Source of the DNA: Coffea arabica
Lineage: Eukaryota > Streptophyta > Magnoliopsida > Gentianales > Rubiaceae
Direction of reading: 5' to 3'
Assembly (NCBI RefSeq): GCF_036785885.1
Contig: NC_092312.1
Location: 23,268,001-23,332,000, forward strand
Length of the DNA stretch: 64,000 bases
The position numbers were made by a program, and so were the translations under genes. Positions 1 to 64,000 of the stretch are shown here, piece by piece (position 1 is the first letter of the stretch; every line of letters begins with the position of its first letter). The notes below the pieces were generated by a model. It saw only the letters and a list, made by a program, of their open reading frames with translations. It searched no databases and was not told where the DNA came from.

Positions 1-603
1 ATCCCATTTGAGTCTAGCATGGTGAGTTCCTTTTGTATTTGTATGTAACTAATTTAATTTTAGACACTTGCAATGATTAAAAACTACCTTTATTATGCAG
101 ATTCCAAGTACTTCAAAGACTGGCCAGCCCCCTCCAACCCAACTGGTAAGCCTACATTTTAAAACTCTGCATGCATGGCCATTTTATACGTGCTCACTTA
201 TTGTTTCCTATTGATGATACAGTGGACAAGAACACCTACATCTGGTGCCAATTTGAGTTCAACTACTGTTGTTGCTCCCACCAGCGTACCATGTACAAGT
301 TCAAAAGCAACCACTTCAGTAACAACTAAAAGACCAAGAACCAAGTTGGGTGATGCTAAAACTGGAAGTTCTAAAACCAATTCAGGTGCTACTAAAACTG
401 GAATGGTGAGTTCAAGTCTTTTGGCTATGTTTACATGCTACCACCCCTAGTAGTAGTTTGATGCACTAAGATGCCCCTCATCCATGTAGGTTCAAACCAA
501 GAGTATTAGATTTGGAGATGCTATGTTTTCTACCCAAGGATCTTCAACTGCTGCAACTGGACGTTCAACAGTTATGCGCACACCTGAATGTGTTTTGATG
601 TGA
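1..603 (+). CDS. 3' exons of a transposase-like gene (partial)
   Basis: Four phase-0 exons can be joined: 1-21, 101-145, 223-405 and 490-603, with donors GTGAG, GTAAG, GTGAG and acceptors CAG, CAG, TAG. They give 114 residues ending in a TGA at 601-603. The stretch is low in complexity, rich in Ser, Thr, Lys and Pro, with basic patches such as TKRPRTKLG and an end RFGDAMFSTQGSS. Low-complexity, Lys/Arg/Ser/Thr-rich tails are common at the C-terminus of plant MuDR-type transposases, and the position inside a MULE end fits this. No catalytic domain is in view because the 5' part lies upstream of the window. It could instead be the tail of another nuclear protein carried by the element. Confidence 0.5.
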
Positions 604-848
604 AATGGTGTTGCTGTTGCTATTTTTGTCATTACTAGTATTTGAAGTTACCTTTGCAGCAATGTTAGAAATGCTGATGTTGTTTTTCTTTTCCCATTAT
701 TTGGACATGTTCTAGAATCATGTTTTGGCTAGGTTCTACTAAAATGGCCTTTGTTTGGGTGGCCATGCAGACACATGCTAAGATGTAATCTGATGTGTAA
801 AATACTTTTAACTTAATATAATTTTCTTTCATACATATTTGCTTACAA

Positions 849-1455
849 CTATGGTAGATAAAGCAGATTTTTGTTACTTTTTGGTTCTGAAATAGAGTAC
901 ATATACAAAATGCTAGCAATCAGAAATGTAATGGCTAGTGTTTTTCTCCATGATGAAAATCGAGCAGCTTTGACCATCATGTATTGTTGCTGTAGCTGTT
1001 GGTTTTCAACTTGTAAGACGCAGACTTCTGTTTTTAAGGCTTCATATCTGCTTTTCAATTTCTCATGCTCATTTGCCAATTTTTCATGCTTCCTTTGCAA
1101 GTACATTAGTTTCTCCTTTTGCTCCAGCAATCTAGATTGCAGCACTGCACTTACTTCTTTTGTTTGGCTACATACTTCAGGATCTACCCATTCAAAGTGC
1201 CCACATGCGTGTCGGTTCTAAATTAAAAAAATAATTAGTTGTTTAAACTCTTTCTAACTAATTCAGGTATAGAGCAAAATTAAAGACAATATTAACAAAT
1301 TATTAATGAAAAATTCTTACATTGTAATTTGAGCAGCCGTAAAATCTTCTTCCCGGATTTTCAAGTGTCCAAGACGTGCACAATGGTGCCTCTTTACCAC
1401 ATCTACACATTTTTTGGGGTGATCTTCCAACATCATTTGAAGCACTTTGTGACAT
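849..1455 (-). CDS. GRF-type zinc finger protein with coiled coil and C-terminal membrane segment
   Basis: Two exons, 1455-1321 and 1217-849, flank a GT..AG intron and encode 167 residues. Residues about 17-53 form a zf-GRF domain: CRCGKEAPLCTSWT, then NPGRRFYGCSNY, then ACGHFEWVDP across the intron. Residues about 62-120 are a Lys/Glu-rich coiled coil (QKEKLMYLQRKHEKLANEH and on). A hydrophobic stretch near residues 132-152 (TLAITFLIASILYMY) could be a membrane anchor. GRF fingers bind single-stranded nucleic acid in some nucleases and topoisomerases; small plant proteins of this shape are common but uncharacterised. The gene lies inside a MULE and is convergent with its transposase-like gene, with 245 bp between the stops. 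The frame is open throughout, so it may be functional. The start is the first ATG upstream of the GRF motif. Confidence 0.8.
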
Positions 1456-1824
1456 TTTATGATGCTTTTGGTTGACAAAGAGAAATTTTAGGAACTTTGG
1501 AGAGAAATTTTAGGAACTTTGGAACCTTTGAGAATGTATGAGAAAAATTGGGTGCAAAATACCTCCTTTTATAAAACCCAACCAACGACTAAAACCAACC
1601 AACCAACGGCTCTTTGAGGGAAAAGGTAGGCTAAAAGCATCAGACACCGTTGAGGGGCATTGTTGTCTGCTAAAACCAACGGCCCTTTTCGTACGGTAAA
1701 TTCGAAATCTTAAAGTTTTTAACGGTGCAATTGCTGACGGAAGGGGTAAACTGAGGAAAAACAAACGTTGGGGGGTAAAGTGAGAAACAGCCTATACTTA
1801 AATGGGATAAAGTGCGATTAACCC

Positions 1825-3064
1825 TTACCATAATTATATGTTGGACTTGGTATAACCATTTCTTTTCTCCCAGTTGCAGTAAAATAATAGCGCCAACTAG
1901 AACTAGTTACCTATAGTTTTTTGCTCTATCTTTTTTCCAGCCGCAGCCAATAATGTAAAAGCTCACAACCATATTTCAAGTTGGATCATTATCCCTCGGG
2001 ACCAGGTCCATTGACAAACTACGCCTGTTATTTGATACGTATAATTTGAACAGTGTTTCAAGTGGACGAGTTAACCTTATATTTTATTCCTCTTTCTTTA
2101 TTTCCAGCTAAGGATGGGGGGATGGGGGACTAATGGGGCGGGGGGGTGGGGCAAGGCAGAGGGAATTTTTTTCCCCCTACTTACCCCTGCCCCGCCATCT
2201 GCTTTAAAAAAATAAATATATAAAATGTATATATGTATATAATTATATATAATATATAATTTAATAAGTTACAAACTTATAATAATGATATTATTAGTTA
2301 TATGTATTATATAATGTATATTAGTATATGTAATATAATTAATATTATTAATTATACTAATAATTATATATGTATACTAATACAAATTATTAATTGTTAT
2401 ACTAAATTTACTAATACATTTATACTAAATTCCTAATTACACTTAATAGAATAATATTTTTTTCTTAAAAAAAAGTACAAGCACAATAATGAATTAGTGA
2501 TTGTATTTGTGCCAAAAGTGAAAACTTGACTACTTTAGTTGTATTTATTTCATCATGTTGAATTGTATTCAAATAACTTTTGTTTGATTGTTTTATAAGT
2601 TTCAACTGTGAAATTACAATGAATAATAATTTGGTGATGTGTTGATATTTTAGTACTTGATTATTTGCTAAAATTTAACTATAATAAAATTATATAACAA
2701 ATTTTTATTAGTCCCGCGGGAATACCCGTGGGAGAGGTGGGACGGGGCAGGGTAGGGCCGTAGGGGCAGGGGGAAGTTGTAGGCAGCCGGAGAGGTTCCC
2801 GCCCCAACCCCCCTCCCCCCGGGATTGCCATCCCTTTCCAGCCACAGCCAATGATATGAAGCTCATAACCATATGTCAAGTTGGATGATTATCGATCGGG
2901 GCAAGTCCATTTAACCAACCACATTATTTGATACATATTATTTGATTCAATCGTTGTAAAACAAGCTTGTGGAATCCATTTTGAAGCTGAACTTGTTTAT
3001 CAAAATCAACGAGACTTTGCCGGTTCACGAAGTCAACTTTTGAGTTGAAGTTCATTCTTCTGCT
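1825..3064. repeat. Duplicated segment, copy 1 (interrupted by an hAT-like element)
   Basis: This stretch, minus the insertion at 2110-2835, matches 4570-5040 closely, from CCATAATTATNTGTTGGACT to AGTTCATTCTTCTGC. Small indels separate the copies. No coding potential is evident. It begins exactly where the MULE ends, so the duplication may extend to the left beyond the MULE. Together with copy 2 it provides empty sites for two insertions. Confidence 0.85.
2110..2835. mobile_element. Non-autonomous hAT-like element, 726 bp, 8-bp target duplication
   Basis: The element starts AAGGATGG and ends TTGCCATCCCT, has G-rich or C-rich ends and an AT-rich core. It is bordered by TTCCAGCT (2102-2109) and TTCCAGCC (2836-2843), an 8-bp duplication with one change. 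The paralogous segment at 4570-5040 has a single TTCCAGCC there, that is, the empty site. An 8-bp duplication and ATGGCAA-type ends fit the hAT superfamily. No transposase is encoded. Three related copies lie at 25520-26245, 34099-35529 and 34212-34904. Confidence 0.85.
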
Positions 3065-3271
3065 TACATTTCATGTTACTACGTTACTTCTGTTGGGTTA
3101 TTAATTTAATTGCACAATAAATTGAATGACTACTTCAACTAGAAGTGTATCTAATCAGCACGGTGATTATTTATACGATGCGAATCTTGGACTACGATAG
3201 TGAAACAAACCAGGAATATGAGACTAAGTTTGTGTAAGTCCACTATTTGACACCACCAATCATCTAAAGGC

Positions 3272-3466
3272 CCCCGCGTGAATGGTCCAACGGTAGCGCC
3301 TCTCACCGATGACTCTTGAGATCCCAAGTTCGAGTCTCCGCTCCGCTGGATTCCTCCGCGCACTTAACGTGTTCGGGTCGGGTTAGGGCGCCGGGTCCGG
3401 ACCGCAGGGGATTAGTCGGGCCCCGTAAGGATTGATCCGAATACCCTTGTGTCGAAAAAAAAAAAA
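3272..3466 (+). mobile_element. tRNA-derived SINE with 14-bp target duplication
   Basis: About 195 bp starting GC-rich, with a pol III A-box-like TGGTCCAACGGTAGCG near 3283 and a B-box-like AAGTTCGAGTCTC near 3328, ending GTGTCG followed by a pure poly-A tail. Perfect 14-bp target duplications AATCATCTAAAGGC lie at 3258-3271 and 3467-3480. These are the hallmarks of a recently retrotransposed SINE. Base composition differs sharply from the AT-rich surroundings. Confidence 0.92.
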
Positions 3467-3480
3467 AATCATCTAAAGGC

Positions 3481-3994
3481 TCTAGACCACGCTTCCACGC
3501 TAAGGAAAGCTCTAGATCAATCGTTCCTGAGCAGTTAACGGTCAAAATTGGTCAAAAAGAACATATAAGACTCAGATCACATGTACTAATGAGAATGCAG
3601 ATTTCAATTGGCCTTTTTCTAATTCGTTAACTAATGAGAATGCAGTAGAATTTTTCTTTTTTTTTTCGTTTTGATAAAGAGACCTATAAATTTATTAAAT
3701 CAATTCAACTGATATGTGCACATAAACTTTTTTAATGAGGTGATTGCAAAGCATCAGTAAAATGACAAGGAGTTGAAAATCCCAACAGATTGCATTGCAA
3801 GTTCACATTTCTTTTAAACAATGAATCAAAGCAACATTTGCAAAGTTAACAAGACATTTAACCTCTTTCAGGTATAAAAGGTTCCAAACAATCAGCACAT
3901 TTTTGTATACTCAACAAAACAATCCCAAAAGGACTGGAAAAGATTTCATGCCCCCACAGACGCACACAAATGTTCATCTAATGTGTTCCCAGGT
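3481..3994. other. Intergenic stretch
   Basis: AT-rich sequence with a short run of T and a local repeat of ACTAATGAGAATGCAG. I see no gene, RNA or mobile element here. It would include the 3' flank of the PGG pseudogene on the minus strand. Confidence 0.5.
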
Positions 3995-4563
3995 CTAGCT
4001 TGATGACAAACAACGCTTATAAAGCTTCTTCAGCGCTTGAATCCCAAAAGGCACAGCCGCAGCGGATAACACATAACGAAACCTGACAGATTCATCGGGA
4101 GCAATTGCAAAAATTGCCGAGGCATAAGTAGCAAACATTGACAGAGTGGCAAACCATAGCTCAAGATGGAAAGGGAATTGCTGTGGAAAGTGCAAAGGTA
4201 TTTGCTATCAAGAAAACGTAAAATGCTTGTTTCTGATCTGCATATATAGCCCTCCCTGCCCTATGCCCACCTGCATCATCTTGCCAAACGCCTCCTGGTG
4301 GATTCACCCCCAGCTTGAAAGGTCACAGCTGCTATTAATGCTGCTACAATGAGCAGCACATTTCTTGTGTCAGTCGGAGTTTCTTGATTTTTGTCATACC
4401 GGAATCTGAACCAGCCACCTTTAGAAGAACCACCATATTTGGGCGCGGGCGTGGGCTCTCCATTTCCATCTAGGAAGCAAGCGTATAATTTTGGGATGAA
4501 ATTGCTTAGCTCGACCTTTTTGAGACTCAGACTCGGAAAAAAACGACTTTTGCCTTGGCTTCG
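3995..4563 (-). pseudogene. Ankyrin-type PGG-domain pseudogene (C-terminal part)
   Basis: On the minus strand a PGG domain is readable across two frameshifts. In order it shows NVLLIVAALIAAVTFQAG, then after one extra G in a run of five the hallmark VNPPGGVWQDD, then YVFLIANTFALSTAIPFPS, then after a second shift LELWFATLSMFATYASAIFA and a tail ending in a TAG at 3995-3997. Four hydrophobic segments as in plant ankyrin/PGG membrane proteins (ACD6/BDA1-like) are recognisable. Upstream codons (ELSNFIPKLYACFLDG) continue to about 4563, where the duplicated segment begins; no ankyrin repeats remain. Two frame breaks make a functional product unlikely. The tail resembles that at 63.65 kb. Confidence 0.85.
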
Positions 4564-4569
4564 GGCAAG

Positions 4570-5040
4570 TTTCCATAATTATTTGTTGGACTTGGTATTA
4601 CCATTTCTTTTCTCCCAGTTGCAGCAAAATAATAGCGTCAACTAGTTACCTATAGTTTTTTGCTCTATCTTTTTTCCAGCCGCAACCAATAATGTAAAAG
4701 CTCACAACCATATTTCCAGTTCGGGAACAGGTCTGTTGACAAACTACGCCTGTTATCTGATACATATGATTTGAATAGTGTTTCAAGTGGACGAGTTAAC
4801 CTTATGATTTTATTCCTCTTTCTTTATTTCCAGCCACAGCCAATGATATGAAGCTCACAACCACATGTCAAGTTTGATGATTATCCATCGGGGCAAGTCC
4901 ATTTAACCAACCACATTATTTGATTCAATCGTTGTAAAACAATCCATTTCGAAGCTGAACTTGTTTATCAAAATCAACAAGACTTTGCCGGTTCACGAAG
5001 TCAACTTTTGAGTTGAAGTTCATTCTTCTGCGTGCATGTT
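4570..5040. repeat. Duplicated segment, copy 2 (uninterrupted)
   Basis: This copy of 1825-3064 lacks both the MULE and the hAT-like insertion. It has TTTCCATAA at 4570-4578 at the position of the MULE target and one TTCCAGCC where copy 1 carries the 726-bp element. No coding region is visible. Confidence 0.85.
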
Positions 5041-5736
5041 ATTTATTATGCGTAAGACTCACAAAATTTTGTTTGTTTTATAATTTCTCTCCGTTAAAGT
5101 GTACTACATCTTATGAAATTAGACAAAAATCGACACAAACGATCGATTTACCTAACGGTTTGCGCCCAAATCCGAAATATGCACTCTTTTCCAGCTTCAT
5201 CTAAAGGAAACAGATAATGTAACCTGAAATTCACAATTGTTTTTAAAAATTAAGTTGACTGATTGTGAGCTGATATAAGACAAAAGGTGTAGCATTGAAG
5301 AAACAGCAGATGTAAATAAAATCTTCTGCTCTTCAACGGAATCTCCATAATATACATATTTCTATTTCCCCTTTTTTCCCTTATTTTTTCCCCCTTTTTA
5401 TAGCAACAGTAATTCAGGTAGTTGAGCGATCAGTTTTAATTATTTGCTAAGAAAGCTAAAAAATTTGATTTAAAGATGGGCTCAAAGAGTTACGGAGTCA
5501 TCAACAAAGAGCTCAACAGAGTCGACCTTTATAGCTAACGTTACAGAAATAGCGCATAGGCATCCCCCAATCAACAGAGAGCTAACAGAGTCGCTCCTTG
5601 CAGGACCTTTCACCATTCCGGGTTTTAATACTTACAAGAAGCCTAATAATCTAAACTGAATAAGGATAAAAAGACCCTGAGGGACTTCTGACGACATTCA
5701 ACATTGCCACCATCAGTTCCGCTGCTATCTCGGACA
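5041..5736. other. Intergenic stretch 3' of gene A
   Basis: AT-rich sequence with T/C-rich runs near 5365-5400. It contains the 3' flank of gene A (minus strand). From 5736 down to about 5650 it also holds codons DSSGTDGGN-like in a frame different from the modelled one, discussed under gene A. Nothing else is recognised. Confidence 0.4.
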
Positions 5737-7797
5737 TCATGCATTGTACCTACAAAAAAAAAAACAAAAAAGTTCAGTACATTCGTAACTTTTTCGCAAC
5801 AATGCTGCATTGCCAGAACATTTTCAAGACAAGAAGGCAGTGGATGAACTCAAGAACAACATTGCGGTATCCAACTAGTTAAACATAAAGCACCAAAAGT
5901 AGGAAATCAATCTATTCTGGCTCCATGTCGACATCAGTTACTGAATAAATCTTTTTATCTTCAAGCCACATAACAATAGGACTGACCAAGGGAAGTCCCA
6001 AAAATACAAAAAGATAATTTAAAAATAAAAGAGGGCTGGTGTTCAGGAAAAAACATACTATCTCATATAGAACATCCTAATCATGTTAAACATGTACTTT
6101 TATCCTTGATCAAAGCATGAACCAAGATGCTTAAACCACAGTAGATTTTAATTGCAGCAAATTGGGCTCAAAATCATTCCAGTATGCTTAAGCTAAAGGG
6201 TACTGATGCTACTATGACTTGATGCTGGCTCAACATCAACCATAAGGATGAAACAAACCAATTTGGGCACTTCAAAGTAATAAAGAAACCATGTATTCAA
6301 GAAACGTCTATGTTGAGGTGGGACATCTAACTCAATTTTATTTCGACAGGAATAAGGTAACAGTAACAGCTTGCACAGTAGGGAGTTTGAAAATCACTAG
6401 TTCACAATGCTTTCATCCTTAGAACTGTTACATACCATAAACAGGAAATCCAAAGGCAAAAAGATTTTTGGATGGTCCAAATCAGTGGGAATACAAATAT
6501 GCATCAGAATTTTCTCCATGCCCTAAGGGTCATATATCAGCCTAAACATATTAAGAATGTCAAAATGAGAGATAGAGCGAGAGAGAGAGAGAGAGAGTCT
6601 CTCAAAACGTATTGATTCTTCTAGGCAATCGAAAATGTTGAAAACATTAGAAACCCCAAGACACTGACTTTGAAGCCTGTCTCATGGACAGGAGGTGCAA
6701 AAAAACAGAAGCAACTTAGATTCAAACTTTGAATAACATACTAAACATACCCATCTAGATGGATGAATGCGGCCAGAGAACCACAAGCTCCTCCCAAAAA
6801 TGCCGATAAGCCTAACTTATAGGGAAGCTCTAAAATGGCGGTAAATAAAAGTCAAATTGCTATTAGCAATAGAAAACCATCTGGCACAAGAATTATATTA
6901 GTGATCACAACAAAAATTTACCCATGAAATCAACTAGAGCTCGAACACGCCCTTTCGTTGAATTTGTAGCCGCTCTGCACCAAACACAAATCCAGGTCAT
7001 GCCCCAGCTAATAGGTAACATGCTTGAAATCAGAGGCCAAAGCCCAAGCAGCAGACTGTCGGGAAAAAGAGAAACCAACATACAGAAAAAAAAAAAAAGA
7101 GAGGAGAAACTGCGAGGGTTGAAAAACAAAAAAAAAAAGGAAAAGCAGACATCTTCTTCGCAATGTTAGACCCTTTTCACTAAGTAATTTACAAGTATAA
7201 AATAATGCATGCCTGCTCTTGCTCTTTCTCCAAACACTCATGAGGATGAGAAACAAGCCGCAATTAGAGTCAAGAAAGCAAGAAAATGGGAAAGACACCT
7301 ATTATCCATGGGAACTTAATCTGTTACCAGAATGACTCATAAAACTTAGAAGGAGGGGACATTAAAGGAACAGGTTGCCACTAATCAGCAAAGGTTTACA
7401 GTTATATTTGCTACAATATCAGGTGGAGGTGGCCCAAGATTTTAATCCTCCAGTAATAGTAGTCTGATCCAGAAAAAAAAAAAATTTATTTTCTCAGAAT
7501 CATAAAACACATAAATTAACGGAAACCGGGCGAATTAAATGCATGGACACGGATAATAGGCAAAAGAAATTAGTATGGTATAGTATGGGTTTTAGCAGAA
7601 AGATACTCAGAGGAAAAAAAGCGGTGGGCGGGCGATGGAGCCATAGCCGTTCCTCCTATTGCAGAGAAATGCCTAGCGGTCAGACATTTACTAAAATTGC
7701 GCCTGAGGGGAAAAAACAAAAATAAAAAAAGTGAGTGGATTGTGAAACAGAGGAGAAAAGATACGAAGGAGAAAGCATACCCGAGCTGCGTTGCCAT
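5737..7797 (-). CDS. Family gene A: small protein with mitochondrial-type presequence
   Basis: First of five paralogues here (A-E). Exons on minus: 7797-7781, 7702-7607, 6974-6922, 6829-6751 and probably 5749-5737; all introns GT..AG, phases 2,2,1,2. Joined, they give 85 residues: MATQLG, a basic acid-poor stretch (RNFSKCLTARHFSAIGG), an ARxFSS-like site (HRFFSSE), a helix-prone part, and one hydrophobic segment (LGLSAFLGGACGSLAAFI). The presequence and single membrane segment suggest a mitochondrial membrane protein, by inference. Function unknown; family not recognised. The last exon is uncertain: the phase-compatible acceptor gives only GYNA before a stop, while an Asp/Gly tail like that of E (SGTDGGN) sits just downstream in another frame; use of an internal AG near 5724 would restore it. 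Confidence 0.6.
6567..6599. repeat. GA microsatellite in intron of gene A
   Basis: A run of GA units, slightly impure at its start, lies in the long last intron of gene A. It is on the T/C-rich side when read in the gene's direction. Confidence 0.8.
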
Positions 7798-9254
7798 GGC
7801 TTTGAATTTCTCTCCACGAAAAGATACCCCAAAAAACAAGAGAGCAATTTAGGGATTGACTCTTTACTCGCTAATACTTCTCTTTACGTGATTTATTATG
7901 GTTTCGCGAGTGATACTTTCAAAATACCCCTATTTAATTGATTAATTAGGAATTAGATTGTCGCGGAGCTGCGACAACGGTCCTTAATTAGAACTGCAAA
8001 ATAAATTTGTGTATCAAATTAATTAATAATAAAAATTAGGGGCTAAATATGCACTAACGAAAAAGTTTAAAAATAAAATTGGCTGTTTTAGTACAAATCA
8101 CAGGTGAATTACCTTTGTCTTTGAGTAATGGGTTATTTTAACAAGTTTACTCGAGTCCAAATCGTTCCATGTTTTAACAAGCTAAAGTCATATTATTAAA
8201 ACTTGGAACTCTAAGTTGAGTTGATCCCAAATCAAGTTTCATAATTTAACTTCATCCCAAAGAAAAGGAGAAATGAGAATGGAGAAAGAAGGTGATAAGT
8301 TGCGGTATGGGATAATGATAAGGTTGGAAATGCGACATAGTTGGAGAAGGGGTAGCAAATCCGAGGAGGAGGGAGACTTAGACATAGGTTGAGGAAGGAA
8401 GGAGAAGGGGTATTTTTTTTTTTTCAGCAACGGTAGAATTTGTATCGATGACAAAAGATGTACATTTATACGAGTAAAAGTTCAAATGATTCTATATAAA
8501 AGTGCCAGACACGTTGATGATTGATTCATTCCTCGTCTTGACAGATGCGCAAGGCATAATCACTAATCAATTTACATCTAGAATCGAAGCTCCTATCCAA
8601 ATAAAAAGAGCATTTCTGGAATAAGGACTTCGGATTGTTAAAGAAGGAGGTGGTAAGTGGATCAAAAAGATTAAAAAGTGGAGGATAGATAAGAAGGGAA
8701 AGAGGGGTGACAATCTATGAGGTGGTGGGAAAAGAGCGAAAAAAAAAAAAAAAGGAAAGTTAAACAATCACAAAATCCAGATTCAATCCGAACTCGATCA
8801 AAAAATTCTTTTTTCCTTTTGTTCATTGCCAACTGAAGAACATATTGAATTCTTAGAGAGTATTTAATAATTTGATGAAAGAAACGAGAACTTTTCTAGA
8901 ATGGGAGCTGTTGCATCAAGCATTTTAGTAACATGATAGGCAATAATGTAATTTTAAAAGTTATAAACAAACATATATATATAACTCATTCGGTAGATTC
9001 TAACAATAAAATGACACTCTTTTGAACTTTTATCCTATTATTTTCAATATAAAATAGCATGTGTGAGAATTCTAGTATTTTTATAATTGCGACCTCAATT
9101 CCTGAAGGCGAATTATATATTCAAATGTTCACAATAAATAATTATAAAACACAGAACCTTCCAACACCCAGAACTTAATTACTACTTTAAATAAGCAAGC
9201 AATCACACATTTTCTTTTTGGGCATATGAATGTAATAGTAAATATTTGGATTTT
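7798..9254. other. AT-rich intergenic stretch with purine-rich tracts
   Basis: No gene seen. Two strongly purine-skewed stretches, about 8255-8410 and 8640-8765, produce long but low-complexity reading frames on the opposite strand. Similar purine or pyrimidine tracts recur at 14.8, 15.3, 19.0, 28.6, 36.2 and 37.2 kb, which suggests a repeat family, possibly MITE-like. Confidence 0.4.
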
Positions 9255-9750
9255 TGGCATATGTATGTAGCTCTTCATTACTGCAACTTCCCCAAAATTA
9301 TTTTTTAAATTGTTTGCGATGAAAATTAAGATTTTTGCAACTCTTCATGATTGCAACTTCTTTAACACTATCAATTTTTTTAATCATTTTGTGATGAAAA
9401 AAAAAGATTTTTGTAAAATTGTAACTCTTCACAATTGCAACTTCTCTAAGAATATACGACTGGGTTCAGGGTTGGAATTTTTGATCCAACAAATAGGGGT
9501 GGAAACGGTATGGGGAGGGGTATGAGGTATTTTAAAAAAGTTATCAAATACTAACAAAATTCTTTTCTTTTAATCGTTTGTGATGAAAATAAAATTTTTC
9601 CTCACAATTTAATAAAATATAAGGCAATAAAGAGAAATAATTTGACGGTTTGATATATGTTTGTAACTCTTTGCAATTGCAACTTCTTTGATACTACCAG
9701 AATTTATTTCTTTCTAAATCGTTTTTGATAAAAATAAAGTTTATTTTTTT
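9255..9750. repeat. Degenerate tandem repeat, unit about 80-110 bp
   Basis: The block AACTCTTCA.NATTGCAACTTC followed by an AT-rich spacer and TTTGTGATGAAAATAAAGATTTT recurs at least four times (near 9270, 9340, 9425 and 9665) with much divergence. No coding content. Confidence 0.55.
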
Positions 9751-11017
9751 ATCTATTAGTGTCATTGGCACAAATTAATATATCAAAATTATACTTAACT
9801 TATTATATAAATATACATTAATAATTATTACTTTCTTTTATATTTATACACTTTTCCTAATTAATTTTATACTATGCAAGATAGACCTTCAAAATAAGGA
9901 TTAAAAGTAAAAAGAAAAAACCCCATAACCTATATGCCTAGTTGTAGTTTACCCCTAAAGTACTTTTATAGGAACTTTGCTCCTTTCATGATATAGTTGG
10001 ACAGATCTACCCTTTCTATCTTAAACATTGTTGTTTTTTTTTCCTATTATTTTCGTTTTAGTTTCTTCCTTTTTTATTTTTTTTTATCTCCCATGCTATT
10101 ATTATTTATATACCTCGAATATAATTTTCAATATTGTTTAAATCGGTATACTACATTGGTCAAAACTTGTTTATTTCTTAATTATGCATGTCAATATTTT
10201 ATAATAGAATTCTATAGTATACAAGATTTTTTTTTTTTTTACCAAATTGTGAAGTCAATGCCATTTAAGAAATTGAAGTATTCAAATATATATGAATAAA
10301 ATAGAGATATTGATTAATCAATTATTAATAGTATCAATAACAAATGAAAAAATTAACTGGTGTTGTTGTTTATCCTTATCCTTTTTTCTCTTTCACTACA
10401 AATTACATAACTTTTCTTTCTAATGTGATATATAATATGTTATTTTTGCTACAAATTGTTGAGTAATTGTGAACTCTAATTGGTTTATAGGTACTTAAAT
10501 TGTTAAATTACTAAATTAATACACTTTACGATATAAGCTACGTATATTTTGTAGTAACAAAGAGTTTATAATGAATGATTAAGAATGAATTTAATAAATA
10601 AACCAACTAGAAAAATAAGTTAAAAGAATATGAAAAATTTTTATACAAGTATTTTAGCATCAGAGGAAAACAATTGGCCAGTGACGTGAGAGAAGGGGAG
10701 TAAAATACGAAAATAAAAATAACCTCAAAATAATTGCTAATATCACTTGCAGGTTTTAGGTCCTTCAACTCCTCTGTCTATTTTCTTCCCCATTTTATTG
10801 AGTGAATGCTCCTGGACGCATCAATTGATTTGAGCAATCTCCCGGTCCTCCCTGAGCCAACTTCTACCACCAGTATATATGCTATGCTTATCTATGAAAG
10901 AACTGGTTTCTATTTTCTCTTGTTTGCCTCTCCCTAATCGCTCTTTGTTTCATGAAAATTTTCAGACTCATATAGGAAGCCTTGGATTTTTAGACCCGGT
11001 GAGGAAATTAGGGTTCA
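9751..11017. other. AT-rich region upstream of gene B
   Basis: Very AT-rich up to about 10670, then more balanced. The 5' flank of gene B lies at its right end, with a TATATATG-like stretch near 10875. I see no gene or recognisable element. Confidence 0.4.
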
Positions 11018-13083
11018 ATGGCAAAGCTGCAGCTGCTGGGGTGGGCTATTTTTTGTTTTCTTTGCCTTTTACCGTTTCTTGGTTCTGAAAGTGTATTTAA
11101 ACTTTAGTCCACCCTCGGTTTGTTCTTTTTGATTCGTTTTCTATAGGCAATCATGAAAGCTTTGTACTAGTATGCAGTAGTATGTGTCTGCTGTTTCTTT
11201 TTTTTTTTTCCTGATTATTTTCTTTTTTAATTTTGCAGGCGCAATATTGGCAGAATCTTTACTTTCGGGCATCTGTCTTCTGATTTGGGAGTTTCGTCTG
11301 TGAGAGGAAGAACAGCACTGGCTCCGGCCACAGCCCGCAATTTTTGCACCCAGTACAATTCTGCCAAGCCCCTTCGTTTAGTTTGTTGAATTATTGTTAT
11401 TTCTTTTCGTTTTTTCTACTGAAGAGTGGGATGATCAACTATTGCATCTGCTATTTTGACTTGTCACCCAACCCTTGGAACACACTACGGCCGCAGGCGG
11501 CGATTTTGTTGGCCTTGTGTATGTGTGTAGTGGTAACCCGCATTCATGCCTTTTTTTCAGTAGGCTGCCTCCTCCTCCTCCACCACCTCTGGAAAAATGG
11601 CGTATTCGCAGTCTGGTGAAGTCCATTGGTAAAATTCCTTACAGCTGAAGTGGTAATATGTTTTAAGTTTCTTTCAGTGCCTGTTTTCACAGTGACTAAC
11701 TAGTAGTACTTCACTTCTTTTCTTGCCTTGTATGCCAGATAAGACAAGACTGAGTTGCATAATTGCCTTTTTTGGATCAGCTTTCCTCTTCTACATCTTT
11801 ATGGAGGATGAGTATGTGTCTTTCATCTTTAAAATTCATTTGATCTCTTTATTTGTCCGTCAGCATCTTTGAATATCTGTTATTTGCTTTGTGCTGATTT
11901 GTATTTCCTCTTCAACTTGCATATAACTCATAAGATGAACAAGTGTACTTTTCCATTTTCAAGCTTCATAACCATTTTCTAGTCCTCTATGAATCGAAGA
12001 ATCAGATGCTTGGGAATCCATATATGCACATAGTTTGAACTTCAAATTACTGTTTCCAATTGTACTCTTATTTTGTCTATGATGTAGAGCATGTTTTGCT
12101 ATCTTGCCATGCATTTTTTGCTTAAGCAATCGAGATGTTGATTTCTTTTGATTTATCATTGTGGTAGTGCTAGAATGTAGATACGCAATTTAGAATCATG
12201 GACGTAACTCTTCCCCACTTGTCATATTTGAAGCATATTAAATTGGAGGTCAACTTATTCCTGGTATACTCCAACTTTGCATATGTGTTTTGGTTGTGCC
12301 ATCTTGAGATCTTTTTTCAATTATCCTTTCCAAGGGATAGACTCTCTCAGTCCCACTCTTCCCTTTTCCCTATAACAACTGCCCTTCAGTATTGGTAACA
12401 GCAGCAGCAGTGGATGTCTAGCTGAAATCCTGGGTTTGCCACCTTAAATAAGCACATGCACGTAAAAGGCACCTTAGCCAGAACGGATACAAGGTCAACG
12501 CAGATAGGATATTGATGAATGAATGGGAGCCTTAGTTTAAGCTTTGATATGGAAACTAGAAATTCACTTGCAACTTTTTTCTCTTTGCAAATTGTTTGAA
12601 TACTCGTTCTTTAGACCAGATATTTTTCTTTATTAGGCATGAATTATTAGGTTGCATTTAGGTTTCAATGATCAGATTTTCTGTAATACCTTGCTATGCT
12701 TCTCATTCTATTTGCTTGTATGAGGTGTCATTACATTGCTTATGTTCTGTCTTGAGTTCATGGACTATCTTCTTTTTCTTGAGGAACTTTTGCTATAGGG
12801 AAAAGGTCCTTGTGAAAAATTTACGAGCAAGGTTCATTATTTGATCGGAATAGGGTCCTGTAAGATGTTTATTTAGCAAGGCAAACCAATTTATTGAAGT
12901 TCAATACTACAATGAGCTGTAAGGAACTTGTTTTTGGTTATGTACATATCTCCCTGTGGCTCGTTGTTTGCGAAATGTTCAAACATTATCTATCAAGTAA
13001 TGGAATAACGTTATATTTGTTTTTCCAGGATCATGGATAGGCGCCAGATGAGAGAGGGAGTCCGTCAGAAGGATGGCACTTGA
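11018..13083 (+). CDS. Family gene B: small protein with mitochondrial-type presequence and one membrane segment
   Basis: Exons 11018-11040, 11239-11352, 11561-11628, 11739-11811 and 13029-13083 join to 333 nt, 110 residues plus TGA. All introns are GT..AG with phases 2,2,1,2, the same as in A and D; exons 2, 4 and 5 have the same lengths as in D (114, 73, 55 nt). The protein reads MAKLQLLG, an Arg/Ser-rich presequence-like part (RNIGRIFTFGHLSS..), the site TARNFCTQ, a run of seven prolines, WRIRSLVKS, a hydrophobic segment LSCIIAFFGSAFLFYIFM near residues 70-87, then a charged tail (MDRRQMREGVRQKDGT). Start is the ATG 22 nt before the first donor. Inferred to be a mitochondrial single-pass membrane protein. 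Role unknown; no frame damage seen. Confidence 0.75.
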
Positions 13084-14550
13084 CCTCCTGATATCACTTC
13101 TATACGAATAGGGCTTCGAATCATGGCTTATATATTGTAAGGATTAATTTTTTTAACCACCAAAATTATGCCGGTTTAACATGACTTGAAGGGGCAGCTT
13201 TTGGTTTGACTTCATGGTGCTTTACAGTGGAGAACCTTTCTTATACGTTTGATGCACTTGTAGCTGCTCCATCCCACACACACACATATACAGAAACATA
13301 AACACACAAACGCAGACACACAATTGATACAGCTTATTGGAAGCTTGTCCTTGCATATGATCCAAGATTGAAGCACAGTTCATGTTGAAGCTGAATAATG
13401 CAATACTTTTGACACTTGACCCCCTTGGTAGTGCGTAGCATCTAATTTTGCTAGTTTTGTAGGCCAGTTAAATCTGCAGCAAGTGGCTAAAGGGCCCCTG
13501 TATAAGCTTTGCACATCATCATATTGGTTCTCAGCCCTTAGGATGCTTAGTGAGTTAGTGATAGTGGATGAAACAGTAATTATCAGCATTACAAAACTTT
13601 ATGGTGTGGTGTGAAAGAAAGAGCAGGAGAAAAGAGTGCTTAATTCTAACCGAAAAAAAGAGAAGAGAAAAGGGCATTCTGCCCTTATTGTCGAGACTTT
13701 AGATAGACAAATTGCAGCGTATCTTTTCTTGGTTCTTGTCTTTGGATTTATCAGCACTTCAAAGTTCAAACAGCCAACGCTAGTGAGCTATGGGGCCTCT
13801 GCGGTTCCTAGAAACCATTTGAGAAAACGCACAGCGTGAAGTAGCTTGTGCAGGTGCTCACACTAGAATTATTCGAGTAAGTTAACATGTAAAAATAGCC
13901 TACTTTGGCTTTTGTTTTTTGATGCAACATTGTTACAATTGATTTTATGCTGGGGAAAGAGAGAGTGATTGATTTATCTAATCTATCAAGAGATTTGATT
14001 ATATTTCTTCCATCTTACTTTGATAGTCTTGATTTTTTTTCACACAATTTTAAAAAAAATAGTTAATTTTGTTAGAAAAGTAATTTAACCTATTAATATT
14101 GGAAGGATCACTAATCACTATACTTATATGTTAATTAAGCAACAATAATAATGATATATTGCGTCATTCAAGACATATACCAAAATAATTATTGGTGAAA
14201 ATTTTGATTGTATTCGATAAGGTAAGTTATATTTACCGACAACAACGGAGTATACTAAATAGGAGTGTTTTAGAGAAATTAAAAATTAGCTATATTTTTC
14301 AATTAAAAAATAGATTATAATTTGAAACATATAAAAAAAAGAAAACAAGACGATTAAAGGTAAAATAGAGAAGTAACATTTTGAGTGGAAAATTGCTTAA
14401 TGTGCACTTTATGCTGCCAAATGCCAATGTCCAACGCTAGTGAAAGGACTCGCAGGCGGGAGAGGCAGATACTTCCAGGCCGCTGGGCACCATATAATTT
14501 GAGCCAAAACTACACAATTACTCCAAAACCGACAGGATGCATTTATTGCC
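13084..14550. other. Intergenic stretch 3' of gene B
   Basis: Contains the 3' flank of gene B, a CA-rich patch at about 13276-13322, and AT-rich sequence to 14385. No gene is supported before the candidate exon at 14551. Confidence 0.4.
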
Positions 14551-14751
14551 ATACTCCTCTAATACGACGCAACGTGGATGCCAAAATCAAAGCAAACAGT
14601 CTCCAGTTGTTTCAATTCATGAAGCAGGTTTGGAATGGCAGAACTACATTCGGGCAGTGTAACAGAGCCCATATGAAGTTTCAGCATAGTCCTCATTTCT
14701 GCTTTAAATCGATAAGATGGACCAGGCATGGAACTCTTCTTCCGTAGAACA
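14551..14751 (-). pseudogene. Possible orphan exon or gene fragment, unidentified
   Basis: On the minus strand an open stretch reads RKKSSMPGPSYRFKAEMRT, then LKLHMGSVTLPECSS, then NLLHELKQLETVCFDFGIH, ending in TAG. Its composition looks protein-like rather than random, unlike most short frames nearby, but I do not recognise it and see no start, partner exon or clean splice sites. The plus-strand frame over the same bases is Cys/Arg-rich and less convincing. It may be a captured or decayed gene piece. Confidence 0.25.
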
Positions 14752-14810
14752 TCTCCTCACCTTTTTGTACTTTCAGCATCTGTGAAATTTTAGGAAGCAT
14801 TTGAATAATC

Positions 14811-15006
14811 GTTGTAATATTTCGTCACTCTCCACACATCACCGAACCCAGCTCTAAAGCCGCCGCCCGCCACCCGCCACCACTCTCCCCATCACTTTCG
14901 CCATCACCTCCTCCCCCCGGCCACCCCCTTCTCCTCCATTCCCCCTCCCCTCCTACCTCTCCCTCTTTTTTTTTTTTTTTTTTTGTTTGTTGTTTCTAAA
15001 GCTTTG
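14811..15006. repeat. Pyrimidine-rich tract
   Basis: C/T-dominated sequence (CCGCCACC-type units) followed by a T run of about 19 at the right end. It leads directly into the duplicated block 15008-15480. Non-coding. Confidence 0.5.
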
Positions 15007-15007
15007 A

Positions 15008-15480
15008 TTTTTCTGTTGTTTTACATTTGATTCTTGAAACTCAATGAGCTTTGGGGACTCAAGAGTGGTCCTACGGCCTTTTAACCTTTTACTGCTTTAC
15101 TGGTTTACACCATAGCGTGTGGATGGATTGAAATTCATTGATTGTGCAATTAGAGATTCTTGGACAGAGGCGTTGAATGATAGTTTTCACTAAGGAACCA
15201 GTTGTTTGCCCCGTGACTCGTTCAATTGCTCAGTTGTTCTCGAGATGCTCTTCACGCATAAAAATATTGAATTAGGTTCATTTAAAAAATGAAGGGAAAA
15301 AGTGGTGGTGGGGGAAGGGAGAGGAGGTGGCAGGGAAAGAGGGGGATGGAGGGGGAAAGAGGGAGGTGGTGGTAGCGGAAGTGAGGGAGAAAACTGGTAG
15401 GAGGCAACAGTGATAGCAGGTGGGGGGGGGGGGGAGATGGGGTAGGTGATACGGTAAGGGAAGGTGTGTTTTTGGTATTT
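15008..15480. repeat. Direct repeat R1 downstream of gene C
   Basis: Matches 18851-19216 in the same orientation, from TTTTTCTGTTGTTTTACATT to GTGTTTTTGGTATTTTGGG, including a purine-rich GGTGGCAGGGAAAGAGGGGG core and an extra G-run here at 15422-15435. The two copies bracket gene C. They may be copies of a dispersed element; no target duplication was identified. Confidence 0.7.
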
Positions 15481-15788
15481 TGGGATATGGTGTTTTAATA
15501 TACTTCTTCAGCTAAAATTGCAAAAAATTTTATCTATTAAAAACATGGGAAAAAAATGAAATACCAAACAGAGCCTTAATTACTTAAAGAATGAAGGTAA
15601 TTTCAAATGTCATTTATGGCAATGGGAAAGTAATATGTGTGATTATTACCTATATAGAGAATAAATCAAAGGTTAAAGTTCAAACTATGGTTTGCAAAAT
15701 ATTTCAATTGTACTCGTTCAAACAACATATATTTCAGATGAAAAAGATCACATTTAAGGCCAAAATCTAGTTGTCATTTTTAACGAGT

Positions 15789-18751
15789 TCAAACACCATC
15801 CCTGCCACCGCCACAATCGGTGCCGCCGCCATCCCTGAGGTAGGAAAAACAGATTTGATTTCAACAACATATGTGCTTAGCAAGCATCTAGGCATTAGAC
15901 TACAACAGCAGACTGCAGAAACACAAGTATGAAAGAAAATATGATCATTTTACCCCCCAAATACAGGAAACTAAACTTTGGTTTCACAGGCAGTGCAGAC
16001 GTAGCTTGGAACAGAAAAAGAGTAGATAGTCTTGGATCTAGTAGCTCTATTACCAGTCAAATGCCGTCAGACAAACTTACCCCACACAAAATATAAGAAG
16101 CCACAGTGTGTAACCACACAAATGAACAGAACAAACCTCTTGTCGCTGAACTTCAAGTTTGCAATGCCAGTCCTGTCACGTCAAGAAAAGCACATGAAAA
16201 TTGATAAAATGTTGAGCAGTTTTTCAAGTTATAGATCCTAGCAAGAGTTGAAGATGCTTTTAAAGTTTTAATAAAACAATTAATGAGTTTAATACATGGT
16301 TAGCCATCTTGCCCGAGTCCGATACAACTCGATAATAACCAGAACAGAAGGAACCGGTATGCTATCAATCTACAAATCGTGGATAATTCTATATTCACGG
16401 CGATTCACTTTGACTGGACCGATATTGACTGCTTCGAATCCATGATGCATGAAATAAACCAAAATATCCAAATCAACTTGAAATCGACTCGATTTTTTTT
16501 TTCGGAGTGTGCCTTTTATAATATTTTCTGTTTTTAGTAATTTTTTCAGATTTTTTTTTGAAAATTTTTATGTGTTATAACATACGTATCACTCGATATC
16601 TAACTGATATATCGCAACGTATGTGAAACAACCGCGACTGTGACCCACCACGCAAACCATGTTTAAATAGGACCGTTAAGAAAATTCCAAAATCTAAATG
16701 AAAAAGTTTAGCACAAGACAAGACAAGCACCAGCTTCCTTTTCTTAGTAACCGAACTATGACAAAGAATGAAGACATGAAGAAGACAATTACTCTTCAGT
16801 CTTCATACGTCTGTTCTGAATATGTTTAAATTCAACTCAATCCCAACCCATTCAATATGATTTGACATCCACACAGAAAAAGTGCAACATGTGATTGGGG
16901 AACTATATCAGCAATTCTTCACCGCTTTATCGAATTAATTTAGTTCTATTCCTTTGCCAGAAACAATACACCATTCATGGAGGATTTTTTCCTCAAATTC
17001 TCCTCTGTTCCAATCACTTCTCATTTTTGGGGTAAGAGAGGGGGAGGGGGTGGTTGTTGGCTATCCAGAAGGTCAGCCTTTTAGTATCAGGACTCTAAGG
17101 CTTCTCCCAGTAGAAAAAGTAGACAACTAAGAATTTGACAGCTAAGAGCTTGTAACATCAGATCCAGGTTATATTACTCCATGCCAAAACATGAAACAAA
17201 GAAGACAAAAAAATTTAACACTAACCTAACTCAAAAGGAATTTGCTTCAACATGTAACTGAATTAAGTATGATTAACGGACAAAATCAACAAAACCTATT
17301 TATAGTGATTAGTAGAAATAAATGGTGAAGGACAAATATCTTCTCGATCCAAAGGCATGTTCAGTATGAATATGGAGACTAGGAAGAAATTTTTCAAATA
17401 ATATTATTCTCAAACAAAGCAGGAGAAAGAGAGAACCTCGAGCAAGCTGACTTTGTAAACTCCTTGATATCACACAGAGTTCTGCAATTAGGAAAGAAAG
17501 TTAACAAGAATAATGAAATCATGATTCAATAAAATGACCAACAATGTATAGACGAGAGGAGCTATTGATTGCACCTTTGAACCGCACAAGCGAAAACACA
17601 AGTCCCTATAGTCAGCTGTAAACAGTCACCTGGCAGGGACAAAAAATTGGAATTTTTTGAATAAACAAAACAGAATCACATTTGAAATTCCAAAAAAAAA
17701 ATTTCCTTTTTTCCTGAAAAAATTCACATTTGAAAAAAAAAAGAATTTGACAAAAAGAGCTTACTGAATGATAATTCCTTGAATTCAGCCATAAGCTCGT
17801 GAAATTCTCTTTTAAGATGTGTAGCAGACCTGCATAAGAACATAAATCCTCAGGAATTAGTAGAAGAAATTGCGAGAAATCCTGTATTTCAATTCTCTTG
17901 TTCTCGAATCAGTTCTCACATTTTACAATCTGTTCAACTAAACTAAGAGGTTTCACTTTAGAAAAGTAAGCTTTGCCCTTGAATGCCCAAAAAACTCTTT
18001 GCGGACCAAGCTACTACTGTATTGCAGGAAAAGCCAATTGCAGGATGAGCCGCACTCCTGGATTTAGTCATCTTTTAACAGTTAATAGAAGAGAATAGAG
18101 ATTCAACCTATCTTAGAACAGACACTTGTTCAGCAATCCAAGCTCTCAAAACACTAGATATGTGTTGATACTTATGAACTCTGCCAAAAGTAAATTATGG
18201 GCCATAGAAGTATATACAAGGAGCCACCATATTCGATGATCACATAACTCTTTCAAATGACTAATAAATTTTCCAAATTGAGGAGAAGAAGACAAAGGAT
18301 CTCATATTCCAGAAAAGTTCTATTTGCTCAAAAGATACAAAATACCAATAAAGCAGATAGTTAGCTCTAACACAACCATTATCTGCTAAACTTACAAAAA
18401 GGGAACATAACATGCATTAAGGAAAGAGAAAAAAAAGTCATGATATCTGAATCAATTTGTAAAAGAACTACCAGGATGAGAACTGGCGGCGGGCAGGCAG
18501 TAAAGCCGTTGCTCTTGCACTTGCACCGCTCCTCGCGGTTGAAGACCCCGCAAAACCCGCTGAGAAAGGGCCAACGGGGGTAAAATATTTGCCTAAATTC
18601 CGCCTGAAACGAATACATACGAAGAAAAAATTTAGGCTATAAGATATGTATACATATGTGTTTGTTGCATTAGAAATAAATTAAATTATAAACGAAATCG
18701 AAAGATAATCGAACAAAATGCCATTCGATCTAACCGAAGATGCATCGCCAT
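15789..18751 (-). CDS. Family gene C: small protein with mitochondrial-type presequence
   Basis: Seven exons on minus: 18751-18735, 18603-18472, 17829-17765, 17629-17575, 17481-17437, 16172-16137 and 15834-15789, total 396 nt, 131 residues. Exons 1-6 have the same lengths as in gene E (17,132,65,55,45,36) and the same phases 2,2,1,2,2,2. The product starts MAMHLR, has an Arg/Ser/Ala-rich presequence-like part with GPFSAGFAGSSTARSG and ARRQFSSW, a helix ELMAEFKEL, a short hydrophobic part LQLTIGTCVFACAV, a basic stretch, then a tail DGGGTDCGGGRDGV. All frames are open and splice sites canonical, so it looks functional. Site inferred as mitochondrion; function unknown. It is the inverted duplicate of E (about 11.5 kb apart). 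Confidence 0.75.
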
Positions 18752-18850
18752 CGCTCTTACTGAGTCACTGCAAAGTCCAGAAAATCTACAAAGGAAAAAA
18801 AAAAAAAAAAAAAAAGATCAAAGAGCAGACATGTAAATAACCAAGCATCA

Positions 18851-19216
18851 ATTTTTCTGTTGTTTTACATTTGATTCTTGAAACTCAATGAGCCTTGGGG
18901 ACTTAGAGTGGTCCTACGGCTTGTTAGCCTTTTACTGCTTTACTGGTTTATTCCATAGCGTGTGGGTTGATTGATGATAGTATTCACCAAGGAACCAGCT
19001 GAAGGGCATAAAAATATTAAATTAGATTCATTACAAAAATTCAGGGAAAAAGTGGCGGCAGGGGAAGGGGAGGAGGTGGCAGGGAAAGAGGGGGATGGTG
19101 GTGGCCGGCAGTAGTGACAGCAAAGGGAGAGACGGAAGTCGTGATGGAAGAGGTGATATATGGTGAGGGAATGTGGTGATAGAAAAGGGCACAAGGGGTG
19201 TTTTTGGTATTTTGGG
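18851..19216. repeat. Direct repeat R2 between genes C and D
   Basis: Second copy of 15008-15480 with deletions. It fills most of the space between the divergent genes C and D, so it may contribute to the promoter region of either. It holds a purine-rich core and is followed by a short AT microsatellite near 19220-19238. Confidence 0.7.
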
Positions 19217-19365
19217 GGCATATATATATATATATATTTTTTTTTTTTTGCCCTTTGGTTTCCCTGGGTTTTGTAGGCATATATGCGATAACTAAACAGC
19301 TCTTACTTTTGCTTGACAAGGACGAAATCTTGGATTTTTGGAGACGCTGTTAGGAAATCAGAGCC

Positions 19366-20114
19366 ATGGCGATGCAGCAGCTGGGGTATTACTTTCCTTC
19401 TTCTTGTCCTCCCCCCCCCCCCCCCCCCGACCCCCTCTCTCTCCCGGCGGTATCTAGAGAGAAAATGAGTTTTGAGAATTTCTTCCTGTAATCGAGCAGT
19501 TCGGGTTTGTCTTTTCTTTTGGCAGCCGCAATGCGGGTGCATGCTTTGCGTCGAGGGCGGTGTCAGCTGGTTTGGGGGCTTCATCCGTTAAGAGAGGAAA
19601 AACAATAACTCTGCCACCTGCTCGCAGTTTCTGTTCTGAGTATTCTCTACTACACTGGATGCCCTTTCCTTGTTTTATTTCCTGTTGTATTGACTCTGCT
19701 AAGAACATGTTGGTACTCTATTATATAAAGAATGCAAGATACTCGTTTTCCCTTTTTTTTTATTGTACTGATTTAGTGTTATTCTTTGCGCCTGGAAGTT
19801 TAAAGGATTGTATATATCGGTCTTGGATGAACATGAAGGTAATAAAATTAACCTTCATAGATGTTAAAAGGAAAAAACACCTTCATAAATGTTAAAGGTG
19901 GGGTTCAATATTAGGTAATGATACTTAATTTATTTGTACTAGATTCATTCATAGTATGCGCTTGGTGCATACCTGTTGACCCAGTCGTCGTAAATTTGTT
20001 TTCATACTTGGCATTCCTTCTAATCGAGTTATCTGAGCCAAGTCTGGGTCAACTAAGTTGGCTTATTTGCATCTTCTATCATTGCTTCATCCTGGAAATC
20101 AAATGCTTTAGCTT

Positions 20115-20168
<54 letters not shown>

Positions 20169-23100
20169 TATGAATTCCTTCAGAAGTTGATTTTCTCTAG
20201 CGAATTGTTAATGCCGTGTGAAGTAGGCATTGTGGAAAACAAGGAAGATTGCTTAATGATTCAATCAACCTTTAGGGCTTTCAGATATTGTGTCACCACG
20301 TACGACATAACTAGTATTTTGGTGTTATTGTCATCACTAGGTCAGCATGGGCTTTGCATATTCTTGTTGTCTACCTCCACATCATGAAAATGAAAAATAC
20401 ATAACCAGATTATAACATTGAACAAGGTGGCACTGACAAAAACTTGTGAAGCAGACTTGCATAAAATCATCACCAGCTTTAAATTTTCCCAAAGAAACGA
20501 GCAGATCCTTGCTCTTGCTTTCGTCTACTGTTTTTTGCCTTGCCATTTTGCCATTGATGTTGACTTGGAATTAGGACTCCAGTTGTTCCACGGCAATCTA
20601 TGTGTCATGATTTGTGACTGGTCTGCTTCTCTTAGCATTTTAAGCAACAGTTTTGTCTCTTGAAATAGTGATCCACCCCGCAAGCTTTGCAAAGCAATAA
20701 TAGCCAGACCTTTTCAAACACTCAACCCTGGACCCTGTTACAGGGGCAAAACAAGTACCTCGGTGCTTAGGACTCATAATGCAGGAATCCAACTCTACCA
20801 GCCCAAGCAATGTCAAATCCAGTCAATCACAAAAGCTGAATGAATGAAGGCTCATCAGCCTTTGTGTTGCATATATGTAAACCTATATATGTCTCAGTGT
20901 GTAGGTAAACTTATGTATCCCAAAGAATACACGATGTATGTAATCAGTAAATTCTGGCGTAATTGCATTTTCGAACATCTCAATATTCCTCTATTTGTAA
21001 GTTGTAACCCTCTCTCTCTGTACGAAGTGCTAAGTGGCTCTATAACCTTTGGTATTTGTGGCTTTCTCTTCTCTTTTCTCCTGTCGGTACAAAGTGTTAA
21101 AAAGAGAGGACAAGATACCAGATTAGATATGTTAATAATGGAAGGTCATAAAAGAATGAAAGAATTTTTAGGAGAGGGGGGGGGGGGGGGGGGAGAGGCA
21201 GGGGTTTGTTGTGGGACTGAGGGTGCTCCTCATTGAGATTTGAGTTCTTCACCTTTTACCTAGCCAGAGCATTATTTGACTTGTCCTGTTGTGCAGTGCT
21301 ACTCCACGTTTGAAGGAAAGGCTTCATGATCGCGTGCTTAAATTTTTGGGTAAGAGTTACAGCAGGATTGTTAGTTTGTTTATTTTCATCAAGTGCTTTT
21401 CTTTTCTGATTGTATTTTTTTTTTGTCCCCTTATACTGTCAGACTACATCGCTCCGTTGCCTCTACTGATGTTTGGTGGATGTCTTGATGTCTATTATGA
21501 CTATAAGGAGGAGAGGTACTTGATTCAATTGTTTTTTTTTTTTTTTTATTTTCTCTTATCTACTTCAGGACATTTTTTGGCATTTGAAATGATTTTCTTT
21601 CAACGTTGTTTAATTTCAATTTTTCAGCCGCATTGTTGATAGACGAGTTACTTATTTTATTGCTGCAAATCTTACTCTTCTTTAACCTCAAAATGACATA
21701 TAGGACTTACCAAGCATATTTTTGTGCACCATTTTTCTTTATATCCTTTGGTTGAAGACATCTGGGACACGGTACAGCTCTATAAAGGCTACTTCTTGCA
21801 CTTTTTGATGACGAAGTCAAAATTAAAATAAGCTGTTCAATGGGAAGAGATTTTCTTTGCCTCTGCATTTGTATTTCAAGTTCAAAATTTTAACCACTGC
21901 TAATTAGATTTCTTATTTCACCCTACTGTAAAGGCAAATAGTTTGTTATGTCTTTGCATTTCATGCTTGTCATACATATTGATTGCAGTAGTTGCATGCA
22001 GTCAGGTTATTAGACTTTATGGCAATAGGCAAACAGAACAACATGCTGATTATACAACTGTTTTCTTTATCTTCTGTCAAGTTTCTGAATATCTATTGGG
22101 AATATTTTCCTTTATGTCTTTGAAATTCACGCACAGTACACGCTTGCCCAAGTTTTTGACTTATGAGCACCGGAAAGTTCGGAGTTCATTTGTTTGTTTC
22201 TTTTTTTTTTGTAGCAACGATAATAGTTTATATAACCTATTCTAATCTAATCTAAGGAGACAGAAAGGGGAAAGCCACAAATAGTGGCTAGTGGGAGGCA
22301 AGGATCAAATCCTTGACCTCCAACCTCTACCAGGACTTAAAGGCGTCTTGGTGACCTTGGGCTGTTGGCTTGGAGTTCATTTGTTGTGTTGCTGAAATGC
22401 TTTGCTGCAATTTGATTGATGGCTCTGTTCCTGCAAATTGGCTTGCCAGGAGATTATAAAAGAGCTAAAAGCATCTACTTGCCTAATCTGAAAGAATCTT
22501 GCTAGAGTTGCTGAGTTTGCATTTTAGAAAAGATGATTGCACTGTAAAATGAATGGAGATTGGTAAAGGAAGTTGGCGGTGAGATCGTGGTTGTGTTTTT
22601 AGGTAACTTGGATTTTGTGCGTGCAAGCTGAGAAAAAAGCTGAGAGATAGGGTCATGAATTTGTTCTATATTTGTACTGTGGTCATGCCTTTGAATGTAG
22701 TGTACCTCTAAGATTTAATCTTTATCTCTGCTCCTACGGGTGTAGATAGTCAGATGCGTTGATATGATACTTTGCTTACAGTTGATTCTTTGTCCACCTT
22801 GTCTCAGTATTTTGTGCTAGATGCTGTTATAGTTGCTGGTTACTTAGCCGTATGTTTGCTGACTAAGTTAAGCTTGCTAAATGAGCGAACTCAGCTACTT
22901 AGCAGAGGTGATTTTCAGGCATTTAGGTGCAGTTTCATCAATGGGTTAGTCTTATAGCTTGTAGTAGTGGTTTTGTATTTGTATATGCTTACTCCACATA
23001 TCTACTTGCACGATTAAGGGGATAATGGTATTGAACCTAGGGCCTTGGTGAGGGCACCTCACTTTGCTGGTTGTGGGACGGTTACACAGGAAAATTATGT

Positions 23101-23578
23101 AATACCCTCTTTAAATGCCTTGCATTGAGCACATCATATTTAGCTATGTTTATATCATGTTGTTGGCACAAATTTGTAGATGTTTATAAGCTAGCTGTAT
23201 TTGTCTACAATATGAAATAGCACTCCTTTATACATATGGACTTTCCACTGTGCTTTCATGTATGAATTTTTCAAATTGATTAGAGGGATGTCCTTGATGT
23301 CATGAACTATTACCTCCTTTTCTGGAGTAACATTTGAATTGTAAGTTCTCATGGTAACTGGTAAAGATTAAATAAGGGGGCTAGACAATAGTTGGACAAG
23401 ATTTGGCAGGTCAAAGATGATTGTTGTTCTTTTGCTTCATTTGTAGTTACTTGAAAAAATGTGTACAACTGAATTAGTGGCATGCACAACACAACAACAT
23501 GAAATTCATTTTCTGAACCTCAGGGATCGTGGTGGCTTCAGCGACGTTAACGGCGGTGGCAGCGTCAGGGAGGGTTGA
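19366..23578 (+). CDS. Family gene D: small protein with mitochondrial-type presequence and one hydrophobic segment
   Basis: Exons 19366-19385, 19526-19639, 21297-21349, 21443-21515 and 23524-23578 give 315 nt, 104 residues plus TGA, with phases 2,2,1,2 as in A and B. Parts in order: MAMQQLG; a presequence-like stretch with RNAGACFASRAVSAGLGASS and PPARSFCSE; a basic helix TPRLKERLHDRVLKFL; a hydrophobic part IAPLPLLMFGGCLDVYY; a charged DYKEER; and a tail DRGGFSDVNGGGSVREG related to the tails of C and E. Introns 2 and 4 are long (1657 and 2008 bp); intron 4 holds a SINE. An additional exon near 21630 was considered but has no phase-matching donor. Likely divergent partner of gene C (615 bp between their ATGs). 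Confidence 0.7.
19409..19428. repeat. Poly-C run in intron 1 of gene D
   Basis: An almost uninterrupted run of C residues, bordered by CTCC-type sequence. Length is likely to vary and may be prone to sequencing error. Similar G runs lie near 15422 and 21176. Confidence 0.85.
20118..20165. repeat. TA microsatellite in intron 2 of gene D
   Basis: About 23 TA units in a row. Confidence 0.95.
22195..22371 (-). mobile_element. tRNA-derived SINE in intron 4 of gene D
   Basis: Perfect 14-bp duplications GGAGTTCATTTGTT lie at 22181-22194 and 22372-22385. On the minus strand the insert begins CCAAGCCAACAGCCCAAGG, has a B-box-like GGATTTGATCCTTG and ends in an A-rich tail next to the left duplication. 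These are SINE features; the sequence differs from the SINE at 3272-3466, so it is another family or subfamily. Confidence 0.88.
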
Positions 23579-24103
23579 AAGTAGTAGCAAGGATATTGTT
23601 GATTGAACTAAGCTAAGACAATTAATTTGATACCTACCATCTTGTATGGTTGTAGTAAATGCAAGAATGCTAGTATTACATTCTTAATCCTCCTATGTAC
23701 GTACTCTTTTTATTGCATGGATTCTCTTTTTAATAATATATATGTAATGTATTTTCAGAACTAAAGAAGATTGATGCATAACTTTCCTCAGAACTATCGT
23801 ACTCGTATCCCAAAAAAAAAAAATAAAGCATTATTACATGAATTTAAGTTAAGGGAACATCCGAAATCAGAATATGAAGCATTCTTGATAGGAAAAACGA
23901 GAATATGAGAAACATTATTGGAAGGTTTCTATCATTTGGTTCTCTACTGCCCATGGAACCAAAATTGTGCACACTTAATAAATTGATGAAATTAAAATTA
24001 TCTAAAACAACCAAAAACACGAGACCCATCGATGGTTTTGGCTTCGTTTGAAGTTAGATATCTATCATCATAGCTCTTTTCGTGCGCATACAAATTCATT
24101 GAG
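23579..24103. other. Intergenic stretch 3' of gene D
   Basis: AT-rich 3' flank of gene D. Nothing recognised. Confidence 0.4.
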
Positions 24104-24480
24104 GGAAAATCGTTCGAAAAGTTTCACATTTTGTCAAATGAAATTTTTTTTTTTTTTTTTGCTCTTCACTTTTAAAATGTTAGTTTTACGGCCCTTAAAA
24201 AATTAAATTAGCAAAATTTAAGTTTGGTCCAAACTTAAGTTTTCGACTACTTTTTAATCTGAAATCATCATGTAATCCGCATGTAGTCATTTTTTATGTA
24301 CAAAAAGATCATATCTCACTTTTTTAGTTGTAAAAATGATTATAAATTAAGTCAAATCTCACTTCTTTAAGAAAAAAAAATTTATGGTTCGGGTCAAATC
24401 CTTTTTTTAAAGGGCAAAAAAAAATATGGATCGAGTCATTGATTTAACTTCAAATGGGATTTAACTTTTTTGCCTCAAAA
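24104..24480. mobile_element. One-ended relic related to the MULE at 27477
   Basis: Starts GGGAAAATCGTT and continues with blocks AAAATGTTAGTTTTACGGCCC and TTTGGTCCAAACTTAAGTTTTCGA that match the terminal region of the element at 27477-27985. I do not see the opposite inverted repeat before the TA microsatellite at 24514, so the copy seems truncated. Confidence 0.5.
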
Positions 24481-24511
24481 AAATGATCATGTGTGGTTCA
24501 TGTGAAAGTAG

Positions 24512-24513
<2 letters not shown>

Positions 24514-24571
<58 letters not shown>
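24514..24571. repeat. TA microsatellite
   Basis: Long run of TA units, ending TATGTATGTATATATG; the unit GAAAGTAGCTAT occurs on both sides of it. Confidence 0.95.
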
Positions 24572-24573
<2 letters not shown>

Positions 24574-24579
<6 letters not shown>

Positions 24580-25511
24580 ATATGAAAGTAGCTATTTTAA
24601 TTAGAGTGTTTCTCACTCCTATGTGGCATGCTTAATTGAAGAGAATTAATGGATTATAGGTCATTTGGGTTTAACCAATATTAAATATTATATTTTACGT
24701 TTAAAAATTATTCCTAATTTTAAAATCAATTTAAAAAATAATTAATCTTATCTTAATAATATCTAAAATGACTTTTAAAAAAAACTAATCTTATCTTAAT
24801 GATATCTGCTTTCTATCAAATTATTACTTAGAACTATAGTAAAACCTTTCTCAAATTACAATTATTAAAATCTTACATAATCCATAAATTACGTCCTTTC
24901 ATCACCATATCAATGATTAATATTCAAATTGCTCATTATCTCTTCCCTTAATTTTGAAATAACTTAGTGTAAAAAAGAGAATTAATTATTACACCGACAA
25001 AATTATCAATATTGTTGAAAACTAAATATTTACTGAAGAAAAAAAAATGGATTGCTGGATCTTTTCTATTTAATTAAATGTGAATATATAGTTTTAGGCT
25101 TATGGTCATTATAAAATTTAAATTATCTAAAAAAATATTTATAAAAAAAAAGAATATTTACCAAGTTTTTGATATGGGATATATTATCTGATGTATACTA
25201 TCATATTATAGCGAAAGTATGCAAACAAATTTTGAAAAATTAGTAAATAATTGAATATTTAGAATAAATTAAATTTTAAAGTTAATATGAATGGACATGT
25301 AGGATTGTTGTTAATTTTCATATTTAAATTATTCATATTTGTATAAATTCATAATAAAAAAAAAAGACCATGCTAAGGCACAAGCAAAATTCTAATCTCT
25401 TACTTAAATTCCCAAACAATATTAAAACCTCTTTTGTTATTTTTTGTTCTTTTCGTTACTTTAATAACTTAAAGTTTCCCATCCCTTCTTTTATTTTCTA
25501 AAGTCCCAAAC
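24574..25511. other. AT-rich intergenic stretch
   Basis: Strongly AT-rich. No gene, RNA or clear element found. Confidence 0.4.
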
Positions 25512-25519
25512 TAGCCACG

Positions 25520-26245
25520 GGTAGGGGCGGGGTTGGGGCGGGGGACCCCTCCCCCATCCCCCGCCCCGCCCCGCCCCGCTTCCCCCGCGGGGTTAATAAA
25601 ATTTTTCCCGCTACGTTAATAAAATTTTATTATAGTTAAATTTTAATAAATAATCAAGTACTAAAATATCAACACATCATCAAGTTATTATTCATTTTAA
25701 TTTTACAATTGAAACTCATAAAAACAATCAAACAAAAATTATTTGAATACAATCCAACATGATGAAATAAATACAACTAAAATAGTTAAGTTTTCACTTT
25801 TGGTACAAATACAATCACTAATTCATTATTGTGTTTGTGCTTTTTTTTTTTAGAAAAAAGTGTTATTCTATTAAGTATAATTAGAAATTTAGTATAAATG
25901 TATTAGTAAATTTAGTATAACTAATTAATAAATTCTATTAGTAGACATGTCTAATTATTCGTATAATTGATAATATTAATTATATTACATACACTAATAT
26001 ACATTATATAATATATCTAATTAATAATATCATTATCATAAGTTTATAACTAATTAAATTACATATTATATATAATTATATATATAATTTTTTTTTGCGG
26101 GTGGCGGGGCGGGGGTATACTCCCCCGCTCCCCGACGCGTTTCTAAACGGGGGGAAAAAATTCCCCCCCGCCCCCGCCCCAACCCCCGTCCCGAGAGCCC
26201 CTCGCGGGGCGGTTGTCCGCGGGCACCCGTCCCCATTGCCATCCC
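25520..26245. mobile_element. Non-autonomous hAT-like element, 726 bp, perfect 8-bp target duplication
   Basis: Perfect TAGCCACG duplications at 25512-25519 and 26246-26253 flank an element with G-rich or C-rich ends and an AT-rich core. The right end reads CCATTGCCATCCC; the left end is degraded (GGTAGGGGCGGGG). The core matches the copies at 2110 and 34212 in inverted orientation. Same length as the 2110 copy. No transposase. Confidence 0.85.
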
Positions 26246-26253
26246 TAGCCACG

Positions 26254-27467
26254 GGAGTTTTTAGTGAGGTAAAAGAAAGGAAAGGAAAATTGAGCAACAA
26301 TTAAAAAAAAAAGATTTCTGCTCAGATCCGGACAGAAATGGAGAGGAACTTGCGAGAAGCCTATCAAAATTTTTCGAATACCCATCTTGTCCTAATTAAA
26401 TTGTTGAACAAATTTTTATGACCTTTTTGTATGTCCAAAATGATTTCACGTCTTTCCATAATGCCTAAACAGTATTACGAACTCTTCTTTTCTCTCATAA
26501 TTTAAGTTTTCTCTTGTTTCCTTTTCCATCCTAAACTCCAAAGCCTTAAATGAATATCACTTTTGGCTCACCCAGAAAGTTGACTAACAAAACAAGAGGA
26601 AGAAAAGAAAAATTGAAAGGATTCTAGCAGTATATACACCCAAACTAGTTGTCTGGATTAAAATTTGCAAATATCGGATGTCCCTTCCGAATGTGTTTTT
26701 CAGAACACTTTTTATACTGCAATATATACTTTATATACGACAGAACGTACTTAAGAAAGATTCTGAATTTTTTCTCCCCTCCAATTTATGAGTATCCAAA
26801 CTGATTCAGCACCCTGCACTACTACAGATAAAAAAAAAAAAAAAAAAATTTAACAAAGATGAAAGAGGCCTTCTGTTATAAATATTGTACATAGTTGTTT
26901 CTTGGGGTGGTTACTGCTTTCCACAGAAATACGCACAACTTAAAAAGGTATGACAAAATTGCTCACCTTGAAAGAGATTCTGTGAGAAATGATTTGCCCG
27001 GAAGGCTGGCAACGCTCCCTGTAAAGACTAGCATATTCACCCACCGAAAGCTGCAGCCAATATTGCTCTCATCTCGCAGAAGGTTCTTTTGCCCCGTTTC
27101 ATCTTCTGTCCCAGATAGAATATGAACCATACCCAGCATTGAACGGAACAACCAAATAAATAGTGTGTAATAATTCAAAGAAGCAAGCAAGCAAGCTAGT
27201 TTGGATCGGTGAATCATCAGTAATGCTAATGCAAAGCACTACTGTATGTGATGGGTGTATCTCGACTTGCAACTGCATGACATTTTATGCTCGACTTTAT
27301 GCGCCCACTGGAACGCTCATCATTCATTGCTGGAGGTCCTCAGGCGCCCATTCCCTTTCAATGAGCAACAAGCTACACTTTATGCCTAACAAGCGCGCAC
27401 TCCCGTGTTCAAAAGCCGTAAACGGGGTTAGATTCGTACTCCTCCATGCTAAATATATATTTTGATA
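26254..27467. other. Intergenic stretch
   Basis: No convincing gene. Around 26895-27125 a plus frame contains SSRRRFFCPVSSS, faintly like the presequence of the A-E family, but there is no neighbouring exon structure to support it. Confidence 0.35.
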
Positions 27468-27476
27468 CATTAATAA

Positions 27477-27985
27477 GGAAAATTCGTTTAAGGTGTCTCT
27501 AATATTTTGTCTGTTAAAAATTTTTATGTTTATTTTCAAAATGATATTTTTACGTCCCATATAAAATCAAATCGATAAAATTTGATCCAAACTTAAATTT
27601 TCGATCACTTTGTATCATATGAATCCATTACGTAACCCTTACATGATTTATTCTTTTGTAGTTAACAGAGTGACTCAATTTATATACATTTTTGCCACTA
27701 AAAATGTAGGATACAACCCATATCATGTTATCTTTTTCTTTAAAAAGTTGTGGTCTGATCTAATTTATATTTGTTTTTGCCACTAAATGAGTAAAATTTG
27801 TACATAAAAAATAATTGCACGTGGGTCGCACGGTAATTTCAAGCTATAAAGTCGTCGGTAACTTAAGTTAGAATAAAATTTTATTAATTTAAATTTATGA
27901 GGGACGTAAAATTAACATTTTAAAAATAAAAAAATGAAAAGAAATTAATTGACAAGATATGAGAAATGTTTTAAACGGTTTTCCC
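27477..27985. mobile_element. Short MULE-like element with long inverted repeats
   Basis: The ends GGAAAATTCGTTTAA and (reverse complement of the right end) GGGAAAACCGTTTAAAA open inverted repeats of more than 100 bp sharing AAAATGNTANTTTTACGTCCC. Flanks CATTAATAA (27468-27476) and AATTAATAA (27986-27994) agree at 8 of 9 positions, as expected for a MULE target duplication. No coding capacity. Confidence 0.75.
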
Positions 27986-27994
27986 AATTAATAA

Positions 27995-30283
27995 CTCATG
28001 CCATTGACACTTGTACAAGATGTCGATTGTTAGAGGTGTTGAATCTTTTGGGTGCACAAATTTAATCTTCTTAAAACCAACCTACGTTGGTTAACATGTA
28101 TAGTTCACTTGTATGAAGCATTGGTGCCTTTTTAGACTAGAGGTTGCTCGGTCTCCTCTAGGTCACTGTTTTGAAAATTGAAAATGCCCGGTTGGTTAAA
28201 GTATCTGATTGAATTGTAAACCAGTTAAGTTATTGTGTCAATCCGATTCACTAATAAAATCAATCCAAAGCTGGTTAAAATCGCTCACAACTAATATAAT
28301 TGGAATGTCGAACCAATTTTTACAAAAAATTTCTTCTTCTTTTTTGGTACATATCAATTTTGTCCAAATTATTCAATATTAAAATTTTGAAGTACAAGTT
28401 TTTGTATTTGAGGTCTACAGTAACGCATTCCAAAAAATATCACTAAAAACACGTATTAATTCGTACAATCTCAAGCATATATAATAAAAATATAAAAAAT
28501 TTCTTTCTTTTTGCACTTATTACCCCACCTTCCATCACGTACCATCGGCCATCCCTCCTCCTCTCTCACCCTCTTTCTCTCCCTTCTTCCATTGCCACTA
28601 CCACTCCCGCCAGATTAAGGGTAGAAGGGAGGGAGGGGGGTTGCAGGGTAGAAGAGGTAGGACGGAGGAGGTGAGGGAAAGAGGAGAAGGGAGGAGTGAC
28701 GATGCTACAGAGGAGGGTCAAAAACTTTTATTAAAAAATATTCTAATATAATTTTAAATTTTAAAAACAATCTAAAATATATTCACAGTAATGAGTTTTT
28801 GACATACTCTACTACATCATAGATAACGTAGCTCTATTTTCAAGGTACGCATTTGTTTGATCGCGCAAAAAAAAAAAAGGGTGTCTAGCAACTAGCAAGC
28901 GTCGACCGAATTGTCATGTACCGATGATACTCACGAGTTGGAAATCAGAATCTTATCCACATTGAAAAATTGGATGCCGATCAGCCTGTTTGATATGGCT
29001 GTTTAATCAGCTAGCAGTCCAGTTTACTGAGAAACCAAAAGAGGTTTTATAACACCGTCTGGCCCGGAGCCCTTATTGTCTAACGGGAATAATTGCTCTA
29101 CTCCTATCCTATCCTATTAGGAAGGAGAGCCGCCCAACTGGGCATGTAGTGGAAGTGGAGGTGGTTTTCAATACCAAACAAGCACACTTTAAAATTTGCT
29201 TTAATTTACATACACTCTCTTGCGGTTTGTTTGGCCAAATTAACGAGTTATACCTCAAAGTCTGGCGAAATTTCATTTATCTCCCTTTGTCAATGACACC
29301 ATTTTTGGTTCTTCTATTTCTTGAAAGAGGTTTCTTGATCCTAACTCGATCTCTCCACTTTTTTCCAATTCTAGCATCTGCAGGCTTGATGATGCGTCCT
29401 CTGTGTTTGAGTTTGATTGTCGTGACATAAGCAATCAGAAATCCTATCTACTCAAGTCGGGAGCTGAGTAACAATACCTTATTTTTGTTGAAAAAAAGTT
29501 TCCAAAAAACAAAAGGAAAAAAAAAAAAAGTCAAACTTTAATGTTCATCTACCCTGAATCGTTAATGTTTCTTCTGTAATAAGGTTCGTTCCATAAATAA
29601 TTCTTCATTCAATTAGAACAGTTCAAATAGAAGAAAGGGACTTCAGTTTATGAGGAAAGCCAATAGAACTTAAGTTCTTTGCATAGATTGCTTACAAATG
29701 AGTAAGCCATTATTGAGCCAGCAGTAAAAGAGAAAGGTTTCTTTTTTTTTTTCTTTTTTTTTTTTTAAAAAAGTGTTGGTATGGTACAAAGAAATAACAG
29801 AGCCATTATTGGCATACACAGTATGTTGGGCAATATTCGGTGAAAATCTTTTGGTGCTTGGGAAAAGAATTTAATCGACTGTATAGGACAACGCTCAAAA
29901 CCAATGAAAAGTATTTGATCTGGGCTTAAATTCAAATATAGATACACGGTTTTATCTGGCCTTTTTTGAGTTTAATTTTGTTTTGCTAAGGAGCAATACG
30001 TTTTAATTTGGTGAACCTGCCATGCCCGCTTGCAGGAGTCATGCTGCCGGAAATTAAGGTCGGGATAAGATATTGTTGGCCAATTTTTTAGGACTTCGGT
30101 TGGTTTACAAATTAAGAGTCTGTTTGAAGTTTTGAGTTTTGGGGGATCTTTCCGTCATTTAGCCAAAAATTATAGTCACAGCCGCCCGTCTCTCGCTGCA
30201 ACTTTCGTATCTGGTCTTCGGTTTTTTTTTTTTTTTTTTTTCTTGCGGATTTTTCTGGACTTTGCAGAGACTGAATAAGAGCG
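27995..30283. other. Intergenic stretch upstream of gene E
   Basis: Contains a pyrimidine-then-purine skewed block at about 28500-28725, a reading frame at 29149-29430 without recognisable content, and T runs near 29740 and 30220. No gene supported. Confidence 0.4.
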
Positions 30284-32808
30284 ATGGCGATGAATCTTGG
30301 GTTAGATCGAATGGCATTTTGTTCGTTTATATTCCGATTTTGTTTATAATTTAATTTATTTCTAATGCAACAATCACATATGTGTGTGTATATATATATA
30401 TCTTTTAGCTAGCCTAATTTTTTTTTGTTTCAGGCGGAATTTAGGTAAATATTTTACCACCGTTGGCCCTTTCTCAGCGGGTTTTGGGGGGTCTTCAACC
30501 GCGAGGAGCGGTGGAAGTGCAGGAGCTATGGCTTTACTGCCTGCCCGCCGCCAGTTCTCATCCTGGTAGTTCTTTTCCAAATTGATTCAGATACCATAAC
30601 TTTATTTCTTCCTCTCCGTACTGCATGTTATATTCACTTTTGAAAGTTTTAGCAAATAATGGTTGTGTTAGAAGCCCTCTTTTTATACCCAAAGAAAAAA
30701 GGAATTTAGGGCTAACTATCCGCTTTATTGGTGTTTAGTATCTCTTACTGAGCAAAAACACGTATAGAACTTTTCTGGAACATGAGATCCTTTGTCTTCT
30801 TCTCCTTAATTTGGAAAATTTTTATTGGTCATTTGAAAGAGTTATGTGATCATCAAATACGGTGGCTCCATGTATATACTTCTATGGCCGGTAATTTACT
30901 TCTGACAGAGTTCATAAGTATCAACACATAAGCTAGTGTTTGGAGAGCTTGGATTGCTGAACAAGTGTCTGTTTTAAGATAGATTGAATCTCTATTCTCT
31001 TCTATCAACTGTTAAAAGATGACTAAATCCAGTAGTACGTTTCATCCTGCAATTGGCTTTTCGTTCTAGTATCAGGCCATACAGTAGTAGCTTGGTCCGC
31101 AAAGAGTTTGTTTGGGCATTCAAGGGCAAAGCTTACTTTTCCAAAGTGAAACCTATTATTTTAGTTGAACAGATTGTAGAAGTTTGAGAACTGATTTGAG
31201 AACAAGAGAACCGAAATACATGATTTCTCGCGATTTCTTCTCCTAATTCCTGAGGATTTATGTTCTTACGCAGGTCTGCTAGAAATCTTAAAAGAGAACT
31301 TCGCGAGCTTATGGCTGAATTCAAGGAATTATCCTTCAGTAAGCTCTTTTTGTCAAATTCTCTTCTTCTTTTTTTCAAATGTGAATTTTTTCTGCAAAAA
31401 CGATTTTTTTTTGGGTTTTCAAATGTGATTTTGTTTTGTCTTTTCAAAAAATTCCATTTTCTTTTTTCCTGCCAGGTGAGTGTTTACATCTGACTATAGC
31501 GTCAAGTGTTACTGCTTATCTGCTTCAGAGGTGCAATCAAGAGCTCATCTCGTCTATACATTGTTGGTCATTTTATTGAATCCTGATTTCATTATTCTTG
31601 TTTAACTTTCTTTCCTAATTGCAGTACTGTGCGTGGTATCGCGAAGCTTACGAAGTCAGTTTGGTCGAGGTTCTCTCTTTCTCCTTCTTTGTTTGAGAAT
31701 AATAACGTTATTTGGAAAATTTCTTCCTAGTCTCCGTATTCACATTGAACATGTCTTTGGATGGAGAAGATATTTCACATATGGTCCTTCACCCTATTTA
31801 TTTCTAGTAATCACTGTAAATGGGTTTTGTTGATTTTGTCCGTTAATCACACTTAATTCGCTTACATGTTGAAGCAAATTCCTTTTGAGTTAGGTTAGTA
31901 TTAAATTATTTGCTTTCTTTGTTTCATGTTTTGGCATGGAGTGATATAATCTGGAATTGTCCAAGTAGTCTTAGTTGTCTACTTTTTCCACTGGCAGAAG
32001 CCTTATAGTCCCGATACTCCAAAAATGAGAAGTGATTGGAATAGAGAAGAATTTGAGGGAAAAAAAAAACCTCCACGAACGGTGTATTGTTTCTGGCAAA
32101 GGAACCGAACTAAACGAATTCAATAAGGTGGTGAAAATTTGCTGATATAGTTCCCAATCTTATGTTGCATCGTTTCTGTGTGGATGTCAAATCATATCGA
32201 ATGGGTTTGGATTGATTTGAATTTAAGCATATTCAGAAAAGCCATATGAAGGGCAATAGATACTTGTCTTGTGCCAAACTTTTCGTTTAGATTTTGGAAT
32301 TTTCTTATTGCTCTTATGTAACTCGTTAATTACCTTCAACTCTTGCTAAGATCTTTTAACTTAAAATACTGCTCAACATTTGTTCAATCTTCGTGTGCTT
32401 TTCTTGACTTGACAGGACTGGCATTGCAAACTTGAAGTTCAGCAGCAAGAGGTTTGTTCTGTTCATTTGTGTGGTTACATATTGCAGCTTCTTATAGTTT
32501 GTGTGAGGTAAATTGGTCTGACGGCATTTGACGGGTAATAGAATCACCAGATCCAAGACTATTTAACTCTTTTTCTGTTCCAAGTTACATCTGCATTGCC
32601 TGTGAAGTCAAAGTTTAGTTTGCTGTATTTGGGTGGTAAAATGATCATCTTCTTTCATACCTTTGACTTGTGTTTCTGCAGTCTGCTGCTGTAGTTTAAT
32701 ACCTATATGCTTGATAAGCGCATATGTTGTTGAAACCAAATCTGTTTTTCCTACCTCAGGGATGGCGGTGGCACTGATGGAGGCAGTAGCAGGGATGATG
32801 GTGTTTGA
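30284..32808 (+). CDS. Family gene E: small protein with mitochondrial-type presequence
   Basis: Seven exons: 30284-30300, 30434-30565, 31274-31338, 31476-31530, 31625-31669, 32416-32451 and 32760-32808, total 399 nt, 132 residues. Junction phases 2,2,1,2,2,2 and all exon lengths except the last equal those of C. Product: MAMNLG, RNLGKYFTTVGPFSAGF, GSSTARSGGSAGAMAL, PARRQFSSW, a helix NLKRELRELMAEFKEL, a short hydrophobic part LHLTIASSVTAYLL, a basic part GIAKLTKSVWSRTG, and a tail DGGGTDGGSSRDDGV. Introns are also similar to those of C, so duplication was genomic, not by RNA. Role unknown; presequence and weak membrane segment point to mitochondria, by inference. No frame damage. Confidence 0.75.
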
Positions 32809-34098
32809 ACTCATTAACATAATCTGCTTTTTTTTTTTTTCCTTTTTGGGGACAAAATGTCTACCTTCTGTGGGAAATGCAGGATGATGTGACGATGTCT
32901 GTTCTTAAATTTGGTGCTAAAATACCTGTGGAGTAACTGCAACAGGATGATTTGTAGAGAGGACATTGACCGGCAACTTGTATTTAGTGGGCTGAAGTTA
33001 AAAATTGACCTTGAAGCCTTTTATGTTTTACATATACAGCTCTGTTTGTGGAGTTTAAGCTTTGCTTCAATCAGGTACGGGCCAGTTTACCTAATTGAAA
33101 CGAAGCATAAACTCTATTTTTTTTTTTGTTGGCAAAGCTCATGCTGAGTCGGCTCATTTAAAACTTTGAAGTTTTTGGTTTAAAAGGCTTCAAATCCTTT
33201 TTTCTTTCTTCATTTATATACCCTAAAGGGTTAATTACATTTATCTTCCTTATAGTTTAGCCAAACTACAAATCAAACCTTGAGATTTGGACAAATAACT
33301 CTAACCCCCCTATCAGTGACACCTTCCAAACTCTATAGACGGAAAGAACGAAATGTCAAAACTGACATCCCTTGGAAAATGTTAAACCCAATCCATCCAT
33401 ATTCATACTTCACAGTCACCATCGTATGCCCTCTCCTTTCATTCTTTTTCATGTCTCTTCTTATCCCTCGTACAGTTTCATCTTCCTATAACCCATTTGG
33501 CTAACTTCTGCAGTGGATGCACTATGACTTCTTTCCTCTTTTCTCCACCCTCCATCGCTGCCTTCTCTTCTCCGCGAGTCACACTATCTCATGAGACAAG
33601 AAGAAAACATATCCATACCTAATTTCCAAATCCATGGACAGAAGGGCATGTATTGGCACTTTGGTTTGAGATCCAAGGTTTTGACATCCCATGACTTGGT
33701 TAATCACTTCGATCCTCACAATTTAGTTTTAGCAATGCAAATATCAAGATCTAGTCTGTTGTATGGGTTAATAAATTTATTGTTGTTATTTATTTTCTGT
33801 TTGGGGATTTTTGTTGGATTTTAGTGTTGAAAGTATTTGATTGGGAATTTGCTGATAGTTGTAAAGCAATATTTTGAGAATCCCCGTGATTGTGTTTCTA
33901 AGGCTTTGTTTGGATTGCATTTTTCTGAATTTTTTATAGAAAAATTATTGTAGCGATTTGATATATGGTAAAAAGGGGATTGAAAATTGTGTCCATAGAA
34001 AATATAACAATTTTTCCAACACACCATAAAACTTTGTCTACCTAACAAATATTTCAAAATTTTAATTAGGGTTGAATATGAAAAGGAAGAATATGGAT

Positions 34099-35529
34099 AG
34101 GAATGGCAATTGGGGGCGAATGCCCACGTGGGCTAATGGGGCGAAACGGAAGAGAATTTTTTCCTCCCATTTAAAAATGGGGTGGGGGGCAGGAGAGTAT
34201 ACCCCCGCCCCTAAGGATGGCAACGCGGCCACCCGTCCCGTGGGGAACTAATGGGGCGGGGGGGATTTTTTTTCTCCCGCCACCCGTTTTAAAAAATAAA
34301 TATATAAAATATATATGTATATATATATATAATATATAATTAAATTAGTTACAAACTTATAATAATGATATTATTAGTTATATGTATTATATAATGTATA
34401 TTAATATATGTAATATAATTGATATTATCAATTATACTAATAATTATATATGTGTACTAATACCAATCATTAATTAGTTATACTAAATTTACTAATATAT
34501 TTATACTAAATCCCTAATTACACTTAATATAATAACATTTTTTTCTCAAAAAAATAGCACAAGTACAATAATGAATTAATGATTGTATTTGTGTCAAAAA
34601 TAAAAACTTGAATACTTTAATTGTATTTATTTCGTCATGTTGGATTGTATTCAAATAACTTTTGTTTGATTGTTTTTAAAAGTTTCAATTGTAAAATTGT
34701 AATGAATAATAATTTGATGATGTGTTGATATTTTAATACTTGATTATTTGCTAAAATTTAACTATAATAAAATTATATAACATTTTTTTTATTAGTCCCA
34801 CGGGGGCACCCGCGAGGGAAGTGGGGCGGGGCGGGACAGGGAGGGGGCGGGGGGAGCAGGGGACGGGGAACGGGGCGGGGGACCCCGCCCCGTTGCCATC
34901 CTTACCCGCCCTGCCACCCGTTAAGAAAAATTAATAAATATATATAATATTTAATTTAATTAGTTACAAACTTGTGATAATGATATTATTAGTTATATGT
35001 ATTATATAATGTAATTAGTATATGTAATATAATTGATATTATCAATTATACTAATAATTATACATATCTACTAATTGAAATTATTAATTAGTTATACTAA
35101 ATTTACTAATACATTTATACTAAATTTCTAATTATACTTAACACAATAACATTTTTTTCTCAAAAAAATCACAATAATGACTTAATGATTGTATTTGTGT
35201 CAAAAGTGAACAATTTAACTACTTTAGTTGTATTTGTTTCATCATGTTGGATTGAATTCAAATAATTTTTATTTAATTATTTTTATGAGTTTTAATTGTG
35301 AAATTATAATGAATAATAACTTGATAATGTGTTAATATATTAGTACTTGATTATTTGCTAAAATTTAACTATAATGAAATTATATAACAGATTTTTATTA
35401 ATTCCGTACGAGAAGTAGAGTGGAATAGAGGAGCAAGAGGCGAGAGGCGAGAGGCGGGGCGGGGATGGGGGAATAAGTGGACAGCAGGCGGGGCGGTCCC
35501 CATCCCAACCCCGCCCCATTGCCATTCCC
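34099..35529. mobile_element. hAT-like element (outer copy of a nested pair)
   Basis: Begins AGGAATGGCAATTGGGGG and ends CCCCATTGCCATTCCC, with the AT-rich core shared with the other copies. It is interrupted by a second member at 34212-34904. Flanking duplications are unclear (ATATGGAT and AAATTTGG partly agree), suggesting this copy is older. Confidence 0.75.
34212..34904. mobile_element. hAT-like element (inner copy), 693 bp
   Basis: Perfect terminal inverted repeats TAAGGATGGCAACG / CGTTGCCATCCTTA, and target duplications CCCGCCCC (34204-34211) and CCCGCCCT (34905-34912), 7 of 8 matching. The target is the C-rich end of another copy of the same family. Confidence 0.88.
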
Positions 35530-35822
35530 AAATTTGGATTGGGTTGTGCATGGCAGCCACAATAAAGCTGCTGGCGCTGCTGCATAACCGTGGGTCGTTT
35601 TGAAGAAGGTTCCAAGGTGAGTTGATGAATATTTTGGGAATTTAAATGCTTATTTTCGTTGACATGGGTCAAGGAAACAAGCAGTCAACGTATCTTGACT
35701 CACGGAATGGGATCTTTTGTTATGATATTTCGAGTTTCAAGGGTTGTCCCGTTATTTGGCCAAATGTCAAGGTCTAATTCGTAATATGGCTAAACCTTAA
35801 GGGAGGTAAATATAATTAACCA

Positions 35823-38213
35823 ACTCTAAAACTATTCGAACCCTCGTCTCTCCTTTTTCTCACGGACCATGCAATCAATTTGTATCCAAATCAACATATT
35901 GTAAAAACCATTTGGATGAGAAATTATATGAAATATTATTTGAAATAATTATTGCGAAATTTTTTATGATTCGATTTATGTGAGATAAAAAACTTTTGAA
36001 AATTATAATGGAGTTGGACATCCTAGTTTTTTGAACTTTTTTTATTATACAAGTTTTCCAACAACTTAAACACCATGAAAGTTTTCAAAATACACATTTC
36101 AAAACACCCAAAAAATATACACTTATTTTTCCTCTTTTACCACCACCATCTCAACCCACCATCATCACCGCCGCTGCCACCCCCTCATCCTCCCCTCCTT
36201 TTTTTTTCCCTTTCTCCCCCTCCCTCTCATTTGCCCTCTCTCCTCCTCCTCTTCTTTTATCGTCGCCACTTAGTTATGAATATTTCATCATTCAATTTGT
36301 ACAAAACATTTTTAACGGTGCAAAATGGATGAAAACATTTTTGATGATACAAAATGAATCAAGACATTTTTTGTGCAAAATGGATCAGAATACATTTGAA
36401 CATATTTCTGTCCCCAAACAAAAGCCTTCATTATGAGCTCATTTTAGAAAGGATCCACTGGATGCCTTTCTTATCTATCCCTAGAAGGGGAAAAAAGACA
36501 ACAATCATGGTCAAATACTACGTGAGAAACAATTGCAGGACTTAATTCCTGATGATTTCAAGGTTTTGAACAGATAAACCCAGTACAATCTATCAATGAA
36601 AAGGAAACAATTTATTTATTTCAAATTTCAAATACTCAAAAGGATGACAAGGATTAGGATCAAATAGGCCTTTATTATCATATTTCAAGGTCACCAGAAT
36701 GAGAAATACTCTGGTAATCAAGGTAGAGATAGACCTTGAGAATGTTTTTCTTTTCATATTGATTTTCTTCTATTTAAAGATATGAAGTATAGTATTTTAC
36801 AATTTAGAGCCTCAACCGAAAAAGAAAAACCTTAAGCAGCACTATAAATGACATTAAGAATAGACAAATTACTTAAAATTTCTGGTTTTGTACTTAAAAG
36901 AGTAAACAAATGCAATATTGTGTATGAATTTAATTTTGATTGGTTGGAAAATCAACTAATTTGGAAATAACTCAATTTCCATATAAATTAGGCATTTTTC
37001 AAAAACTTTACTATAACTTTGTTTATTAAAAACTTTATAGTATATGATGTATTTTGAGTGTATTCATAAATTTTAAATTTTGTTGAGATATTTTTAAAAT
37101 TTTTTAAAACTTCTCTATCACAACCAACTTCCACCCGTTTACCAGCTATATTGGTCACCGCACCTCTCATCCATTCTTTCTTTACTCCTGCTCTGGTTTT
37201 CTCTATTATCCTTCCTCTTTCTTTCCTCTCACTGGGAGGATAGGACGAGTGCATGAGGAAAGAGGGGAGGTTGAGGAAGAGGAGGAGGATAGAGGGGAAA
37301 AGAGGAAGGGAGATGAGGATGCTAGGAATAGGAGGTGGCGACAACCGTGTGTGGTGGGTGAAGGAAGAAAGAAGTGGTAGAGTTTTTTTTTTTTTTTTTT
37401 GTATTTTTGGTCTCCTCCCTCTTGCTTTCCCTCATTTTTTTCAAAATTTTTTTGGTATTTTTTGTCTCTCTCTTGCTTTCTCTCCCCACCTCTCTCCTTC
37501 TGGAGAAAAGGAGAGGATGAATGCATAGAGAAGGAAGGGAAGAGAGAGAAAAGGAAGGAAGAAGAGGAAAAAGGATGATGAGGATGAGGGAGAGAAAGGA
37601 TGGAAGGGAGAAAAGAGAAAAAGGGAGAGATGTTGTTTGCAACAAGTAGCATTGGTTTGTGTGGTTAAAGGCGAAAGAAAGAGATGATAACATTTTTTTA
37701 ACTTTTGAAATTTTTTTTTATATTTTTGATAGCAATGCATTTGGATTGTTTTAAACATGTATTACTATAATATTTTATTTGAACAACAAATCGCCTTCAT
37801 TTTCAATAACATTTGAATCAAAATATTTTTGTAAATCAAAATATTTTTGCAATGTGGGTGGAATGACTACTTGGATCTTGTTCTTCAAAACTCCAAAGTG
37901 CATGGGTTTATATGGTCAAATCCTAGAAGGAAGTGCTTGTGAAACCACTATTGATGATTCAATCAATTACTTCTTCGAATTTATTAAAACATAGCCTATA
38001 TCATTTTCCCTCATTGATTTTATTCTTTTCTTCTATTAAATGCCGAGTTCAGATTGAAATTTATAAATAAAAAAAAAAGAAAAAAGAGTCTAGTAATTAG
38101 AACAATAAGATACAAGAGCAAAACAATTATTTTAGACCGATCGAAACCAATACAATACAATTAAATAGAACAAATAAATATAATTATATAGATATCTTGC
38201 CAAAACATCCAAA
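35823..38213. other. Intergenic stretch with pyrimidine and purine tracts
   Basis: Holds C/T-rich sequence at about 36140-36260 and a C/T-rich then G/A-rich block at about 37125-37640. Overlapping Ser/Leu/Pro- or Lys/Glu-rich frames up to 148 codons arise from this skew and are not credible genes. Remaining sequence is AT-rich. Confidence 0.45.
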
Positions 38214-38486
38214 TCAAAAGGTACGGTTTGCCGTCAAATCAAAAGGTGCACAATTATATCCAGAGGCAGCAAAACTCTTGAATGCACCGAGCCGTTCCTC
38301 CAATATTTTTCCAAGTTGAGAAAAGGTTTCTGTGTTTCCTTTTAATCTGCGGACCTCATATTTGCCAGAGACACGGTTTCCTGCTAAATTGTTCTCATAC
38401 AAGGTGGATTTTTCGTCTCTCTTCAATGCCAATGTGAGGACACTAGCACATTTCAGCTTCACCATGCAGATGCAGACTCGCCACAC
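38214..38486 (-). other. Unidentified open stretch 3' of the eS7 gene
   Basis: A minus-strand frame of 90 codons with balanced composition (for example TLALKRDEKSTLYENN and QLGKILEERLGAFKSF). It could be a fragment of a gene or chance. It is in the same direction as the eS7 gene, 250 bp past its stop, so it may also just lie in its 3' transcribed region. Not recognised. Confidence 0.2.
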
Positions 38487-38735
38487 AATTTTATCACATT
38501 GTATTCAGCAAACCATAGAAGCCTGATGAAATCCTTTGCAAGTTAACGAACTTCTTTAAATATTCAAAATCCTCACAGTAGAAACTACATAATCAAAAAG
38601 AAAAACTTGATAGCAAGCATAAAGTTCGCTGCCTATTTAACCACAAAATATGGAGTCAAAATTTCAAATGATTGATCAAAACGAATTGGGCCTCGTGGAT
38701 CACAAAGATCTACAACAAATCATCTGCCACTACTT

Positions 38736-41961
<3,226 letters not shown>

Positions 41962-41965
<4 letters not shown>

Positions 41966-41984
41966 GTGTGTGTGTGTGTGTGTG
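41962..41984. repeat. GT/CA microsatellite at the eS7 leader
   Basis: About 11 GT units on plus, CA on the coding strand, at or just upstream of the presumed transcription start. Confidence 0.9.
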
Positions 41985-42004
41985 AGTGAGAGGCACAGAA
42001 CCCC

Positions 42005-42013
42005 CTAGGGTTT
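42005..42013 (-). promoter_or_regulatory. Telo-box of the eS7 promoter
   Basis: Read on the minus strand this is AAACCCTAG. The telo-box AAACCCTA is a known element close to the start of plant ribosomal protein genes; it lies here about 40-50 bp upstream of the presumed leader. Confidence 0.75.
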
Positions 42014-42144
42014 GGTGGGGTTCTATTGACTTTATAAGTGGCTGGGTAGCCGGTAGCGGGGTGGGTTGGGATTGGATAGGCCTGATTAAACCCGGATGGG
42101 TTTTTGGGTTCTGTGTGGGGTGAGGGGCCGGAATTCTGGTTGCA

Positions 42145-42150
42145 GGCCCA
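42145..42150 (-). promoter_or_regulatory. Site II element of the eS7 promoter
   Basis: TGGGCC on the minus strand, the core bound by TCP factors and found together with telo-boxes in promoters of plant translation genes. About 135 bp upstream of the telo-box. Confidence 0.6.
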
Positions 42151-42159
42151 ATTGAGAAG

Positions 42160-43356
42160 CATTTGTTATTTAATCTTTTGGGTCATGTTAGGGAGTAGGA
42201 GTGGTCATTTCAGTAGTAACTGACTTTGTTTTACACAAAAGTAATAATTTAAATTAAAATACTATTAGTTGTTATTGGAGCCTTCAAAGTATAACAATTT
42301 CCAATACTTAGACCCCCTTTTTTTTTTTTTAATAATATTACAAACTAACGCTCATAAAGTGGGAGAAAATATTGATTTGAACAAACCAGGACTTTTATGT
42401 CAATGATGTGGAATATTGAAGAATTTTTTTTAATGTTATTTTAACGTATTTACTTAAATCTGCAAAATCTCTAGCCCTAAGTATCAAAATTGAAGCTAAA
42501 TATTTTTGAGCCGAATAGTTAATTACGAAAATCACCTTACTTTGGCTGAAATATTGGTACCATCTGTCACAATCTTGCGGTATATCATTAAGGTATAAGA
42601 TGAATTCTCCTACTTTCCATGGATAATGAACAAAGAATTGCAGATAGAATCTCGTACGAAATGGGCACCAAAAAAAATGAATATGGAGTTGCAGATTATA
42701 ATGATGTTAAGATAGCATTGTCATTACGTATGTAAATAAAGGAACCCTTCATAAACTAATTTTGATACTCTTAGTATAGCAGTGTTAGTGTTTGAGAAAG
42801 AAAAACAATTTACTGTAATTCTTTTTCAGGTAAACTATGAATTTTTTATTTGTAGAGGTAAGCATTCAATGTACATCCCCTGAGCGCTAGGGCTTTGTAA
42901 TTGTATTCAAAAGCTACAAAAATTGCAATATTACGCCAAGGGTGCGTTTCGTAATACTGAAATTTGAAATCTGAAGTCTGAATCCATTAAATTATTAAGT
43001 ATTAAATCTAATACATTTGAGTGTATATCATATTCAATGATAAGTGAATAACTTATCACTGATTTTTAAAAGTAAGTTCTGTTTAGGAAATTCGGTGCCA
43101 TTTAATTAATTTAAATGTTTAATATTTGGTTATTAAACGTGTCCGAACATGTTAAAATTTGAATTCATTAAGTTTAAGTGATGAATTGGATTATTAAATA
43201 GAGCCTAAATCTAAACATTGGAATGGAAATAATCTAAGTCAAAACTTCGCTCCAACATTCTATTTTGGTAGCAGGAGCCAAATAATAACGTACTAGCAAG
43301 AAGCAAGCGTCTTTCACATAACTAGAAGTCTAGGACTATTTAAATTGATAATGTAA
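42160..43356. other. AT-rich intergenic stretch
   Basis: Upstream of the eS7 gene and up to the Helitron. No coding region or element recognised. Confidence 0.4.
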
Positions 43357-45160
43357 TCAACCTATATAGTAAAAGCACGAATGAGTTTTGGCAAAAGAGT
43401 GGTCGTCTGCTGATGTGTCAAGCTCTCATTGGTTCAAATGTGGTCGTCCTCCTCATGCCAAAATCACGTGCCCAGCTAGAGAAATATTGGAGAGTTTTCC
43501 TATTCCCTTATCTGCTCCTTGGTTGGAACGACAAATGGGGTGGGCTCGAGATTCCTATTCCCATCAAGTGTCTCCCGTCTCCCATCAAGTGTTTCTCTCC
43601 CATCGTTGCTTTCTCCTCTCATACTCAAACCACCGGACCACCACGGCTACTGTACCCCTTGTTGAGGATCTCCTCCTCTCCGTTATTCTCTGTTTCTAAG
43701 TAAAAAAATTATCTACCGATCTGTTCCAAAACTTTTCTTTTCGGACCACTATGGCTGTTGTACTCCTCATCCATGAACTTCTCCTCTCCGTTATTCTCCA
43801 TTTCTCGGTAAAAAATTATCCGGACACTCAGCCTTTTATTCCTCTCTTTTTTTCCAAGTACTTGCCGATCTATTCCAAAAAAATTCTTTCTTCATATGCT
43901 TTCTATCTGGATGGACTATGACTGTCAAGAAAATAACATTATCGAGTTTTGTTGGTGCTGGTTTCAAGAAATCATCTTTTTTTTTTCAGATACATTGCAG
44001 ATCTGTTCAAAATTTTCTTATTTTTCCAGAACTTTCTATCGTCACCTTTTTTTTTCTTTCTTTTTATTAGACCTGATATAACTAAAATCATTTATTTCTG
44101 TTTTATCTATGCTATTCTCCATATTGATGTTAATTGTTACAGTGACCAATTTTTACAGTTTTTGAATGGCATGATTTTTCTTTTCTTGTGGAATATTTAG
44201 ATTGATATTATGCTTATTGTTAAATTTGCTTGTTTTTAATACGTGTGTTTTTTCTTTTTAGGAAGGTTTTGGTGCTTTCGTTGTGCTAAGTTCTCCTTCA
44301 CTGAGTAAGTTTGCTAATTTTTTTATGTATGTATTCTTATCTTTTTAATTCCTTGAGCTCTGTTTTAGTTAGAATGATGATTGTAGAACTTGTAAACTGC
44401 TTTTGGAAGTACTTTATACATGTTTCTGAATAAATGTGTCTATTCATGAGCAATTTTCTCTTAATTTTTTCTTGGTTTTGAATATTTCTTCATGTTTCCT
44501 TTTGTTTCTTGTTAGGTTTTTACAAAGATGGATGGTGATTTTTTTTTGGAAAAGGGTGTAGCTTTCTGGCTGGAGTATTATGGCAGATGAAAGTTGTAAA
44601 TAGGCTAATTTATTTTGTCCTCAATTAGGCTATGATGATATGGTTTTGGTTTCATTAGATGTATTTCAGGCTTTAAATTGATTGCTGTATCTTGGCGTGG
44701 CAACCCTGATTGCATTTGAGGTTCATTCTTCCCTTCAAATGTAATGGGTCTGCTGCCATGGCGGTACTCTCATCTCTGCCTGACTATTGCTGACAAACCT
44801 GAGCCTCACTTTAAACTACCATAATCACTGCTTAATTTAATTAAAAAGATTTGATCCCTGATTCCTTTTTTTCTGTTTGTATAATATTTTTCGAATCATG
44901 ACAATTTCTGATATTCTTATTGGTTGTTTTCACCTTTGAAGCAATCTTGACGGAGCTATAGCAAAAATTCTCAGGTGTGCTACTTTGATTTATAGTTATA
45001 ACTCATTCATCATATGATGTTTTACTTATGACAAAGCTTTAGCTTTTTTCCTTTTTGCTTTATATTATCTTGGTCATGCTACAGAAATTGCTTGATGCTT
45101 TGGTACAATTCACATAGTGACCTTGATGAGCTTTTTTCAGTGTGCTTTAATTTTTTGAGA

Positions 45161-45571
45161 AATTTTGTGGTCAAATGTAGAAACAATATAAAGTTTAGAA
45201 TGAAATGTCTAACTAAATATCTACGTATTTGGGAGGTCTTGCAAGCCTCTATGTCTTAATAGAGAAGTAATTATGATATTTGATGGTTTTTTTTTTATAA
45301 AAAAAAAATAGTAATACTTTTTTTCTTCAATATAAAAAAGCGTGGTTAGTCGGGAAAATCTTTGAAAAATTTTGTGGTCAAATGTAGAAACTAAATGAAG
45401 TTTAGAATGAAATGTCTAACTAAATATCTAAGTATTTGGGAGATCTTGCAAGCCTCTATGTCTTAATAGAGAAGTAATTATGATATTGATGGTTTTTTTT
45501 TATCAGAAAAAATAGTAATACTTTTTTTCTTCAGTATAAAAAAGTCTGGTTAGTCGGGAAAATCTATTGGG
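45161..45571. repeat. Tandem duplication, unit 207 bp
   Basis: AATTTTGTGGTCAAATGTAG starts both units (45161 and 45368), and both end in GGTTAGTCGGGAAAATCT. Differences are few and concentrated in T runs, so the duplication is fairly young. It lies in the Helitron interior. Confidence 0.88.
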
Positions 45572-46624
45572 CACCTTTTTTTTTCCTGCTTCACAACTCA
45601 AAAGCATGAAAGAAAACATCCTGCATTGCTCACTTGGTGTTATTTGGATAGAAATTCATTCTCCCCCTTTTTTCTCTCTCTTTATGGTAGTTAGAAGATA
45701 TAATGTTCATAATGATGGCTTTTGGTAATGTTAAATTACATGTTTTGTAGGTGTTTAGTCGTCACGAGAAATTAACTGAGCCTTATTTTAAGTCTCTATA
45801 TCTGGTTTTTTTTTTTTTTTTTTGTCCCTTGGTTTCTGAAGCATTAGAAAAATGAAGCATTTTTCTGTTTTTTTTCTTTTGTAATCCTTGTTTTTTGGAG
45901 AAATGGGGATGGGCGTTGCTGGAGTTATGTCACTTTCAAAGGACTGCATTTGATAATTTATTTTTGAAGATAGAGCTTTGTAAATCTCGAGTAGTTAATA
46001 GTGCAGAACAGTTGGCACTGCTGTCAAAGAGATTTGAACATCTACAAATGGAAAAAGTAAAATTGACCTTGGATCTATTTGACTTTTGTGCATATGCGAT
46101 TACAATAAGCATTTAAACACTATAATACAAGAGATTTCAAAACAAAATTCAGGGTCACATTATGTGCTACACCATATACTCGTGAGGCATCTTGAGAAAT
46201 GATCAGTGCTATAGATTGTGCAACTATAGCATCTCATCCTGCTTATAGCATTAATGTTAGATTGGCTACATAAAAAATTTCTTATGCTTTTTATGGCTTT
46301 CTGCAGTGTGGAATAGGGATCAATCCTATTTGTGTTGCAAGTGCTTTACTAGCACATTTTTACTTCTATACTAATTTATTAAGATGTAGCCAAAAAAAGA
46401 AGTTCTTTTGTTGGTTATCCTCCTTTCTGGTAAACAGAATGTCATTAATACCATTGCGTTACTGTCTTTGTGTTGACACCATGTCTATTTTTTCTTGAGC
46501 AAGCGTACTTGTAACCTTAAGTCTGGTGAAGGTGTTCAAATGAAGTCTGTGCAACACAAGGATCAAGAATCTGCTATAGAAGGTCTTGTCTTTAAATTTT
46601 GGTGTAGATTCAGGCTCTGGGATG

Positions 46625-46780
46625 TTCTGATCACCCTCCATAAGGTTCCTGAACAACTTTAAATTAGAATGAACAGTTCTCCCCGTTCCTTTTATCATAA
46701 CCGGTTTAAATTGATTTGGATTAGTTACAAACCTCCTCTGATCACCCTCCAAAGGTTCCTGAACAACTTTAAATTGTGTA
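46625..46780. repeat. Short direct repeat
   Basis: TCTGATCACCCTCCA followed by AAGGTTCCTGAACAACTTT occurs twice, near 46627 and 46738, about 111 bp apart, within the Helitron. Confidence 0.75.
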
Positions 46781-48539
46781 CCTCCGACTAGGAAATGGAT
46801 CACATCACTATAGTTTTCCCTTTTTCTTTTTGGTTAGTTGTCAAAATCTCTTATACCTCTGCATCCATACAGGAAATGGTTTTTCTTTCGTTCTTTTAAT
46901 CTTATTTTTACTCGACTAATTTGTTTGGTTTAATTCTTTTTTAACTTGATTGAGCTGAATAACTGTGAACCTTAAAGAGTCGGTGATGGCAACTCTCTAG
47001 AAGCATTGAGGTTAATGAACTTTACTTGAGATGGGTTCAAAGTGAACAGCATAAGGTAACATGCTCGAATTAAAAGTTATCAACAGTTTATTTTGTTGCA
47101 TGCCTAATTAACAAATTATGGACTTGATTATTTACATCTGGGATAGATAATATTGTCAAAACCCACAGTGAAAGCACACTTTTTTTTTGTCTTCACATTT
47201 TTTGCTAAATAGTTGAAAGTGATAGACTCTTTGTTAGGTAGTTCACCTTCATCCAGATTTTCTGATTTGAGTATCTAATTGTTTTGCTATGATTTAACAC
47301 GTATTTAATCTTCTTTTTCCTTCCCCAAAAAAACCTCATTGGAAAGTACAGAGGTGAAACCCGATACAACTTATGGTGCATCAATTAAATCTTATATTAT
47401 AGGTTTAACAGTGACTTTTGGTCCACCAAAGACTGTCAGTTTAATTAAGATATTTGGAGTAATAGCTGAGTTCCTTGCCATGTGAATAACGAAATTTCAA
47501 TGACTTGTTTGATGGTTCGAGTGTTAAATCTAGGTGTTTCTCCTCAAATTCAATGATGATATCCACATGCTTCTTAGCTTTTAGCTTCCACTACTTGAAA
47601 TTTTTTGTACTTTTTTCTTTTTTAATTTAGTTATGTGAATAATGTATTTTTTTGGTTTTTCATGTGAAAATATCGAGTTTTTATGAGAACCATCTCCAAG
47701 TTGTGGAATTGCGTAGCTTTATGATCAAGTTGTGTAAATTGATTTTAATATCTTCCATTGGCATTTTGTGTAAATTGCATAGTTGCATGATCAAATTGTG
47801 GAAAAGTTTACTTGCATACCATCTCCAAAGATCTAGCGCATTAATACTTTAACTTTGGTGAGAACACAAGTTACCAATCAAGATACTTTAGGTTACCTGT
47901 AAGAATCTTTTCATCTCTCAACTTTGGCAGCTACTGTATCGAAAAAAAAAAGAAAAAAGAAAAGTTCTTTGTTTGTGTAATGTGTTGAAAAATACAAGGG
48001 TTAACAAATTTTGCATTAGACTGTTAGTAACCAAAAGTTCAGATGTTAGTTGTCATGTCCTTGTTGGCATCATTCAAGGCCCTTGATTTGTTTTTAACTT
48101 CTTGTTACAATAGTAAACTAATTTCGGTGGATTATATCTTACTTTCTTTTTTGTTATAATACTTGGCAGGTTTTTCACCAGTTTCTTTCGAAAGCTGCTC
48201 ATTACAGTTCTTGGATGAGTGCGAATGGCAGAAAGTTTTTATTTTTGGTTGAGTTAAAATATCGATTTATTGGAATCATGGAAGTTCAAGCTCATGTTTC
48301 GAGATTCTATAAGACTAATTTTTCTATTTATTATGAATTCCTTGACTATGAACAAATGTCAAAATTTATACTGCTAGACAAATTGTAAATGCAACTTTTT
48401 ATGGTTTAAAATCTTTTACAATTGCAACAATATTTTTTCCCTTTTGTTTGTTAGTTTATAATATTTCTTCATTTTTTTTGAAACATATGATTGATATTAC
48501 TCGATATCTCACACGTACTTTGCATGGAAAGATGCATAT

Positions 48540-49410
48540 GTTCTATATTAGACCTTCTAGATTTGGATCCGTCTGATATGCAGTCTATGAGATAATAACT
48601 TCATACTCTATGGATGAGACTTTTTGATATTGACCCACTCGAAGTTATGAACTCGTATCCCTCCAATCCTTCGATCTAAACGAAGAATCAAGATGATTTG
48701 CAGAACTCTTGACCCCTCTAAATCACGAAGTTATGAACTAACAATATTTCTTAACCCACAATTTAATAATTTAGCAAACCAAAACTGTTTGTAGAGGAAC
48801 GCCACAACTATGATGTGTACTTGATTGATAAGTTCGATTTGAATCTTTTCAAAAAAACTCTTTAAGAATTCAAGAAAGGCTCTTTTGGACAAGAAAAAGA
48901 TGATAAAACACATTTATTGTTGGAAAAATCTGATTATTAACGATGGAAAAATTAGGTTATTTATAGCCTTATATGACTTCAAAACCAATGTGATTTGTGA
49001 TCACTTGTTTGGCCAAGAAACCAACTAAAATTCAGCCCTCTTTGAAGACTAATTTGGCCGAATATTACTAAATAATTAAACCATTAAAATAGCAATTAGA
49101 TTGACAATTAAAATCTTAACTAATGCTACTAATCAAATGACATTAACTAACTAACAAATCAACTATCTAAGTAGTTTGCTTCTAACTCTTCATGTGGGAC
49201 CAGCAAAGTGACACATGGAAGCTCTTCAAGTTGCAAGCCTTCAATAGTTCTTGTGTCATCACCAACTCGATTTTGAATTGCACAAACAAGTGCTTGTAGT
49301 GAATCTCTAAGTTTTCTTGCACGAGCTCTTGTAATCGAACCACTTGGAACTTGTACAATTTGATTCATCACTCTTATTATCAACAACGTGAACTTAAACA
49401 TTCTCAACAT
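48540..49410 (-). mobile_element. Gypsy-type LTR retrotransposon remnant
   Basis: The frame 49410-49159 on minus contains SGSITRARARKLRDSLQALV, the type of motif seen at the C-terminal end of plant Ty3/gypsy polyproteins after the integrase. Downstream on the same strand, about 49150-48540, lies AT-rich sequence with CTATAAATAACC, which may be part of a 3' LTR. Borders are not clear and no 5' half is present. It lies inside the Helitron near its 3' end. Confidence 0.55.
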
Positions 49411-49631
49411 TCACAACTGAGATTATAATTATTCTACTTTGCTATTAGATGATGGTTAGACTTTGATTTGTTTTGTCCTATATGTATGATGAACAATTCA
49501 CTATGTATTTCTACAATCTAATGCATATTGTTGTTTTTCAATGACGTGTCTTTCCATTTCTCGATCGTTAGTTATGTTTCAGGCATTATACAAACAGGGC
49601 ATAACTGGGCATGTAAATTTTAAAATTGTTC

Positions 49632-49649
49632 ACCGCGCATATGCGCGGT
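49632..49649. other. Helitron 3' hairpin
   Basis: ACCGCGCATATGCGCGGT is a perfect palindrome of two 9-bp arms. It stands 13 bp before the CTAG end, the usual place of the Helitron terminator hairpin. Confidence 0.88.
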
Positions 49650-49662
49650 GATCCCCTCCTAG

Positions 49663-50349
49663 TTCATAACAAAAGTATAACCAATACATTGTGGGAAATT
49701 AGTAAAAAAGCAGAAGGAATTTGCTGCTTTCCAGCATTTTAAAAAGCACAATGTTGAGATACTTTTCTGACAGTAGCTTATTTTAGTAATAGAATTACTC
49801 CCCCCCTCCCCTTCTCTGGTTGGTTATGACCTTTAATACAAAAATCTTGGTCAATAATAGCTAGGAGAAGACCCTTAAATTTTGCTTTTCAGTTTAGGGG
49901 TAAGGGAAGAGATAATCAACGTTGATAAACTCAACACCCAAGTATATACAATCAAAATTGAAACTTAAAAGTTTCCCTAATTAACCTCATACTAAAACCA
50001 CTTGTTCGGTTTCCTATTCGTACTTATGTAGTACTACTTAGCACTTCTTCTAATCTCTTTTCAACTTTCCAATTTCTCTACCAATTAGACATTGAGAAGG
50101 TCAGGCAGAACCGATATGTTAGTATTATGGTAGAAAAACTTTAATACGTTTGTTGTTCTTTCTTCATAATTTGTATGGTCAGTGCTCGATTCCTGTTCTC
50201 TTATTGCTACTTTTATCGTCATGCTATAATGAAGAATTCCTTGATCGCCATGGATTGACTTCTTTTATTAACTCCTAGCAGTAGTTCCAGTCGGAATTCG
50301 ATTTGATTTGATTGAGGTGGGGGTCGCTTTTGTAAACTTTTCACCAATA
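49663..50349. other. Intergenic stretch
   Basis: No gene or element recognised between the Helitron and the ClpB-like pseudogene. It would correspond to the former 5' flank of that copy. Confidence 0.4.
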
Positions 50350-53300
50350 ATGTCGATTTCCAGGCTCACCAGAGTGGCCTTCCATGCTCTCAGGGCCGTC
50401 TCCAATGTAGTAATCATAAGCACAAGCAGACTCAATAGTAGTTTTCCCGCTCCCTCAGTGAAGAATGGATTTGCATTACTGTCATCAAGCTTCGATCAAC
50501 AGGTTTCTTACACAAAGTCGTTTTCGTTCGCTCCTACTCATCCGGTACTGCTGTCTCCAGTAGAATCAATTATTCAGAGCATAGCCCAATGGCATGGGAG
50601 GGAATATTTGGTTCTCTGAGTGTAGCTTGAGCCAACCAAAAGGTGCTGCAGCCTGAGCATCTGGTGAAAGCCCTTTTGGATCAAAAGAATGGGTTAGCTC
50701 AGAAAATATTTATCAAGGCTGGAGTTGATATTGCAGCAGTTGTGCAAGCTACAAATAAGTTTATAGCGGCAATGAAATTGATAGATGATCATGATCATAA
50801 TAGTGGAAATTACCGCCAGATAGGTGTTGGAATGTATGCCCTAAAACAATATATTTGTTTTTATTTTATACATTCCTTATTATATGTTTTATATTTTAAT
50901 AACTTCTTATTTATCTTTTGAATATTAGAGATAACTGATAAAGTCCTTAGAATGTTTACTAATGTGATAGTAGTCACAAGAGTTGATGACTATGAGATAT
51001 CAATCGCAAGAGTAATATTCTTAAAATTTCCTAGTTATAGTACTAATGAAATAGGACATCTTTAGTACGGTAAAACTAGTACACAGTTAGCATCTAATTA
51101 ATGTAATTAGTGGTCGTTCTCATCAACTATGGCATGATGATATCTAGGCTAATGTGTAGATGATTTGGAAAGTACAAATGCATTGGATTGATCCGTTTAG
51201 AGATCCCATTAGGATATCTATCTAGTGCCAATGGTGTATCTCTAGTGAAAATTGTGTAAGTGATCCTACGACTTGAGATCACCATAGTATCTTGAGTGTG
51301 AATCGCTACATTTTGACTCTAATTACTTGTTACTCTTCGTGAGTGCCTTAAAGTGTAGAAGTTGGATGTAGTGTGAAGCATGTAAAGAGAATGGGTGATC
51401 GAGATAGGATTTACCACTCTGATAGAAGGAATTGATATCCGGATGGCCACTAGTGGGAAATTGTCCCTAAAGTCGACTATTAGGTAAATTGAAAAATGTC
51501 TTCAATTTAACTTAATTCAGGGTAAATTTCGGGAATTAGAAAATTTAATTAGTCATCAGGGAATTGGCACTTATTTCTTATTCCTGACTAATTGGATATC
51601 TTTGGTGAAAGGATAATAATTACACGGTAATTTTTCACGGAAAGGTTAGGTCAAATTCCCTTGACTAATTCCGAATAATTGGGCAATCGCGATGTGTTGC
51701 TAGACACCGCTCGTGATTTATAATTATGGATTAATTATTTATTATAAGTTATGATAAAATAAAGTCATTTATTTTATCTAATTATTAAACCATAATTATT
51801 ACCAATGCATTCGGGACCTATTGGGTCACACGCAATAGAGATTTAATTCTGGATTGAAACTATGTAAATTATCGGGGTTTTATTTTAAAAGAAAATTAAT
51901 CCCAAACCTATTTGAGCAGATAAGAGTAAATGGTTATCTTTTATCTATCAGATAATGATAGATAGAGTCTGGTGTGATGAGAATTCTTATTGTTTTGATT
52001 TTGAATCAGACAAGAAGACTCATCATTTTATCTTATCATATATCTCTCTCTCTCTCCAATTTGATGGAGGGGGAAAAATTGAGTCTGTGAGCGTCACATA
52101 CGATAGAGAGAAAAAAATATACGTTCGAAGAGAGTAAGAAGGCTAGCACATTTTTCTCTTCAATACATAGTTCGTGAGACGATCTAGGGTTGCTCTAGCG
52201 TGGTTATCAGTAGAGGCAGGACGACTGAACTGCTTAAGGGCTGACCATCCTCAAACAACGCTGCAGGGAGACGCCGCTTGGATTAAGGTAATCCTAAAAT
52301 CCTACTCTTAGTACATCATACGTAAAATCTAGGGTGATTCCTGGATGGTTTTAGGAAAAATTTTTTTATTTTTCCGCTGCTTAGTATCCCTAAAACCCAA
52401 CAATAGGTGGTCCTGAGTTCAATCTTGGGTCTCTCTTGGCTACTACACGAAGGCACAAGAAAGACATGGGGGATTCTTTAGTTTCCGTAGAGTATCTGCT
52501 GTTAGCATTCACTTCCCATAAGAGATTTGGTCAGCACCTATTTTCGGTTCTCAGGATCGGCGAGCAAGATTTGAGGAATGCTATTGGTGCCATGCACCGA
52601 GAAACTGATCAAGCACAAGGTCAGCCGGATAGTAAATTTGAAAAACTCGGAATTATGGCTATGATTTAACTCAACTTGCAAGCCGTGGTAAACTCGACCC
52701 AGTCAGTTGTCGTGATGATGAAATAGAAAGATGTGCTCAGATCTTATGCTGATGAACAAAAAGTAACCCCATTATCCTTGGTGAGCCTGGAGTAGGGAAA
52801 ACAACTATTGTTGAACGGCTAGCTCAAAGAATGATTATGAAGGATGCACCCAGGCCTCTGCAGAAGTGTACTTTGTTCTCTTTGGACATTGGCTCTTTAT
52901 TTGCTGGAACTAAGTATCATGGAGATCTCGAGGAAGCAGTTAAATGTATGATGAATGAAATCACAGCCTCCAATGGGAGGATAATACTATTTATTGATGA
53001 AATACATTTGATAATGGGTTATGGTAATACGTATGCATTGAATGCTGCAAACTTGTTGAAGCCAATGCTTAGCTGCGGCGAGCTGAGATGCATCGGGGCA
53101 ACAACATTGAAGGAATACAGGCTTTACATTGAGAAGAACCCTGCCTTAGAATGCAGATTCCAAAAAGGTATTGTGTGGTGAACCATCTGTAGAAGCTACG
53201 ATCAACATTCTTCATGGATTGCGTGCACAGTATGAAGTACATCATGCGGTTAAGATTTCAGACGGGCTCTTGCTTCAGCCGCAACTCTTGCACATCGGTA

Positions 53301-54709
53301 TATTACAAGACGTTTTTTGCTGGACAAAGCCATTGATCTACTTGATGAAGCTGCTGCGAGATTTGCAATGAAAAACACTAGTTCAGGGCCGATTGGCAGC
53401 TTAGATGAGATAGATAGGGCTATTTTGATGCTAGAGTTGGAGAAAATCTCCCTCAAAGATGAAACTGATCATCCTGTATCTAGACACCGGTTGATCAAGC
53501 TGGAGAGTGCTTTGGCATCTCTTGTGCGAAATGATCAGAGTGATTCAAATGAAGTGGAGCATGGCAAAAATAAAGCTCGCTAGAAAGAAGTGACTAATGT
53601 TCATATAGCTGAAGTTGTTAGCAAATTGACTGGCATACCATCATCAAACCTCGAGCAATCTCAGATGGATCAGCTTATGTCATTGGAGCAAGAACTTTGT
53701 AAAAGAGTTGTTGGTCAAGACATGGCTGTCAAATCTGTAGCTGATGCTATCAGGCGCTCAAGGGCTGGCCTATCTGATCCAAATTGTCCAATTGCAAGCT
53801 TCATGTTTTTAGGTCCTACCGGCATTGGCAAAACTAAGCTAGCAAAAGCCCTTGCTGCATACATTTGTAACAATGAGAATGATGTAGTGCGGATAGATAT
53901 GAGCGAGTACATGGAAAAGTATTCTGTTTCTAGGTTAATTGGTGCACCACCGGGGTACATTGGTTATGATGAAGGCGGGGTAACTCACTGAAGCGGTTCG
54001 TCTGAGGCCTTACTCGATTGTGCTTTTTGATGAAATTGAAAAGGCGCATTGTGATGTTTTTAACATCTTTCTACAGTTGTTGGATGATGGAAGAATCACT
54101 GATTCTTTGGGAAGGACTATTAGCTTGAAAAATACCATATTGATTATGACATCAAATATTGGTTCCCGGCACATTTTAGAAACACTTGCGCATGACAAGG
54201 GGGATGATAAAGAGGCTATCTATCAGGCGATGAAAACTGAAGTCATGGAGATGGCTAAACAAACCTTTCAGCCAAAATTTGTGAATCGAACAGGCGAGCA
54301 CATCATTTTCCAACCTCTGGATTCTAAGAAAATCTCCAAAATCGTTGATATACAGATAAATTGTGTCCGAGAGAGGCTGAAAGAAAAGAAAATTTACCTC
54401 CATTATACTAGAGAAGGGGTAAATCTTTTAGTCACCTTGGGTTTTGATCAAAACTTTGGAGCTCGATCTGTGAAGCGGGTGATTCAACAATTCAGTGAGA
54501 ATGAAATTGCTATGGGAATTATGAGAGGAGAATTCATAGAGGGAGACTCTATCATTGTCGATGCTGATGTATCCACCAGGCCTCAAGACGTTCCATCACA
54601 TAGTAGATTGCTTATCGAGAAAATGGACAACAATGTTGCATTGGGTTGCATGGTTGGTTGCGGCCGAGTAAAAGATGTTTTCATTGAGAAATGGAAAAGT
54701 CTTAAGTAA
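50350..54709 (+). pseudogene. Mitochondrial ClpB/HSP100-type disaggregase pseudogene
   Basis: Plus-strand remains of a mitochondrial-type ClpB chaperone (a AAA+ disaggregase). In order: a Ser/Arg-rich transit-peptide-like N-terminus from the ATG at 50350; PMAWEG and QPEHLVKALLDQKNGLA of the N-domain; an LTR insertion; RHKKDMGDSLVSVEYLLLAF; first Walker [10 protein letters not shown] near 52780; Walker [24 protein letters not shown]; second Walker A GPTGIGKT near 53812; [60 protein letters not shown]; stop at 54707-54709. Most of the middle coiled-coil domain is missing and frameshifts and stops are frequent (two TGA in a row just before the first Walker A). The text runs on without introns, which suggests a processed copy. 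Confidence 0.92.
50825..52402. mobile_element. Probable solo LTR inserted in the ClpB pseudogene
   Basis: Starts TGTTGGAATGTATGCCC and ends CCTAAAACCCAACA, with TG..CA borders and inverted TGTTGG/CCAACA tips. The 5-bp target duplication ATAGG is present at 50820-50824 and 52403-52407 and the ClpB reading continues across it. The 1578 bp contain no gag or pol and a CT microsatellite near 52050. This is the form left by recombination between the two LTRs of a retrotransposon, copia-like by its tips. Confidence 0.82.
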
Positions 54710-57700
54710 CGAGCGTTATGATAACGAAACTGTTTTTACCTGATATAACAGGTAAAAACACTTTTAGCGACCATTTGATTACCTGTTGTACTGGTCATCT
54801 AAATAAAATAGTACCTAAAAATATGGTTAGTAAGTTTTACATTAAAAAGAGTAAGTTAACTCAAGAAATTAGTAACTTTTATGTCTCAAAAAGTAAATTT
54901 GAAGAAATATGGAACTTACTTTTTTTTTGAAGTAAATAACTACTCTATATCTAAAACTTACTTTTTGAAGAGTAAGTTTAGTTCAAATAATAGTAAGTTT
55001 TTATAAACTAATAGTAAATATTGTTGATAGAATAGTAAATTTGGTTAATCATCAAAACTTACTAGTTTATGGCATAAATTTACTATTTTACTTAAAGAAA
55101 CTTATATGGAACAAGTATTAGGAAGCTTATTTGAAATAATGGTAAGATTTTTTATTAATAATTGAAACTTAGTATTATAGTTAGTAGTTACTCGTAATGT
55201 AAATGTATGATACACAATTGTACGTATCATTTATAAATGTTAAATGTTTTAAGCATTTTAAATAAACTATGAAAACTTTTTTTTTTTTTTTTGCATATGA
55301 CCTTATAAAATATGTAGGAATAATTTGTCATATTATAAATTTTGAATTATTTTTGAATTTTTGAAAGGTTAAAAAGTTTGGATGACAGTAAAAAAAATCT
55401 TTCGAGTTATATATAGAATTGCACTTATCTATACATCACAATTTCCATATATGGACACCGATGAATATAATAAAATGGTACGCAATTTTCATATATTAAT
55501 GCCTATGAATTTAATAAAATGGTAAAATCTTAATAAATTTATTTTCTGGGTCACAAGTATAAAAATTAAAGTTGTATTAACATAACATAATCTTTGAAAA
55601 TTATCGTAAAATTACCCATATATTAAGTTCTGTGACTTTCAAACATACTTTGTATCATTTACATTATGGATTTGTATCCATATGTTTTCTATCAAACTCT
55701 TTTTTTATTGGCAAATGGTAAGTAAATTATTATAAAAGGGCATTTTATAATAATCATAATTTTTAATAGATGAATTTTATGTAAACTGTTAAAATTAGGA
55801 ATTCACAAACGACTAAATCTGACTACTTTATGGCACATATTAGTCTAAATGACTAAAAAATTACTGTAATCATGTGCACGTTGATTGTTGAATTGAAATT
55901 TCCTTTATTACTAGTACAAGTTCTTTTAATCAAAGCAAAATAAGATCAAATATCTTTTCCTTTTGCATACAGTAGTTATGCTTAATAGAAATTTATTAAA
56001 CCATTTTTACAATACATAATTTCTCCTAAAATTTGTAACATTTACCATGACCTCTAACCTTGACATTGCTATTTAATTTACCTTCTAAATTTAATTTAAT
56101 TTTCTTATATTAATTGTTATGCTAATTTTATCATTTTTGTTATTATATTATTTCTCATTTTGTTTAGGCTTTTACTCTTATTATTTCTTGTGTCTCAGAT
56201 GTAAATTTATTAAAACTTTATCATCTTATTATATTCATAGGTGTTAATTTATAAAAAATTTGATACATAAACAAGTAATATTCTATATATAACTAGGAAG
56301 ATTTGTTGTTATTATTATCCAAACTTTCAAACTTTTCAAAAATTGAAAATAATTAAAAACTTATAATACGACAAAATTTTATTACATATTTTACAAGATT
56401 ATGTGAAAAGTCAAACTTTTTTCCATAGTATTTTGAAATATGTAAATAAATTTTTTTAAATGATAACTATAATCTTGTATTATACAGGTATATTATGAGT
56501 ACTTACTAACTAAGGTACTAAAAATTAATCATTAATAAAATATCTTATCGTTATTTTAAATAAATTCCCTAACACTAGTTTGAAATATGTTTTAAAATAA
56601 AATAGTACATATGTCTCATAAATCAGTAAGTTTTGATTATTAATCAATTCTACCATGTTATCAGTAAGAATTACTATTTATGTATTAAACTTACTATTAC
56701 TTGAATTAAACTTACACTATAAAAAGTAAGTTTGGGATATAAAGTAGTAATTTATTTATTTAAAAAGTAAGTTTAATAGTTATTCGAATTTACATTTTGA
56801 AGTATAAAAGTTACTAATTTATTACTGTTAGCTTACTATTTTAGATGAAAAACTTACTTTCTTATTTTTAAGTGTTATCCTATTTAGGTGGATATGCCTA
56901 TCAAATAATCAAATGGCCGCTAAAAGTAAATAAAAAATAAATAAATAATGGTCATATAAGTGTTATCCTAGTTATGTTTCAAAAAGTAAATCGAAATAAA
57001 AATGAAAGTTACTTTTTTAAAAAATTAAATTACTACTCTACATTCGAAACTTAGTTTTGTAGGGAGTAAGTTTAGTTCAAGTAATAGTAAGTTTTTATAG
57101 ATTAATAGTAAATCTTATTGAAAGAATAGTAAATTTGGTTAATCATCAAAACTTACTAGTTTGTGGCATAAATTTACTATATTACTTAAAGAAACTTATA
57201 TGAAACAAGTATTAGGAAGTTTATTTAAACTAGTGCTAAGATTTTTTTATTAATGGTTGAAACTTAATATTATAGTTAGTAGTTGTTGGTAACATAAATG
57301 TATAATAATGATTGTATGTTTCATTCATAAATGTTTTGTGTTTTAAGCATTTTAATAAATGTATGTATCATTTATAAATGTTATGTGTTTTAATAAATTT
57401 ATTTTCTATGTCACAAGTATAAAAAGTAAAGTGATCGTATCTAATGTAGCGTAATCATTTAAAATTATAGTAAATTTACCCATATATTAAGTTTCGTGAG
57501 TTTCAAATATATTTCGTATCATTCACAATATGGATTTACATGCACATTTTTTATGAAACTTACTTTTAATTGGCAAATAGTATGTAAATTATTATAAAAT
57601 GTCATTTTATAATGATCATAATTTTTATAGGTGAATGGTATATAAACTGCTAAAATTGTCAATTTATAAATGATCAAATCTTACTACTTTATGGCATATA

Positions 57701-57960
57701 TTAGTCTAATCAACTAAAAAATTACCGTAATTAAGTGTAGTTGGTTGTTGATTTGAAATTTGCACCAAGGTCACTATTTCGTTATTACTACCACAAGTTT
57801 TTCTAATCAAAGTAAAACAAAGTCAAATATCTTTTCCTTTTGTATGTAGTATTTATGTTTAGTAAAAAATTAGAAAACCAAGATTACATTTCATAATTTG
57901 TAATGAAATTAGTAACATTTTCTAAATAAATTGGAATAATTTGTAAAATATATTATTTTT
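54710..57960. repeat. AGTAAGTTT-rich repeat region (left flank of a CACTA-like element)
   Basis: Extremely AT-rich. The motif AGTAAGTTT and its complement AAACTTACT occur dozens of times. Two direct repeats, about 54955-55995 and 57048-57875, share long blocks (for example AAATTTGGTTAATCATCAAA), and a segment about 56590-56880 carries motifs on both strands. Subterminal arrays of short motifs on both strands are typical for CACTA transposons, and similar motifs recur at 62040-62240 on the other side of the transposase. No gene. Confidence 0.65.
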
Positions 57961-57974
57961 TTACCAGTATAGTT

Positions 57975-58902
57975 AGGGGTGGCAATCGAGTCCAAACTGG
58001 AGTATATGTAGGATGTCTCATGCGACCATCCTTAGTACGACCCTCGACATGCCATTTCATGAAAGATGTTGTTTTAGATAACATGAACAGACGCTACAAT
58101 CTGGGTTTAAGTGGAAAGTGCCACAAAATCTTGTGGGGAACTTTTCTTTTTTCTCCAATAGGATCATCCTTTGTTGGCACCCACCGTAGATGTTTACAAG
58201 TGTCACATTTTATCTTTGATTCATCTTTTTCCCAATACAATGTGCAATCATTAGGACAGGCATCATATTTTTCATATCCAAGTCCTAGTTCTTTCATTGT
58301 TTTTTTTGCCTCATAATAAGAACTGGGTAGATTTACACCTTCTGGAAGTGCTTGCCTCAACAAATCAAGAAGTATATTAAATACAGAATCGGACATTTTG
58401 CTGAGACATTTAATATGTAACAAACGGACTAGAAAAGATAGTTTAGAGAATTGCGGGCAATCTAGATAAAGGGGCTGCTTTGAATCATTTATTAAATTGT
58501 AGAATTTTTCTGCATCAATATTCGGCTGTTCTGTTTCTAATCTTTCTCCTATATCTAGGTCCTGGTTTAGAACTCCTAATGCATCTTGTAACAACCCCTG
58601 CATATCATCTATGGGATTGAGTGGTGGAACTTCATTTGAGGAACCATGTGAAGATGTATGATGCAAATTCGAAGATAGCTCTCCATGAGCTAACCATTGA
58701 GTATATCCCTTAATAAACCCTTTCCATATCAAGTGTGATTGGCATGCTCTCTCGTGACAAATACCCCATTTCCACACCTAATGCATGGGCATAAAATCAT
58801 CTCCCCTATACTTCCATTTGTAAATGCAAAATCAAGAAAATCTTCTAAACCAGCTTTATACTCATCACTTGATCGTGACATACTCATCCATCTTTTATCC
58901 AT
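57975..58902 (-). pseudogene. CACTA (En/Spm, TNP2-like) transposase, 5' part, decayed
   Basis: Minus-strand start at 58902 reads MDKRWMSMSRSSDEYKAGLE, then FLDFAFTNG, CPCIRCGNG; a frameshift near 58745 joins to LIWKGFIKGYTQWLAHGE; then FYNLINDSKQPLYLDCPQFS, SDSVFNILLDLLRQALPEG, LPSSYYEAKKTMKELGLGYE, DACPNDCTLYWEKD, CDTCKHLRW, KVPHKILWHFPLKPRL, an in-frame TAG, RLFMLSKTTSFMKWHVEGRT and RMRHPTYTPVW, where the match stops. This is the N-terminal region of plant TNP2-type transposases, including the CxxC pair. The catalytic core is absent. Not functional. Confidence 0.9.
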
Positions 58903-59512
58903 ATTCCCATAGATTTTAATTATAAAAAAAAAAACTTCATTAGCATCTACAAGATAATTCTACCTAAACTATTACTGATTTTTGCATCAAACATTTACTT
59001 AGATAAGAAAACTAATTTCAACGAGATTAATAGAAGACACAAATCACTCATGGAATATTACAACAGTAAAGCTACCAAAAGGAAGCTTTTTAAAAGAATT
59101 TTACCAACCCAAAAAATGTTGTTTTTAAGGCAATTTATTATCTAAGCCTATCAAACTTCAAAACAAATCAATTTGATTAAGTGAGACAACAAGAATCAAG
59201 AAAATATTGTAGCCTACAAAGAAATTCAGGACTGCACCCATTGACAGTACAACCCATGGTGGGGTGACTTCATTGATTAGGCCTGATTTTCATAGTTTCT
59301 TTATTAGTTGTTAGTTTTTGCATGCACTGATTTTCTTTCTTAATTTAATTTAATGGCTACTAGCAAAGGAAAAGGCAAGATTCATTGGGATTCAGGCACT
59401 TAACTAAATACATGATCATGGATTGCCACAAAATTTTGATTCAATCCAACAGCAATATATGTGCGTGTGTTTGTGTGTGAGAAAAGGACTATTAGTTGCA
59501 CCAAATGAAGAG

Positions 59513-59546
<34 letters not shown>

Positions 59547-62039
59547 ATAGTTAATACTCTATGCTTATTAGCACTTGCCCAGCAAGTGACCTGTTCGTGC
59601 TCTAATGGTTAGTCACAAAATCACGTTAAGAGGCTTAAGCAAAATTTTCTTTTATTTGCCTTAATCAGAAATAAACATTCCGTGACAGAAAAGTACAACA
59701 TTTGAGACTTATAAAAGTACCTAAGCAAAATAGAAAAGAACCAAGTCAAGAATCTGTCAAAATTTGCTAAATGGTGATGATTCTGTTAAGCTAACGATAT
59801 TGGCATTTTTGAATAAACTTACATGCTACATTTCTAGTCCCTAAATGCCTAATTTTTATGGTAATCTTTAATTTCTGAATTAGTATGATAAACCACAGCA
59901 TCATTTCATCACAAAAACCCATCACATTTTCACTTTCACTTCTAGTATTGCAGCCTATAAAGCCTATCGCATTTTCACTTCTTGACTTTTAAAATTTCAA
60001 TATGCTCACAATCTCTGCTATTCTCTGCTTCAAACACCAACGAAGTCATGCCTCTACTACCAGAAGATGGAAAAATAGAAAATAAATACTACTGCTGCTA
60101 TTACTAATGCTACATTTTGACTACCCAGTCACAAAGACGGGAATGGAATATCCAGGTGTTCTAGACTTTTGAGTAATAAGAACTAATCCAAAAGTATCAA
60201 AACAAAATGATATCAAAAGGAAAGACAGCAGAAGTTCAATTCCAGATTGTAAGACACAAACTATCGAACAGATAGTAGACACAATGATGCTATGTATGTA
60301 AGATGCACTTTGCATTAGAATCCTACGGGCAAAGCATTCTATATCAAGTTCAAAAAGAGCAGCACCCAAATTTACTGCGAGTTGGGTGATGATTTTTAGT
60401 AAGTCACTTGGCCGAGTAAGGCACCGCCTGGGCACCCCCTCCGTCACCCACCTCATTTCCCACGTAGTCCCCGGAGAAGAAATAAAGCAATAAAAAAAAG
60501 CTATCAATTTTGTCTAAAATGTATAGGTTACCTGGTAGTAATCTTCCTTCTGATGTTTCTTCAATGTTGTAAGTAGATGTTCCTTCATATATAGGTTCAG
60601 TTGTGAGAGGGGTGAAGGATTTTGGCTTTTTACAGAGAGAGTTAACTTGATTGAGGGTTTTAGGATGAAAAGAGTAAAGTTTATTGCACATTGGCGTACT
60701 TAGAATTTTTCCCAAAAAAAAAAATGGCACTGAAGTGTAGCGCCATTCCCTTTCCGGCTTTTGTTTTTTTTACTTTTCACATATATTTGGACAAGTTAAA
60801 GTGAGACGACGTCATGCTCGTCATTTTCTTTGTCATAATAACATTCCCTACTGCATGTTACATTAACTTTCTGTTGTGATACTTTTAGTAAAATATCATA
60901 TTAAGTGTGTGACTAAAGGTCATTTTTGTAGTAGTCTTCTATGAATTTTCTCTCCTTTCCTGACTGAAGAAGAGGGAAGATGTGATTCTACAAAATCTAA
61001 ATGTATCATAGGATGGTAATAAGAATTGCTTCTGCAACACAGATTTACAGGAGTAATAATGGCCAAATTTCCGTGGCATTGCAGACGTTACAATGGAGTA
61101 AAAAATTCAAGAGGCTGATAATAAATTTCCATAGATGACCAAATTTCCGTGGCATTGCAGACATTAACATGGAGTAAAAAATTCAAGAGGCTGATAATAA
61201 ATTTCCATAGAAACAACAAATTCGCAACAATGATTCTAGATCAGTTCAGTTCAATAACATCTGCTCCATCAAGCGTATCAACTTAGAATTTCTAAACGGG
61301 AGAAATCTCTCTTGCCTGCAGAATTCAAGTTATAAAGCTCATGTTGAGTTACTAATATATTAGTAATTCTCACCCGCACAGAGTAGCAATCACAACATAC
61401 AAATTTCTCTTTGACATTTCACCAAACATCTTATATGCATTCACAAATTAATCACATTTAACTTAAACGCTTGGTCTCAAATCCTTTCCTAGATGTTTCA
61501 CATGGCTATTAAGCATATTTTACCCGTAGACAATCAAAACTACAACCATTTCCTAGATGTTTCAACGGACATTTTCGGCCCCAAAATTGCAATAAAATTT
61601 TCAAATTCTCAGCCTTGATTTCCCAAGAAAATCTTGACAAACAAAACAAATGAAATATAAATAAATTACATCAATATAATCAAACGATTTCAAGAGAACA
61701 TGATGATCTAACCTCGTCACTGCTATTTTTCATATGCTCTTTGGCTGGCTACCACCGACGCTAACCCTTTTGTTGTGTCTGCATATGGCAGCACTCAAAC
61801 CCAACTGAACGATGAGAAAGGATAGAGGGAAAGTGTGAACTAAAGATGAAAATTTTGAAGTGAGAAGATTTATTCAATTGTAACAAAGAGAAAGTATGGA
61901 TCAAAGTGGAAACCTTTGCCTGAGAATTCAATCGTATCATTGGAACTGAGAACTGAATAAGAAGAAGGTAGATGACTTTAAAGAGAAAGGTGATACCCAA
62001 AACCGTTTTTAGGAACCCAAAACCGTTTTTTTACTTAAA
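58903..62039. other. Interior of the CACTA-like element, 5' side
   Basis: AT-rich. It holds a TA microsatellite at 59516-59544 and minus-strand frames at 60121-60730 with a possible exon (ETSEGRLLPG before a GT donor near 60529) that I cannot identify. A duplicated 76-bp unit lies at 61060-61210. Nothing else recognised. Confidence 0.4.
61060..61210. repeat. Tandem duplication, unit 76 bp
   Basis: CCAAATTTCCGTGGCATTGC begins both units (61063 and 61139), and both end AATTTCCATAG. The two differ at only a few positions. Confidence 0.92.
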
Positions 62040-62240
62040 TATGTACATTTTTTACTTTTAGTATTAGTAAGTTTAATTTAAACATAAGTAAATTTTATCA
62101 AATAATAAGTAAATTAAATTACTCAAAGTGTAAATTTCTGTTTTTAACTAAAACTTATCTTTCAGGCATATACTTACTAGTTTTAATTAAAAACTTACTA
62201 AAGTTAATATTAATTATTTTAATATAATATTTAAAAAGTC
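62040..62240. repeat. AGTAAGTTT-type motif array (right flank of the CACTA-like element)
   Basis: Several copies of AGTAAGTTT, AAGTAAATT and AAACTTACT within 200 bp, matching the motif class at 54.8-57.2 kb. The outer boundary is uncertain; CGTTACCATAACG at about 62304-62316 resembles CGTTATGATAACG at about 54715-54727. Confidence 0.55.
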
Positions 62241-62376
62241 GCTAAAAGATTTGATCTGTCACTAAAGGTAATAGAAACATATAATAGCAGGTTTCCCCAA
62301 TATCGTTACCATAACGATAGGCACTGTAGCACTGTCCTTGAGAAATATCTTTCATGGATAGCATCTCTTTATTCTT

Positions 62377-63298
62377 GGGTTATTATCACTTTACCCCCTT
62401 GACATTTGGTACTACTATCAATTTCCCCCTTAACGTTAACTTTTAGTCACTTTATCCCCAAAACTAACTGTCAAACTTAACGGGGTTGGCTAATTAAAAT
62501 GAAAAGATATGTTTAACCCTTAAAATTATTATCACTTTAGCCTCATAAAATATAGTCTCATTATCAATTTACCCCATAGAGTTATTTTTTTAGGCAATTT
62601 ATCCTACCATTAAACCAACTTAGCAAGTTAAAAAACTTTAGAAGAAAATACCCTCCTCTTTGCATAATAAAAAATTTAAAGTGACTATTCTCCTTTTTAG
62701 TATTTAGAAAAAAAGTCAAAATATTAATTTCTTTTTCTTGGCAATCTTATTAATATTGAAAAAAATAGAAAGATGGAGATGGAGAGGGGGAGGGGGAGGG
62801 GGAGAGGGAGAGAGAGAGCTCAATTCTTTTTTTAAAAATTACAAATAAAAAAGAATTAAATATTTTAATTATTTTAAAATTATTTCACTTTTTTGTTTAC
62901 CACCAAATTCCAATCCTAATCTCGACAATCTTAAAGTAACACGATAATGTTAAACTTTTATTTATTTTCGTTTTTTGCAAAATCTAATTTTTTGTCTCCT
63001 TCTTTCCTATCCCTTTTTCTTTTCCTAGTATTAATAAATGTGAAAAAAGGAAATTTGAGAAAATCCTTTTATTTTTATGTTTTTCGATCTCTTAAAGTGA
63101 AAAAAAAGAAAGAATAACTATTCCAACTTTTTTTTAATTATATATAAAAAAGGTAAATATATCTAAAATATTTTATCATACTAGTTAGATTAACGATGAG
63201 GTAAAATGCCTAGAAAATAATGTTAGGAATTAAAGTGATTGTATCACTATAATCTAATGAATAAAGTGATAATAACAATGTAGAAGTGATAATAACCC
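62377..63298. mobile_element. Non-autonomous MULE, 922 bp, perfect 9-bp target duplication
   Basis: The ends GGGTTATTATCACTTTACC and (reverse complement of the right) GGGTTATTATCACTTCTAC are inverted. TTTATTCTT lies directly outside at 62368-62376 and again at 63299-63307. Nine-base duplications are diagnostic of Mutator-like elements. The interior is AT-rich with a G/A-rich run at 62773-62818 and codes for nothing. The tips resemble those of the MULE that ends at 1824. Confidence 0.9.
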
Positions 63299-63620
63299 TT
63301 TATTCTTTCCTATCAGTTAGTTCTATCATACTGATTTCTAAGTGTCTTACAGTCACTGAAGTCTTCTAACTATGGATGTACATTGAACTTTCCGTAATTG
63401 CAAATTTTTTTCCTTCATTAATTTCTGCTTAGAATGTTCAATTGCTTGAAGCTCACAAATGCCATTGATCTTCAGACAATCAATTTCAGAAACTAAGAAG
63501 CTGTGTTTTTTCTCAGAGACCCATTGCAAGTGTAGTTGCAGAAATCTTACAACAAAGAAAGTAAGAAAGTATAATTTTGTTTGATCACCTATATAATTGG
63601 TAGTTTGCATTTCAAAAGTG

Positions 63621-64000
63621 TCACAGTAGCTGAAAAAACAGTGCATAATGAAACCTGACAGATGCATCTGGAGAAAAGGCTGTTCTTTGGCCTTTTCCTT
63701 TGAGAAGACATAATCCAGGATCCAACCTCAGAATCTGTTTCACCATTTCGACGTTCCCCATGATTGCAGCTACATCTAGAGGCCGAAAACCACCTCTGTC
63801 AAATTCTCTAGCCAGCTTCTTGTTGTGCTTCATAAGCTCAATCACAAATCTAACATGTCCACCTTTAATTGCAACATGTAGAACAGACTCCGGAGGATTA
63901 CCAAATGCAACATCATCAAGAAGGGATGGATTTTCTTGAAGCATTTTGTTTAGTATTTCAGTATCTCCCTTGTGAGCAGCATCAATTACCCTTTTTTTGC
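63621..64000 (-). pseudogene. Ankyrin-repeat gene, truncated, joined to a PGG-tail remnant (partial)
   Basis: The minus frame runs from the window edge to a stop at 63621-63623. It shows ankyrin repeats: VIDAAHKGDTEILNKMLQEN, SVLHVAIKGGHVRFVIELMK, GGFRPLDVAAIMGNVEMVKQ. After KGKGQRTA, where a further repeat would be expected, it reads FSPDASVRFHYALF and ends. That tail matches APDESVRFRYVL of the PGG pseudogene at 4.1 kb, also at DNA level. So an internal deletion seems to have joined the repeats to the last part of the membrane domain, or this is a decayed copy. The N-terminus lies outside the window. Plant proteins of this type (ACD6/BDA1-like) act in defence signalling; this copy is probably not functional. 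Confidence 0.75.

Follow-up and report, generated by a model that had tools for sequence, protein, structure and literature searches.

Five related small genes with tiny exons in Coffea arabica share a mitochondrial-type presequence and differ in their mature parts

Structure and conservation of the gene cluster

In the 64,000-nt stretch of Coffea arabica DNA analyzed here (the window), five related multi-exon genes, named A to E, were found between 5.7 and 32.8 kb (Table 1), and all five are kept in the same order on the sister chromosome C4. The five starts given in a preliminary description of this DNA (7797 and 18751 on the minus strand; 11018, 19366 and 30284 on the plus strand) are correct, as are its short first exons beginning with MA in all five genes (17-23 nt here) and its canonical splice sites: each of the 23 complete modelled introns is GT-AG on the window chromosome, and likewise 23 of 23 on C4. 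The first four donors have phases 2, 2, 1 and 2 in every gene, as had been described. Those four phases cover the first four junctions only: C and E have two extra symmetric exons, one of 45 and one of 36 nt, each in phase 2 at both ends, which makes seven exons in all. The last exon of A is, as had been said, ambiguous, with two candidate AGs. The first gives GYNA-stop, from which point the tails of the homoeologs are unrelated, and the later one gives a GTDGG tail resembling that of E. Even if these genes turn out to be ordinary, coordinates are now given for five tiny-exon genes that automated gene prediction may split or overlook.

Table 1. Modelled exons of genes A to E in window coordinates
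Gene	Feature	Positions	Strand	Basis
A	exon 1	7781..7797	-	GT donor, conserved on C4
A	exon 2, presequence, ends HRFFSSE	7607..7702	-	leave-one-out profile E 7e-4
A	exon 3	6922..6974	-	model conserved on C4
A	exon 4, weakly hydrophobic	6751..6829	-	model and hydropathy
A	last-exon region, acceptor ambiguous	5640..5749, low end approximate	-	
B	exon 1	11018..11040	+	model conserved on C4
B	exon 2, presequence, ends ARNFCTQ	11239..11352	+	profile; 3' end joined to exon 3 in retro-copy
B	exon 3	11564..11628	+	acceptor set by retro-copy
B	exon 4, transmembrane-like	11739..11811	+	hydropathy; joined to exon 3 in retro-copy
B	exon 5 and stop	13029..13083	+	model conserved on C4
C	exon 1	18735..18751	-	model conserved on C4
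C	exon 2, presequence, ends ARRQFSSW	18472..18603	-	model conserved on C4
C	exon 3	17765..17829	-	model conserved on C4
C	exon 4, fast-changing	17575..17629	-	model and substitution counts
C	exon 5, 45 nt, fast-changing	17437..17481	-	model and substitution counts
C	exon 6, 36 nt	16137..16172	-	model conserved on C4
C	exon 7, Gly/Asp-rich tail and stop	15789..15834	-	model conserved on C4
D	exon 1	19366..19385	+	model conserved on C4
D	exon 2, presequence, ends ARSFCSD	19526..19639	+	model and leave-one-out profile
D	exon 3	21297..21349	+	model conserved on C4
D	exon 4	21443..21515	+	model conserved on C4
D	exon 5, Gly-rich tail and stop	23524..23578	+	model conserved on C4
E	exon 1	30284..30300	+	model conserved on C4
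E	exon 2, presequence, ends ARRQFSSW	30434..30565	+	model and leave-one-out profile
E	exon 3	31274..31338	+	model conserved on C4
E	exon 4, fast-changing against C	31476..31530	+	model and substitution counts
E	exon 5, 45 nt	31625..31669	+	model and substitution counts
E	exon 6, 36 nt	32416..32451	+	model conserved on C4
E	exon 7, Gly/Asp-rich tail and stop	32760..32808	+	model conserved on C4

Genes A-E look like genuine genes, not chance exon chains or decayed copies. Their reading frames are open on both chromosomal copies, and only two indels, each of 3 nt, separate the exons from those of the C4 copies, versus 65 in the introns, 55 of which are not multiples of 3. A neutral simulation gave a joint P of about 8e-8; the ambiguous last exon of A was excluded from this simulation and from the C4 intron and frame counts. 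In the pooled homoeologs, pN (0.032) is lower than pS (0.060). Since all five genes are kept on C4 and leave-one-group-out exon 2 profiles recover each group, the resemblance among them is not due to chance, and conservation on C4, open frames and the neutral joint P led us to reject chance exon chains. Decaying pseudogenes would fit the unsettled last exon of A and an overall exon change close to the intron rate between homoeologs (61/1682 versus 422/10576); however, given the simulation, the open frames of both copies and a natural spliced copy of B, decay or chance is an extremely improbable explanation. Genes A-E retain their introns, so they are not processed pseudogenes; the intron-free copies seen are fragments of B on C19/C20.

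The splicing of introns 2 and 3 of B is shown by this natural retro-copy, which is linked to a retroelement and lacks both introns; thus, B is, or formerly was, transcribed and spliced. In the copy, CACCCA is joined directly to GCTGCC, which places the start of exon 3 at 11564, and an AG 3 nt upstream of this acceptor is lost in the C4 copy of B. The preliminary description had made its models depend on support for the junctions, and two junctions of B are confirmed by this retro-copied cDNA. Gene A changes as in a relaxed gene: compared with its C4 copy, dN/dS is about 1.0, and exon change (10/245) exceeds intron change (19/799).

A conserved presequence

Exons 1-2 encode an acid-poor presequence that ends in R-x-F-(S/C)-(S/T) and is homologous in all five genes; the earlier view of A-E as five paralogs is supported. 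Presequences scored above shuffles in all six between-group pairs, the score being reached in no pair by more than 1 of 2000 shuffles, and leave-one-group-out exon 2 profiles recovered each group in 4 of 4 tests with E values from 7e-4 to 4e-8, slightly helped by the fact that the profile rows had been aligned together beforehand; the best non-family match in the window in these four tests had an E value of 1.0. Before the cleavage pattern, A, C and E contain no acidic residue and B contains one; by eye, D has none up to ARSFCS, the automatic count of 9 for this gene not being comparable because the pattern match ran on to residue 93.

The mitochondrial type that had been proposed for this presequence is supported by its acid-poor composition and by its end, which resembles the plant ICP55 site, given as RX(F/Y/I/L)↓(S/A)(S/T) in PMC4986872. 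A, C and E fit this site (RFFSS, RQFSS), and B and D carry Cys at +1, a position given as S/A in the consensus (RNFCT, RSFCS). Proteins with plant MPP/ICP55-type presequences likewise have an acid-poor N-terminus and R-x-F before (S/C)(S/T), but they form a general class and not a family, and the mature parts of A-E are unmatched in Pfam, NCBIfam and PDB. PMC4986872 also reports a similar motif in dual-targeted proteins.

Divergence of the mature part

Exons 3-4 are mostly without detectable relationship between A, B, D and C/E: only the A-B pair stands above shuffles (5/2000), and the scores of the other five pairs were reached by 93-734 of 2000 shuffles. Between homoeologs, changes amount to 14/682 in exons 1-2, 6/298 in exon 3, 20/335 in exon 4 and 422/10576 in introns. 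Exon 4 is faster than exons 1-2 (p 0.002), which in turn are slower than introns (p 0.010); the rate of exon 4 does not differ significantly from that of introns when the homoeologs are pooled (p 0.09). Except in one recent pair, the presequence is the conserved part between copies and the mature part the divergent one. In mitochondrial proteins, presequences are generally regarded as the loosely conserved part and the mature part as the conserved one; between these copies the pattern is reversed. This point was absent from the preliminary description.

The presequence may instead be a cassette of exons 1-2, joined to exon 3 in phase 2, that was shuffled in front of four unrelated small mature domains, in which case A, B, D and C/E would not be full-length paralogs. 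Such shuffling would suit clearly homologous exons 1-2 followed by exons 3-4 mostly without detectable homology, a predicted cleavage site at the exon 2/3 junction, and the failure of 5 of 6 between-group tail pairs to beat shuffles (331-1612/2000). However, the phases 2, 2, 1, 2, an exon 3 of 53-65 nt and the basic-then-hydrophobic order are common to all groups, and both exons 3-4 of A and B and the tails of A and E (4/2000, with the later-AG tail of A) exceed shuffles; we regard shuffling as unlikely.

Membrane insertion, which had been proposed from the hydrophobic segment in exon 4, is weakly supported: the segment is clear in B only. B has a peak mean hydropathy of 1.91 (shuffle P 0.024) and is the sole gene above 1.6, the customary Kyte-Doolittle cut for a transmembrane segment. 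The peaks of the other four genes (1.14-1.51) are ordinary against their own shuffles (P 0.09-0.31), and a 19-residue segment with a mean of at least 1.6 was found in B and Bh only (2/10 proteins).

Between C and E, nonsynonymous change in exons 4+5 (21/75) exceeds the mean intron rate (207/2008; p 2.5e-5); a second such comparison, which shares a branch with the first and is not independent of it, gave p 1.2e-5. Strong positive selection on these exons was rejected: their nonsynonymous sites show no significant excess of change over synonymous sites (C/E, p 0.20; C4 pair, p 0.39), and some intron stretches are equally or more changed. In a 50-column scan, exon 4 has 14 changes in both pairs, and intron stretches have 20 and 14 of 50 in C/E and 17, 15 and 14 of 50 in the C4 pair. 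Exons 4+5 also showed no significant excess over introns when C (p 0.085) or E (p 0.53) was compared with its C4 copy. Positive selection is retained here as no more than a hint.

The same counts bear on a second alternative, namely that A-E may represent nothing more unusual than a small accessory subunit of a respiratory complex, or a factor in the assembly of one, locally amplified, partly relaxed and maybe named in other plants, whose fast change would reflect lost constraint and not adaptation. Both the pooled pN/pS (about 0.5) and the individual dN/dS ratios (0.31-1.01) look like weak constraint, and the lack of a significant excess over synonymous sites or over the introns in the C4 comparisons, along with the equally variable intron stretches, agrees with it. 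On the other side are the excess over the mean intron rate in C/E and the lack of any PDB chain above noise with a ten-protein profile, which weighs against a subunit of solved structure without excluding one. We consider this alternative possible but somewhat doubtful; it overlaps the reading preferred below, so their odds do not sum to one.

Searches for relatives

Searches of Pfam, NCBIfam and PDB gave nothing above noise for A-E and no described family turned up there, in agreement with the earlier failure to recognise the family. For all ten proteins, nothing in Pfam-A (2025 copy) passed its curated cut-off; five families were listed, the best being Hda_lid (E 0.014) in one protein, and the first models of A, B, D and E had matched no Pfam family. 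The profile of ten proteins gave four PDB matches at noise level (best E 0.3), and B alone gave 12, of which the best (E 0.048, a viral cofactor chain) was taken as chance. When the genome was searched with A, B, D and E, matches with E values below 0.1 came solely from the clusters on C3 and C4 and from the fragment on C19/C20. A search for further copies in the 20 kb on each side of the window (40 kb) gave no match better than E 1.1. A literature search showed no paper on this gene family among the matches listed.

A candidate sixth paralog at 26268-26396 had an exon 3-4 profile E value of 0.027 (0.2 for its C4 counterpart), which became 0.13-0.14 when A or C/E was left out; no exon 2 was seen nearby, and the candidate was treated as chance. 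The exon 3-4 profile is itself weak, D scoring only E 0.44.

Proposed function and comparison with known systems

In our preferred reading, which we consider probable, A-E are real genes whose small protein products are imported into mitochondria and cleaved, and whose mature peptides diverge fast. These nucleus-encoded genes would have arisen by local duplication in both orientations, and their precursors would each have roughly 85-132 residues. A cleavable presequence, encoded by exons 1-2, would guide the precursor through the mitochondrial import channels, with putative cleavage near R-x-F-(S/C)-(S/T), just upstream of the exon 2/3 junction. Exons 3 onward would provide a mature peptide of roughly 50-85 residues, in which a basic, helix-prone stretch is predicted to be followed by one of varying hydrophobicity (clearly membrane-like in B only) and by a polar tail, which in C, D and E is rich in Gly. 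With a retained presequence and a fast-diverging mature part, the copies may each carry a distinct small peptide to one common destination. This is most likely the inner membrane, with which the peptides would associate and where they would bind other proteins as accessory or regulatory factors.

It is a bolder and quite unlikely extension of this reading that a local array sends diversified short peptides into mitochondria, its address kept and its cargo rewritten, in a nuclear-mitochondrial arms race, as expected for instance against sterility or other selfish mitochondrial genes. If the pattern holds in other species, the cluster would offer a test case for fast-evolving nuclear genes acting inside mitochondria.

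By description, C, D and E can be likened to RF2, a nucleus-encoded, mitochondria-targeted protein of 152 aa whose mature part is putatively 80 aa long and whose sole motif is a Gly-rich stretch: their tails are Gly-rich and their precursors have 104-132 aa. The Gly-rich domain of RF2 is longer (29 aa), and the restorer function (CMS gene suppression) is that of RF2 alone. Products of schistosome micro-exon genes reportedly have a conserved leader. These genes (PMC4350168) are related copies with strongly different exon segments, and snake three-finger toxins (ASSET, PMC2711939), another peptide family in which the leader is conserved and the mature part varies, combine similar introns with exon segments that differ strongly between copies. 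Genes A-E resemble both in having similar introns and strongly differing exon segments, and C and E also hold symmetric exons of 36-45 nt. We claim no homology to these secreted products: the leader of A-E looks mitochondrial, and the excess exon change in the cluster is just moderate.

Gene models and the counterpart cluster on C4

All five models of the paralogous small genes A to E were rebuilt from the window sequence (contig C3, 23268001-23332000) and then lifted to C4, a chromosome-sized contig carrying the same five genes in unchanged order. The starts and strands that had been predicted from the sequence alone were borne out for every gene, as were the conserved intron phases (2,2,1,2 at the first four donors, 5/5 genes), the canonical splice sites (23/23 complete introns in the window are GT-AG: 3 in A, 4 each in B and D, 6 each in C and E) and the ambiguity of the last exon of A, the fifth after four sure ones. 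B and D contain five exons each; C and E form a duplicate pair (83% across 2.1 kb) with seven exons each, among them two additional ones (45 and 36 nt). Exon 1 measures 17 nt in A, C and E, 23 nt in B and 20 nt in D. The C4 introns are likewise all GT-AG, given the corrected placement of the exon 3 acceptor of B.

Aligned pieces across the cluster are 83-98% identical between C3 and C4. Because paired matches are present on contigs up to C22, the genome appears to be tetraploid, with 11 pairs of chromosomes, and the C4 genes would be homoeologs; strictly, C3 and C4 could instead be two haplotypes.

Coding constraint

A to E are kept as coding genes, under a constraint that is weak, though genuine. 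Differing sites between C3 and C4 amount to 61/1682 in exons and 422/10576 in introns, and exons carry 2 indels, each of 3 nt, against 65 in introns, 55 of which are not multiples of 3; these counts exclude the last exon of A, whose acceptor region differs in length between the two copies. Under simulated drift at its own intron rate, the chance of a gene staying intact was 0.161 for A, 0.060 for B, 0.005 for C, 0.064 for D and 0.029 for E, with a joint chance of 8e-8 (5000 runs per gene; values are approximate, as any splice-dinucleotide change was counted as a break and a single pooled indel rate was used). Pooled pN was 0.032 vs a pS of 0.060, and single-gene dN/dS ranged from 0.31 (B) to 1.01 (A), all computed before the B acceptor was corrected. 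Gene A may be relaxed.

A probable retro-copied fragment of gene B

Besides the B genes, the genome search with B found partly intron-free B fragments on C19 and C20 and at no further place. In both copies the end of exon 2 runs straight into exon 3 and exon 3 into exon 4, introns 2 and 3 being absent, and intron 4 sequence follows exon 4 unspliced; the C20 copy is without the end of exon 4. The C19 fragment carries on a frame with an upstream ATG (83 aa between stops). About 1.2 kb downstream of it lies an open frame with a match to a retroviral-polymerase SH3-like domain (PF25597, E 9e-19), so a partly spliced B transcript was apparently captured by a retroelement, copia-like in our reading (loci L033 on C19 and L034 on C20). 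The simplest account of the joined exons is reverse transcription of spliced RNA. On that account B is, or formerly was, transcribed, and its RNA is spliced in agreement with the model, exon 3 starting at 11564. With this start, the B protein reads ..ARNFCTQLPPPPPPPLEKW...

Conserved putative presequence and divergent mature part

Family recognition failed, as in the preliminary description: searches of Pfam, NCBIfam and PDB gave noise only, and "no family" here means absence from these libraries. Single-protein searches of the 1.198-Gb genome (131 contigs) with A, B, D and E (C being omitted as E's copy) found no matches at E <0.1 outside the two clusters and the C19/C20 fragment of B, although distant exons may escape such searches. 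A to E are a real, compact family of small proteins, in which the predicted targeting module is conserved and the mature part is not.

Exon 2 profiles built with one group left out, searched in six frames against the window, 50 kb of C4 and 40 kb of flanking C3, recovered group A at E 7e-4, B at 4e-8, D at 1e-7 and C/E at 5e-8. Profiles of exons 3-4 in the same search space did not recover A, B or C/E and gave D only 0.44, and a non-family stretch at 26268 reached 0.13-0.14 in two of these tests. Local alignments, in which C was compared with E only, were set against 2000 shuffles. Those of presequences beat the shuffles in 6/6 between-group pairs (0 or 1 of 2000 shuffles reached the score). 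For exons 3-4 only A-B did so (5 of 2000; other five pairs 93-734), and for tails only A-E (4 of 2000; other five pairs 331-1612). Together, the profile and shuffle results point to a conserved N-terminal module before mature parts that appear almost unrelated, though alike in layout.

Rate of change by exon

Changes between C3 and C4 number 14/682 in exons 1-2, 6/298 in exon 3 and 20/335 in exon 4. Exons 1-2 change more slowly than exon 4 (p 0.002) and introns (p 0.010); exon 4 and introns do not differ significantly (p 0.09). C and E differ at 14/55 sites in exon 4, 11/45 in exon 5 and 6/93 in the intron between, and their C4 copies at 16/55, 10/45 and 2/93. In these two exons nonsynonymous sites change faster than introns do on average (p 2.5e-5 for C/E, 1.2e-5 for the C4 pair). 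Adaptive diversification of C/E exons 4-5 is suggested, not shown, because nonsynonymous change does not significantly exceed synonymous change (p 0.20; C4 pair 0.39), the excess over introns is not significant when C or E is compared with its C4 counterpart (p 0.085 and 0.53), and 50-column intron stretches hold up to 20, 17, 15 and 14 differences vs 14 in exon 4. Some of these highly divergent stretches are, in our reading, of low complexity.

Targeting and membrane insertion

A hydropathy of 1.6 is the customary cut for a membrane segment. Of the hydrophobic segments earlier proposed for all five proteins, together with membrane insertion, only that of B exceeds this cut (peak 1.91); the peaks of A (1.51), C (1.41), D (1.43) and E (1.14) lie below it.

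The shared N-terminus abounds in Arg, Ser, Ala and Gly, contains almost no acidic residues and has R-x-F-(S/C)-(S/T) at its end, immediately upstream of exon 3. ICP55 sites in Arabidopsis read RX(F/Y/I/L)|(S/A)(S/T) (PMC4986872). Judged by sequence, the A to E proteins are probably mitochondrial; they could still be chloroplast- or dual-targeted, a motif like theirs being reported for dual-targeted proteins in the same paper. The nearest functional parallel found, by likeness of layout only, is rice RF2, described in PMC4884035 as a Gly-rich mitochondrial protein of 152 aa that restores fertility and has a putative mature part of 80 aa.

Other features of the window

The snoR69Y copies are perhaps intron-hosted, and an intron or a break may explain the frame overlap within the ClpB-like region.

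Features of the window and the C19 retroelement with a fragment of gene B
Feature	Position	Strand	Remarks
Gene A, start	7797	-	
Gene B, start	11018	+	
Gene C, start	18751	-	
Gene D, start	19366	+	
Gene E, start	30284	+	
Retroelement with captured B fragment (C19)	L033 1477-3174		
Coiled-coil-like frame	849-1217	-	weak below-cut-off HALZ match (E 0.0005); C-terminal stretch hydrophobic
Repeat of about 0.5 kb	2191-2774; 25546-26113; 34276-35406		several copies within or beside the A-E cluster, 85-89% alike; GC-rich ends on the copy near 25.5-26.2 kb
Short dispersed repeat	7883-8000		upstream of gene A; 29 more genomic matches, 69-83% identity
snoR69Y (C/D-box snoRNA, Rfam)	39750-39841; 40021-40110	-	two copies
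Ribosomal protein S7e frame	40271-40633	-	near the snoR69Y copies
ClpB-type AAA+ chaperone-like frames	52756-54709	+	open frames in three pieces
Last ClpB-like piece	53984-54709	+	matches AAA_2 and ClpB_D2-small (only piece scanned)
Overlap with preceding piece	53984-53991	+	other frame
AT-rich repeat region	54760-57920		direct and inverted repeats, overlapping, up to 0.9 kb
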